DNA from: Terfezia claveryi
Lineage: Eukaryota > Ascomycota > Pezizomycetes > Pezizales > Pezizaceae
Length of the DNA: 64,000 bases
Assembly (NCBI GenBank): GCA_015179025.1
Contig: WHUX01000007.1
Location: 742,044 to 806,043 of the forward strand
Direction of reading: 5' to 3'
Shown here: positions 1 through 64,000 of the stretch, one piece after another
How the letters are laid out: each line of letters begins with the position of its first letter
How positions within the stretch are numbered: position 1 is the stretch's first letter
The notes under the pieces: generated by a model
Seen by the model: only the letters and a program-made list of their open reading frames with translations
Databases searched by the model: none
What the model was told of the DNA's origin: nothing
Position numbers and translations under genes: made by a program

Positions 1-161
1 ACTTGTGTTGGAAAGGTTGGAGGCCTGACCGAACAGTTATTTATTATTGTGTGGTATCAACAAATCTTATCAGTATAATAACATATATTTAAAAACAACA
101 CCTTGCGACAAGGTAAAACTTTAATATTTAAGAGTAGGACTCTCTTTTTTGAGGGAGCCAT
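1..161 (+). other. 3' internal tail of an LTR element entering from the left
   Basis: This AT-rich stretch precedes an LTR that starts TGTAAGG at 162. A purine-rich run (GAGGGAGCC) just before the LTR resembles the polypurine tract in front of the G2b 3' LTR at 63928. I infer that it is the last 160 bp of a plus-strand G2-type element whose body lies outside the window. No coding sequence was recognised. Confidence 0.5.
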
Positions 162-810
162 GTAAGGAAGTCACATTCCATTTCCCAATAAAATGTAACT
201 CCCGTTACATACCAACTTTTAACCTAGTGGAATAAGATATTATCAGGCCGCCAGCGTCGGCCGGCAGATGATAATAAAGGTATAGTAACTCATGTATTTT
301 ATTATAGTAATGAGAGTGACCATTGGAAGGGTCATGCGATACTTGTAGTTCTATTTCCTAGTAGTTTCTGGAAGTTTCTATCATGTTGATTTCAAATCAT
401 GTAATGGGTCAGATGATGGCGCACTGCCTTAGTACTGCCCCAACACTGCTCCAACACTGCCCCACTCCGGGCAGTATATAGTCCCATGAATTCCCTTTGT
501 TGGAGGAGCGTAGAAGTCAGTTCAAGCCAGTGATAGAGACAGAAACAGAGTAGTAGATATCTACCAATAATAAAGTATTGAGCTATTATATTCTGGGCCC
601 GTTTGGGCCCATCTCCCTCTATGTTTCAATAACAAGTTATAGGCCGGTCGGGCCTACCTTTTACAACTAGAGCGACAATAGAATATATACAGCAAGATAT
701 ACTTAAACAGAAGCTATAGGTTCCGTGCACCTATAGTTTGCTGTAATAAACTCTAGTACTGCCGCCCGGCAGTAGAGAGTTGGTTATGAAGCACGCCGCC
801 TTACTTTACA
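162..810 (+). repeat. G2-type LTR, probably 3' LTR of an element to the left
   Basis: It begins TGTAAGGAAG and ends CTTTACA, the same ends as the G2 LTRs at 57094 and 21952, and its length (649 bp) matches theirs (640-644 bp). The stretch around 380-440 is close to 57360-57420 of the G2b LTR, while the rest is diverged. It interrupts a G1 LTR, which resumes at TTAAACAATGG (811). Confidence 0.75.
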
Positions 811-1116
811 TTAAACAATGGTCATGTGGCCATAGTAATGAGTCACACGCCTTAAACGATGGTCATGTGACCATAGTAATGAGTCACACACCTTAAACAG
901 AGGTCACGCGGCCATAATGAGGGTGTCTTTATATGGCAAGTGCCATGGAACTTCCCATGGCAAATTCCGCGTGCTATGGATGCTTATAAAGCAATAGGAG
1001 GTGGTAGAAGGCTAGTCCTTCAACCGAGAGCTTAGTTACATAACATAGTAGTAATATAGGAAATACAAAAGTATATAATCAATTATATAAGCAATGAAAC
1101 AACGTTCTCCATTACA
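811..1116 (-). repeat. G1 LTR remnant (3' LTR side of G1-A)
   Basis: The sequence matches the outer part of the other G1 LTRs: 41-bp GGTCATGTGGCC repeat units, then the GCCATGGAACTTCCCATGGC region, ending CTCCATTACA. Only about 306 bp is present because the G2-type LTR at 162-810 is inserted in it. The remaining part of this LTR should lie left of the window beyond that element. Confidence 0.85.
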
Positions 1117-1267
1117 CTTCCCCACATAGAAGGATTTACTATCCTTACTTCTTTCGCTCTGCCATATTAGTTTCCATACGTACTAAGATTTGATGCATTG
1201 TTAATACATGAGCATTAACATGAATATCCTTAGTGTTTCCTTGACTCATGATTCTATCTCATTCTTG

Positions 1268-1705
1268 TTAGATGAGAGCTCGGGTCTCATCTCTAGTTCG
1301 TGGTCCTTGTTTTCCTTTAGTTCTTCGACGTCTCTTGAATGTATCTTCCATACTTCCGGTTGTCCAGAAGTCTTGAAGAATTTCGGTGGTGATATCCTTG
1401 GCATTTACCCAGGAATCATATTTAGGAGGGTATCCTAGCCATCTGACCTTATATTGTCTTTCTCCAGTTTGAGGAGCTGTTCTAAATTCTAATATCTTTT
1501 CAACTTCATAACGATCTTCTTGAATTGGTCCTGGTTCCTGACATTGTTTGTGAGGGAACTGGGTAGGATTGTTTTTATAGTAAGGTTTGAGTTTGCTAAT
1601 ATGAAAAGAATTATATATGAGGTGGAGATCAGGTTGACTAGATAGGTCTAGGCTATAGTTATTACGTTTCTGATTACTAGAAATAATGGAAAATGGGCTA
1701 GCCAT
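1268..1705 (-). pseudogene. G1-A integrase C-terminus with chromodomain
   Basis: This 145-residue open frame is the 3' end of the pol gene of G1-A. The first ~40 residues are the integrase C-terminal region with a typical HISKLKPY segment. A chromodomain follows from about residue 60 to 115, starting DRYEVEKILEFR and containing KVRWLGYPPKYDSWV. Chromodomains on gypsy integrases (chromoviruses) tether integration to modified chromatin. The tail is basic and rich in arginine and lysine. The frame is separated from the upstream integrase by stops and small indels, so this copy is not functional as read. Confidence 0.85.
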
Positions 1706-1764
1706 TTTGGTTTGAGTATTGGTGAGACATTCGATAGGTTGATATTTTCTGAGGAAAGCATAAC

Positions 1765-3228
1765 TTATTGTCCGACTGAATATTTGGCTGTATTAGGTAG
1801 TCGTTTGTTCGCTTGAGATGCTTGAGTCTTCTTAGCGTCATATAGGTTTTTAGACGTTACCTCATGACGTTCATTTGCTGGTACATATGCATTAATGGGG
1901 TATGGAAGTATCGATATGCCAAGATGTGCATTAAATCCAAATAGTGTGGAAAAGGGACTATTCTGTCTAGCAGCATTATACCTAGAGTTGAGTTTCAACT
2001 GTATCTCTGGTAGTTTCTATAGTCAATCAAATCCTTCAATTTTACAGGCTCTTGCTACTTGTAGAATTTCTTTGTTCACAATTTCCAATTGTCCATCTGC
2101 ATGTAGATGACATGCAGTAGACGATTCCAACTTGATTCCTTTATTCCTAGCCCAATCTTGAAAGTGCGTTGACATAAAAAGAGTGTCGCGGTCAAAAACA
2201 ATACAGAAAGGGTATCCCATAGTTGGGACTACATGAGTATCAAAGGTAGCAGTATATTGTTCTGCTGTGAAATTATCTGAGACAGAAATAAGAAACTTGA
2301 ATCCTGATTGTCTATCAACAATCATCCAAAGTCGTAAAATACAAACTACATGATCTTCTTCAACAGGAATATTCGGGTACAAAATTAAACACTTAGTAAA
2401 CATAGGTACTAACTTAAGAAAATCCATCGATATGTCAGTCCATGGCCTACTTGGTACATGTAATGGGGTTACGAGTCCAAGTGGCGCCTTGTTGGAATAC
2501 TTTGTCCGTTGACAAGTATCACAACTTCTGATATAGTCCTTAGTTGGTTCTGCAAAGGACTGGCAATCATATCGGTCAGTAAGATATTTCATCGTTTTTT
2601 CAATGCCATCATGAGCAGTTGCTACATGTGCATCTTTAATAACCAATTCGAGATAGTTCTTACCTTCGATGTTAAAGGTAGAGGGCAAGACTAGTCTCCA
2701 TTGTCCTTGTCGGTTCTTGACATACAAAAATCCATCTTTTATTCTATGATCCTTACAGTTCACAAAGGTATCATAGTAGTTCTTCCAGATAGGACATACT
2801 CTCATGCGCGATTGATATGCAGCTTTCATACCTGTTCTTTGGTCAAGCCAGTGTGTGATGAAGTAGTCCTTGTCATCTTCCCATCTGTCGCTGATGTGTT
2901 TCTCTTCAATGAGCTTGTTGAGTATTGCTTCGATCCTCATATTAAAGTCATTGATGGTGGGTTTCTTCTCCTTGCATGTAGAAGCATTATGTACTGAGAA
3001 CTTACAGAAATCACAACGCTGTCTGGAGGTCTTGGTGTCTTGAATGAAAGAGGGTGAATCTTCGTCAATAGCTACACTCTTTTTAGAACGAGTAGTGACG
3101 GCGGCGGTGTTGATTGGAATTGCGTTACTGCTACTAGCAGTTGCAGCTAGTTGTTGAGGTGCATTCCATGCTTGTTGTGGGGCAACAGGAGTATTCATGA
3201 TCTCCTGTTCCATTTGTCGGTTGGTCAT
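1765..3228 (-). pseudogene. G1-A integrase
   Basis: Two frames (2023-3228 and 1765-1998) cover the integrase. It has the H-H-C-C zinc-binding N-domain (DAHVATAHDG, then SCDTCQRTKYSNKA). A D,D-E catalytic core follows, with the first Asp in the RPWTDISMDFL segment, the second in IVFDRDTLFMSTHF and the Glu in ADGQLEIVNKE. The enzyme would insert the cDNA into chromosomal DNA. Upstream, in the same frame, is an additional CCHC knuckle (CDFCKFSVHNASTC) that belongs to the linker described separately. Changes relative to G1-B and D (for example HLHADGQL for HPRADGQS) show decay. Confidence 0.88.
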
Positions 3229-4108
3229 CTGTTCGGTGGGGTTACTGAAATGAATGCTGGGTTGGAGAGTAGGTCATGTCGGCTTGTTGGTAATCCATCT
3301 TTTTGCCCATTCTCCGATTTCCTGGATAGCTTCTTCGCGGCTGAGAGCTTGTGGAGGTGGATAAACTGGCGTTTGTTGAACTGGTGCTAGTTCCTTTTGA
3401 GGCTCATTTGCGGATACGAGGTGCGCAATACGAGTCGTAAGGAATTCCTTCTCCTTCTTAAGAACTGAGGCTGTCAGGTCACAGTTCAAACTACCATGTC
3501 CGTGGTGGTTGCAGATTGTACATGTTTCGATGGTGAACATGCGGTTGTTCATGGCGTGGGAGCTGCCGTGAACTGGACAGTAAAAATCACGGCAAAAGGA
3601 CCAGTGCATTCTTTTGTGTTGTTGCCAATTGCTATAAGCCAGGTCAATAGCAATTTCTTCGCTTCTTCAGAAGCGAGGGTATTTTGTTGTGCGTTTTCAG
3701 AAGATGGAGGCCTATATCTTAGTCTAAGAACTGTTAAGGGTTTGTTCTTGTTTATATTGGGTACACGATCATACCCGCTGAAAACTTCTTCTGGTATAGT
3801 AGACAGAGTCTCGTCGTCTGAGGACTCTTCTTCATTCATCATGTCATATTCGCTTTCTTCATCCTGGATGCCCTCGAAGTATGGACAGAAGATATGGTGT
3901 CCAAGTTCTTCGGCTCTTCCACTACATTTGTTGAAGTTGTAGTCGATATGCTTAAAATTGATAGCTCTGCGAGAAACCATATTGTTCTGAGTAGAGGTTT
4001 CTGGTGAGTGGAAAGTTCTTAAAGCGTTGATAGAGATGTTGTGGTTGTAGGTATGATTAGGAGGATCGATGCTGTTAGAGATATAATCGTCCTCGGTGGT
4101 GGGAGTGT
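3229..4108 (-). pseudogene. G1-A zinc-knuckle linker between RNase H and integrase
   Basis: A long region of about 1.4 kb (including the part in the integrase frame) separates RNase H from the integrase zinc domain. Frames at 3274-3609 and 3549-4108 carry an acidic stretch (EEESSDDETLS) and a Cys/His cluster. In G1-A one motif reads CTICNHHGHGSLNC, a canonical CX2CX4HX4C knuckle. Just before it is a CX2HX3HX4 motif whose last Cys is Arg in this copy but Cys in G1-B. Typical gypsy elements have only a short spacer here. The role is unknown. A frameshift near 3600 breaks this copy. Confidence 0.7.
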
Positions 4109-4580
4109 CCAAGTATTTATGCTTCCTTGATAGAGCGTCTGCTATCAAATTTTCCTTTCCTGCGGTATGCTGTATATCTCTATCAAATTCCATTAGGTAA
4201 TCTTGCCATCGCCTCAATTTCTGGCTTGCAGGCGTTTGAGTATGAAAGGTTACTAATGGTTTGTGGTCTGTAAGGATAGTGAACTTGTGACCTCTTAATT
4301 GTGCTTCAAAAAATTTTAATGAGTCAATAATCACTAATAATTCCTTTTGAAAGGTAGGATAATTGAGTTGTGCTGGATTAAATTTTCTAGAGTAGAAGCA
4401 TGATGGTCTGATGTGCGTCAACGGTCCTTGACCTATCCAAGATCCTAGTCCTATATCACTAGCATCACAGACTAAATATTTGGGTTCAGTAGATTCATTA
4501 TTCTAGGGTTTTAAAATACATGGGGAATTCATGAGTTCCTTAAGTTTGTCAAACACTGCATTATAAGTATCTGTCCATTC
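4109..4580 (-). pseudogene. G1-A RNase H
   Basis: The frame shows the retroelement RNase H pattern: a first Asp in LVCDASDIGLG, the segment SRKFNPAQLNYPTFQKELL containing the catalytic Glu, TILTDHKPL containing the next Asp, and GKENLIADALSR at the C-terminal end. The domain degrades the RNA strand of the RNA-DNA hybrid during reverse transcription. A TAG at about 4503 separates it from the reverse transcriptase frame. Confidence 0.85.
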
Positions 4581-5636
4581 CTATTTTTTTGTTTCTCCTT
4601 GCAGTTCTGACAGGGTGCTCGCATACGATGCCAAGTCAGGAATAAATCTGCTGAGATAATTAACGATTCCAAGGAATCCTCTAAGATCCTTTTTCCTTGT
4701 AGGAGTTGGAAATGTTAATATAGTAGTCCTCTTCTTCGGGTCTACATGTAATCCATCTAATGTTAAAACGTGTCCTAAAATTTTCAATCTTGGAGTAAAG
4801 AACTGGCATTTGCTTTCTTTGAGATAAAATTTCTTGTCCTGTAGACATTGAAGTACTTTCTTCAATAATTCTACATGTTCTTCATACGTTTTGGAGAATA
4901 TAATAATATCATCAATATAGATGATTAAATTTTTATAGACCATGTCCTTAAAAATTTCATGCATAACACGAACCATAGTAGCAGGTGCGTTACGATCCTC
5001 TCGTTGCATAACTCTACTTCTGAAATATCCCATGTGACATAAAAAGATAGAGTGTTGCTCAGATTCTTTATTGTTCCTGATATTAAAAAATCCGTCGGCT
5101 AAGTCGAGCTTAGTCCAAATGGGATTCTCCACTACTAGTTCAATTGCTTCATTAATATCTGGCAATGGGGTGTGATCCGGTTCGACAGCTAAATTGCGGT
5201 CTCCACAGTCATTGACATGTAGGGCTTCTTCCGGTTTATCTCGTTTAGGGATAGTGAACATGACTACAGCATTTGTGTCATTTTCTACTCTATATATGCG
5301 ACCTGATGCTTCTTCTTTGACTAATTTGTCATAGATTTGTTGTCTAAATCGATGTCCTGAGGGTCGCCATTTTGGTATCCAAGTAGCTCCTGCTTTTGGT
5401 TTGATAAAGTGATTAATTTTTCTTAGTGGCGGTAATTTCCGTGGAATTGTCTTGGGAAATAATAAGGGAAACTCTATTACAGGGTTGAATTGTTTCTGTA
5501 CCATAGAAACAGCTGTCACGAGTTCTCTTTCTGAATCAGTTTCTTCCGCGTCACTAATATTTTCCCAATTATCTGGTTCACTATAATCTGTGACTGATTC
5601 ACAGCTGACCTGTGTATACGCTGATCTTATATCCAT
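4581..5636 (-). pseudogene. G1-A reverse transcriptase
   Basis: This 351-residue frame is a Ty3/gypsy reverse transcriptase. Recognisable parts are the fingers/palm entry (GRIYRVENDTNAVVMFTIPK), LDLADGFFNIR, the catalytic YIDD box (codons at 4908-4919) and the thumb ending in LRGFLGIVNYLSRFIPDL. It copies element RNA into cDNA in cytoplasmic particles. Relative to a full-length element it lacks no obvious block, but it is not joined to the protease or RNase H frames, so the polyprotein is broken. Confidence 0.9.
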
Positions 5637-5658
5637 TCACCATGGTTCTAGATCCCTT

Positions 5659-6516
5659 CTATACACTTAGCTGGAATCGTGGAATGTTTTCCGGTTGGAT
5701 AGTAACTGGTTCCTGATGGGCAGGAATTATGGCTCGCACTTTGTTGAGAGCAGGTTCTCCTAGTATCATGTCCCATCCGGTCAAATGAGCTACATAGAAC
5801 GTTCGTTCTTCTACATAACCTATCCAATCAAGTTTGATAGTACAAGCTTTGTCTATCGTTCCTTTTGAGCATTTAATTGTAGTGCTTAACGATTTTTTCT
5901 CAATACTTCTAGTCGGTATTTTGTATAGGTGTACAAATTGAGAATTAATTAAGTCTCCTCCCTTTGTTTGGAGATCAATTAAAGCTAGTGCAGGGTGTTC
6001 GTTAGCTCTAACGAATACCTTGCTAAAATCTGGTACCTGTCTTAACAAGGGTCGTTTCTTGATTTTATCCTTGTTGTTTTTATTCTTGGTGGCTATCGGT
6101 ATAGCTAAATCTTCTGCGGCTGTACGCATGGGTACCATATTTTTTCGTTTCCTACAGTCCTTGTAGGAGTGTCCAGGGTTCCAACACCATAGACATTTCT
6201 TGTCTCTAATTGATTGCATCTTCGTCTTCTGATGCAATTTTTTTGTGATGGTGTCCCAATCTGAGTCCTTCCGATTTTCTGTGTTGGGTTTGGTGTTGGG
6301 ATTGCTGCTAGGATTAAATCCTGTTTTTTGTCGTTGATTATGGTCCCTGCGTGGACCGTGACTTCGATTTTCATTCCGAGAGTGTTGTCGTCGGGATGTG
6401 TTTGTTGTGGATGGTGGGGCAATATCCTTCTTGGAAGCTTCATATGACTCCGCTTGATACACGAGCTGATCATATGACCATTCTTCTTTGATTAAAGGAA
6501 TTAATGTAGCTGACAT
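5659..6516 (-). pseudogene. G1-A gag C-terminus and protease
   Basis: The first part continues gag and holds a CCHC knuckle (CLWCWNPGHSYKDC), expected to bind RNA in the nucleocapsid. It is followed by an aspartic-protease region: ALIDLQTKGGDLI, then an Ile/Lys-rich middle and WDMILGEPALNKVRA. The active site departs from the usual D-T/S-G: the Asp is followed by L-Q-T-K-G-G. This form is shared by G1-B and D, so it is a family trait. The frame is 285 residues long. Confidence 0.8.
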
Positions 6517-7786
6517 ATATGGCGGCAGGTGATTAAGAAACTTTCTTCTTTTTACTTCCTACAATATTGATTGTTTGCCATCCTTGTCAATTAATTTAAT
6601 TTGCATTTCAGTGAGCCAGTTGGCGAACTGTTTGATTCCCATGCGACGTCCGTCCTTGTATGGTGTGGCTGTCTCCCATCGTTTCCACAAAATGTCCTTA
6701 CTAGTAGAGGGTATCAGAAAATCCCTTAGCGCTAGTATGAAACCAAAGAATGTCGCATTCTTTCCTTTTTCTCTTAGGAATTGATTATAAGTAGTGAGTG
6801 TGTTTCCTTCCATTCTGAATCCAACAATTTCCAAAGTTGAAGCGCCTTCTAAATCTATTCTTTTAAGAACAAACCAACATTGCATTGCTGTGGCCCAAGA
6901 GTCAAAATATTGTGAGTCTTGCCATTTTTTGTCTTCTCCTCTTAATTTTTCTGACATATCAATCTTTATTCCTTTTAAAGCATTCGTTGCTTTATGGTTA
7001 CCCATTGTAACCATTCGATGGTGTCCCAATCTGAGTCCTTCCGATTTTCTGTGTTGGGTTTGGTGTTGGGATTGCTGCTAGGATTAAATCCTGTTTTTTG
7101 TCGTTGATTTTGGTCCCTGCGTGGACCGTGACTACGATTTTCATTCCGAGGGTGTTGTCGTCGGGATGTATTTGTTGTGGATGGTGGGGCAATATCCTTT
7201 TTGGAAGCTTCATATGACTCCGCTTGATGTACGAGCTAATCATATGACTATTCTTCTTTGATTAAAGGAATTAATGTAGCTGACATGTATGGCGGCAGGT
7301 GATTAAGAAACTTTCTTCTTTTTACTTCCTGCGATATTGATTGTTTGCCATCCTTGTCAATCAATTTGATTTGCATTTCAGTAAGCCAGTTGGCAAACTG
7401 TTTGATTCCCATGTGACGTCCGTCCTTGTATAGTGTGGCTGTCTCCCATCGTTTCCACAAAATGTCCTTACTAGTAGAGGGTATCAGAAAATCCCTTAGC
7501 GCTAGTATGAATCCAAAGAATGTTGCATTCTTTTCTTTTCCTCTTAGGAATTGATTATAAGTAGTGAGCGCACACCCTTCCATTCTGAATCCAACAATTT
7601 CCAGAGCTGAAGTGCCTTCTAAATCTATTCTTTTGAGAACAAACCAACGTTGCATTGCTGTGGCCCAAGAGTCAAAATATTGTGAGTCTTGCCATTTTTT
7701 GTCTTCTTCTCTTAATTTTTCTGGCATATCAATCTTTATTCCTTTTAAAGCATTCATTGCTTTGTGGTTACCCGTTGTAACCATTC
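6247..7786 (-). repeat. 770-bp tandem duplication inside G1-A gag
   Basis: Positions 6247-7016 and 7017-7786 are two closely similar 770-bp units in direct orientation. Both start at GATGGTGTCCCAATC and run to GTAACCATTC. Each contains the gag segment around WATAMQ, the ANWLTEMQ region and the start of the nucleocapsid. G1-B and G1-D have one copy, so the duplication is specific to G1-A. Frames at 6559-7029 and 6998-7243 are the second-copy fragments. It makes G1-A gag unusable. Confidence 0.9.
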
Positions 7787-8672
7787 CTGTTGTAGATTCC
7801 CATTGCTGGTGTTCAACTGATTTTCCTCGTTTGGGTTTTCTTTTAAGAGTTTGACTTGCAACTGACGATGCCTTATCAGAGTCCGAGCTATCATCTCCGC
7901 TATCATCGGGGTCTCGTCCTCCTCCTTGCGTTTTCTGCTGCTGTTGGTCTAGTCCTGTATCTAGATCATCATCGTCTTCTGGTAATTCTATATCTTCTGG
8001 TGGTTGGTCTTTATCGTCTGGTTCTTTGGCTAACCCAGTCCTCCTTTCTGGTGTCTTAGGTGCTCGACCTTTGCCTTTCGATTGATCTTTTGGTGTTCTA
8101 AGGAACGCTCCTGGAAGTTCTTTGCTAGGATTGAAAAAATCCTCCGCGGTATGTGCTGATTCTTCTAGATGAGTGCCGCTCATCATAAATGCCATTATTT
8201 CTTCCCAGTTATATATTACCCAATTCGGTTTCCTTAAAAGCGGAACAACAGGTTTCCTTAATTCTTTACTTAAAAATGCGTTCATTTCTAAGTCTTCTTC
8301 TTTGAATGGGTAAGGTGTTAGCCATAAGTAGTGTTTTGCTACGGCTTCCATTAAGAGTCGAGTATCATCAGGATGATACTGTTGGGCATGTCCCATTGAG
8401 CGAGTATATTTCAAAATCTCCTCAATTGTTGGAAGATGTCTATTCCAAAATTCTTCTGGTGCGAGAGGTAACGCCATACTAAAATATAGTTTGGTTCCTG
8501 CTCCACTTGGTTCTCCTAATTCTATATCCATGGGCAGATTTATTTCTCCTTCTGTGTTAGGAATTATAAATCTGGTCTTTCTGGGAGTTTCTTCTACTAA
8601 TTTCTTAATATCTTCGGGTAACATAGTTAACCGTCTCGACCTCTTAGTCTTCTTACTAAGTTCAGATGCCAT
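7248..8672 (-). pseudogene. G1-A gag (474-residue frame)
   Basis: This is the longest gag frame in the window. It begins MASELSKKTKRSRR, has an N-terminal domain of about 150 residues, a hydrophilic acidic middle (EDIELPEDDDDLD, then Asp/Ser-rich), and a capsid-like part from about residue 300 (KWQDSQYFDSWATAMQRW, then IKQFANWLTEMQIKL). Gag would form the particle. The frame ends where the 770-bp duplication begins to disturb it. The start ATG is ATA in G1-C and G1-D, so the natural start may be the next Met (MLPEDIKKL). Confidence 0.82.
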
Positions 8673-9496
8673 TATGTCTGATTTCGTCGTCTGTCCGCAA
8701 CCAAATACAGCTGGTTATGCGATACGATCGTCGAGTTACTTTTCTTCTTTGGCACCTTTCTGTGCTGATGGTGTGGTGGCTGATGATCCTTATGATCTCC
8801 GTTCGACTGACGGTTCTGTTGGCTCAGTGGCTCACGAGGCTGGTGAGGCTGGATGTCAGGATCCTGATGTTTCTTATGGTCCTGGTTTTTCTTCGTCTAC
8901 TGGTCTAGAATCTGTTCTAGTTCTTCCGGCAAGAGTGTCACGTTTTCTAATTGGTGTGTTAGGTAGACGTTGGGGGCGCAGAGGTATTGGTAGAGATGTC
9001 TGGGCCTAAGGAAGGTTCTGATGGAGGTAATTCTTTTCTGGAGGAAATGGCTGCATGGAGGCAGCGAGATTTGAGCCTTGGATTGTGACGCTTGGTTGTT
9101 TAGACCAATTATTCCTGGGACCTGGGGGGCCGGTTTTTCAATGGTGTACTGGATTTACAGGTACAGATGTAATGGCGGTTGCCAGGAGTGCAAGATGAGT
9201 TGTCGATTTATTGGGAAAAGTGTTGTGAACGAGGGTGGGATTGTTTAATGTGGGATACCACTGCCCGTTAGAGCTCTGCTTAGCTTGCTTCTAAGTCTTT
9301 TGTTGATTACTGCAGTTGAGAGTCTGATGTCTCGTTTGTTGGATTTTTGTTGGCTAGCTAGTTAATAATGATATCGATTTTATATGTGCGCTTGGGTGTC
9401 GAATTGTATACACTTGCGTGAGTGTAATAAAGGTATCCGAAGGTTGATCAGGCCTTGGATTTAAGAGTAAAGATTAGGTAAGTGAGTTAAAAAAAA
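8673..9496 (-). other. G1-A 5' leader with hydrophilic upstream frame
   Basis: This 824-bp region lies between the 5' LTR and gag. On the minus strand a Gln/His/Asn/Lys-rich frame of about 75 codons runs to a TAA that overlaps the gag start as TAATG at about 8669-8673. An additional frame precedes it beyond a TAG that is also present in G1-C and G1-D. Next to the LTR is a T-rich run followed by AACTCACTTACC. No TGG-type tRNA primer site is visible there, so the priming mode is unclear. Confidence 0.5.
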
Positions 9497-10215
9497 TGTA
9501 ATGAATGGTACTAGACAGTATTCATTCGGTACCGTTTATACAATCTATATCCGTAGGCACGGACGTTTGTGTATTTCGGTTCTGCTGAGGTAAGACCTCA
9601 GAAGGGTAGGGAGATTACTATGTGGGATGTTCCCAAGGGAACAGTAATTAACTGGTGTAATCTATCTTATATGATTTGTGCTATCTAAGCTATATGATCT
9701 TGATCTGATCGGAATATAGGCTTGCTTGCTCTGAAGGCTTGCTTGGTTGCTTCTTGTGTTTCTTCTGTGGATTCCAGAGGGAATCCAGCGGCCTATTTAT
9801 ACTCCTCTGAGATCTGATGACTAAGGAAATAAATACAATAAAGGGTGGCACACCAGAAGGTAGTGCGCTGTACAAAAGGGGTCATGTGGCCATAGTAATG
9901 AGTCACACGCCATAAACGATGGTCATGTGGCATAGTAATGAGTCACACGCCATAAACGATGTATGTGGCCATAGTAATGAGTCACACGCCTTAAACAGAG
10001 GTCACGCGGCCATAATGAGGGTGTCTTCATATGGCAAGTGCCATGGAACTTCCCATGGTAGATTCCGCGTGCTATGGACGCTTATAAAGCAATAGGAGGT
10101 GGTAGAAGGCTAGTCCTTCAACCGAGAGGCTTAGTTACATAACATAGTAGTAATATAGGAAATACAAAAGTATATAATCAATTATATAAGCAATGAGATA
10201 ACGTTCTCCATTACA
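9497..10215 (-). repeat. G1-A 5' LTR
   Basis: The 719-bp LTR is bounded by TGTAATGAAT and CTCCATTACA. It carries three 41-bp GGTCATGTGGCCATAG units and, on the minus strand, a TATAAATA box. Its outer end (10215) abuts G1-B gag directly, with no recognisable target duplication. Confidence 0.9.
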
Positions 10216-11529
10216 AAGGATCTTACACTTTAAGGAAACCGAATTGGTATAATACTGGAAAATATAGCATTCATGATGAGCGATCATCTAGAAGATCAGA
10301 CATACGGAGATTTTTCAATCCTAGCAAAAACTTCCAGGAGCATTCCTAAGAAACAAAGATCAATCGAAAGGCAAAGGTCGAGCACCTGAGACACCAGAAA
10401 GGAGGACTGGGTCAGCCAAAGAACCAGACAACAAAGACCAACCACCAGAAGATATAGAATTACCAGAAGACGATGATGATCTAGATACAGGACTAGACTA
10501 ACAGAAGCAGAAAACACAAGGAGGAGGACGAGACCCCGATGATAGCGGAGATGATAGCTCGGACTCTGATAAGGCATCGTCAGTTGCAAGTCAAACTCTT
10601 AAAAGAAAACCCAAACGAGGAAAATTAGTTGAATACCAGCAATAGGAATCTATAACAGGAATGGTTACAATGGGTAACCATAAAGCAACGAATGCTTTAA
10701 AAGGAATAAAGATTGATATGTCAGAAAAATTAAGAGGAGAAGACAAAAAATGGCAAGACTCCAATATTTTGACTCTTGGGCCACAGCAATGCAACGTTGG
10801 TTTGTTCTAAAGAATAGATTTAGAAGGCGCTTCAACTTTGGAAATTGTTGGATTCAGAATGGAAGGAACACACTCACTACTTATAATCAATTCCTAAGAG
10901 AAAAAGGAAAGAATGCGACATTCTTTGGTTTATACTAGTGCTAAGGGATTTTCTGATACCCTCTACTAGTAAGGACATTTTGTGGAAACGATGGGAGACA
11001 GCCACACCATACAAGGACGGACGTCGCATGGGAATCAAACAGTTCGCCAACTGGCTCACTGAAATGCAAATTAAATTAATTGACAAGGATGGCAAACAAT
11101 CAATATTGTAGGAAGTAAAAAGAAGAAAGTTTCTTAATCACCTGCCGCCATATATGTCAGCTACATTAATTCCTTTAATCAAAGAAGAATGGTCATATGA
11201 TCAGCTCGTGTATCAAGCGGAGTCATATGAAGCTTCCAAGAAGGATATTGCCCCACCATCCACAACAAAACATCCCGACGACAACACTCTCGGAATGAAA
11301 ATCGAAGTCACGGTCCACACAGGGACCATAATCAACGACAAAAAACAGGATTTAATCCTAGCAGCAATCCCAACACCAAACCCAACACAGAAAATGGAAG
11401 GACTCAGATTGGGACACCATCACAAAAAAATTGCATCAGAAGACGAAGATGCAATTAATTAGAGACAAGAAATGTCTATAGTGTTGGAACCCTGGACACT
11501 CCTACAAGGACTGTAGGAAACGAAAAAAT
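10216..11529 (+). pseudogene. G1-B gag, lacking the N-terminal third
   Basis: Gag of a plus-strand G1 copy starts abruptly in the middle of the N-domain, beside the outer end of the G1-A LTR. Recognisable pieces are the acidic middle (10400-10560), WATAMQRWF (10768-10800), the 10990-11140 capsid stretch, the frame 11154-11462, and a nucleocapsid knuckle at about 11470-11515 in which the second position after the first Cys is a TAG. Several stops and indels break it. The missing N-terminal part is what G1-C retains. Confidence 0.8.
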
Positions 11530-12009
11530 ATGGTACCCATGCGTACAGCCGCAGAAGATTTAGCTATACTGATAGCCACTAAGGATAAAAACAACAAGGA
11601 TAAAATCAAGAAACGACCCTTGTTAAGACAGGTACCAGATTTTAGCAAGGTATTCGTTAAAGCTAACGAACACCCTGCACTAGCTTTAATTGATCTCCAA
11701 ACAAAGGGAGGAGACTTAATTAATTCTCAATTTGTACACCTATATAAAATACCGACTAGAAGTATTGAGAAAAAATTGTTAAGCACTACAATTAAAGGCT
11801 CAAAAGGAACGATAGACAAAGCTTGTACTATCAAACTTGATTGGATAGGTTATGTAGAAGAACGAACGTTCTATGTAGCTCATTTGACTGGATGGGACAT
11901 GATACTAGGAGAACCTGCTCTCAACAAAGTGCGAGCCATAATTCCTGCCTATCAGGAACCAGTTACTATCCAACCGGAAAACATTCCACGATTCCAGCTA
12001 AGTGTATAG
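11530..12009 (+). pseudogene. G1-B protease
   Basis: The 159-residue frame has the same noncanonical active-site region as G1-A (ALIDLQTKGGDLI) and the C-terminal WDMILGEPALNKVRA block. It ends just before the RT frame. It is an aspartic protease that would process the Gag-Pol polyprotein. Confidence 0.8.
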
Positions 12010-13083
12010 AAGGGATCTAGAACCATGGTGAATGGTATAAGATCAGCGTATACTCAGGTCAGCTGTGAATCAGTCACAGATTATAGTGAACCAGATAATT
12101 GGGAAAATATTAGTGACGAGGAAGAAACTGATTCAGAAAGAGAACTCGTGACAGCTGTTTCTATGGTACAGAAACAATTCAACCCTGTAACAGAGTTTCC
12201 CTTATTATTTCCCAAGACAATTCTACGGAAATTACCGCTACTAAGAAAAATTAATCACTTTATCAAACCAAAAGCAGGAGCTACTTGGATACCAAAATGG
12301 CGACCCTCAGAACATCGATTTAGATAACAAATCTATGACAAATTAGTCGAAGAAGAAGCATCAGGTTGCATATATAGAGTAGAAAATGACACAAATGCTG
12401 TAGTCATGTTCACTATCCCTAAACGAGATAAACCGGAAGAAGCCCTACATGTCAATGACTGTGGAGACCGCAATTTAGCTGTCGAACCGGATCACACCCC
12501 ATTGTCAGATATTAATGAAGCAATTGAACTAGTAGTGGAGAATCCCATTTGGACTAAGCTCGACTTAGCTGACGGATTTTTTAATATCAGGAACAATAAA
12601 GAATCTGAGCAATACTCTACCTTTTTATGTCACATGGGATATTTCAGAAGTAGAGTTATGCAACGAGAGGATCGTAACGCACCTGCTACTATGGTTCGTG
12701 TTATGCATGAAATTTTTAAGGATATGGTCTATAAAAATTTAATCATCTATATTGATGATATTATTATATTCTCCAAAACGTATGAAGAACATGTAGAATT
12801 ATTGAAGAAAGTACTTCAATGTCTACAGGACAAGAAATTTTATCTCAAAGAATGCAAATGCCAGTTCTTTACTCCAAGATTGAAATTTAGGACACGTTTT
12901 AACATTAGATGGATTACATGTAGACCCGAAGAAGAGGACTACTATATTAACATTTCCAACTCCTACAAGGAAAAAGGATCTTAGAGGATTCCTTGAAATC
13001 GTTAATTATCTCAGCAGATTTATTCCTGACTTGGCATCGTATGTGAGCACCCTGTCAGAACTGCAAGGAGAAACAAAAAAATA
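12010..13083 (+). pseudogene. G1-B reverse transcriptase
   Basis: Frames 12025-12327 and 12406-12984 cover the gypsy RT, including LDLADGFFNIR and the YIDD box (12748-12759). A stop at about 12327 and a frameshift after KECKCQFFTPRLK (about 12885) disrupt it. The thumb continues in another frame to 13083. It is nearly identical to the G1-A enzyme. Confidence 0.87.
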
Positions 13084-13560
13084 GGAATGGACAGATACTT
13101 ATAATGCAGTGTTTGACAAACTTAAGGAACTCATGAATTCCCCATGTGTTTTAAAACCCTAGAATAATAAATCTACTGAACCCAAATATTTAGTCTGTGA
13201 TGCTAGTGATATAGGACTAGGATCTTGGATAGGTCAAGGACCGTTGACGCACATCAGACCATCATGCTTCTACTCTAGAAAATTTAATCCAGCACAACTC
13301 AATTATCCTACCTTTCAAAAGGAATTATTAGTGATTATTGACTCATTAAAATTTTTTGAAGCACAATTAAGAGGTCACAAGTTACTATCCTTACAGACCA
13401 CAAACCATTAGTAACCTTCCATACTCAAACGCCTGCAAGCCAGAAATTGAGGCGATGGCAAGATTACCTAATGAATTTGATACAGATATACAGCATACCG
13501 CAGGAAAGGAAAATTTGATAGCAGACGCTCTATCAAGGAAGCATAAATACTTGGACACTC
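13084..13560 (+). pseudogene. G1-B RNase H
   Basis: The region encodes LVCDASDIGLGSWIGQG, the SRKFNPAQLNYPTFQKELL block and GKENLIADALSRKHKYL in changing frames. A single-base loss near 13380 shifts the frame in the middle of the domain. Confidence 0.82.
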
Positions 13561-14700
13561 CCACCACCGAGGACGATTATATCTCTAACAGCATCGATCC
13601 TCCTAATCATACCTACAACCGCAACATCTCTACCAACGCTTTAAGAACTTTCCACTCACCAGAAACCTCTACTCAGAACAATATAGTTTCTCGCAGAGCT
13701 ATCAATTTTAAGCATATCGACTGCACTTTAACAAATGTAGTGGAAGAGCCGAAGAACTTGGACACCATATCTTCTGTCCATACTTCGAGGGCATCCAGGA
13801 TGAAGAAAGCGAATATGACATGATGAAGGAACAAGAGTCCTCAGACGACGAGACTCTGTCTACTATACCAGAAGAAGTTTTCAGCGGGTATGATCGTGTA
13901 CCCAATATAAACAAGAACAAACCCTTAACAGTTCTTGGACTAAGATATAGGCCTCCATCTTCTGAAAACGCACAACAAAATACCCTCGCTCCTAAAGAAG
14001 CGAAAGAAATTGCTATCGACCTGGCTCATAGCAATTGGCAACAACACAAAAGGATGCACTGGTCCTTTTGCCGTGATTTTTACTGTCCAGTTCATGGCAG
14101 CTCCCACGCCATGAACAACTGCATGTTCACCGTTGAAACATGTGCAATATGCAACCACCACGGACATGGCAGTTTGAACTGTGACTTGACAGCCTCAGTT
14201 CTTAAGAAGGAGAAGGAATTCCTTACGACTCGTATTGCGCATATCTTATCCACAAATGAGCCTCAAAAGGAACTAGCACCAGTACAACAAACGCCAGCTT
14301 ATCCACCTCCACCAGCTCTCAGCCGTGAAGAAGCTATCCAGGAAATCGGAGAATGGGCAAAAAGATGGATTGCCAACAAGCCGACACAACCCACTCTCCA
14401 ACCCAGCATTCAGTTCAGTAACCCTACCGAACAGATAACCAACCGACAAATGGAACAGGAATCATGAATACTCCTGTTGCCCACAACAACCATGGAATGC
14501 ACCTCAACAACCAGCTGCAACTGCTAGCAGCAGTAACGCAATTCCAATCAACACCGCCGCCGTCACCACTCGTTCTAAAAAGCGAGTAGCCATTGATGAA
14601 GATCTACCCTCTTTCATTCAAGACACCAAGACCTCCAGACAGCGTTGTGATTTCTGTAAGTTTTCAGGACATAATGCTTCCACTTGCAAGGAGAAGAAAC
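13561..14700 (+). pseudogene. G1-B zinc-knuckle linker
   Basis: This is the best-preserved example of the unusual linker between RNase H and integrase. The frame 13820-14467 (215 residues) contains an acidic start, the segment FCRDFYCPVHG with CPVHGSSHAMNNC (CX2HX3HX4C), then CAICNHHGHGSLNC (CX2CX4HX4C) and a proline-rich tail. A third knuckle, CDFCKFSGHNASTC, lies at about 14645-14690 in the next frame. Such knuckles normally sit at the end of Gag, not here. A frameshift at about 14460 separates the parts. Confidence 0.78.
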
Positions 14701-15888
14701 CCACCATCAATGACTTCAACACAAGGATCGAACCGACCCTCAACAAGCTCATTGAAGAGAAGCACATCAGGACGGATGGGAAGACGACAAGGACTACTTC
14801 ATCACACACTGGCTTGACCAAGGAACAGGTATGAAAGCCGCATATCAATCATGCATGAGAGTATGTCCTATCTGGAAGAACTACTATGATACCTTTGTGA
14901 ACGTAAGGATCATAGAAGAAAAGACGGATTTTTGTATGTCAAGAACCGACAAGGACAATAGAGACTAGTCTTGCCCTCTACCTTTAACATCGAAGGTAAG
15001 AACTATCTCGAATTAGTTATTAAAGATGCACATGAAGCAACCGCTCATGGTGGCATTGAAAAAACGATGAAATATCTTACTGACCGATATGATTGCCAGT
15101 CCTTTGCAGAACCAACTAAGGACTATATCAGAAGTTGTGATACTTGTCAACGACAAAGTATTCCAACAAGGCACCACTTGGACTCGTAACCCCATTACAT
15201 TACCAAGCAGGCCATGGACTGACATATCATGGATTTTCTTAAGTAGCACCTGTGTTTACTAAGTGTTCAATTTTGTACCCGAATATTCCTGTTGAAGAAG
15301 ATCATGTAGTTTGTATTTCACGACTTTGGACGATTGTCGATAGACAATCAGGATTCAAGTTTCTTATTCCTGTCTCAGATAATTTCACAGCAGAACAATT
15401 ACTGCTACCTTTGATACTCATGTAGTCCCGACTATGGGATACCCTTTCTGTATTGTTTTTGACTGCGACACTCTTTTTATGTCAACGCACTTTCAAGATT
15501 GGGCTAGGAATAAAGGAATCAAGTTGGAACCGTCCACTGCATATCATCCACGTGCAGACGGACAATCGGAAATTGTGAACAAAGAAATTCTACAAGTAGC
15601 AAGAGCCTGTAAAATCGAAGGATTTGATTGGCTACAGAAACTACCAGAGATACAGTTGAAACTTAACTCTAGGTATAAGCCGCTAGACAGAATAGTCCCT
15701 TTTCCATACTATTTGGATTTAATGCACATCTTGGGTATCATACTTCCATACCCCATTAATGCATATGTACCAGCAAACGAACTCATGAGGTAACGTCTAA
15801 AAACCTATATGACGCCAAGAAGACTCAAGCATCTCAAGCGAACAAACGACTACCCAATACAGCCAAATTTTCAGTCGGACAACAAGTT
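14701..15888 (+). pseudogene. G1-B integrase
   Basis: The zinc N-domain (DAHEATAHGGIEKT, then SCDTCQRQS) is in frame 14971-15189. The catalytic core is split, with VFDCDTLFMSTHFQDW and HPRADGQSEIVNKE in frame 15434-15793. Several single-base indels break it. It would perform integration in an intact element. Confidence 0.85.
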
Positions 15889-16531
15889 ATGCTTTCCTCA
15901 GAAAATATCAACCTATCGAATGTCTCACCTAAGCTCAAACCAAAATGGCTAGGCCCATTTCCCATTATTTCTAGTAATCGGAAACGCAATAACTATAGCC
16001 TAGACCTATCCAGTCAACCTGACCTCCACCTCATATATAATACTTTTCATATTAGCAAACTCAAACCATACTACAAAAACGATCCCACCCAGTTCCCTCA
16101 CAGACAATCTCAGGAACCAGGACCAATTCAAGAGATCGTTATGAAGTTGAAAAGGTATTAGAATTCAGAACAGCTCCTCGAACTGGAGAAAGACAATATA
16201 AGGTCAGATGGCTAGGATACACTCCTAAATATGATTCCTGGGTAAACGCCAAGGATATCACCACCGAAATTCTTCAAGACTTCTGGACGACCGGAAGCAT
16301 GGAAGATACATTCAAGAGCGTCGAAGGACTAAAGGAAAACAAGGACCACGAACCAGAGATGAGACCCGAGCTCTCATCCAACAAGAACGAGATAGAATCA
16401 TGAGTCAAGGAAACACTAAGGATATTCATGTTAATGCTAATGTATTAACAATGCATCAAATCTTAGGACGTATAGAAACCAATATGGCAGAGCGAAGGAA
16501 GTAAGGATAGGAAATCCTTCTATGTGGGAAG
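15889..16531 (+). pseudogene. G1-B integrase C-terminus and chromodomain
   Basis: Frame 15889-16161 holds the GPFPIISSNRKRN and FHISKLKPYY region. A small indel near 16135 moves the chromodomain (EFRTAPRTGERQYKVRWLGY) into another frame, ending near 16503. A polypurine stretch (GTGGGAAG) precedes the LTR at 16532. Confidence 0.82.
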
Positions 16532-17253
16532 TGTAATGGAGAACGTTATCTCATTGCTTATATAATTGATTATATATTTTTATATTTCCTATATTACTAC
16601 TAGTTATGTATCTAAGCCTCTCGGTTGAAGGACTAGCCTTCTACCACCTCCTATTGCTTTATAAGCGTCCATAGCATGCGGAATCTACCATGGGAAGTTC
16701 CATGGCACTTGCCATATGAAGACACCCTCATTATGGCTGCGTGACCTCTGTTTAAGGAGTGTGACTCATTACTATGGCCACATGACCATCGTTTATGGCG
16801 TGTGACTCATTACTATGGCCACATGACCATCGTTTATGGCGTGTGACTCATTACTATGGCCACATGACCCCTTTTGTACAGCGCACCACCTTCTGGTGTG
16901 CCACCCTTTATTGTATTTATTTCCTTAGTCATCAGATCTCAGAGGAGTATAAATAGGCCATGGATTCCCTCTGGAATCCACAGAAAGAAACACAAGAAGC
17001 AACCAAGCAAGCCTTCAGAGCAAGCAAGCCTATATTCCGATCAGATCAAGATCATATAGCTTAGATAGCACAAATCATATAAGATAAATTACACCAGTTA
17101 ATTACTGTTCCCTTTGGGAACGTCCCACATAGTAATCTCCCTACCCTTCTGAGGTCTTACCTCAGCAGAACCGAAATACACAAACGTCTGTGCCTACGGA
17201 TATAGATTGTATAAACGGTACCGAATGAATACTGTCTAGTACCATTTATTACA
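16532..17253 (+). repeat. G1-B 3' LTR
   Basis: The 722-bp LTR begins TGTAATGGAGAACG and ends CCATTTATTACA. Three 41-bp units lie at about 16741-16868, upstream of a TATA box (16948-16955). Two perfect short hairpins follow (17107-17121 and 17149-17165). Its outer end touches G1-C gag with no clear target duplication. Confidence 0.92.
16948..16955 (+). promoter_or_regulatory. TATA box in G1 LTR
   Basis: TATAAATA lies about 80 bp downstream of the 41-bp repeat cluster in the LTR. The same box is present on the minus strand in the G1-A, C and D LTRs. It is the likely core promoter for element RNA. Confidence 0.6.
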
Positions 17254-17660
17254 AAAATGCGTTCATTTCTAAGTCTTCTTCTTTGAATAGGTACAGTGTT
17301 AGCCATAAGTAGTGTTTTGCTACGGCTTCTATTAAGAGTCGAGTATCATCAGGATGATACTGTTGGGCATGTCCCATTGAGCAAGTATATTTCAAAATCT
17401 CCTCAATTGTTGGAAGATGTCTGTCCCAAAATTCTTCTGGTGCGAGAGATAGAGCCATACTAAAATATAGTTTGGTTCCTGCTCCACCTGGTTCTCCTAA
17501 TTCTATATCCATGGGCAGATTTATTTCCCCTTCTGTGTTAGGAACTATAAATCTAGTCTTTCTGGGAGTTTCTTCTACTAATTTCTTAATATCTTCGGGT
17601 AACATAGTTAACTGTCTCGACCTCTTAGTCTTCTTACTAAGTTCAGATGCTATTATGTCT
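17254..17660 (-). pseudogene. G1-C gag N-terminal fragment
   Basis: A 118-residue frame (17249-17605) carries the gag N-domain only, from MLPEDIKKLVEETPRKTRF to EEDLEMNAF. It stops within a few codons of the place where G1-B gag begins. The upstream ATG used in G1-A is ATA here. With G1-B, this fragment reconstitutes a nearly whole gag, which supports an inversion of the intervening block. Confidence 0.82.
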
Positions 17661-18482
17661 GATTTCGTCGTCTGTCTGCAACCAAATGCAGCTGGTTATG
17701 CGATACGATCGTTGAGTTACTTTTCTTCTTCAGCACCTTTCTGTGCTGATGGTGTGGTAGCTGATGATCCTTATGATCTCTGTTTGACTGATGGTTCTGT
17801 TGGCTCAGTGGCTCACGAAGCTGGTGAGGCTGGATGTCAGGATCCTGATGTTCTTATGGTCCTGGTTTTTCTTCGTCTACTGGTCTAGAATCTAGTTCTA
17901 GTTCTTCCGGCAAGAGTGTCACGTTTTCTGATTGGTGTGTTGAGGTAGACGTTGGGGGCGCAGAGGTATTGGTAGAGATGTCTGGGCCTAAGGAAGGTTC
18001 TAATGGAGGTAATTCTTTTCTGGAGGAAATGGCTGCAGTGGAGGCAGCGAGATTTGAGCCTTGGGATTGTGACGCTTGGTTGTTTAGACCAATTATTCCT
18101 GGGACCTGGGGGGCCGGTTTTTCAATGGTGTACTGGATTTATAGGTACAGATGTAATGGCAGTTGCCAGGAGTGCAAGATGAGTTGTCGATCTTATTGGG
18201 AAAAGTGTTGTGAACGAGGGTGGGATTGTTTAATGTGGAATACCACTGCCCATTAGAGCTCTGCTTAGCTTGCTTCTAAGTCTTTTGTTGATGTACTGCA
18301 GTTGAGAGTCTGATATCTCATTTGTTGGATTTTGTTGGCTAGCTAGCTGAATAACGATATCGATTTTATATGTACACTTGGGTGTCGAATTTTATACACT
18401 TGCATGAGTATAATAAGAGTATCTGAAGGTTGATCAAGCCTTAGATTTGAGAGTAAAGATTAGGTAAGTGAGTTAAAAAAAA
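17661..18482 (-). other. G1-C 5' leader
   Basis: This is the same leader as in G1-A and G1-D, including the Gln/His-rich upstream frame and the T-rich run beside the LTR. Frames on the plus strand here are shadows. No further gene was seen. Confidence 0.6.
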
Positions 18483-19203
18483 TGTAATGAATGGTACTAG
18501 ACAGTATTCATTTGGTACCGTTTATACAATCTATATCCGTAGGCACGGATGTTTGTGTATTTTGGTTCTGCTGAGGTAAGACCTTAGAAGGGTAGGGAGA
18601 TTACTATGTGGGACGTTCCCAAAGGGAACAGTAATTAACTAGTGTAATCTATCTTATATGATTTGTGCTATCTAAGCTATATGATCTTGATCTGATTGGA
18701 ATATAGGCTTGCTTGCTCTGAGTGATTGCTTGGTTGCTTCTTGTCTTTCTTTTTGGATTCCAGAGGGAATCCAGCGGCCTATTTATACTCCTCTGAGATC
18801 TAATGACTAAGGAAATAAATACAATAAAGGGTGGCACACCAGAAGGTGGTGCGCTATACAAAAGGGGTCATGTGGCCATAGTAATAAGTCACACGCCTTA
18901 AACAATGGTCATGTGGCTATAGTAATGAGTCACACGACTTAAACAATAGTCATGTGGCCATAGTAATGAGTCCCATGCCTTAAACAGAGGTCACACGGCC
19001 ATAATGAGGGTGTCTTCATATGGCAAGTGCCATGGAACTTCCCATGGCAAATTCCGCGTGCTATAGACGCTTATAAAGCAATAGGAGGTGGTAGAAGGCT
19101 AGTCCTTCAACCAAGAGCTTAGTTATATAACATAGTAGTAATATAGGAAATACAAAAGTATATAATCAATTATATAAGTAATGAAACAACGTTCTCCATT
19201 ACA
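18483..19203 (-). repeat. G1-C 5' LTR
   Basis: The 721-bp LTR is bounded by TGTAATGAATGG and CTCCATTACA and has three 41-bp units, one of them diverged. Its outer end lies in the G3 protease immediately at the active site. The first flanking bases, AAAAG, are the predicted target duplication. Confidence 0.9.
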
Positions 19204-20608
19204 AAAGTACCACAATCTATGAGAGCTGATGTAACCACTGTTTTATCATTGAACTTGACAGTTATAGGTACAACGAAGTGCTCGCCAAACAGGCAAGACT
19301 CATCAACAGACATAGATGTAGGTAAAGAAAATGCAGACAAAGATAAATGACCTGGAGCAGGTCTCTTGCTAGTGTCAGTAACTAGGCAAGGGACTCTCCT
19401 TTTCCTGACTCTTTAACCTCTTCGATCTGTGATTCGGATATGGCGTGGGCGGCCAGGGAGCAGTTCTTGTAGAGGGGACATGCCGCAATGAAGTGGTCCC
19501 CCTTTCTGTATGCAATGCACAAACCGTTAGTGCAGTGGCAGTCCCTTTCCTCCTGGATGAGGCGGAGTCTCCCAGACAAGAGATCCATAGGGGTGGTCCC
19601 TCCTGCAACCAATGATGGGTGCGCAGGTTTGTTAGCTGAGGCCGGAACTTGGGCAGGCTTGGGGGTTGGTTGCTGTTGCTGGTGCTGTTGTGGTAGTTGC
19701 TGAGGTGAGCAGGTGGCAGGGCGGAAGGTAGGGCGGTGTCTCAACCTAGCCATCTATTGTTCCACCCTGGATGCCTGGTCGATTAATTTGTCGAGACTCT
19801 TAGTCTCTGGGAGGGTGACCATGGCTTGTTGAAGCTCGTCATTCAGTCCCTCCTGGAACTACTCGAGCTTTGACTGGTCGTTCCACAATACTTCTGCTGC
19901 CAGCTTGGAGAACTCTGCTACATATGTGGACAGATCTGAATTACATTGTTTCAGAGCTCGGAGGGCTCGACTAGCCATGCCCATGGCATCGAGGTCCCCA
20001 AAAGCCCTGTCCAGAATAGCAAAGAGTGCCGGGATGCTGTCCAGCTTAATCCCAGTCTCAAGGACATATGGCTGGATTTGATCTACTACCTTACCCTCCA
20101 GTAGGGCAAAGACATAAACCAATCAGTGTTGCTTGGATGGGAATCTGGCTGAGTCCCTATGGAGTTTGAGGTTTACCGAGTTCTTCCAGGCTTGGAGGCG
20201 AGCCCTGTCCCCATTGAATTTGGGTGGGGTTGGAATACTTTCGGTTTTGGCGGTTGGTGTGGAGGGTGGGGTTGCTGACATAGCAGCCATAGTGCGGTTG
20301 AGAGTCTGGATCATGGTTCGCTCATTGGCCAGAGCGATAGTGGCATTGTCGAGGTCATTTTGGAGTACTGTGATTTCTTCATCGGTGGATCTCAGTTTTC
20401 GTTCGGCCATGGCCAAGCTATTGCCGAGTTCAGCCCCGATGGTATCTATTGCCTCGAAAATGTCGATAACCTCTTGACGATAGGCATTCAATTCGTTTGG
20501 GCCTGAGGGTATAGAGGAGCTTCTCCAGGTCTGGAACTTGATGGTGGGTACTGGGAGAGCTGCTCCTGATATGGCTGCGTACCAGTTGGTCCAAAGGATC
20601 TAACATAG
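19204..20608 (-). pseudogene. G3 gypsy gag and start of protease
   Basis: A third retroelement family reads on the minus strand. Gag occupies about 19740-20540 (SIPTPPKFNGDRARLQAWKN, then FALLEGKVVDQIQPYV and VAEFSKLAAEVLW), with a TGA inside it at about 20120. A Gln/Pro-rich part (19640-19700) precedes a degenerate nucleocapsid knuckle (CIAYRKGDHFIAAC, second Cys replaced by Tyr). The protease begins near 19330 and reaches ALIDCGTF at 19204-19230, where the G1-C LTR cuts it off. Base composition is richer in G+C than the neighbours. No ATG precedes the gag frame until MAERK. Confidence 0.78.
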
Positions 20609-21078
20609 TGTAACGACGGCTCTAGGGACAAGGCGACCAAGTAGTATGCCGGGACAGTGGCAAGGGGGAATCGCATACATAAGAACGCTACATATGTGAC
20701 CGGGGAAGGCTGGGACGAGGGCAAGGGCAAGGGGCAAGAGAGGTAGAGGGTAAGGGGCACGAGACACGTAGAGGCAGTTGTTGCGTGTGTCAGAGGGAGG
20801 CAGCTGTGCTGCAGAGCTGTTTACGAGATAAGGGGGTGCACAAGGGAGGTGCACAAGCATTGGGAGAGGCAAAGTCCTGTATTAGATATACAAAACATTG
20901 GATGGGGATCCAATGATAGTACGAGGGATAGGCTCTATATATACATAACTCAGTTAGGGCAATGGGGGAAATAAGCTTCCCTATCTCGGAAGCCAAGGAA
21001 AAGGTAATGATAACAATAACCCATCACCTGTGATCGCAGGTAATGACAAAGACAACAATAGCAATGACGGTTGTTACA
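20609..21078 (-). repeat. G3 5' LTR
   Basis: A 470-bp block has inverted ends TGTAAC...GTTACA and lies directly upstream of G3 gag. On the minus strand it has a TATATATAG box at about 20935-20945. The right partner LTR and the rest of G3 pol are not in this window. Confidence 0.65.
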
Positions 21079-21951
21079 CCCCCGAACCTCCTCCAATAGG
21101 GCAAGTATTATGCGGGTGAACTCATGATCATGAGAGGGCCCTTAACCTAATATCTATATTCATGATTAAACAGCTTCCGAGGCAGCAAGCAATAATATAT
21201 ACAAATAGTCAGCTATTATTACAAGTCGCTTACTGCTCCAAAAATGAGCTATTTTTAGAATTAGGTATATTTCCATAATTTATGCTATTATAACCCCCAT
21301 ATATCTCAATCCGCTGCAATACTCTCTTCTCAAACATTCTCAGCCCTCACCGAAAGGTCTCTAATAGCTCTGGGAGCTCTAATACCTCCCCTTCAAGAAT
21401 CTTTACCCTCTATTGATACCTCTGCCTCTACTCCCTCTATGGGCCTTATATTTTACGAATAGGCCTAAAACCGCAAGGAGACCTTTACCTATATCCATGG
21501 TAAATTAGTGCTGAAGGTGGAGCGTACTAGTTTAGTTGGTACAGAGCGTGCAAAATTACAAATTGCAGGATCTCAACTTAGCACACTAAGTAAGTTTCAA
21601 GAGCTCTTATTCAATTAGCCAAATCTACCCCATCTATGCCCTCCTCAATCTCCCGAGTTCAATACTCCTCTAGAGTATCCTCAGCGGCTCCGGAGAGGTT
21701 GCTAATCACTCTGGAGCTACAATACCCCTCTATTTTGGGCTCCAGGTAGTCGCATTAGCCATGACAGTATGCTGGCCTTTCTTGAGGCATTTTAAATCCT
21801 TTACACCCTTTATAGCTACCAGATCAGCCCAAGTATTACTAATATGTACCAGAGCAGGTATTAAGAGCATGCTAGGTTAGGTACTAGGTTGGACGCTATA
21901 TTGGTAGTCTGTTTACTATATTGGTAGATGCTAGGTTGGACACTAAGTATA
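21079..21951. other. unassigned AT-rich region with weak coding remnant
   Basis: The stretch lies between G3 and the G2a LTR. On the plus strand, 21310-21615 keeps one frame mostly open (AILSSQTFSALTERSLIALG, later TERAKLQIAGSQLSTLSKF) with two or three stops, so it may be a relic of a gene or transposase. I do not recognise the family. From 21850 to 21950 there are partial repeats of GGTAGATGCTAGGTTGGAC. Nothing else was found. Confidence 0.3.
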
Positions 21952-22591
21952 TATAATATGTTGTTAGGGGGACTGGAAGATCATATTAGATAAGATAAAG
22001 ATCTTATCTAATCAGATAATCTCAGGCTAGTAATGTATACTATAAAGTAGATTACTAATAGTATATTATTCAGTCTCACTATTAAAGTTATTACCAGTAG
22101 CATAAGATTACTATAATAGGTAAAGTAGTATAGAAGTGCCAAAGGCACTTAGAAAATTAACCAGTGGAACTTCTCTATTGATTGTACTCTAACTATGTTC
22201 TGAGTTCTAACTGTCTGTCCAACTGAAGGGAAATTCAAGGGACTATATATGTTTCCAACGGGGTAGTGCTAGGGTAGTGCTAAAGCAGTGCACCATCATC
22301 TGACCCTTACATATGATTAAGATCAACATAATAGAAACTTCTAGATAGTACTTCCAAGTACTATCTAGTACAAAATAGGTTAAGTCTTAACTTTTGACTT
22401 ATACATGTGAAAGCATATAATAACATATGAAAGTATATAATAACATGTGAAAGCATATGAAATATTAGCAAGGCAGATAGCACACAGAATGTTGTGTGTT
22501 TTGAGATGCTTGCTAAGTAAGAAAATACATAAGAAATACATTTGTGAGGGAGAGGGTTAGTCATAGGGTATGAGTAAGCCACTTCCTTACA
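21952..22591 (-). repeat. G2a 3' LTR
   Basis: The 640-bp LTR reads TGTAAGGAAGTGGCTTACTC on the minus strand and ends TTACA at 22591 on the plus strand. Its other end is TATAATATG, corresponding to TGTAAAGTG in G2b. A polypurine tract (AACAGGAAGGTA on the minus strand) adjoins it at 22592-22605. Confidence 0.85.
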
Positions 22592-23399
22592 TACCTTCCT
22601 GTTTAGATAAAAACTTCTATCCTAAGAAAGTAAACAGGGTATAGGTCCATATACATTAGTAGTTAATATTCAACCCATAATACCTATTGTTTCTATCTAT
22701 ATAGGTACTACTATTACTTGCTCCTGTATCATACCTGATATTATCATACCCCTCTTTGAAATCCTTATCAACTAGTCTTTTCTTAAAGAAATATTCAAGC
22801 ATCAACTAGGGTAAGTCCATTTCTTTTCCTTTATCTTTGTCAATCTTAACTGTATTTGATGAAATAGGGGGAGCAAGAACTTTTTCTCTTTCTGAATTAA
22901 TCATATCTAGAGTTTCTCTCCTTGTCTTATTTTTGCCAAGCTTATTTTCATTAACCTTCTTCTTTTTATAAGTAGCTTGCTTGCTACCATGTAACCAGAA
23001 TTCTTTTTTCAATGACTCATCAACACCATCAGTATATACCTACTCATCAAATTTATAAGGCCATCCCTTCCATTTCACCTTGTACTGCAACTTCTCTGTT
23101 CTAGGTTGTGACCTAAATTCCAAAACTCTTTCTACCTCATACCTATCTTCCTTAACTGGTCCTGGATGTTCCAGAGTCTTGGAAGGGAACAGTTTTATTA
23201 GGTTAGGGAAGAAGGGTTTTAGAAGTGAGGTATGGAAGGAGTTGTTGATGTTATTGAGGTCAAGGAAGTTAGTGAAGTCAAGTTTAGCATTTTGACTCCA
23301 TGGTGAATATTTAGTGATAGTAAAGGAGCCTATCCATTTAGGGGATAGTTTAGAGGAGTGGTATTTTGCTGGTAGTTTCTTTGTTGATAGCATCACCTG
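22592..23399 (-). pseudogene. G2a integrase C-terminus and chromodomain
   Basis: Frame 23040-23396 contains the integrase tail (FTITKYSPWSQNAKLD, NNSFHTSLLKPFF) followed by a chromodomain (DRYEVERVLEFRSQPR, KVKWKGWPYKFDE). The remainder, 22806-23012, is a Lys-rich C-terminal extension. A stop separates the two. The organisation is the same as in G2b. Confidence 0.85.
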
Positions 23400-24470
23400 A
23401 TTATTGACTTGGTAATCAAGAGAGACTCTTCTGTATTTGTTAACTTATTGAATTTGGCCCTTTTTTGCTTTAGTAAGGTTTTTAGCAACCTGGTAAAATC
23501 TGGTTGTAGGGTTTGAATAGGTAGGTATAGGATAAGGTAGGATAGGTGCAGACAAATTAGGCTGATATCCTAGCTTGGTAAAAAATAGAGAATGACCTCT
23601 TGTAGCACTAACTCTTGCATTCACCTCTGTTTGAATAGAAGGTATGGCTTGTACCTAATTTATTCCTTGTTCCAGCTTCTTAGCTGCAAACATAGGAATA
23701 ATTGTCCTATTCTTTCTTTTACTTATCCCATCAGTTTGGGGGTGATATATGGAAGATACTTTATGCATAATTCTATTCTTTTGCATCCAATCTTAAAAAG
23801 TAGTAGACATAAACAAGAGGTCTTGGTCAGAAACAATTTCATAAGGAAATTCCACATTAGGCTTAATGAATCTTTCAAAGATATCAATAACTCCTAATAT
23901 GTCAACATTATCTGCAACAGGCAGTAAAAATGTAAAATCAGAATGTCTGTCAGTTATGACTAACAACTTATGAAATATCAACATGTGAGACTTATCATCA
24001 ACAGGAGTTCTGTACCCAAGGGTAAATTCAGTACATGAAATCATAACAGGTTCTATACTAAGAAAATTTATAGCCATACTACTCCATGGCCTAGTAGGTA
24101 TATTAAGAGGAGTAAGGAATCTAGGGAGTTTCTGTGTGGATCCTTTGGTGATTTGGTAGGTTTCACAACTCCTCATAAATTCTTCAACCTGCTTATAAAA
24201 ATCCTAAAAGATGTACTTATTGGTAAGCTCATGTGCTGTTTGTGCAAGGCCTCTATATCTAGTAGTAACATGTGCTTGTTGAATAAGGGCTTCAGAGGCA
24301 GAATTACTTTTAACTTGTAGTTCTTTAGAAATGACCATTCTTCAAGCAAAATTCTTTAGCAAGTACATAAATCCATCCTGTACTTTTGCTGTAAGTACTT
24401 GATCTCCTTTCTTAACTCTTAGATACAGTGGTCCAAATACTGTATCTTTTTCCATCTCTTCTCCATAGTG
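23400..24470 (-). pseudogene. G2a integrase
   Basis: The catalytic core is visible in frame 23793-24176 (AINFLSIEPVMISCTEF, VSDQDLLFMSTTF) and the zinc domain just upstream (SCETYQITKGSTQK), where one zinc-binding Cys has become Tyr. Further frames to 24470 hold the region before the zinc domain. Several stops show it is inactive. Confidence 0.82.
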
Positions 24471-25332
24471 CTATTCCAACTCATGATCTCTTATCCACTC
24501 AGCAATTACCAAATCTGGTTCTATACTCTTTTCATCATCATCCTGGACTTCTAGTGTCTTTTTTAGGTGGTCACTATTGTGGAAGGGCTTATTGAGGGCT
24601 TTCAGATTATTTTTTCTTGTATTATAGGAGCTGACAAAGTTCTTGTTCAGTTTATAGTAGCCAAGACAATACTTGCATCTTAGTATGACTTTTCCTTCTA
24701 TAGTAGTGACATTTGGGAGTCCTAGGCATAGATGAGACCAGTGGCCATCTTGGTTGCATATGCTGTATTTCCTGATAGTTTCTGTTGGCAATGAATAGAG
24801 TTTGTTATCAAGGGGGTACTAGTTACTTAGGTGAGTGGTTTCCATGCAGTTGGTGTATTTGGGAGTAGGAAATTTAATGCCTCTAGGACATTCTTCCTTA
24901 AAATATCCAAATGCCCAACATTTGTCACAAAGATTTATACCAGGATCTTTATTATTGTATTGGGAATATGTGTGGCCCACTTTACTACATTAGGAACAAA
25001 ACTCCTGGGACTAAGTTTTGTTAGAGAAAGATGGGAGGATTAGATCCTCAAGGGAGGTGTCAGGAAGGGTGCTGACAGAAGATGCAGGTGAGGCTTCTAA
25101 AGGAGAAGGAGGCTGAAAGTGCACTTTCTTGTTGTCTGCCTCATCCTTGACCTTAGGTGAGGCTGCCTTTCTCTTCAAGGTACCTTCAAGAGTAGGGTTC
25201 CACTCCTAAAGGTTTCCCAAAACCACACAACTCCTGTCAGCCCTTCTCAAGGACTGTTCCATCTGTTCTATAGTCATGGGTATTGAAAGACTCAATAGAC
25301 CATCTACTCTCAATATAGTTCTACCATCTGAA
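24471..25332 (-). pseudogene. G2a zinc-knuckle linker, distal part
   Basis: This is the same unusual linker position as in G1. On the minus strand three knuckle-like motifs follow one another: CSxCSKVGHTYSQY, CDKCWAFGYFKEEC and YSICNQDGHWSHLC. Each fits CX2CX4HX4C with exactly one ligand replaced by Tyr (TGY to TAY or CAY to TAY changes). A frame toward 25332 is hydrophilic (LKRKAASPKVKDEADNKK). The copia element interrupts it at 25333. Confidence 0.65.
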
Positions 25333-25971
25333 TATTGAAAGGTTACTATGAGCAGAGGTATCGTGGTAGTAATTACAGAGGTCGTAGCGGTGGACAGTAG
25401 TGCTGTTAAGCAGAGAGTGCGAGCGAGCAGGAGTGTGAGAGAGCAGATGGTAGAACTATATCAAGAGTAGATAGTCTATTGAGTCTTATCAAGAAGTATA
25501 TAGAACTAGATATAGGAGTAGGAAACTCGTATATAATTGTATGAGTTGAAGGTAAAGATCTAGTAAGAAAGTCAAAGTTATATAACCTAAGAATAGTATA
25601 TCGTGCACATGTAAATGAAGAAACATATAGAGGTATGTGACTGAGACAGTAATATGAGTCAACGAATATTACAGAAAGTTATAGAAGAGGTAATCGTTGA
25701 GTCATGATAACTGAAACAAGTAAGCAGTAACCTTAAGTAGTAAAGCAGCATCATGCAATGATAATAGATACTAAGTTAGGAAAGTAAGTAAAGATAATAG
25801 GAATATGTGAATAACATGTGAACACATATGAAAGAAATAATACAGAGATCCTTAATCGGGTAGCAAGTATCCATATTGGGTATCAGTATAATGTAGAAGT
25901 AATCATAAGAGAGAACGATGTATTGTATGGAAATACTTAACTATATCGAAAGGAAATGATTATTTTCAACA
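25333..25971 (-). repeat. copia 3' LTR
   Basis: The 639-bp LTR runs from TATTGAAAGGTTAC to TTTTCAACA. It matches the interrupted LTR at 30300-32501. On the minus strand the inner end is preceded by a polypurine tract (AAGTAAGAAGGAG, 25972-25984). No clear 5-bp target duplication flanks the element. Confidence 0.88.
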
Positions 25972-25984
25972 CTCCTTCTTACTT

Positions 25985-27566
25985 GTTATCCCATGATTAA
26001 TCCTTTAAGATAGGAGAACCATAGACTAGGAAAGGCTTTTGTACATATGTCCGCTGGATTATATTTACTAGGAATGTGTAACAGCATGATAGTGCTAGAG
26101 TTAACGAGTTCGTGGATGAAGTGGTAAGCAATGTCAATATACTTTGACTTATTAGAGATTCAAGGATTATGAGACAGGTCGATAGAGCCGTTATTGTCAC
26201 AAGAGAGGGCGGAAGGGATATCTTTTATAGAAAGCTCACTTAGTGCGTTCTGAAGCCAAATTTGTTGTTTAGCAGCTGTTGAACCAGCAATGTATTCCCT
26301 TAAGGTAGTGTAGGGCTCGTTTAACTACTTCAAGGTGATCTTTCGATGGTTTGTAAGAGAATTGTGAGAGAAGAGTTACAGAGTAAGCTAGGTCAGGACA
26401 TGTACTAATAACTGCATACATGAGTGATTCAACGATTTGTTGATAGAGAGAGATATCAGTAACCTCATCTTCATTTGTGCATTGTCAAAGAGTATAGTTC
26501 GAGTCAAGAGGAAGAGTGATGGGGTTGCAGTCCAACATACCGAAAGGGTTCGAGGATCTTGTCAATATAGGAGAATTGGGATAGTGTGATATTATGCTTA
26601 GAGTACTCAATTCGAATTCCTAGAAGCCAATATAAGTTACCTATATCAGTTAACTTAAACTCTCATTTGAGTGACTGTTTGGTAGACTTCATAATGGCTG
26701 TGTCTTTATATCCGAATAAAGTAATATCATCGATATAAAGGGCAAGAATGATTGTGCCAGACTTATGAATGAAGACACAGGGATCAAAGGTACAAGCAGA
26801 GAAACCTATTGTTAGGAGGAAAGATATTAATCATTCATACTACTGACGAGGAGACTGCTTTAATCCGTAGATGGATCGGTTGAGTTTAGCACACATGCCA
26901 TCAATCCGGGTACCTTCCGGGAGTTGCATGTAGATAATTTCATTCAAAGAGCCATAAAAGAAGGCTACTTTGATATCCATTTGTTAAGGTTCCTATTGAA
27001 AGTAGACAGATAAAGTGATAAGGAGGCAGAGAGAGTCATATTGGACAACAGGAGAAAAGATTTCATTGAAGTCTGTGCTGAGTTGTTGAGAGAAACCTTG
27101 AGCAACTAAATGAGCCTTGTACTGATCGATATTCCCATTAGTATCTCGCTTAATCTTAAATACCCACTTACTTCCAATAATATTCCTATCCTGTAGTATT
27201 GAAACCACTTTCCAAACATCTTGATCTTTCATAGCTTCCAACTCATCATTTATAGCCTTTCTCCATTTTTCTTTATCAGGTGAATTAACAGCCTATTTAA
27301 AGGTTCAAGGTTTATCACCATGTTGTAAAACTAAAGCGATCAACACTTTATCTTCTTCATTATCCTCATCAAAGACTTCAGGTGGGTCTTCGATTAATCT
27401 AGAATAATCATCAAACTGTATCTTTGTACCAATTATAGGGACGATGGGAGCTTGTGCAGTTCTAAATTTGATTGGTTTAAAAATAGCTCAACCTGCCTTA
27501 GTAATAGTTGTTGGTCTAACTATTTTTCCACTAATGATTCGGATAAAGTTTCCATCATTGGAGTCA
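25985..27566 (-). pseudogene. copia reverse transcriptase and RNase H
   Basis: The RT begins near 27245 with VWKVVSILQDRNIIGSKWVF and QYKAHLVAQGFSQ, the classic copia opening. The YIDD box is at 26726-26737 (IILALYIDDITLFG). RNase H follows to about 26000, with the frame 25997-26200 near its end. Many single-base changes split the reading frame. Copia RT copies the element RNA inside particles. Confidence 0.85.
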
Positions 27567-29030
27567 TCAGGTAAAATTGTCGTAGGTCTTGAGGAAGTGA
27601 AGTAAGTGGTAAATATTCATCTGATTTTGAGGTGGAGGAAGTAAGTGAACTTGTGGCATTAGTTTGGATATAGGTCCAGGAGCTGATAGGGGAGAAGATG
27701 ACATTGCAGTTGATGTTGAAGGAATAGGTGGTAAGGAAGTAGTTGTGTCCGATGTTGTTTCAGTCAGATGGGAAAGAGTCATACCAGGGAACCATGCTTT
27801 ATGAATGAGTGGGTATCCCTTGAAATACCATTCTTCTGCTTGTTTTAGATTTCGTATATACCATTGTTGCCAGAGATATTCGTTTGGGAATTCTGAGCTA
27901 GTATATGGGATTACTTCAAGTGGAGAAGCAGGAGGAGAAGCAATATTTATAGTTGGTACCATGATAGATTAGTCAAGTTAGATGTAGGGGAGGTACCCCT
28001 TCTGGAGTTGTACTCAGTCCAAAAGTGATATTTGTACTCGAACTGTATAATATGCTTTCTAGAAGGTACATGGACTTTATAGATAGCTGTGCTATTAGTA
28101 TAACCAATGAATATACCTTTCTCAGCCCATGGTAGGAGTTTACTGCCTGCAGGTCGTCGTTCCTCAAGTATGTGTATATAACATTCCTTGCCGAAGGGTT
28201 GAAAGTAAGAGATGGTAGGTTTATTGCCATGAAAAACCTTGTAAGGAGTCTTCCTTTTGACAGCACTATGAGATGACCGATTTCGGAGATAGGTTGAAGT
28301 TGAGTATGCTTCAGCCCAGAATCTTTTGTCCATATTCATCAACATAGCCCTCATCATGTTCTGTATTGTTCGGTTAAAGTGTTCAGCTACACCATTAGAT
28401 TCATAAGAGTAAGAGGGCGTTAGTTCATGCATGATGCCTTTTGACTTAAAGAATGTTTGAGATCTTTGTTAACATACTCTCCACCATTATTAGTATGAAA
28501 CCGTTTAATATGGTGTGATGTTTGCTTTTCAACCAAGGTAACAAAGTCTTAGATTAATTTGGTTGAGTCGGATTTCTGTTTAAGGAAGTAGACCTAAGAA
28601 GCATGAGAGTAGTCATCAATAAGTGTGATGAAGTAGCTTGCTCCACCAAAAGAGGGTTGAGGAGTTTACCACTAAGATTTGAGTGAATAAGTTCGAGAAT
28701 ATTGGAGGCATGAGATGTTATAGCTTAGGGACAGAGTGAGTAGATTTGGCAGTATGCATGGCTTACAATGATAGTTATCAGGGGGTGTTGGAGAATATCA
28801 CATCAGAGTAGAGTTCTTTATGCTTGAGGACAGTAATGGCTTGATAACTGAAAGACTGATGCCAGTATCAATTGTTTTTCGAGAGGAGGAAACCAATGCC
28901 TTTTCATTTACTCAATAATAAACGGGAGACTTCCAACAAATTCACCATAAATAACACAGAATATTGCCTTTCTTCGTAACATAAAACCCAGAGTCCATAG
29001 AAAAAGTGAAAAGACGAGATCGAACAGCAT
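27567..29030 (-). pseudogene. copia integrase
   Basis: Frame 27947-28432 holds the end of the catalytic core (SYSYESNGVAEHFNRTIQ, with the Glu) and the conserved FWAEAYSTSTYLRNR and RPAGSKLLPWAEKGIFIGY segments. The first catalytic Asp region lies toward 28600. Frame 27567-27962 is the Ser/Pro-rich spacer before RT. Frameshifts separate the parts. Confidence 0.83.
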
Positions 29031-29300
29031 TCAAGAAAACAGTGAGTGACCAAGAGAAGGAACATATTCAATATTGACAAGATGAACAGTGGAAGTAGAG
29101 CCATTAGGGAGTAGACAGTTAAGAAGGACTATCCCTTTTCCTTTAGCTTCGAGGAGATTATTGCCAGCTCCTTCTACAGTTCCACTATCCTCTGAAAAGT
29201 TCTTGAAGTGTCCTATGTCGTTAGTCATGTAGCACTGCATGCTGTATCGAATTTCTAGATGGTTTTTCGGGATGGGTTACTGATGCTAGAGCCTCGTCCT
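29031..29300 (-). pseudogene. copia protease
   Basis: Frame 29031-29240 covers most of the aspartic protease (HMTNDIGHFKNF-like start, then NIEYVPSLGHSLFS, the typical end). The active site is just upstream as FDTAC in another frame, so a frameshift divides the domain. Confidence 0.7.
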
Positions 29301-30235
29301 TGGAGCTACCAGAGCTGCCAACGATAAGTGCCTGTTCCTTCTTATCTTCCTTCTTTTTATCCTTCTTCTTATCCTCGTTTGACTTCTTCAACTTCTGGCA
29401 CTTCTGCCATGTATGACTTGTGTATTTACTGAGTTGATGCTTCTTGCAATAGGTGCATTCCACATCAGAGTCCTTGTTCTGTTGTTGTGATTGCTGCTGT
29501 TGAGGCTTGCCTTTCTTCTTGAAGGAGCAGAGAGAGAGTATCCTATTTTTCAATTTGGAACCAACAGAGAGAAGTCGTAATTTTGTATCTACATATGTAA
29601 GGTTGGACTTGGTTGAGAGGTTGTCAACTATATTAGAGTGATGTTCGACGAGGAAGGAGAGGAGGATGTCCCTTTTGGCTTCGTCCTTGTCAAGGAAGTG
29701 CAGAGGGATTTCATATTATCTGATGAGCCAGTGAGAGAGTAAAGTCGAGACTACTCAGTCTCATATTGCTCAATGAATCGGAGAAGGAGGTATTAGAGTA
29801 TAGGTTGAGGCTAAAGTGAAGAGTATGCGAGTTGATGTACGAAAGAGAATGGAGTATCATAGTAATACTGGTCTTTGAGATGAGTCCAGATTTCATATGT
29901 GAATCAAACTTGGAGACGACCTTCAGTATAGGTTTGCTGATAACCTGTATTAGCATGAGGATAGCTTGATTTTCCATTGCTGCAAAGAGTTCTTTCTCTT
30001 CTTTATCACATCTGTCGCAGGTTTAAGTCCTTCAATAACTAGTTCTTACAACCTATGTCTCTCATAATCATCTTAACAGTATCAGCCCAGTCTTTGTAGT
30101 TGTCTTTAGGTAAGTGACTCGATTTGTCGAGTTTGACTGGAATAGGCTTGAAGTCTTTGGTGGTCGAAAGATAGAGAGTACAGCCTTTCTTTACCGCCAG
30201 ATCAGATTCGAACTAGATACTATGTATAGATATAT
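29221..30235 (-). pseudogene. copia gag
   Basis: The N-terminal part (30000-30235, including KDNYKDWADTVKMIM), the middle frame 29711-29977 and the C-terminal frame 29221-29553 together form a copia Gag. The C-terminal part has a CCHC-like finger (CTYCKKHQLSKYTSHTWQKC) and a Lys-rich tail. It would form the particle. Confidence 0.72.
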
Positions 30236-30284
30236 GTAGGAGGAAAGGTGAATACGAGAAAGTTATCGAGTTGTCCTAAGCTAT

Positions 30285-30298
30285 TCCGGGCTCATAAC
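30285..30298 (-). promoter_or_regulatory. copia primer-binding site for a half-tRNA-iMet
   Basis: Next to the inner end of the 5' LTR the minus strand reads GGTTATGAGCCCGG. Its complement, CCGGGCTCATAACC, is the anticodon arm of initiator tRNA-Met, including the CAT anticodon. Copia-type elements that prime from a cleaved tRNA-iMet use this internal position, not the 3' end. This is an inference from sequence and placement. Confidence 0.65.
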
Positions 30299-30776
30299 CT
30301 ATTGAAAGGTTACTATGAGCGAAGGTATCGTGATAGTAATTACGGAGGTCATAGCGGTAGACAGTAGTACTATTAAGTAGAGAGTATGAGTGAGCAGGAG
30401 TGTGAGAGAGCAGATAGTAGAACTATATTGAGAGTAGACAGTCTATTGAGTCTTATCAAGAAGTGTATAGAACTAGATACAGGAGTAGGAAACTCGTATA
30501 TAATTGTACGAGTTAAGGGTAAAGATCTAGTAAGAAAGTCTAAGTTACATAACCTAAGAATAGTATATTGTGCACATGTAAATGAAGAAATATATAGAGG
30601 TGTACGACTGAGACAGTAATATGAGTCAACGAATATAATAGAAAGTCATAGAAGAGGTGATCGTTGAGTCATGATAACTGAAATAAGTAAGCAGTAACCT
30701 TAAGTAGTAAAGCAGCATCATGCAACAATAATAGATACTAAGTTAGGAAAGTAAGCAAAGATAATAAGAATATATA

Positions 30777-32335
30777 TGTTCTGGTCCGTTCCGAGATCCG
30801 GGCCATACCGGTATGGCCCGGTCCATACCGGTATAGATTGGATATTGTAACGGACCAGGCCATTATGGGATTAAATTGTTCAATGTCACGGATAGCAACA
30901 AGGATTTACCACAACACCACAGCGGCCACAACGACATTAAAAGTACTAAATAGGGACATATCCGATATGAAGGTAATTTTGTAGCAATATTTGGTCAAAG
31001 AATATCGGAGATAATATAAGTGACCTATCGAAGAAAATACTCAGTAGAGGTATACCCGAAATGAAGGTTATTATGTAGAGAAACATTAGGTCAAAGAACA
31101 AGAGGTTGTAGCATGCGCAATAGTAGCCTTTAAAGATCACGATACCATAACTTCTTTGCAACAAACACAAGTGTTTTAACCATTGCTTTGCTTAATTACC
31201 CTCTTACCGGTCTCTACAATATTACACTCTTACTACCAGCGGAAGCATGCAAAACACCATTATCTAGAGCCAGCGGAAGTATGAATTGCATGCATATATA
31301 GAGGCTGAAAAGCCATCATTTCTATATGTTTGTCTTCTCATTCGTTTCCCATATATGGGTATTTCCTCCTTTGTGCTAGGTTTTGCCAATTGCAGGAGGA
31401 GCCCCAACCGACGCGGCGGGATGATTGTAGGTAAGACATGTACCTAATCTGGTTTTAAGACAGCGCCAGTCGATCCAATGGCTGGCGGCAAGACACGGCA
31501 AGTCCCTATTTCCAAGGTGTGCCCGGCTGGGACTTAGAGCTTTTCTCCTGTTCATTCCTTCCAAATAATTTTGCTCGCTCAATTCTACCTAGTTTGCTCG
31601 CTCATTTTCTCGCTCATTTGCTCGCTTATTTTCTCGCTCATTTGCTCACTCATTTTCTCGCTCATTTGCTCGCTCATTTTCTCACTGATTTGCTTGCTCG
31701 ATTCTAGGCTGATTTGCTCGCTCAATTGTATGCTGATTTGCTCGCTCGATTTTAGGCTGATTTCCTCGCTCGATTCAGTGATATCCTTGCTCAATTCTCT
31801 ACTAATTTCCTCGCTCAATTCTAGGCTGATTTCCTCGCTCGATTCTAGGCTGAGTTGCTTGCTCAATTCTAGCGGATATCCAGGTTAATATGGATAGTGA
31901 ATTGCAGGCTCATATGGACGGCGAATCTAGGATTCTAGGGACGCGGATATGAAGGCTGGTACAGATGGGGGTTTTGGGGCGCAGCGTGTTAGATAGCCTT
32001 ATTAGATAATCGTGAGAATAAAATGGATTATTTCAAAATTCATATAATGCAGGTGAACTACAAGAACAAGCGCGATAGCGTGGGCGCGGACCAATGAATC
32101 TAGGAATATGGCATCAAATGATTTACGTTGGTTAGGCCAAATAAGTTGGGTGTGCGAAAGGAAATATAAGAAAATATGAATATTTATGCTATCCCGGAAC
32201 GGCCTGGGTAATCTCGCAATCTCGCAACAGCCCGGTCCATACCGGTATGGGGGGCCATACCGGTATGGCCCGGGCAATCCTGGAACGGCCCGGTCCATAC
32301 CGGTATGGCCTGGAATCCCGGAACGGACCAGAACA
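30777..32335. mobile_element. non-autonomous TIR transposon in the copia LTR
   Basis: The ends are inverted repeats: TGTTCTGGTCCGTTCCG on the left and its exact complement on the right, with imperfect similarity for about 50 bp. The flanks are TATA on both sides, and the sister LTR reads TGTG at that site, so a 4-bp duplication (or TA) is likely. Four exact copies of the palindrome CCATACCGGTATGG and one near copy sit at the ends. No transposase is encoded in the 1,559 bp. Superfamily not determined. Confidence 0.85.
31580..31870. repeat. minisatellite CTCGCTCATTT in the TIR element
   Basis: About 290 bp of degenerate 12-bp units alternate CTCGCTCATTTT and CTCGCTCATTTG, and the later half shifts to CTCGCTCGATTCTAGGCTGA. 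The minus strand stays open as a repeating SEQMSEKM-like peptide (31585-31866). This follows from a repeat unit divisible by three and is not by itself evidence of a gene. Confidence 0.85.
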
Positions 32336-32501
32336 TATAAACAATATATGAACACATGTGAAAGAAATAATACAGAGATCCTTAATTGGGTAGCAAGTGT
32401 CCATATTGGGTATTAGCATGATGTGGAAGTAATTATAAGAGAGAATGATGTATTGTATGGAAATACTTAACTATATCGAAAGGAAATAATTATTTTCAAC
32501 A

Positions 32502-32760
32502 ATGGGTTCCCTGGCTCTTTCCTATTTCTCAGGTTCATCTAAGTCAGAGGACTCATCCACAAGGGTCCATTCCTGTGGGTCCTCTGCCTCAGGGGCAGTA
32601 AGAGTGGAGGAAGAGGATATACTAGGTCTTTTATTAATTACCACTTCAAACTTGGGTTTTCTTATAACTGACCTTCCTCTTTCCTCACTCTCTTATTGTT
32701 GCTGTTGGGCCTGGGCCCTAGTAGTGGTAGCAGCAGTTTGGACTGCTGCTGGCTCCTGCT
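32502..32760 (-). pseudogene. G2a linker fragment between copia and hAT
   Basis: The minus strand encodes QQEPAAVQTAATTTRAQAQ and then a hydrophilic stretch (PKFEVVINKRPSI, EWTLVDESSDLDEPEK). It continues the linker of G2a. Joining it to the sequence right of 55556 keeps the reading frame, so one element was split by the hAT insertion. Two stops are present. Confidence 0.7.
32753..32760. repeat. 8-bp target duplication, left of giant hAT
   Basis: CTCCTGCT immediately left of the TIR equals CTCCTGCT at 55549-55556 on the right. Eight-base duplications are the hallmark of hAT transposition. Confidence 0.9.
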
Positions 32761-32779
32761 TAATGTGCGCCATTGGTCG
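32761..32779 (+). repeat. left TIR of giant hAT
   Basis: TAATGTGCGCCATTGGTCG pairs with the inverted right end CAGCGTGCGCCATGGGTCG (55530-55548): 15 of 19 positions agree, and three of the four differences are transitions at the CAGCG tip. CAG at the end is typical of hAT TIRs. Confidence 0.85.
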
Positions 32780-32997
32780 GGTCGAGGCGAGTTTCGCTAG
32801 TTGTCAACCCACTTCGGAAACCGACTCGACCGGCCTGTCCCAGCAGCAACCCGACTCAAACCCGTTGGCCGATTAACCCGTGAAAATCCGGTTACCTGCT
32901 TTTTTTCCAAATACTCGCCAAGGCCACGGGTAATTGCCAAGTAACCTGAACCCCGCCAAGCCATTCCGTTGTTCCCATGTATTTTTGTTCTGTCACC

Positions 32998-33072
32998 GGA
33001 AATTGTTACGGGAAATTGTTACGGGAAATTGTCATGGGAATGTATTACGGGAATGTATTATAGGAAAGTATT
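32998..33072. repeat. GTYAYGGG array, left subterminal
   Basis: A 15-bp unit (GGGAAATTGTTAC) repeats with cores GTTACGGG, GTTACGGG, GTCATGGG and ATTACGGG. It lies about 240 bp inside the left TIR. Confidence 0.8.
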
Positions 33073-33339
33073 ACTATAAGGAACTTGTCATAACCAACCA
33101 CTTTCTCGACTAATAAATAGACCCACATCAACGTAATGATACCATGCTTCCAGAAAACTAAATTAAATACCCTATCATGTATAACTGAATCTGAAAACTG
33201 TATACTATGAACTGCCCAATTTAAGATTAAACCAACTACTCATTCACCCCATTGTAGGCTAACTAAAAAAGATAGAAATCACAATATAGATACACCAGCT
33301 AAGTCCCTATGGAACTAATCCTACTCCCTAAAGTTCCAT

Positions 33340-34062
33340 CTAAATCTGATAGTTCTTCCTGATCCTCTTATACAAGCGATCATTAACTGGTATGGTGATA
33401 ACTGCCAGTTCCTTACCCTTTTGCCTTTTCTTACCATGAGGTGTCGGTGTTGATGGCTCCCTCACAGATTTATTCATATTCCAGGCATGCCGTAAAAGTG
33501 GTGTTGAAATGAGGGCATTGCTTCCTCCAAATAGACTAAATTGGAGTTTATCATTGGAATCTGAGCCTCCGTTCAAGTCTATATCCTCTTCACTATTATT
33601 ATACGCCTTGTTATCCAGATCTTCATCATGAACAGGGATCATTTGGCATAGGAAATTAGAGTCCAGGATGCAAGCTTGAATTATACTATTGGCATTATCT
33701 ATGTCTTCTCCGGTATAAAGATCTAGAAGTTCTATGTCCTCTAAATTATCATTAGAGTCCACTATTAACTGCTTATTCTACGATTTGGCAATCAAGAGAT
33801 CTTGTATCATTTGTCCGCTAAGTCGATTCCTCCGATATGGTATCACATCTCTGGCAGAACTAAAAAGTCTCTCATCAGATACTGACGTAATTGGTATACT
33901 CAGGATGTCACGAGCTATATGTGCAAGGGTCGGAAAGTCAGTGCTATTTGACTTCCACCAGATTAACGGGTTTCCTTGATGAAGTAGTACTGGAGCTGAG
34001 TTCAGATATCACACAACTTCAGTCGTATCCTGATCAGGACGAGAATGTTGAGCCTGCAATCT
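33340..34062 (-). pseudogene. hAT transposase, C-terminal part
   Basis: The hAT dimerisation domain reads on the minus strand: LIWWKSNSTDFPTLAHIARD, then ILSIPITSVSDERLFSSARD and YRRNRLSGQMIQDLLIAKS. An acidic tail of about 140 residues follows (33340-33762), with a basic HGKKRQKGKEL patch. A TGA lies before YLNSAPVLL and a TAG after the dimerisation domain. Both are one transition from a sense codon. The remaining part of the enzyme continues at 43004 beyond the nested G1-D. Confidence 0.9.
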
Positions 34063-34741
34063 TGTAATGAATGGTACTAGACAGTATTCATTTGGTACCG
34101 TTTATACAATCTATATCTGTAGGCATGGACGTTTGTGTATTTCGGTTCTGCTGAGGTAAGACCTCAGAAGGGTAGGGAGATTACTATGTGGGACGTTCCC
34201 GAAGGGAACAGTAATTAACTGGTATAATCTATCTTATATAATTTGTGCTATCTAAGCTATATAATCTTGATCTGATCGGAATATAGGCTTGCTTGCTCTG
34301 AGTGCTTGCTTGGTTGCTTCTTGTCTTTCTGTGGATTCCAGAGGGAATCCAGCGGCCTATTTATACTCGTCTGAGATCTGATGACTAAGGAAATAAATAC
34401 AATAAAGGGTGGCACACCAGAAGGTAGTGCGCTGTACAAAAAAGGTCATGTGGCCATAGTAATGAGTCACACGCCTTAAACAATAGTCATGTGGCCATAG
34501 TAATAAGTCACACGCCTTAAACAGAGGTCACGCGGCCATAATGACGGTGTCTTCATATAGCAAGTGCCATGGAACTTCCCATGGCAAATTCCGCGTGCTA
34601 TGGACGCTTATAAAGCAATAGGAGATGGTAGAAGGCTAGTCCTTCAACTGAGAGGCTTAGTTACATAACATAGTAGTAATATAGGAAATACAAAAGTATA
34701 TAATCAATTATATAAGCAATAAAACAACGTTCTCCATTACA
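34063..34741 (-). repeat. G1-D 3' LTR
   Basis: The 679-bp LTR starts TGTAATGAATGG and ends CTCCATTACA. It has two 41-bp units. The TATA box (CTATTTATACTCG on plus, TATAAATAG on minus) is conserved. It differs from its partner at 42327 mostly by transitions. Confidence 0.93.
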
Positions 34742-35846
34742 CTTCCCCATATAGAAGGATTTCCTATCCTTACTTCTTTCGCTCTGCCATATTGGTTTCC
34801 ATATGTCCTAAGATTTGATGCATTGTTAATATATTAGCATTAATATGAATATTCTTAGTGTTTCCTTGACTCATGATTCTATCTCATTCTTGTTGGATGA
34901 GAGCTCGAGTCTCATCTCTGGTTCGTGGTCCTTGTTTTCCTTTAGTCCTTAGACGTCTCTTGAATGTATCTTCCATACTTCCGATCGTCCAGAAGTCTTA
35001 AAGAATTTCGGTGGTGATATCCTTGGCGTTTACCCAGGAGTCATGTTTAGGTGAGTATCCAAGCCATCTGACCTTATATTGTCTTTCTCCAGTTCGAGGA
35101 GCTGTTCTGAATTCTAATATCTTTTCAACTTTATAACGATCTTCTTGAATTGGTCCTGGTTCCTGAGATTGTCTGTGAGGGAACTGGGTAGGATCGTTTT
35201 TATAGTAGGGTTTAAGTTTGCTAATATGAAAAGTATTATATATGAGGTGGAGGTCAGGTTGACTGGATAGGTCTAGGCTATAGTTATTGCGTTTCCGATT
35301 CCTGGAAATAATGGGAAATGGGCCTAGCCATTTTGGTTTGAGTTTAGGTGAGACGTTCGATAGGTTGATGTTTTCTGAGGAATGCATAACTTGTTGTCCG
35401 ACTGAAAATTTGGCTGTATTGGGTAGTCGTTTGTTCGCTTGAGATGCTTGAGTCTTCTTGGCGTCATATAGGTTTTTAGACGTTACCTCATGACGTTCAT
35501 TTGCGGGTACATATGCATTAATGGGGTATGGAAGTATCGATATGCCAAGATGTGCATTAAATCCAAATAGTGTGGAAAAGAGACTATTCTGTCTAGCGGC
35601 GTTATACCTAGAGTTAAGTTTCAACTGTATCTCTGGTAGTTTCTGTAGCCAATCAAATCCTTCAATTTTACAGGCTCTTGCTACTTGTAGAATTTCTTTG
35701 TTCACAATTTCCGATTGTCCGTCTGCACATGGATGATATGCGGTGTATGGTTCCAACTTGATTCCTTTATTCCTAGCCCAATCTTGAAAGTGCATTGACA
35801 TAAAAAGAGTGTCGTGATCAAAAACAATACAGAAAGGGTATCCCAT
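34742..35846 (-). pseudogene. G1-D integrase core end and chromodomain
   Basis: One frame of 282 residues (34998-35846) covers the integrase from MGYPFCIVFDHDTLF through HPCADGQSEIVNKE, the GPFPIISRNRKRN segment and most of the chromodomain (EFRTAPRTGERQYKVRWLGY). This is the longest uninterrupted integrase-chromodomain stretch in the window. A stop removes the last residues of the chromodomain. Confidence 0.88.
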
Positions 35847-36854
35847 AGTTGGGACTACATGAGTATCAAAGGTAGCAGTACATTGTTCTACTATGAAATT
35901 ATCTGAGACAAGAATAAGAAACTTGAATCCTGATTGTCTATCAACAATCGTCCAAAGTCATGAAATACAAACTACATAATCTTCTTCAACAGGAATATTC
36001 GGGTACAAAATTGAACACTTAGTAAACACAGGTGCTAACTTAAGAAAATCCATCGATATGTCAGTCCATAGCCTACTTGGTACATGTAATGGGGTTACGA
36101 GTCCAAGTGGTGCCTTGTTGGAATACTTTATCCATTGACAAGTATCACAACTTCTGATATAGTCCTTAGTTGGTTCTGCAAAGGACTGGCAATCATATCG
36201 GTCAGTAAGATATTTCATTGTTTTTTCAATGCCACCATGAGCGGTTGCTTCATGTACATCTTTAATAACCAATTCGAGATAGTTCTTACCTTCGATGTTA
36301 AAGGTAGAGGGCAAGACTAGTCTCCATTGTCCTTGTCGGTTCTTGACATACAAAAATCCATCTTTTATTCTATGATCCTTACGGTTCACTAAGGTATCAT
36401 AGTAGTTCTTCCAGATAGGGCATACTCTCATGCACGATTGATATGCGGCTTTTATACCTGTTCCTTGGTCAAGCCAGTGTGTGATGAAGTAGTCCTTGTC
36501 ATCTTCCCATCCGTCGCTGATATGCTTCTCTTCAATGAGCTTGTTGAGGGTCGGTTCGATCCTTGTGTTAAAGTCATTGATGGTGGGTTTCTTCTCCTTG
36601 CATGTGGAAGCATTATGTCTTGAAAACTTACAGAAATCACAACGCTGTCTGGAGGTCTTGGTGTCTTGAATGAAAGAGGGCAAATCTTCGTCAATTGCTA
36701 CTCGCTTTTTTGAACGAGTGGTGACGGCGGCGGTATTGATTGGAATCGCATTACTGCTGCTAGCGGTTGCAGCTGGTTGTTGAGGTGCATTCCATGGTTG
36801 TTGTGGGGCAACAGGAGTATTCATGATCTTCTGTTCCATTTGTCGGTTGGTCAT
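35847..36854 (-). pseudogene. G1-D integrase N-terminus and third zinc knuckle
   Basis: Frame 35958-36854 begins in the Gln/Ala-rich part of the linker, contains the knuckle CDFCKFSRHNASTC and the integrase zinc domain (DVHEATAHGGIEKT, SCDTCQWIKYS), and reaches the first catalytic Asp (TDISMDFL). A frameshift at about 35950 separates it from the rest of the core. Confidence 0.85.
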
Positions 36855-37700
36855 CTGTTCGGTAGGGTTACTGAACTGAATGCTGGGTTGGAGAGTGGGT
36901 TGTGTCGGCTTGTTGGCAATCCATCTTTTTGCCCATTTCCAATTTCCTGGATAGCTTCTTCGCGGCTGAGAGCTTGTAGAGGTGGATAAGCTGGTGTTTG
37001 TTGTACTGGTGCTAGTTCCTTTTGAGGCTCATTTGCAGACTCGGATATGAGATGCGTAATACGAGTCGTAAGGAATTCCTTCTCCTTCTTAAGAACTGAG
37101 GCTGTCAGTCACAGTTTAAACTGCCATGTCCGTGGTGGTTGCAGATTGCACATGTTTCGACGGTAAACATGTGGTTGTTCATGGCGTGGGAGCTCCATAA
37201 ACTAGACAGTAAAAATCATGGCAAAAGGACCAATGCATCCTTTTGTATTGTTGCCAATTGCTATGAGCCAGGTCGATAGCAATTTCTTTCGCTTCTTCAG
37301 GAGCGAGGGTATTTTGTTGTGCGTTTTCAGAAGATGGAGGCCTATATCTTAGTCCAAGAACTGTTAAGGGTTTGTTCTTGTTTATATTGGGTATACGATC
37401 ATACCCGCTGAAAACTTCTTCTGGTATGGTAGATAGAGTCTTATCGTCTGAGGACTCTTCTTCCTTCATCATATCATATTCACTTTCTTCATCTGGGATG
37501 CCATTCGAAATATGGACAGAAGATATAGTATCTAAGTTCTTCGGCTCTTCCACGACATTTGTTGAAGTCGCAGTCGACATGCTTGAAATTAATAGCTCTG
37601 CGAGAAACCATATTGTTCTGAGTAGAGGTTTCTGGTGAGTGGAAAGTTTTTAAAGCGTTGGTAGAGATGTTGCGGTTGTAGGTATGGTTAGGAGGATCGA
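36855..37700 (-). pseudogene. G1-D zinc-knuckle linker
   Basis: Frame 37179-37580 holds the acidic part (EEESSDDKTLS) and RYRPPSSENAQQNTLAPEEA, ending at FCHDFYCLVYG, where Pro-Val-His is changed to Leu-Val-Tyr. The next knuckle region (37100-37180) is in other frames after indels. The layout is as in G1-B. Confidence 0.72.
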
Positions 37701-38200
37701 TGCTGTTGGAAATATAATCGTCCTCGGTGGTAGGAGTGTCCAAGTATTTATGCTTTCTTGATAGAGCGTCTGCTATCAAATTTTCCTTTCCTGCGATATG
37801 CTGTATGTCTGTATCAAATTCCATTAGGTAATCTTGCCATCGCCTCAATTTTTGACTTGCAGGCATTTGAGTATGGAAGGTTACTAACGGTTTGTGGTCG
37901 GTAAGGATAGTGAACTTGTGACCTCTCAATTGTGCTTCAAAAAATTTTAATGAATCAATAATCGCTAATAATTCTTTTTGAAAGGTAGGATAATTGAGTT
38001 GTGCTGGATTAAATTTTCTAGAGTGGAAGCATGATGGTCTGATATACGTCAACGGTCCTTGACCTATCCAAGATCCTAGTCCTACATCACTAGCATCACA
38101 GACTAAATATTTGGGTTCAGTAGATTCATTATTCCAGGGTTTTAAAACATGTGGGGAATTCACGAGTTCCTTGAGTTTTTAAACGCTGCATTATGAGTAT
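37701..38200 (-). pseudogene. G1-D RNase H
   Basis: Frame 37489-38163 starts before YLVCDASDVGLGSWIGQG and includes the FQKELLAIIDSLKFFEAQLR, TILTDHKPL and GKENLIADALSR blocks, so the RNase H itself is intact as a reading frame. Its junction to RT is broken by a frameshift near 38180. Confidence 0.87.
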
Positions 38201-39250
38201 CTGTCCATTCCCATTTCTTTGTTTCTCCTTGCAGTTCTGACAGGGTGCTCGCATACGATGCCAAGTCAGGAATAAATCTGCTGAGATAATTAACGATTCC
38301 AAGAATCCTCTAAGATCCTTTTTCTTGTAGGAGTTGGAAATGTTAATATAGTAGTCCTCTTCTTCGGGTCTACATGTAATCCATCTGATGTCAAAACGTG
38401 TCCTAAGATTTCCAATCTTGGAGTAAAGAACTGGCATTTGCTTTCTTTGAGATAGAATTTCTCATCCTGTAGACGTTGAAGTACTTTCTTCAATAATTCT
38501 ACATGTTCTTCATACGTTTTAGAGAATATAATAATATCATCAATATAGATGATTAAATTTTTATAGACCATGTCCTTAAAAATTTCATGCATAACGCGAA
38601 CCATGGTAGCAGGTGCATTACGATCCCCTTGTTGCATAACTCTACTTCTGAAATATCCCATGTGACATAAAAAGGTAGAGTGTTGCTCAGATTCTTTATT
38701 GTTCCTGATATTAAAAAATCCGTCGGCTAAGTCGAGCTTAGTCCAAATGGGATTCTCCACTACTAGTTCAATTGCTTCATTAATATCTGGCAATGGGTGT
38801 GGTCCGGTTCGACGGCTAAATTGCGGTCTCGACAGTTATTGACATGTCTAGCTTCTTCCGGTTTATCTCGTTTAGGGATAGTGAACATGACTAAGCATTT
38901 GTGTCATTTTCTACTCTATATATGCGACCTGATGCTTCTTTTTGACTAATTTGTCATGGATTTGTTGTCTAAATCGATGTCCTGAGGGTGCCATTTTGGT
39001 ATCCAAGTAGCTCCTGCTTTTGGTTTGATAGAGTGATTAATTTTTCTTAGTGGAGGTAATTCCCGTGGAATTGTCTTGGGAAATAATAAGGGAAACTCCG
39101 TTACAGGGTTGAATTGTTTCTGTACCGTAGAAACAGCTGTCACGAGTTCTCTTTCTGAATCGGTTTCTTCTACGTCACTAATATTTTCCAATTATCCGGT
39201 TCACTATAATCTGTAACTGATTCACAGCTGACCTGAGTATATGCTGATCT
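38201..39250 (-). pseudogene. G1-D reverse transcriptase
   Basis: Frames 38290-38793 and 38946-39191 cover the gypsy RT. The YIDD box is at 38536-38547. Indels near 38810, 38895 and 38945 break the fingers region and another near 38300 breaks the thumb. Confidence 0.87.
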
Positions 39251-39800
39251 TATACTATTCGCTATAGTTCTAGATCCTTTCCATACACTTAGCTGGAATC
39301 GAGGAATATTTTCCGGTTGGATAGTAACTGGTTCCTGATGGGCAGGAATTATTGCTCGCACTTTGCTGAGAGCAGGTTCTCCTAGTATCATGTCCCATCC
39401 AGTCAAATGAGCTACATAGAATGTTCGTTCTTCTACATAACCTATCCAATCAAGTTTGATAGTACAAGCTTTGTCTATCATTCCTTTTGAGCCTTTAATT
39501 GCAGTACTTAATGATTTCTTCTCGATACTTCTAGTTGGTATTTTGTATAGGTGTACAAATTGAGAATTGATTAAGTCCCTCCCTTCGTTTGGAGATCAAT
39601 TAAAGCTAGTGCGGGGTGTTCGTTAGCTTTAACGAATACCTTGCTAAAATCTGGTACCTGTCTTGACAAGGGTCGTTCCTTGATTTTATCCTTGTTGTTT
39701 TTATCCTTGGTGGCTATCGGCATAGCTAAATCTTGTGCGGCTGTACGCATGGGTACCTTATTTTTCGTTTCCTACAGTCTTGTAGGAGTGTCCAGGGTTC
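39251..39800 (-). pseudogene. G1-D protease
   Basis: The C-terminal half (ERTFYVAHLTGWDMILGEPA) is in frame 39170-39481. The active-site region lies at about 39600 in another frame. The nucleocapsid knuckle lies just upstream (about 39780-39830). Confidence 0.75.
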
Positions 39801-41520
39801 CAACACCATAGACATTTCTTGTCTCTAATTAATTGCATCTTCGTCTTCTGATCCAATTTTTTTGTGATGGTGTCCCAATCTGAGTCCTTCCGATTTTCTG
39901 TATTGGGTTTGGTGTTGGGATTGCTACTAGGATTAAATCCTGTTTTTTGTCGTTGATTCTGGTCCCTGCGTGGACCGTGACTTGATTTTCATTCAGGGTG
40001 TTGTCGTCGGGATGTATTTTGTGGTGGTGGGGCAATATCCTTCTTGGAAGCTTCATATGACTCGCTTGATGCACGAGCTGATCATATGACCATTCTTCTT
40101 TAATTAAAGGAATTAATGTAGCTAATATATGGCGCAGGTGATTAAGAAACTTTCTTCTTTTTACTTCCTGCGATATTGATTGTTTGCCATCCTTGTCAAT
40201 CAATTTGATTTGCATTTCAGTAAGCCAGTTGGCAAACTGTTTGATTCCCATGTGACGTCCGTCCTTGTATGGTGTGGCTGTCTCCCATCATTTCCAAAAA
40301 ATGTCCTTACTAGTAGAGGGTATCAGAAAATCCCTTAGCACTAGTATGAAACCAAAGAATGTCACATTCTTTCCTTTTTCTCTTAGGAATTGATTATAAG
40401 TAGTAAGTGCGCTTCCTTCCATTCTGAATCCAACAATTTCCAAAGCTGAAGCGCCTTCCAAATCTATTCTTTTGAGAACAAACCAACGTTGCATTGCTGT
40501 GGCCCAAGAGTCAAAATATTGTGAGTCTTGCCATTTTTTGTCTTCTCCTCTTAATTTTTCTGGTATATCAATCTTTATTCCTTTTAAAGCATTCGTTGCT
40601 TTATGGTTACCCATTGTAACCATTCCTATTGTGATTCCCATTGCTGGTTTCAACTGATTTTCCTCGTTTGGGTTTTCTTTTAAGAGTTTGACTTGCAACT
40701 GACGATGCTTATCAGAGTCCGAGCTATCATCTCTACTATCATCGGGGTCTCGTCCTCCTCCTTATGTTTTCTGCTTCTGTTGGTCTAGTCCTGTATCTAG
40801 ATCATCATCGTCTTCTGGTAATTCTATATCTTCTGGTGGTTGGTCTTTGTAGTCTGGTTCTTTGGCTGACCCAGTCCTCCTTTCTAGTGTCTCAGGTGCT
40901 CGACCTTTGCCTTTCAATTGATCTTTTGGTGTTCTCAGGAACGCTCCTGGAAGTTCTTTGCTAGGATTGAAAAAATCCTCCATAGTATGTGCTGATTCTT
41001 CTAGATGAGTGCTGCTCATCATGAATGCCATTATTTCTTCCCAGTTATTTATTACCCAATTCGGTTTCCTAAAAGTGGTACAACAGGTTTCCTTAATTCT
41101 TTACTTAAAAATGCGTTCATTTCTAAGTCTTCTTCTTTGAATGGGTAAGGTGTTAGCCATAAGTAGTGTTTTGCTACGGCTTCCATTAAGAGTCGAGTAT
41201 CATCAGGATGATACTGTTGGGCATGTCCCATTGAGCGAGTATATTTCAAAATCTCCTCAATTGTTGGAAGATGTCTGTCCCAAAATTCTTCTGGTGTGAG
41301 AGGTAAAGCCATACTAAAATATAGTTTGGTTCTGCTCCACCTGGTTCTCCTAATTCTATATCCATGGGCATATTTATTTCCCCTTCTGTGTTAGGAACTA
41401 TAAATCTGGTCTTTCTGGGAGTTTCTTCTACTAATTTCTTAATATCTTTGGGTAACATAGTTAACCGTCTCGACCTCTTAGTCTTCTTACTAAGTTCAGA
41501 GCTATTATGTCTGATTTCGT
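39801..41520 (-). pseudogene. G1-D gag
   Basis: Five frames (41246-41536, 41052-41312, 40762-41031, 40288-40698, 39829-40251) align end to end with the single 474-residue frame of G1-A, each junction being a short indel. The single copy of the 770-bp segment confirms that the tandem copy in G1-A is derived. Confidence 0.85.
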
Positions 41521-42326
41521 CGTCTGTCCAAACCAAATGCAGCTGGTTATGTGATACGATCGTCGAGTTACTTTTCTTCTTTGGTACTTTCTGTGCTGAT
41601 GGTGTGGTGGTTGATGATCCTTATGATCTCCATTCGACTGACGGTTCTGTTGGCTCGATGGCTCACGCGGCTGGTGAGGCTGGATGTCAGGATCCTGATG
41701 TTTCTTATGGTCCTGGTTTTTCTTTGTCTACTGGTCTAGAATTAGTTCTAGTTCTTCCAGCAAGAGTGTCACTTTTTCTGATTGGTGTGTTGAGGTAGAT
41801 GTTGGGGGCGCAGAGGTATTGGTAGAGATGTCTGGGCCTAAGGAAGGTTCTGATGGAGGTAATTCTTTTCTGGAGGAAATGGCTACAGTGGAGGCAGCGA
41901 GATTTGAGCCTTGGGATTGTGACACTTGGTTGTTTAGACCAATTATTCCTGGGACCTGGGGGCCGGTTTTTCAATGGTGTACTGGATTTATAGGTACAGA
42001 TGTAATGGTGGTTGCCAGGAGTGCAAGATGAGTTGTCGATCTTATTGGGAAAAGTGTTGTGAACGAGGGTGGGATTGTTTAATGTGGATACCACTGCCCG
42101 TTAGAGCTCTGCTTAGCTTGCTTCTAAGTCTTTTGTTGATGTACTGCAGTTGAGAGTCTGATGTCTCGTTTGTTGGATTTTGTTGGCTAGCTAGTTGAAT
42201 AACGATATCGATTTTATTGTGCACTTGGGTGTCAATTGTATACACTTGTGTGAGTGTAATAAAGGTATCGAAGGTTGATCAGCCTTGGATTTAAGAGTAA
42301 AGATTAGGTAAGTAAGTTAAAAAAAA
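41521..42326 (-). other. G1-D 5' leader
   Basis: The leader holds the Ser/Thr-rich frame 41728-41925 (MSQSQGSNLAASTVAISSRK) ending at a TAG, then the Gln/His-rich frame toward gag. The same TAG is found in G1-A and G1-C. Nothing else was recognised. Confidence 0.5.
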
Positions 42327-43003
42327 TGTAATGAATAGTACTAGACAGTATTCATTCGGTACTGTTTATACAATCTATATCCGTAGGCACGACGTTTGTG
42401 TATTTCGGTTCTGCTGAGGTAAGTCCTCAGAAGAGTAGGGAGATTACTATGTGGGACGTTCCCAAAGGGAACAGTAATTAACTGGTGTAATCTATCTTAT
42501 ATGATTTGTGCTATCTAAGCTATATAACTTGATCTGATCGGAATATAGGCTTGCTTGCTCTGAGTACTTGCTTGGTTGCTTCTTGTCTTTCTGTGGATTC
42601 CAGAGGGAATCCAGTGGCCTATTTATACTCGTCTGAGATCTGATGACTAAGGAAATAAATACAATAAAGGGTGGCACACCAGAAGGTGGTACGCTATACA
42701 AAAAGGGTTATGTGGCCATAGTAATGAGTCACACGCCTTAAACAATGGTCATGTGGCCATAGTAATGAGTCACATGCCTTAAACAGAGGTCACGCAGCCA
42801 TAATGAGGGTGTCTTCATATGGCAAGTGCCATGGAACTTTCCATGGCAAATTCCGTGTGCTATGGACGCTTATAAAGCAATAGGAGGTGGTAGAAGGCTA
42901 GTCCTTCAACCGAGAGGCTTAGTTACATAACATAGTAGTAATATAGGAAATACAAAAGTATATAATCAATTATATAAGTAATGAAACAACGTTCTCCATT
43001 ACA
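42327..43003 (-). repeat. G1-D 5' LTR
   Basis: The 677-bp LTR starts TGTAATGAATAGTAC and ends CTCCATTACA, followed by the target duplication AATCT. Two 41-bp units are present. Confidence 0.93.
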
Positions 43004-43117
43004 AATCTCCGCATGATATAAGAGCCTTCCATCGTATTAGAACCTTGGATTAGTTCATTATGTTGGCTTTTAACGAGATGTCGATAATTACTCTCATAAA
43101 AGTCCTCGAATTGGGTC

Positions 43118-43253
43118 CTAATCACAGATAGTTAGCTAGTGAATTTGTTATGGGTTTTGTTACGGGTTTTGTCATGGGTTTTGTTACGGGTATTGTTATG
43201 GGGTTTATCATAGGATTTGTTACAGGTTGTCATTGGATCAACTTTTAGCTCAC
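43118..43253 (-). other. predicted transposase intron 2, holding a GTYAYGGG array
   Basis: On the minus strand a GTGAGC donor follows GATTTCTATAG, and a GATTAG acceptor precedes GACCCAATTC. Splicing keeps the frame (DFYR to TQFEDF). GCTAAC near the 3' end could be the branch site. Seven core repeats (43147-43225) lie within it. Confidence 0.7.
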
Positions 43254-44634
43254 CTATAGAAATCTGTATATGAGATAGTACTAGTTATACTAGCTTGTAT
43301 TGACAGATCCTGGATTTGTACTAAACCCCATGAATCATACATAGATAATTTTTTCAAGGGGTCTAGAATGCTCGCAATGTTGTAGATAAACCCTTGCTGT
43401 ATAGTCTCTGAATAATACTTCTGAAGAACTTTTTTGCTAGCCTTCGATGCCTGTAATAAACCAGTTATCCATGGGGTATCCGGCAACTTTCGGACCTCTC
43501 TATATTGTCGGGCAATATGCTCAAAAATGTCATTATAGATAAAATAAGCATTATGTATTGTAGCCTTCTTACTAGTAGAGATCTCATTCGTATAGTTGGT
43601 GAAGGGTTTCAGAAAAGTAATCGCTTGATCAACTTGTCGCTATTCGGCCTCCATGAGTTAGAAAGGGGAGAATTTATTGTCCTGGCTAATCCATTGTTCT
43701 ATAACTGACCTGAGTCTACGTGCTCTTACAAGCATGTCAAATGTTGAATTCTAATGTATTTTCACATCTTGGAGTAAGCCAATGGGCTGTTGTTGGCTAG
43801 TATTCTGCAGTAATTTGAATTGTACCAGGCAAGGAGGACTAGCGGTAATAGCTTTAGATATATCTCGAACCTAATATAATTAGTGAGTCCCATCTTCATA
43901 GAAGTATATAGACTTACCTTAAAAATAGCGCGGCTGAATGAACCAGGAGGGAATTGGTGCAAGATATCGACTGAAATATCTGGATTGCTTGGATTATGGT
44001 CAAAGGTCTCATTAGTAGGTAGGGACTTAAGGTTTTCCATAAATGCTTTACTAGCCAATGCCAACACATGAGCTAAACATGGTAGATGGTACTAATCAGG
44101 CTGCCATTTGGAATCAAGAGCTGTACCTTGAAGTTCCCTAGCCATAACGGAGTTAGCCTGTGCATTATCAGTAACTAGACAAAGCACTCGCTGACTTAGG
44201 TCAAATTAGCCTAGTATTTCGGCTAATTTTGCTGCTAAAAATTTCCCAGTATTAGATGCACCCCCTAATGCTTGAAACCCTATTACTTCCTGACGGAGAT
44301 TCCAATAAGAATCAAGGAAATGCACTGTCATCCCTACGAATGCTAACCTATTAGGTGAAGTCCAAGTATCTGTCACTATGTAGACTTGAATATTCTGAGG
44401 AATTATATCTTTGAGCTCTAAGATAATATTCTGAGTATAAGTATGAACTGCACGTCGGATCATAGTTGGCAATGGAACTGTGACATTTGGACGTAGAATA
44501 TTAATCAGTCTGCGAAATTGTGTATACTCGACTATTTAGAATGGTAAATTGGCACTAATTACCATTTTAACCAATTCATTCTGGAAAGCTTGGGCTAAGA
44601 ATCCGGGGATAGGATCTTTGGCAGATTCATCTTG

Positions 44635-44712
44635 CTAAAAAAAAGGTTAGTGAAATTATTATCTGGTTGCATCCTACTGACAAATATGTAAAATTATACT
44701 TTTTAAACTCAC
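44635..44712 (-). other. predicted transposase intron 1
   Basis: The 78-bp intron has donor GTGAGT after CTAACCAAG and a T-rich acceptor TTTTTTTTTAG before CAAGATGAATC. CACTAACC is a good branch-site candidate. The frame is kept across the splice. Confidence 0.75.
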
Positions 44713-45090
44713 CTTGGTTAGCATTTCATGGATAGTCTTACTTGGGCGCCTAGTTGCATTAAGACATTTAGTTGACTTTAGATGGCTGGTAAGATGGGAA
44801 GTTCCGATACCCGAGGCCCGTGGATGTTGCAAAACTGCATTGCATCCCAAACAATATACAAAGGGTTTTCCATCTTGACGATAGGCACCTTGGCTAAAGT
44901 GTTCCCATTGTTTAGCTTGACAAACGGTAGAGGTCCAATTGGGGTTAGAAAATTTATCATCCTGAGCAATAACCTGCTTATCAAGATTGCAGCGCATTTG
45001 TTGAGACCAGGATATCATTTCCCACTAAATGAGAAATTCCGTAGGTACTTCTATGTCAAACCGGTAGCCTATTCCTTTGAGTATTGGCAT

Positions 45091-45867
45091 TAATGAGAGT
45101 GGGAGGATGTTTGATGGTTGGGTCGTTAGCTCCATAGTGATATATAATAATGACAATAATTAAAGGTGTCTAATATATGAGCTGTAGAATCATTTAGAGC
45201 AACTCTCGAAGTTTATTTATATTGCCCAACTAGATAGAAGTGGAGTAAGAAATGGAATGAGACTTGTACCTATTATAGTAATTACCCGAGCCTGCTTAAA
45301 CCATAAAAGGGTTTATATCTCTTCTAGGAAGAGGTTTCTTACAGGGTAATATTATCTATAGACTTCTTCTTTATTTTGTATGTCTTGTCTTGTCATCGAA
45401 TATTAATACCAAATGAGTACAATAAAGTTACATATCTAGAAGGAGGTATCACAAGAGGAGGTTTATCATAGGAGGAGGTTTGTTATGGGAGGAGGTTTGT
45501 TACGGGAGGAAGTTCATCACAGGAGGAAGTTCGTTACAGGAGGAAGTTCGTCACGGGAGGAGGTTCATTACAGGAGGAGCTTTATCATAAGAGAAAGTTC
45601 ATTACAGGACGAAGTTTGTTATAGGAGGAGGTTGATCATTAGCTAATATTATCTAGTGGACTACCTTAGCTTCTTGCATGTCTTATCCTGTCAAGAGATA
45701 ATAATACCTAAAGAGAATAGGTATATTCTATATTATATTATATCTTATCATAAGCATTCAGCCATATATTCTCTATATGGTACATCTGAATTGAAGGTAT
45801 TGGAAGTATATAATATGTAAACCTATTCCTAAAATTATATATAGAATAATACAACTCCAGCTGCATA
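45091..45867. promoter_or_regulatory. divergent intergenic region between transposase and cargo gene 1
   Basis: The 777-bp gap lies between the minus-strand transposase and the plus-strand gene at 45868, so it should hold both promoters. AT-rich stretches with TATAT runs occur at about 45800-45850. A GTYAYGGG array occupies 45440-45632. No coding sequence was recognised. Confidence 0.45.
45440..45632. repeat. GTYAYGGG array, 18-bp units
   Basis: About ten units of GGAGGAGGTTTGTTACG-type sequence carry cores such as GTTATGGG, GTTACGGG, GTCACGGG and diverged ATCATAGG or ATCACAGG. Confidence 0.85.
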
Positions 45868-47047
45868 ATGAACGGAATTCAATACCTTGATGATTCGGTA
45901 GCACAGTCAGATACTGAGTTATCTATCAGTAATACAACAATAGACCTTAATAATAGTACTCAAGCAAGACTCGAAATCCTAGATCAATTGAATATCCACA
46001 ATCCTATTGATATTCAGCAAGCAGCCATACGTTTAGTAAATGCACATTTCGAGCAAGGCACAGAATATAGAGAGATCTCTGAGCTTCTTAGTTTAGTCTG
46101 GATTGGGTGGGATATTTTGATAGTATCTAATTTATCTGACACCCAGGAACCTCACCGATGCCACCCAATCAACTCCCATAATAACTCTCTTTGGAATAAG
46201 ACAAACTTAGATGATTACACCTTATACGATCTTTTATGGATTAGTATGTTTGGTAATTTTTTGATGAGGTATCAGAGTGAACGACCAAACACCAATATGC
46301 TTTCGATATGTTGGGGTATCTGTGACATACCAACACCATGTTCGGTATGTACTTCATAGTATAATGTTTAACAAATCTCAAGACTATCTAATCAATTCTA
46401 ACTAGGTATTAACTGCTTATCGAAGAATCCCTCAAATGGATCCCACATTAGAGGGTATTTACATCCCACATGTATGGTATCCAAATCCTCGAATACATGT
46501 CAATTGTTGTGGAGAACTTATTGAGATAGTTGGATCGCCAAGGTATAACCTATTAATCTACCTGACTAATAGACCTTGAACTAAATAATACAGACCTAGA
46601 GGTATCTGGGAACTCACTACCAATCCAAACTGGCCCTTGCACTGCATGCTACTGTATATAGATCTTACCAACCTTTCTGATTGCAGTGACTTGGAGACTG
46701 TGTCTGAATGTTTGACATGCAATAGAATTGGACATAGGATGGAAGATTGCACTAACCCTTGGCAGTATATGACATATGAAGATATTCCATCACAAAATAC
46801 TCCAAATAATACGATACACAATGACCTGAACTTTGACCAATTACTTGGAGAAGTTAGCCATCATGCAGAAGAACGATCTGGCATCAGTATGCTAGATGGA
46901 AGTACAAGTCCTTGGAATAGTACGCTTGAGGGTATACCCAATATAACTGATAGTATGCTCGAGGATATGACCGAGAGTACTCTCGAGAGTACACTCGAGG
47001 GTACGCCCGAGAGTACACTTAAGGACTGTCAATGGTATCCTTTATGA
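45868..47047 (+). CDS. cargo gene 1: intact two-intron gene, zinc-knuckle protein
   Basis: Splicing two short introns (46345-46405, GTATGT...CTAACTAG; 46543-46593, GTATAA...AATACAG) gives an uninterrupted 355-residue frame: exons of 477, 137 and 454 bp. Near residue 250 is a canonical CX2CX4HX4C knuckle (CLTCNRIGHRMEDC), a nucleic-acid-binding module. The C-terminal ~50 residues are acidic repeats of ESTLEGTP type. The N-terminal half has no family I recognise. It is the only gene in the giant hAT without stops. Start: first ATG of the frame, preceded by CTGCATA. Function unknown; an accessory or regulatory role for the transposon is a guess. Confidence 0.65.
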
Positions 47048-47971
47048 ATCGTTAAATTGGATTGGGATTGGGTATGGACGGCGATAAATCATATACAATA
47101 GATCTATTATTAGTGATTTGTCCTAATAGTACTATACGTTTGCTGCCCTAAGTCTTTATTATTTCTATTCAATAGTTGTTTTGATCTTCTCTTTCTATTG
47201 AATAGTTGTTTTGATCTTCTCTTTTTAATGGATTGTTGTTTCATATTCTCTTTGTTCTCATATTTCTTTGTTCTAGATATAGTGCTCTACTCTATGTTAT
47301 TGCCTAAAGCGGTCTATGAGTGGCTTGTACCAACTAGTGTTTGGATTAGACCATATTAGGTAGTTGCTCTCTACTAGTTAGTTACTCTGCCTGTGCCAAC
47401 CTTGTTAGTCACTCTGCTTGTGCCAACCTTGTTAGTAACTCTGCCTGTCCAACCTTTAAGTAACAGTAGTCTAATTATTGTCTATTACGAGGTCTGATGT
47501 CTGATGTCTGATCGGGACTACTTAATTATCTTCTCTATAAGAGGCTTGTGCCAACCAGACTAGTCATGGCTAGTCCGCTTAAGTCACGGTAGTCTAATTG
47601 CCTCTAATTGTCTATATATTGTGGTCTCAGTTTAGCTTAGTTTGTATCTGTTCGTTAAAATGCATTAGCGCATGTCTGAATTGCTTTGTCTTCACAAATT
47701 GTTAGCCAATTAGAACAAGACATAGACTATTTAGTTTGCTCTATCGACCTTTCTGCATACTAAATCACTAAACCAACCTCTACTTTGCACGGCCATCCTC
47801 TTTCTCACAATCTTACACTATATCACTGGTACCACACTGTTACAAGTATACTGCACTGTCACACACTGTCATGAGTATACTATTACGGGAACAAGTATAC
47901 TTCCACCCAAAGTACTGTGATGTACTATCACGAGTATACTATCACAGGAACAAGTACGCTTCCACCCAAAT
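47048..47971. other. intergenic region with three short tandem repeats
   Basis: A 34-bp unit (TTCTATTGAATAGTTGTTTTGATC...) repeats at 47160-47250, a 27-bp unit (GTTAGTCACTCTGCCTGTGCC...) at about 47375-47455, and a 62-bp block (ACTATCACGAGTATACTATC...) is duplicated at 47870-47970. The last has GTYAYGGG-like cores. No gene was seen. Confidence 0.6.
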
Positions 47972-49148
47972 ATGATATCCAAAGAATCTGGCAGACTCCC
48001 GAAACTCAATAGACCTCTAGGCAACAAGGAAAACCGAGTTCGAGTACCTCGGGAGAGACCGTTCAATCCAGAAGTTGAATTTGGTGGGGGAATTCGCATC
48101 TACGGAATGTCAACAAACCCTAAGATAGTATATAATAGGTCTAGTAGAACTAGTTTGAGAGGTCCGCCTCTAGCACTAGCTTGCCTCAAAGATTCCTTAA
48201 GACAGGAGAAATCTAGAGCACAGCATGGAGGAATTACTACCCAAGAGGCTGCAGATGTTGTAAAACGTCCTATTGGTACATCGTAGAGTAATCTTTCAAT
48301 TACTAAACAAGGAAGGTTTAAGGATATACTCAACAAGTATATGACGATTAGATTATGTCATTGTAATATGTATATCCTAAACCAATGGAAGATATTAGAT
48401 CAAAATACACAATGGAGGCTACTAGATATTGGTCCAAAGTACAATATACCTAGTTTTGACATGACGCGAGAGGAAACTGAGAAGGCATGGCCTGGCCAAA
48501 TGTCTTGGAAAGTTCAAATAGTTAATCCTCCCTACCTTGGTTTTGATTGCAAACAATATATTCCTATGTTCTCAGCTATTTCTGCGACGAACATCACGGC
48601 AATTCATTGGGCAGATGAAACGACAGCAAACCCAATAGATAACTCAGACCTAGCAGAAACAATCTTTGATAGTAGTAGTGACCCATGCATAGAGGAGGAG
48701 CCTGTAAGTTTATACTATATTGAGTAGACCTCTTATCATGCAATGAGTAAGGCTGATGGTTGACTTAGGATACAGATAATATAGAATACCTAGCATACAA
48801 TACTACCGACGATGAGGATAATAATAGTTCAGATCTCAGCTCTGTTCCTGCCAGCACTACGGATGGAGAAATAGCAATGATGTTGAAACTAACAATGAGA
48901 GCACTGATAATGGGAAGGATCATACCCAGGCTTCCAGATTATATCGCTAAACCTTGGATGAGATCTTTGCTAACCCCGACTTAAGAGAAGTTGATAAGGT
49001 ATTAGAAGACTCAAATGATGATGAAGAGGATGAAGATTATGTTGGGATAATATCAAACCAAATCGTTCATCAATATTCTCAAATACTTCGAGAAAGCAAA
49101 CCAAAGGGAACAGCAAAAGGCAAAGAGGATTCATCGGCAAAAGGTTAA
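47972..49148 (+). pseudogene. cargo gene 2: acidic unknown protein, broken
   Basis: Frames 47972-48286 and 48341-48727 are in the same register, split by one TAG at 48284-48286 (a 36-nt in-frame GT-AG stretch around it could be an unusually small intron). A GTAAGT donor at 48702 and an acceptor at about 48770 would join to DTDNIEYLAYNTTDDEDNN. After a one-base shift and a TAA the acidic tail continues in frame 48954-49148 (EDSNDDEEDEDYVG, ending in a Lys/Gly/Ser stretch). The N-terminus is basic (RVRVPRERPFNPEVEFGGG). No recognised domain. It might act with other cargo. Confidence 0.5.
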
Positions 49149-49243
49149 TATTATAGGAGTTGTCACGGGAGTTGTGACGAGAGTTGTCAAGGGAGTTGTC
49201 ATGGGAGGTGTGATGAGAGTTGTCAAGAGAGTTGTCATGGGAG
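49148..49243. repeat. GTYAYGGG array, 15-bp units
   Basis: Six to seven units of GGGAGTTGTCAC-type sequence follow the stop of cargo gene 2. Cores include GTCACGGG, GTCATGGG and changed forms. Confidence 0.8.
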
Positions 49244-49597
49244 TTTATTTTATTTTATTTTCTATCATTACCTCCTTTGAATGATTTAATTATTGTATGA
49301 TCTATTTATATCTTTGATTTATGTATCCTAGTCACCTCTGTTTATTCTTTTGTCATATGTCCTTTTCATTGGATTCCTTTATTACTCTTTGAGGGTTATG
49401 TATGGTAGTTGGTTAAGGGTTATGTATAGTAGTTAGATTATTAGTATAATGCTGAATGCAACTTGCCACCTTTGTTTACAGTACAAGAATATATAGCGTT
49501 TGTTGTTTGCTATTTAGTGGTAATAAAATCCAATTGGAAAAAGATTCCTTCCATTATCTAAACCTAAGTCCATATCTACAATACAGATATTCACGAC
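49244..49597. other. intergenic, upstream of H3-like locus
   Basis: AT-rich sequence with a repeated GGTTATGTATRGTAGTTRG motif at 49395-49440. It may hold a promoter or 5' untranslated part of the next locus. Nothing else was recognised. Confidence 0.35.
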
Positions 49598-50300
49598 ATG
49601 CCAGCAAGCAGACTGGTAGGAAAACAATAGTCGGGGCCCAGACTTCTTCCAGAAGAAGTCCAAGGCCGGGTCCAAGGCCGAATCCAAGGCCAAGTCCAAG
49701 ACCCGGGTACCACCAATAAGTGGTGCACCACTAAAAACTGGTGTTAGGTGACCTAAAGCCCGGAAAGGGCAGGCTAATAGTATGTTTACCTTTCATGAAT
49801 ATTATATTTCCATCTAACAATGCCATATAGGAAACTTCCGTTCCCAGGTTAAAAAATACCAAATGGAAACAGGATTTTTGATCCCTCACCTGCCTTTTAG
49901 CTGACTATGCCATGAATTGTACAGAATACTACCGCCAATAATGTACAAAATATACCAGCAATAGAAGCAGTAATGTAGATATCTCTAGATGCAGTCCTTA
50001 TCTTACAAACGGAGGCAGAAAACCAAGTTATAAAATATCTTTCTAGTATGTTATGGTCTAGGCTCTAAAATTGGTTCCCAGGATTATTAAACATGTTATA
50101 GGTGCCAATTATCTTGCTATACATAGGAAGCGCTCCACCCTAAAAATCCAAGACTTCAAACTCTAGAGCGCATCCTTGCTGTGGAGTGCTACAATAGGGC
50201 ATCGTACCATACTCAGACAGGTGGGATGCCTTATAACTATAGAGATGTGCCAAATTGGGAAAGTCAGCTCCGAAAGGGCAGGAAGAAAAACAAGAACTAG
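49598..50300 (+). pseudogene. cargo gene 3: divergent histone H3 / CENP-A-like
   Basis: In order on one strand: ASKQTGRKTIVGAQTSSRR beside the ATG (compare the H3 tail's K-Q-T-A-R-K-S), an expanded Arg-Pro repeat, TGVRxPKARKG, RKLPF (the H3 alpha-N landmark), LDAVLILQTEAENQVIKYLS (alpha2, where H3 has ALQEA), an intron (50046-50101, GTATGT...TATAG) and ANYLAIHRKRSTLKIQDFKL (H3 loop 2 to alpha3; CENP-A proteins often have IHRKR). The frame restores S-S-A-N-Y across the splice. A 40-residue basic extension follows. A one-base loss after ATG, a TGA, a TAG and a shift at 50163 make it a pseudogene. H3-variant identity is inferred from several ordered motifs; CENP-A versus H3 is less certain. Confidence 0.6.
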
Positions 50301-50687
50301 CAGCCCAGGTACCAGCAGCTCCAGTAGTGTAAATTGGGTCTTTGATATTACGTATGCTTGTGTAGGATGTTGTTGGGTTAAGTAGGATGTTGATAAGTAG
50401 AAGTATATAGCAAGTGAAGACATTACATATCTACTTGTGAGAGTCAATATGCCATGAGAAAAGAATCCCGTCTAGAATGTATATCGGTTTCATTAGTCTA
50501 GTTTCATACTGGTTTCATTGTGCTTAGATACGGTATACTAGACACAGAGACTGCACAGAGAAGCAACTCATAGAGAAGGAACCCACGAAGAAGTACACAA
50601 AACAAACATAAAATTAAATACATGGATAATGCAAAATACACGGACATATAAAATACACATGCAAAATGCACAAATGCATAGACAGAA
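50301..50687. other. non-coding gap between two cargo loci
   Basis: The gap separates the convergent 3' ends of the plus-strand H3-like and the minus-strand oxygenase locus. Short A-rich repeats of ATACACAT type occur. No gene was found. Confidence 0.4.
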
Positions 50688-51800
50688 CTACTGAACAATA
50701 TTTTTTGCCTTTTTCTTACTTGGTTGACCTCGTCCAGTCGGCTTTTTCTTAGGCTCCAGCTGCTGACCCCCTTTTCTTTTCTTTGACGCAGAAGGATACC
50801 ATTTAATCTAATCCATGATACTCTTGTGTGTAAATAGATTAACACTATTCCTAACACTCGAGTAATCTTAGTATTCCCATGACAGATTAAAGAACCATAA
50901 ATAATAAAGCATCCCTCAGGTCGAAGCTCCAAAATATATTTGGCTTACCATAATACTAAGTTACCTCTATTATAATCACCATATGGTACAACTGTATTAG
51001 TGGCAGAACGAACATCCTTCCAATCTTGATGATGTTGTAAAATACTGTCTAGTGTCATTTGTTGGTTAATGGTGGCTCCAGCCCAAGGATAGCATAATAA
51101 TTGAAGGGGGTTGGGAAGTGTAATGTTAGTAAGCTTATTATATGCTTCAGGAAAAATAAGCTTCAAACAATCTCCAAGATACCGCCATAGGATTTGTTCC
51201 TTTAATCCAAGTAATCGAGGCAGGTTATTGAGTTAAATAATCTTTACTATGAAAAATATCTAAACTACTATCAGCTAAGTAGTATAGTGTCAGATCGGAA
51301 ATTCGCCTCGGGATCTATTCTTCGTTGGTGATGTAATCTATTTCAGGTAAAAAGGCATCATTTTCAACTAAGCCTCCAACCAAGAAGTCTGGAATTCTGA
51401 GCCGGTAAGCTAAGAGACAGCATTTTTATCTTTGATCTCCAAATGCTCAGAACCTGATTGAAATCGTCAGAAAGATGAAAGTTGAGAATTCTTCATTAGG
51501 GTAAAGAATATTGACCTTAATTCCTTATAATTAGCTCTGAATTATAAGAATTATAAGGTATACGAACCTCTTTTATTCTTTAAAGACCATTTCAATACAG
51601 AAATACTTGTAGGAGCTTCCCAAAAGATTCGGGTTGTTCTCTCTTTTTCCCAAGATTGTAGAAGGCGTTTGACATGTTAGCGTAGTCCTTTTGCCCTTGC
51701 AGATGATCTTTATTAAATGCGCCACTGGCAACCAAATGGGCTAAACGGACTTCAAATGCATGCGCTGAAAGTAAGCCAGTTGTAGTGTAGTAGTGGTGGC
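50688..51800 (-). pseudogene. cargo gene 4: TET/JBP-like 2-oxoglutarate dioxygenase
   Basis: The C-terminal 2OG-Fe(II) fold is readable: HHQDWKDVRSATNTVVPYGD gives the HxD iron ligands (about 51025-51035), then YNRGNLVLW, a stop (TGG TAA), LELRPEG, SLICHGNTKI (distal His), then in the next frame VRNSVNLFTHKSIMD with the Arg expected to bind 2-oxoglutarate. A Lys-rich tail (KKRKGGQQLEPKKKPTGRG) ends at 50688. Upstream, GQKDYANMSNAFYNLGKK and FLVGGLVENDAF are open in pieces. TET/JBP enzymes oxidise 5-methylcytosine or thymine in DNA. Stops and one frameshift inactivate it. Its start is not defined; other 2OG oxygenases remain possible. Confidence 0.58.
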
Positions 51801-52121
51801 AGAGGCAAGGTAGTGATGGAGTTTAGTGGCTGCAGAGGTATCAGCAGAGGTTGTAGTAGTCATAGTGGCTGCAGGAAGAGCTGGATAGCTGGTGGTAGAG
51901 TTGGAGCTAGTAGAGTTGGAGCTGGTGGTAGAGTTGGTTAGAGCTGGTGGTAGAGTTGGAGCCGGATAGAGTTGGAGCCAGTGATAGAGTAGAAGCTGGT
52001 AGTAAAGCTGGCTGGAGAAAAGCAGCTGGCTGGTGGGGGGGCTGTGAGCGTGAGAGCTCAAAGGAGTCGGAAGATATAAAGACAAAAAGTAAAAATGCTG
52101 CACCTTTATCCTAGTACAGAA
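51801..52121. repeat. GTAGAGTTGGAGCT tandem repeat and flanks
   Basis: Between 51880 and 51985 the 15-bp unit GGTAGAGTTGGAGCT repeats irregularly five or six times. The minus strand frame over it is Ser/Thr/Asn-rich and may have been an N-terminal part of the oxygenase, or just repeat. Not resolved. Confidence 0.5.
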
Positions 52122-52350
52122 GCCAAGAACCCACGATTTTTAGAGACAATTTTTAGATACATGTTTTTAGAGATTAGTTATGATGAACAGGGTTAAATAA
52201 GCAAGGATAAGTTTTGTTTTTTGAACCATCCACATCAGCGTAGCCGAAGGATAAATTCGAATTAGCCTTTACGGGGTACTGGGAATCGAACACAGGCCCT
52301 GATAATGCTAGTAGAATGGGTCAGGCCCTACCAACAAAACAAGAAACTCA
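52122..52350 (-). mobile_element. tRNA-derived SINE-like element, copy 1
   Basis: On the minus strand the head is tRNA-like: an A-box-like TTTTGTTGGTAGGGC (52328-52342) and a near-perfect B box TGTTCGATTCC (52281-52291). A body with TGAACCATCCACATC (plus strand) and a tail AAGCCAAGAACCCACG follow. Copy 2 at 54516-54740 shares head, body and tail. Confidence 0.65.
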
Positions 52351-52429
52351 GAGGTATACAAAATAAAATTGTACTGGCTTATCTACCCAATTTTCGCTAC
52401 TGTAACAAAAACAAAACTGTCACGGACAA

Positions 52430-52925
52430 GTATTGTCACGAGCGACAAGTATTGTCATAGGTGACAAGTATTGTCACGGGTGACAAGCAAGTATTGTCAC
52501 GGGCGACAAGGAAGTTTGTCATGGGTGACAAGTTTTGTCATAAGTGACAAGTTTTTGTCAAGGGTGACAAGTAAGTTTTGTCACAGGTGATAAGTAAGTT
52601 TTGTCATGGGCGACAAGTTTTGTCACGGGCAACAAGTTTTGTCACGGGCAACAAGTTTTATTATGGGCAACAAGTTTTATTAAGGGCGACAAGTAAGTTT
52701 TGTCACGAGCGACAAGTTTTGTCACGGGCGACAAGTTTTGTTACAGGCGATAAGTTTTGTCATGGGCGACAAGTTTTGTTACGGGCGACAAGTTTTGTCA
52801 TGGGCGACAAGTTTTATCACGGGTGATAAGGTTTTATTACTTTTGTATGAAGGCTTATGCCAACCAGACCACACTTTTGTCATGGGCCACAACTTTTGTC
52901 ATAGGCGACAAGTTTTATGACTGGA
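52430..52925. repeat. largest GTYAYGGG minisatellite
   Basis: About 26 units, mostly 18 bp, of the form GACAAGTTTTGTCACGGGC. The spacer GACAAG makes many cores part of GTCAC..GTGAC-like near-palindromes. Open frames over it are only consequences of an 18-bp unit. Confidence 0.92.
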
Positions 52926-53024
52926 AAGAGCCAGTCTAAGTGTCTTTTTATAAGTAAATCTATTAGTATAGAAGGTATATATACCCGTATCACCTTTGTT
53001 GGGCACTAATTTTCCATAAATATC

Positions 53025-53115
53025 TAACTAGTCCGTAACAAGTCAACCAGTCTGTAATAAGTCCGTAACAAGTCAACTAGTTGGTGACAAGTCAACTAGT
53101 TCTTCAACAAGTCTG
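53025..53115. repeat. GTAACAAGTCAACTAGT array
   Basis: Five units of about 16 bp (CCGTAACAAGTCAACTAGT and GGTGACAAGTC forms). The core is related to the neighbouring 18-bp array (GTGACAAG). Confidence 0.8.
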
Positions 53116-53828
53116 TGACAAGACATTTCCAACTGTATATGAAACTCCCAATTATATAGAAAAGGTTAGTACAAGCTACAACTACATATAAGGACCAGCC
53201 TTATTAAGATATGTTGACCCTTAGGTATTATTATCTCGGCTCCACAAGGGTTAACTTTAGCAATAGAGATATCAAGGGAATGAGCTGGAGGGTAGAAGCA
53301 GCTAGATAGTGGCCAGAGCGCTACTAGATAAAATCTGCATGTCCACCTCTACAACTTCAACCACAATTCACTCCTCATCCTCATCCTGATCCTTATCCTC
53401 ATCTGGATCTTCATCTATATCTTGATCTTCATCTTCATACATATCCTCAATATCTCACATACAACATAGTACTATACATACTACTTTGACGAGAGAAATT
53501 CAGGCACAAAGTATGCCTTCAAAGTATGATCTTCTCATACTTAGTTACTTGCACAATTTCATTGTTTGGCTATTATCCATGTAATCTTGGTATCTGCGAT
53601 TCTGGGCTTAATGGGCTTGCCCAATTGACCTATTGCACTGGATAGATTTTGATCGTATTTTCATTACTTCCTAAGGACTGAGCTTTTAGAAGCTACAGGC
53701 AGCTGCCTTATAGCTGTAGTGGTGGAAAATTGTGAAGTCTTCAGTAGACAGAAAAAAGGCATTAATACAGTTGTGGTGGGCACATTACTTAACAACTAGA
53801 CTTTGTTATAGGCTTGCAGCTAATCCTT
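53116..53828. other. AT-rich region with CATCCT hexamer repeat
   Basis: A run of TCATCC/TATCCT/TCTTCA hexamers occupies 53370-53455. Otherwise no gene, LTR or TIR was recognised. Confidence 0.5.
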
Positions 53829-54187
53829 TATTATAGTGAATATAGAACTCGATCTCAGCGCCGCAGGCAAATAGAAGTTCCTGCAACTCCTAGTGAAGAA
53901 GATACTAACGTGGAAAGAAGAGATGACAATAGAGATGATTCGGAGGAAGCAGGTAGCGAGCAGCTAGGAAACAAGGAGAATAAGAACCCAGCTATATATA
54001 CACAGTGCAATTTTCTCAATTTATTCAACATCCCATAATCAGTGACCCCCCCCCCCCTTCTAGTTGCCCCATTCGTACCCCATTGCGTGATGTTGAGATT
54101 GCTATTCTCCAAAGGACTAAGCTAGCTAAACAGCGGCTCCGCCAGCAACGAAAGGCTCGTGATCAGAAACAGCGAGAAAGACAGTAG
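53829..54187 (+). pseudogene. short basic/acidic frame, unrecognised
   Basis: Frame 53814-54038 has a run of Arg, Glu and Asp (RTRSQRRRQIEVPATPSEED, then DDNRDDSEEAGSEQ). After the poly-C tract (54046-54057) frame 54005-54187 is again highly basic (LAKQRLRQQRKARDQKQRER). The charge pattern suggests parts of one nuclear or coiled-coil protein joined by a splice or broken by a frameshift. No family recognised; it may be another cargo relic or chance. Confidence 0.3.
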
Positions 54188-54515
54188 GAAATATAGAGGG
54201 CATCACAGAATAGAGAGTCATCAAATGTTGGCGCAATGGAAGGGCTTCTTTTTGGGCCTGGCTGTTCAAATATTCATATTGCCTATATTGGTCCTATAAC
54301 TATGAATTTCAAGAAATAGTTCATAATATTGGTATCTAATTTACATCCATTCCTTTTTCTATTTGTGAGTTATAGTAATAGTGCATTATGAGCAATCTGT
54401 AATAGTGCATCATAACCAATCTGTAATAGAATAGCCTAGAAACTAATTAATAGAGATTGCAAAAAAGAGTCGGCTTGATACCACCACATGGTTGCCAAAC
54501 CCATTGTGCCAAAAA

Positions 54516-54740
54516 GCCAAGAACCCAAATTTTATTAAAGCCAAAAACCCACAGCAAAGATCCCACATTTTAAAGCCAAGAAGTCATATTGAACCATCCA
54601 TATCCAGCGATACTAGAGGAAAATTCTTTTTAACCCTTTATGGAGCTACTGGGAAATGAACACAGGTAGTCAACCAAATACAGGCTCTAATCATGCGGGT
54701 AGAATAGGCTAGGCACTACCAATAAAACCAGAAACCTATA
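54516..54740 (-). mobile_element. tRNA-derived SINE-like element, copy 2
   Basis: It matches copy 1: the A-box-like TTTTATTGGTAGTGCC and a decayed B box (GTTCATTTCCC, 54651-54661), with a 20-bp insertion between head and B box. The body shares TTGAACCATCCATATC and the tail GCCAAGAACCC. Two copies with the same boundaries support a dispersed family. Confidence 0.6.
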
Positions 54741-54956
54741 CTTAAGGGCTACTAAATTGTATTGTACTTGAATTATATACTCTAATATACTTTCACTGCT
54801 TATATGTTTTGCCTCTTATATGGGCTTATATTATAGCACCATATGTCATAGACTCTTTTATCACAGATTATTACCTATATCACAAGTGAAGCAGTTGAAG
54901 TCTAATTCGAGAGTCGAACAGAAAAGTGTCTGAGTCTCGATTAGGAATCTCTTTAT
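54741..54956. other. intergenic within hAT
   Basis: AT-rich sequence without a recognised gene or repeat. Confidence 0.35.
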
Positions 54957-55032
54957 CTGGGTTATATCATGGGTTATGTCACAGGTTATGTTATGGGTTA
55001 TGTCATGAGTTATGTCATAGGTTATCACCTAC
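54957..55032. repeat. GTYAYGGG array, 15-bp units
   Basis: Five units of GGGTTATGTCAT-type sequence (cores ATCATGGG, GTCACAGG, GTTATGGG, GTCATGAG, GTCATAGG). Confidence 0.8.
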
Positions 55033-55529
55033 GATGTAGATGATATTATGTAGACATTACAGGTAAGGATAAGCATATATTTGGGCGATTATAGTTTCTA
55101 TTCTTTACATAAACATCTTGTATTATAAGCCTTGGTAATACAGACTCTACCTTTTGGCCCATAGCCATACCTATAGCCATAGCCATTGTTCTCGCATGCT
55201 CTTTGGAATTGCATCTATAGTTACAGTCTTAGCTATCGACCTCTACCATTACACTATAAAGTAATACCTACTTTCATAGCTTATATATATATATAGAAGG
55301 AAGGCATAAAACCCGTGACAAAGAAAACCCCACCAACATAGACCCGTGACAAGATCAATTATAGGAAATTCGGGTTCTTGGCAATTACCCGTCATCTTGG
55401 CGATTACTTATTATTAGGCGAAGTGGGTCGGGTTGGGTAGGGACCTCACATAACCCGTAGTGGATTGGGTTGAGGCCAGGGAAACTCACCCGGCGGGGCG
55501 GGTTTATTTGGGTTGGGTTGGGTTGAAAT
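55033..55529 (+). other. right subterminal region of giant hAT
   Basis: It contains two inverted cores (CCCGTGAC at 55310-55350), the stretch TTCTTGGCAATTACCCG that is also present near the left end (about 32925-32945, minus strand), and G-rich TTGGGTTGGGTTGGG runs (55495-55525). The shared left-right subterminal sequence supports the TIR assignment. Confidence 0.65.
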
Positions 55530-55548
55530 CGACCCATGGCGCACGCTG
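55530..55548 (-). repeat. right TIR of giant hAT
   Basis: Reading inward on the minus strand: CAGCGTGCGCCATGGGTCG. The outer CAG and the 8-bp duplication CTCCTGCT (55549-55556) fit the hAT superfamily. Confidence 0.87.
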
Positions 55549-55845
55549 CTCCTGCTGGAGCTATCTGAGCCTGAAATTTCTTTGTGGGGTGTTAGATTCA
55601 TCAGGTTCAGAGTCATCCTCAACTGTAGCTTTGTACCTTTCAGCCTCAAAGATTGTATTTAGGCCTTCCCTGTTATACCAGGTAGGCCTAATGCCATCAA
55701 CCTCCTACACAGGTCTTTGTGGGAGGTTGGTGGTAGTGATCTGGAGAGGAGGTAGTCTCCTTCTCCTTTAGATAGTGTTGAGAGATTGTCTCCCAAAGAT
55801 TGGTAGAGACACTAGTCTCCCAGTGGCTTCTCTAATCCTGAGCTG
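55549..55845 (-). pseudogene. G2a linker fragment right of hAT
   Basis: On the minus strand the linker continues from RNase H: REATGRLVSLPIFGRQSLNT, later FEAERYKATVEDDSEPDESN. It ends in RLRxLQQE, which runs in frame into the fragment at 32760 when the transposon is removed. Confidence 0.7.
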
Positions 55846-56500
55846 TTATGGGGAAGGCATGGTTGGTGTTAGAGAATGTGGGGGAGGAGTTTTCTTGAAA
55901 GTTTGTATTGGGACAGAGAGGTGGTTGGTTACTACTGGATGTTGTAGTAAGGCAGTTGTGTGGTGAGAAGACTGTCCAGTAGAGGAGGAAATAGGGGGAC
56001 TATATACTCCTCTAGACAGTACATCTGCAATATGGTTGTCTTTTTCCTGAATGTATTCTAGGGTTAGGTCAAACTGACTTATTATCTCTTGCCACCTTCT
56101 CTTCATTTGACTTTCAGGGATACTATCCATAAATATGACTAAGGGTTTGTGATCTGTTTGGATGATCACCTTGTGACTCTGTAGTTCAGGCCTGAAATAC
56201 CTCAGTGAGTCAACAATTGCTAATAATTCCTTATTAGTTGTTGTATAATTCATTTGTCTATCATTTAATTTCCTAGAGTGAAATTCTGCTGGCCTGATAA
56301 CAACATTCTCCATTTGGCCAATTCATCTTGAGATTCCTGTATTACTAGTATCTGTAATCAAATAGATTGGAAGGCCTGAGTCATGATTAATTGGTTTAAG
56401 CACTTTATTGCTCATTATTAACTCCTTAACCTTCTTGAATAACTCATTATGCAAGAGAGTCTATATGTGCTTCTTTGTTGACCCTTGCAATTCTGATAGT
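55846..56500 (-). pseudogene. G2a RNase H
   Basis: Frame 55846-56313 includes AEFHSRKLNDRQMNYTTTNK, ELLAIVDSLRYF, IIQTDHKPLVIF and EKDNHIADVLSRG, the usual gypsy RNase H order. The beginning of the domain lies upstream after a stop. Confidence 0.85.
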
Positions 56501-57093
56501 GGTTTGGCTACAGCTCCCAATTCTAGACAAAATCTTCTCAAGTAATTAACCATCCCTAGAAACTTCTATAATTTCTTTTTTGAGTCAAAGATAGGGTAAT
56601 TTGCTATTAAGTTGATTTTTTCTGGATCCATTTCTAGCCCTTGTTTGGTGATAATGAATTCTAGTACTTTTAGCCTTGGTGCCAGGATTTGGTATTTCTT
56701 TTTGTTGAAGAAAAACTTTTCCTTAGCCAATATCCTGCAGATCCCTCTCAATACTTCCTTATATTCCTCCAGGGTATCTGTTCTAATTAAAATGTCATCT
56801 AAATAAACTATGACTGTTTTTCCAATATAATCCCTCAGTAACCAATTTATAGCCCTCATCATAGTTGCAAGTACATTGCAGTCACCTTGCTGCATGACTA
56901 ATGAGTCAAATTTCCCTAGATGATTTGTAAAGATGCTATGTTTTACTGATTCATATGTATGTCTAATATTATGATACCCATCTGCTAGATCAGCTGCTGA
57001 AATATATTCCTTGCTGGCTATCCAGTCTAATATTGCTTTGATATTTGGCATAGATGTCTTATATTTTTGCACTAGCTTATTTCTGGGTATACA
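56501..57093 (-). pseudogene. G2a reverse transcriptase, truncated
   Basis: Frame 56566-57072 has ADLADGYHNIR and the YLDD box (56794-56805). The N-terminal fingers are missing because the G2b LTR starts at 57094. The remainder (gag, protease, 5' LTR) should lie beyond the right window edge if G2b is a simple insertion. Confidence 0.87.
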
Positions 57094-57737
57094 TATAAGG
57101 AAGTGGCTTACTCATCTCTTATGACTAACCCTCTACCTCACAAATGTATTTCTTATGTATTTCTTACTCAGCAAGCATCTCAAAACACACAACATTGTGT
57201 GCTGTCTGCCTTGCTAATATTTCACATGTTATCACATGCTTTCACATGTTATCACATGCTTTCATATGTTATCACATGCTTTCACATGTATAAGTCTAGG
57301 AAAGACTTAACCTATTTTGTACTAGATAGTATATGGAAGTACTATCTAGAATCTTCTATTGTGTTGATTTCAAATCATGTAAAGGTCAGATGATAGTGCA
57401 CTGCCTCAGCACTGCCCCAGCACTGCCCCACTCAGAACACATATAGTACCCTGAATTTCCCTTCAGTTGGACAGATAGTTAGAACTCAGAACATAGTTAG
57501 AGTACAATCAATATAGAAGTTCCACTGGTTAATCTTCTAAGTACCTTTGGCACTTCTATACTACTTTACCTATTACAGTAATCTTATGCTACTGGTAATA
57601 ACTTTAATAGTGAGAATAAACAATACACTATTAGTAATCTACTTTGTAGTATATATTACTAGCCTGAGATTATCTGATCAGATTAGATCCTTATCTAATC
57701 TAATCTGATTGTCCAGTCCTCCATACAACACTTTACA
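57094..57737 (+). repeat. G2b 5' LTR
   Basis: The 644-bp LTR starts TATAAGGAAGTGGC (TGTAAGG with G to A) and ends CACTTTACA. The 3' LTR at 63928 begins with the same sequence. A short TCACATGYTATCACATGCTT tandem repeat lies at 57220-57295. Confidence 0.88.
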
Positions 57738-58501
57738 TTTTTTTAACCTAAGAACTTGATTCTTACCTAACTAGGAAGGCCTGATCAACCTTACCTAATC
57801 AACAAAGTTTCTACCAACAAGAGTAGAAACTAAAGCCAGTATAAGCCTACAGCACAAAGCATAGTAGCACAAAGTCTGACAGTCAGCAGTAAGACTATCC
57901 TCCAAATAGCAATAGTAAGACTATTCAACAAATAGCAACAGTAAAAGCCTACAAATAGTAGCAAACAATATAAAAGGGCAACAATAATTGTATTTAACTG
58001 GCAAATACAAAGAAAACAACAATTACTTTATTTGGTAACTCTGAGACCTAGAAACTGCCTCAGAAGTCCAATAAGGGTGTGGATTATAGGAACTAGTCCT
58101 ATCAACATCCAAACTCCAGAGAGTATCCCAGCCCCACTCTCTACCTAGCCTAAAGAAAAACTGGGAATTCTCCCAGTAAGCAGAACAAGGAAAGTTTCTG
58201 TACCTCTCCCTCCAAAAAGAACACAAGTACCTGGCAGTCCAACCCCTATCCTTCCACTTACATTCTTCCCAGCATTTAAAGGAAACCCTGCTCCTACAAC
58301 AATCTCATCAACAAAAGTAACTCTTTTACCCTTCAACCTCCTCTCTCCCTTACCATAATCAACCTTGGTATCAGAAGCAACAGAAAGAGAATAAGAAGGA
58401 AGTTGAAAAGAAGTAGATCCTTCCTCATCAGGATCACCTTAAAGAAAGCAGGAATAGAAGAAACAGAGTCTAAGGAATCAGTGGTATAATATCTGATAGA
58501 C
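57738..58501 (+). other. G2b leader
   Basis: After the LTR comes a T-rich run (TTTTTTTAACC), as in G1, and no TGG-type primer site. TTGGTATCAGAAGC, which resembles a tRNA-iMet 3'-end primer site, occurs at about 58365 but is too far from the LTR to be assigned. Frames here on the minus strand are shadows. Confidence 0.45.
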
Positions 58502-60340
58502 ATGGAGACTCCTAAACAAAAAAGTACTAGTGTAATGGAAGGAGGAGGAAGAGCTAGGAAAGGCAGGAGAAAGGCAATGACAAGTGAGGAGCTAGAAGTA
58601 CTCAAGGCTAAGTTAGTCAATACTCCTAAAAAGAAAGTTCCAACTGGGAAAGAGATTCTAGAAAAGGAAATAGAGACAAGGAAATAGTCATTGGGCCAAA
58701 TTCATCAATACCTGAAGTAAGGATTGTAACACCTCCTGCAACAAAAGCCTTTTGGGACAAAAATGAGTCATCATGGTACCAAAGGATATCCCAGGTATTT
58801 ATATACCTAACAATAAACAACATGTTATCAAAAAGGAAAAAGGAACTATTGGCTGAAGCAGCAGAAAAGTTCATGATTTTTCAACAGAAAGACTAATTTG
58901 ACAAGTCAGTTCAAATAGACTTTCAACTCTCATCTACCTCAAAAGCAGTATGGCCTTACCCAACCTATAACCCATGTAAAGGAGTTCCATGGCTAGCTTT
59001 AAACTGGCCTTTCCTGACACAGTACATGCTTATGGGTAACCTGTATGACCTGGAAACCCAGAAATAGTGCCTCCAATAACAGAACCTATAGAAACCTTTG
59101 AGAAGTAGGAAAGAAACTGTTTGGAGCTGAAGGCAAGGGTAAGGGGAAAAGTGTCAGTATGAGGAAGAGGATGATGGAGATTATGAAACAGATATAGAAG
59201 AAATATCTGAAAAAGACATGCCACCACACCTAAAGATAGGAAAAAGCCAACACATACCAAAAAGAGTAAGACTCCTGATAAAAGTCTAGAAAGAGTTCTA
59301 GTGGTGTGGCTGGAGGTGGAAGTGAGGACCCAGGATCTGGATCTGAGGGTGATGAATCAGACAATGGTTCTGGAGATGACAGCAGGAAAAGGTCAACTAG
59401 AGAACCTAGCCCTCACCACTTGGAATGGTCTAAAAAGACTGGTCAAAAGATACCAACACAACAAGTCAGCAAATCCCTTATCAAAAAGGCAAACAAACTT
59501 GCAAAAATTCCCAATCCCCAATGATTGATGGAGTATCAGAGAAATGGAGGGACAAACTACCTTTGACAATTATGTATAACAGTTGCAGAAGTGGGTAGAG
59601 TATTAAGGGATGGATATAGCAAGTTGGGAAAGTTTGGATAGAGCAAGCTTTATGTTTGAGAAGAGTGCTCAGACTTGGTATAACCAGTATTGCTCTGAAA
59701 AAGAAGATGTTGAGGACAGGAATTTCTATGAATTTATGTTAAAACTGAGAGGTAAACTCATCTCTATAGTAGCACCTGAAGTTCTTGGAAACAATACCTA
59801 TCACACCATCAAAGGCTTGATGTTACTGTCATGCAGTATGCACAGAACCTGGAAGAGTTCAAAATTAAGTGCAAGGATCTAAATGGAAAAGACATGATAA
59901 GTGATCATGCACTAAAAATGAAACTGTAGATGGACTGGTACTCCTGCTCAGGGCTAAAGTCAAAGGACTGATATCATATGAGTCAACCTTTGAGGAAATA
60001 TTGAATAAAATTGCAGTCCAAGAGGATGTACTAAAACAAGAAACTAAATCCTTGCAGCAGCACCAAAAGAAGACTGATAAGCAATGGGGACCTGGTAGAC
60101 CTATGGAATGGACTAAGTCTGAATTCAAATTGCCTGAAAAAGTGGCTAAGAATGCAGCTAAAGTGGCAAGCAAGAAAGGTGGACCAGGTGGTCTCTATGG
60201 AACTTCCTTAGTGCCAGAAAGGATAAAACTAAGTATACCCCTTATGGTGAACAGAGAAGAAGAGGAAGAGGCTGCAAGAACAGGGTCCTGTAATCACTGT
60301 GGCAAACAGGGTCATACTTCCAGGATTGCCCTAATAGGAA
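58502..60340 (+). pseudogene. G2b gag
   Basis: Pieces in several frames: a basic start (58502-58687), MLSKRKKELLAEAAEKF (58810-58875), a Ser/Asp/Gly-rich part (59306-59524), a capsid-like part (59610-59882) and frame 60001-60444, where CNHCGKQGHTS begins a nucleocapsid knuckle that needs a shift to reach its last Cys. Gag would form the particle. Several stops. Confidence 0.75.
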
Positions 60341-60839
60341 GGTGTCTTCAGCTTACCAATATATGGGATCTAGACCAGGAGTCAGAAGATTCCCACCTTA
60401 TCAACCATTCAGACCTCAGCCAACTTGGCCCCCACAGAAAGTAAAAACAGCTTATCAGGAGATTGATGTGAAACAACAAGAGTCAGCTGCACTTCAGGTT
60501 ATGAGAAACCCTAATGATTCAAGGAAGTTCTTAGTGCCAGAAAGCCATAGAACTTCTAATGCAGCTGAAATTAAAATTAATGGACATATTGCTTATGCAC
60601 TATTTGATCCATGTATATCAGGTAGAGACCTGATATCAGCAAATTATTGTCAGCTGTTTAATATACCTTGAAAGAGATCAGCAAGAAACCTCTAGAAACT
60701 GCAATTAAAGGTAGCAGATCTCAAATGTCAAATACAGCAACAGTCACAGTAAATCTACAAGGATACCAAGAAACTAGGACATTCTATGTGGCCAACCTGA
60801 AAGACTGGGATATTATATTTGGGGAACCTGCTTGAGGGA
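60341..60839 (+). pseudogene. G2b protease
   Basis: Frame 60342-60671 ends with AYALFDPCISGRDLISANYC, equivalent to the G1 active-site region (D-P-C instead of D-L-Q). After a TGA, KPLETAIKGSRSQMSNTATV and DWDIIFGEPA follow. Same noncanonical protease type as G1. Confidence 0.72.
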
Positions 60840-62100
60840 TTATAAAGCAATTATGAATGTTAAAGATAATGCAATTACTATACAACCTACAGGCAGGACA
60901 AGGATTGACATTAATATGCTTAAAACCAAGGATACACTTGGAAGAGTCACAACTGCAGCTATGAATATTGGCAGGACAGAAGAAGATTGGTTCAAAAGAG
61001 ATGATCCAATGGCTATTGTGACTGAAGTTGGAGGTAGATTAATACACCACCCAAAGTCAACTCCAGCAATTCCATGGATACAGCATGATCTGGTGAATGA
61101 CCTAGAAGAAGACCAGGAATGGTCACAAGAGTGGTTTGACTCATCAGATTGGTCAGAGCTAGAAGATGATGGAAGCTCTCCAGTCATTACAAATGCAGTT
61201 AATCTAGAAGAAGTGGAGTTTAATATATTTGAAGAATTCCCTGAACTATTCCAGAAGAAAAACCAACTGCATTACCACCAATCAGAGAACTTATGACATC
61301 ATACAACATAAAATTATAGTTCCTGATGGTGCAACCTGGGAACTGCATACTATACAAACTATACAAGGTTTCTGGATCAAGTAATGAGAAAATGAGGACA
61401 GAGCTAGAATCTGGGAGAGTAGTGCATCTAGCTCACTCAACAGCATCCTTATGTTTACACAGCCTAAAAAGGGATTTAGATAAGAATGGCAAACAACAGG
61501 CCAGGTTCTTATTGCACTGTGTACCTAGAAATAAGCTAGTACAAAAGGATAAAACACCCATGCCAATATTAAAGCAATATTAGACTGGATAGCTGGTAAA
61601 GAATATATCTCAGCAGCTGATCTGGCAGATGGCTACTATAATATTAGGCATGCACATGAATTAGTAAAACATAGTACCTTTACAAATCATCTAGGGAAAT
61701 TTGACTCATTGGTCATACAGCAAGGTGATTGCAATGCACCTGCAACCATGATGAGGGCTATGAACTGGTTTTAAGAGACTATATTGGAAAGACTGTCATG
61801 GTTTATTTAGATGACATTCTGTTGGCACAGATACCCTGGAGGAACATAAGGAAGTATTAAGAGGGATCTGCAGGATATTGGCTAGGGAAAAGTTCTTCTT
61901 CAACAAAAAGAAATGGCCAAATCCTTGTCCCAAGGCTAAAAGTACTGGGATTTATTGTCACCAACAAGGGCTAGAATGGATCCAGAAAAAATTACTCAAT
62001 AACAAATTACCCAATCCCTGACTCAAAAAAGAAATTACAAAAGTTTCTAGGAATGGTTAATTACTTGAGAAGGTTTTGTCCAGAATTGGAGCTATAGCCA
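60840..62100 (+). pseudogene. G2b reverse transcriptase
   Basis: Frame 60832-61296 is the acidic spacer before RT (WSQEWFDSSDWSELEDDG). The RT proper runs from about 61330 with ADLADGYYNIR (61615-61650) and YLDD (61804-61815). It ends in MVNYLRRFCPEL at about 62090. At least six frame breaks. Confidence 0.83.
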
Positions 62101-63130
62101 ACCACTGTACTTAAGAGTCAAGAGAGGAGAGCAAGTACCTACAGTAAGGTACAGATGGGTTTATGTACTCTTGAAGAGTTTTGCTTGGAAGATGGTTATC
62201 CCCAAGGGATTACAAGTTAAAGGTAACCCTGCCTCTGAAGCCCTTATCCAATAAGCACATGTCACTACTGGACATGGAGGCCTTGCAAAAACAGCAGAAA
62301 AGCTTACCAATAAGTACATCTTTCAGGATTTTTATAAGCAGGTTGAACAATTTGTGAGGAGTTGTGAAACCTGTCAAATCACCAAAGGATCCACACAGAA
62401 AACCCTGGATTCCTTACTCCTCTGAATGTACCTATTAGGCCATAGGGTAGTATGGCTATGGATTTCCTTAGTATGGAACCTGTTATGATCTCATGTACTG
62501 AATTTACACTTGGTTACAGAACTACTGAAGAAGATAAGCCTCATATGTTGTTATTTCATAAGTTATTAGTCATGACTGACAGGCATTCTGATTTTACATT
62601 CTTGTTACCTGTTGCAGACAATGTTGATACATTAGGGGTTATTGATATCTTTGAAAGATTCATTAAGCCTAATGTGGGGTTCCCTTATGAAATTGTTTCT
62701 GACCAAGACCCCTTGTTTATGTCTACTGTTTTTCAAGACTGGATGCAGAAAAATGGAATTATGCATAAAGCATCTTCCACATATCACCCCAGACTAATGT
62801 GACAAGTGAAAGGAAGAATAGGACAATTATTCCTATGTTTGCAGCTAAGAAGCTGGAGCAGGGAATGAATTGGATACAAGTCACACCTTCTGTTCAAACA
62901 GAGGTGAATGCAAGAGTTAGTACTACAAGAGGACTTTCCCCCTTTTTTACCAAGCTAGGATACCAGCCTAATTTGTCACCAACCTATCCTACCTCACCCA
63001 ATTCCTACCTATTCAAACCCTACAACCAGATTTTACCAGGTTGCTGAAAACCTTACCAAAGCAAAAAGGGACAAATTCAGCAAGCCAACAAACACAGAAG
63101 AGCCTCCCCTGATTACCAAGTCATAATCAG
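62101..63130 (+). pseudogene. G2b integrase
   Basis: After the internal deletion, the pre-integrase segment (YLRVKRGEQVPTVR) leads into the zinc domain (AHVTTGHGGLAKTAEKLTNK, SCETCQITKG). Frame 62452-62802 carries the first Asp (AMDFLSMEPVM) and second Asp (VSDQDPLFMSTVFQDW). The Glu is in SERKNR after a frameshift at about 62795. Confidence 0.85.
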
Positions 63131-63540
63131 GTGATGCTATCAAACAAAGAACCTCCCAGCAAGGTACCACTCCTCCAAACTATCCCAAAATGGATAGGCC
63201 CTTTACTATTACTAAATATTCACCATGGAGTCAAAATGCTAAACTTGACTTCACTGACTTTCCTGACCTCAATAATATCAACAATTCCTTCCACACCTCA
63301 CTTCTCAAACCCTTCTTCCCTAATCCAATACAACTGTTCCCCTCCAGAACTCTGGAACAACCAGGACCAGTTAAGGAAGACAGGTATGAGGTAGAAAGAG
63401 TGTTGGAATTTAGGTCACAACCTAGAACAGGAAAGCTGCAGTACAAGGTGAAATGGAAGGGGTGGCCTCATAATTTGATGAGTGGGTATATGCTGATGGT
63501 GTTGATAAGTCATTAAAAAACAATTCTGGTTGACTGGTAG
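63131..63540 (+). pseudogene. G2b integrase C-terminus and chromodomain
   Basis: Frame 63190-63516 has FTITKYSPWSQNAKLDFTDF, NNSFHTSLLKPFF and the chromodomain (DRYEVERVLEFRSQPRTGKL, KVKWKGWPHN). A one-base loss after GWPHN shifts the last helix. Confidence 0.86.
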
Positions 63541-63927
63541 TAAGCAAGCAACTTACAAAAGAAGGAAGGTTGGTGACAATAAGCTTGGCAAGATTAAGAC
63601 AAGGAAAGAAACCTTGGAAATGATTAATGATGAAAGGAAGAAAGTTCTTGCTACCCCTGTTTCATCCATGCAGTCAAGATTGACAAAGGCAAAGGAAAAG
63701 AGTTAGATATACCCCAGTTAATACTTAAACATTTCTTTGCTCAGAGAGTTATTGATAAGGATTTCAAGGAAGGGTATGATAATATTAGGTATGATACTAG
63801 AGCAGAAGGTATAGTACCTATAAGGATGGAACAATAGGTATTATGGGTTGAATGTTAACTACTAATGTATATAACCCATCTCCCTGTTTATTTTCTAGGA
63901 TGGAGTTTTTATCTAAACAGGGAGGCA
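63541..63927 (+). other. G2b 3' end and polypurine tract
   Basis: A Lys-rich C-terminal extension continues in pieces to about 63710. Then AT-rich sequence and the polypurine tract AAACAGGGAGGCA (63915-63927) precede the LTR. Confidence 0.6.
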
Positions 63928-64000
63928 TGTAAGGAAGTGGCTTCTCATCTCTTATGACTAACCCTCTACCTCACAAATGTATTTCTTATGTATTTCTTAC
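63928..64000 (+). repeat. G2b 3' LTR (start only)
   Basis: TGTAAGGAAGTGGCTTCTCA repeats the start of the LTR at 57094. The window ends after 73 bp. Confidence 0.88.

What the first reader, a model, noticed from the sequence alone, without database searches (positions are those of the whole stretch)
32753..55556. A 22.8-kb hAT-type transposon carrying a set of chromatin- and DNA-related cargo genes
Two distant short sequences turn out to be ends of one element. They show identical 8-bp duplications CTCCTGCT, inverted TIRs with a hAT-like CAG tip, shared subterminal sequence (TTGGCAATTACCCG), and removal of the whole block joins two G2a linker fragments in frame (LQQE to PAAVQ). Inside are a hAT transposase, an intact zinc-knuckle gene, an acidic unknown gene, an H3/CENP-A-like histone and a TET/JBP-like oxygenase. 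Known fungal giant cargo elements (Starships) use a tyrosine recombinase, and fungal TET/JBP genes have been linked to KDZ transposons. A hAT of this size with such cargo is not something I know of.
Basis: partly seen in the sequence, partly recalled or inferred. Interest (0 to 1): 0.93.

Follow-up and report, generated by a model that had tools for sequence, protein, structure and literature searches.

The report
Large fungal transposon carrying histone gene
A fungal 'jumping gene' of the hAT type, about 13.8 kb long, carries its own histone-like gene and a DNA-demethylase-like gene, and relatives in the same genome carry the histone gene too, which suggests a transposon that brings its own tools for handling the packaging of DNA.

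Summary
The ends are real. CTCCTGCT flanks inverted tips, and a related repeat without the insert holds CTCCTGCT once. The 22.8 kb is a composite: an LTR retrotransposon (34063-43003) sits inside the hAT transposase gene, leaving an element of about 13.84 kb. A complete copy on C572 has another 8-bp duplication (ATCCTGGG) and the same gene order.

The tips recur genome-wide (222 sites against 48 for the control pattern). Three further elements (12.6-14.4 kb) predicted from them have perfect 8-bp duplications. These three and a 12.6-kb element on C21 hold hAT transposase, an unknown gene and an H3-like histone, with no TET/JBP hit inside. The H3-like exon looks under purifying selection (omega 0.12-0.26 in 11 informative pairs of stop-free copies). 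TET/JBP-like sequence (weak match) belongs to the window's subfamily and is missing from its 54% relative on C143.

hATs with H3-like genes are published from Dothideomycetes, and TET-carrying hATs (7-bp duplications) from rusts. New here are both in one element, the size and gene set, and the selection. Chromatin-level anti-silencing is the likeliest role (inferred).

The parts
32753..32760 (.). target-site duplication, left (CTCCTGCT)
55549..55556 (.). target-site duplication, right (CTCCTGCT)
32761..34062 (.). left piece of the hAT element with left tip TAATGTGCGCCATTGG
   Evidence: colinear with C27, C90 and C572 copies
43004..55548 (.). right piece of the hAT element, right tip reads CAGCGTGCGCCATGGG inwards
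   Evidence: colinear with C27, C90 and C572 copies
34063..43003 (-). nested LTR retrotransposon, not part of the element (LTRs 34063-34741 and 42327-43003; duplication AATCT 34058-34062 / 43004-43008)
   Evidence: absent from the C27, C90 and C572 copies at this place; integrase/chromo domain ORF
43253..45024 (-). hAT transposase, N-terminal and middle exons (broken frames; weak BED finger at 44677-45024)
   Evidence: matches a 290-aa open frame in the C27 copy
33343..34008 (-). hAT transposase, C-terminal part with dimerisation domain (33781-34008), cut off by the nested LTR element
   Evidence: Dimer_Tnp_hAT 1.3e-20
45850..47044 (+). accessory gene with a CCHC zinc knuckle (two open ORFs 45850-46356 and 46589-47044)
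   Evidence: (zf-CCHC 0.031, below cut-off)
47921..49145 (+). unknown gene (FDPEVEFGGG..GTSTNP region, acidic tail)
   Evidence: 38% identity over 108 aa between the C27 copy and the C21 gene; found at window place C667:790096
49600..50200 (+). H3-like histone gene, approximate span, broken frame in the window
50507..51232 (-). TET/JBP-like oxygenase gene pieces (HxD in 50948-51232), approximate span
   Evidence: weak
53793..54184 (+). short gene with basic C-terminal part
   Evidence: homologous to a C21 gene (C27 copy against C21)

Best explanation
This is one copy, inserted in a Ty3/gypsy-type repeat and later split by an LTR retrotransposon, of a family of large cut-and-paste hAT transposons. 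The family belongs to a bigger clade in this fungus whose members of about 12.6-14.4 kb share tips YAGTGTGCGCCACRGG, 8-bp duplications, a hAT transposase, an unknown gene and an H3-like histone. I propose that the transposase mobilises the unit, that the histone (with its unknown partner) sets a permissive nucleosome state on or near the element or its transposition complex, and that in this subfamily a TET/JBP-like enzyme was added to oxidise methylcytosine and counter methylation and RIP-like silencing. Shown: ends, duplications, empty site, gene order, recurrence, selection on the H3-like exon. Inferred: all protein functions and the anti-silencing role.
For: Ends and duplications. Empty site. 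Same cargo order at independent sites W (window) and A (C572). Tips 222 against 48 control matches. H3-like linked to hAT: of 33 non-host PF00125 hits, 17 lie within 15 kb of a listed transposase hit and 19 have the unknown gene 1.5-3.5 kb upstream on the same strand; of 7 hits taken as host histones, 0 and 0. Histone identity: Pfam 2.2e-11 and PDB H3 3.4e-11 over residues 1-150 for the C21 protein (my splice). Omega 0.12-0.26 in 11 pairs with dS 0.8-1.4. TET-like and H3-like about 1.1 kb apart at 6 loci (C667, C27, C90, C572, C245, C746). Silencing pressure on the family: 843 transitions to 76 transversions among four copies, at CpG and CpA.
Against: No expression, binding or activity data. 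The six TET-carrying loci all carry broken frames or stops in at least one of the genes searched, so no working TET-carrying copy was seen, and the RIP-like decay shows that any protection failed. TET/JBP match is below Pfam's cut-off, had no PDB sequence hit, and its fold prediction failed (pLDDT 53.9). C90 and C27 copies lack matching duplications. Published work reads H3-like genes in hATs as captured host genes.
Confidence: 0.5

Rival explanations
1. The histone and TET-like genes are passive passengers: host genes captured by chance (transduplication) and copied along, with no role in transposition.
For: This is how PMC3538342 and PMC6710886 explain H3-like genes in other hATs. The window family's copies are decayed.
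Against: Omega 0.12-0.26 over 11 informative pairs between three diverged groups; H3-like gene in the window's family, C143, and the C21-, C355- and C512/C45-type groups; introns at the same two places in the C21 and window families, not at the host H3 exon edges seen (splice inferred). The copies tested were chosen stop-free, which leans towards low omega.
Confidence: 0.3
2. The cargo is used by the host (for example a centromere or heterochromatin function) and transposition is a side issue.
For: The C21 histone core scores slightly higher against the host CENP-A-type protein (138, 37 identities) than against host H3 (119, 35 identities), and both it and CENP-A have a longer loop 1 than H3.
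Against: Many dispersed copies, many with stops, in transposon units; host keeps its own H3 and CENP-A-type genes.
Confidence: 0.08
3. The window block is a chance pile of separate insertions, not one unit.
For: It does contain a nested LTR element; two other copies have mismatched ends.
Against: Colinear copies without the LTR element on C27, C90 and C572, and a complete C572 copy with its own 8-bp duplication.
Confidence: 0.02

Closest known systems
hAT with H3L gene in Pyrenophora tritici-repentis (PMC3538342; passages and part 1 of section 20 read)
   Same: hAT transposase, an unknown central ORF and an H3-like gene between TIRs; a short derivative form also exists
   Different: 5.6 kb against 12.6-14.4 kb; H3L copies nearly identical in one species; no TET; read as transduplication. 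Whether the genes are orthologous was not tested.
hAT with H3-like sequences in Pseudocercospora, Cercospora, Sphaerulina (PMC6710886; abstract, passages, sections 6 and 7, part of Discussion read)
   Same: hAT, 8-bp duplications, H3-like gene, RIP decay
   Different: about 9.5 kb, all extra copies inactivated, H3 captured as an intronless transcript or retrocopy; no other domains identified there; no TET in the text (search for 'TET' in the paper: 0)
TET+ hAT7 of Puccinia (PMC12730594; abstract, sections 3.1, start of 3.2, 3.3, part of Discussion, legends read)
   Same: hAT element that encodes a TET/JBP dioxygenase
   Different: 7-bp duplications against 8; rust fungi; no H3-like gene mentioned in the passages found by 'histone'. 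In Ascomycota that paper reports only Helitron and IS3EU with TET/JBP.
Starship giant elements (PMC12134995 and PMC11623301, seen in a search listing only)
   Same: large fungal element with cargo
   Different: listing gives a tyrosine recombinase as their basis; here hAT transposase, TIRs and 8-bp duplications

Membership tests
hAT superfamily | 8-bp target-site duplication | tested here: met
   window, C572, C773, C54, C419 8 of 8; C21 7 of 8; C90 and C27 not matching
hAT superfamily | short terminal inverted repeats with YAG-type tips | tested here: met
   TAGTGTGCGCC / CAGTGTGCGCC; window left tip reads TAATG
hAT superfamily | transposase with C-terminal dimerisation domain | tested here: met
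   PF05699 1.3e-20 in the window, 8.6e-21 in C21
hAT superfamily | N-terminal BED zinc finger | tested here: inconclusive
   zf-BED 0.035, 14.6 bits, cut-off 20.6
hAT superfamily | DDE catalytic residues | not tested
   no structure or catalytic alignment made
hAT7 with TET (Puccinia) | 7-bp target-site duplication | tested here: not met
   8-bp duplications
histone H3 family | H3 tail and histone fold | tested here: met
   spliced C21 protein: PF00125 2.2e-11 over cut-off, PDB H3 3.4e-11 over residues 1-150; longer loop 1
histone H3 family | assembles into nucleosomes | not testable with these tools
   -
TET/JBP dioxygenases | Tet_JBP domain above Pfam's cut-off | tested here: not met
   22.0 bits against 34.9 in the C27 ORF, 12.7 in the window exon; the frame is truncated
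TET/JBP dioxygenases | HxD and distal His of the active site | tested here: inconclusive
   HQD and a CHG histidine are readable in the C27 ORF; assignment by eye, motif recalled
H3-carrying hATs of Dothideomycetes | common ancestry of transposase and H3-like gene | not tested
Starships | tyrosine-recombinase captain | tested here: inconclusive
   no such Pfam match among the ORFs scanned; no dedicated search made

The most novel reading that the evidence does not exclude
A clade of large hAT transposons carries its own H3/CENP-A-type histone as a working, selected part of the transposition machinery rather than a captured passenger. One subfamily stacked a TET/JBP-like DNA demethylase on top, making a mobile chromatin-editing kit. 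The H3-like hATs known from Dothideomycetes would then be relics of the same ancient lineage.
Probability: 0.35. Interest if true: 0.85.

Novelty: new variant of a known kind. Interest (0 to 1): 0.62.

Why it matters
If the histone is functional, a transposon encodes a nucleosome component of its own, and a defined fungal system would allow testing whether mobile elements defeat silencing by changing the nucleosome itself. It would also recast published 'histone capture' by hATs from accident to a conserved gene, and the TET-plus and TET-minus relatives in one genome give a natural comparison for what a transposon-borne demethylase does.

Tried and rejected
Rejected: 22.8 kb as the element's size (nested LTR element). 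Rejected as independent insertions: the C27, C90 and C572 copies share the site-A left flank (C27 against C90: 5 kb at 91.9%; C572's 105 bp 100% to C27), so they count as one site; C90 and C27 look like exchange products between copies or haplotypes. Site B (TCAATGAG) is seen only as halves on two contigs (C27 right end, C85 left end).

Led nowhere: AlphaFold of the TET ORF (pLDDT 53.9); PDB search of the same ORF, 0 hits; protein search with the C21 histone, none at E <= 0.001 among 40 candidates; viral contigs; Rfam over 32700-55600, 0 matches; COX3, DUF6533 and 5.8S searches to name the host, 0 matches each (for DUF6533 the tool says its controls were silent too, so it shows nothing). C143: right end not recognised, left end only a guess. 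Papers: 'transposon-encoded histone' 0 papers, another term set 0, 'histone H3 + hAT + transduplication + fungi' since 2019 gave 2 papers; listings were scanned.
Full report
Ends. CTCCTGCT flanks tips that are inverted to each other at 32761 and 55548. Searching the own genome (72.56 Mb, 794 contigs, unnamed) with the left end gave 13 matches and with the right end 14. On C572 both ends face each other with the duplication ATCCTGGG. C27:31628-32199 is the window's target without the insert, with CTCCTGCT once. The copies on C90 and C27 have unlike 8-mers at their two ends: C90 pairs the site-A left flank with the window's right flank, which continues to the window's end at 93-100% identity per 500 bases, and C27 pairs site A with TCAATGAG, which is also the left flank of the C85 end. 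I read these as exchange between copies or haplotypes; mis-assembly is possible.

Size. Window bases 34063-43003 are absent from the C27, C90 and C572 copies at this place. They are bounded by LTR-like repeats and a 5-bp duplication AATCT, and encode retrotransposon proteins. They interrupt the transposase gene between its middle exons and its dimerisation domain. The element is therefore 1,302 + 12,545 bases, less the 5 duplicated ones: 13,842. The other copies measure 13,896 (C90) and about 13,640 (C572); C27 spans 20,439 with a further insert.

Genes. Reading from the left end: hAT transposase (minus), an accessory gene with a zinc knuckle (plus), an unknown gene with an acidic part (plus), an H3-like histone (plus), a TET/JBP-like gene (minus) and a short gene with a basic end (plus). 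The order is the same in C27, C90 and C572 by DNA colinearity. TET-like and H3-like sequences lie about 1.1 kb apart at six loci: C667, C27, C90, C572, C245 and C746. Copies of the right piece are 93.9-96.7% identical over ungapped columns, and their differences are 843 transitions against 76 transversions, concentrated at CpG (0.485 of sites) and CpA (0.287) against CpC (0.078) and CpT (0.046): a RIP-like pattern that explains the many stops.

A wider clade. PF00125 gave 40 own-genome matches. I took 7 as host histones; two of these were read as H3 and a CENP-A-type protein, the rest by their scores and frames. Of the other 33, 17 lie within 15 kb of a listed transposase match, 13 lie on contigs with no listed match, and 3 are further away. 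Nineteen have the unknown gene 1.5-3.5 kb upstream on the same strand; C512 would make twenty, but its nearest copy of that gene is another one. The 7 host loci score 0 on both counts. Lists were collapsed by hand from 137 transposase and 131 unknown-gene matches, and those searches are capped. The element on C21 (47354-59927, 12,574 bases, duplication 7 of 8) has open frames for transposase, accessory gene, short basic gene, unknown gene and histone; their homology to the window family's genes is weak but clear. The tip pattern YAGTGTGCGCCACRGG with up to 2 mismatches matches 222 times against 48 for the reversed control. Only 100 places were listed. From them I predicted C773:772295-784890, C54:54961-67804 and C419:4756-19167; all three have 8 of 8 duplications, and each holds transposase, unknown-gene and histone hits. 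TET/JBP had 18 loci, none inside these three or the C21 element. The 54% relative on C143 is colinear for transposase, accessory, unknown and H3-like genes but lacks the stretch with TET.

The histone. The C21 protein, spliced by me, begins MVRTKQ like H3, matches H3 from residue 1 to 150 (3.4e-11), passes Pfam's histone cut-off and has a loop 1 about 14 residues longer than H3. Against the host, it scores 119 with H3 and 138 with the CENP-A-type protein, so neither label is secure. I fetched the exon of 12 of the 33 loci, chosen for open frames, and added C21 and C27. Eleven pairs have dS between 0.8 and 1.4, with omega 0.12-0.26. Close pairs range from 0 to 0.60, with the decaying C215 at the top; pairs with C27 are saturated (0.29-0.55 where defined). 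The pairs are not independent.

Host. The host H3 reads [46 protein letters not shown]. From memory this is the filamentous-ascomycete form, and CpA-type decay fits; the host is otherwise unnamed. Relatives of the transposase in public data are metagenomic: 14 and 22 proteins, the only species name being Agrocybe pediades at 30%.

Known work. hATs with an H3-like gene: PMC3538342 (5.6 kb, Pyrenophora) and PMC6710886 (about 9.5 kb, 8-bp duplications, intronless, RIP-inactivated). TET-carrying hATs: PMC12730594, twenty families in six Puccinia species with 7-bp duplications; in Ascomycota only Helitron and IS3EU carry TET/JBP there. None of the texts seen combines both. Both papers on H3 read it as transduplication of a host gene. 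Here diverged groups keep the gene at low omega, and the two introns inferred in the C21 and window families are not at the host H3's exon edges seen, which favours a long-resident gene.

Mechanism. Cut-and-paste by the hAT transposase is well supported by anatomy. The rest is inference: a histone under selection in a DNA transposon most plausibly serves the element's own chromatin, and the TET-like enzyme in one subfamily would work on methylcytosine, as PMC12730594 proposes for other transposons. Against it: no working TET-carrying copy was seen and RIP-like decay went ahead.

Noticed in passing
window 34063-43003: Nested LTR retrotransposon inside the hAT transposase gene; relatives of it lie elsewhere in the window (about 1268-8714 and 11482-14467).
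   Followed up: partly
own genome, e.g. C31:117069-119841, C190:402575-405238, C198:10102-12858, C346:375136-377848: Facing pairs of the same tips only about 2.7 kb apart: likely non-autonomous relatives; their ends were not read.
   Followed up: no
C209, C701, C271, C42, C21:132001, C282, C68, C44, C523, C243, C83, C534: TET/JBP-like exons at 12 loci outside the six copies of the window family, several in open frames; which transposons carry them is unknown.
   Followed up: no
window 52383-55548 against C90: The right half of the element is 95-100% identical per 500 bases to C90 while the left half is 84-97%: exchange, recent duplication or haplotypes.
   Followed up: partly
window 52428-52920: Internally repetitive stretch that matches itself in many registers.
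   Followed up: no
C27:21598-27920: About 6.3 kb extra insert with repetitive sequence in the C27 copy.
   Followed up: no
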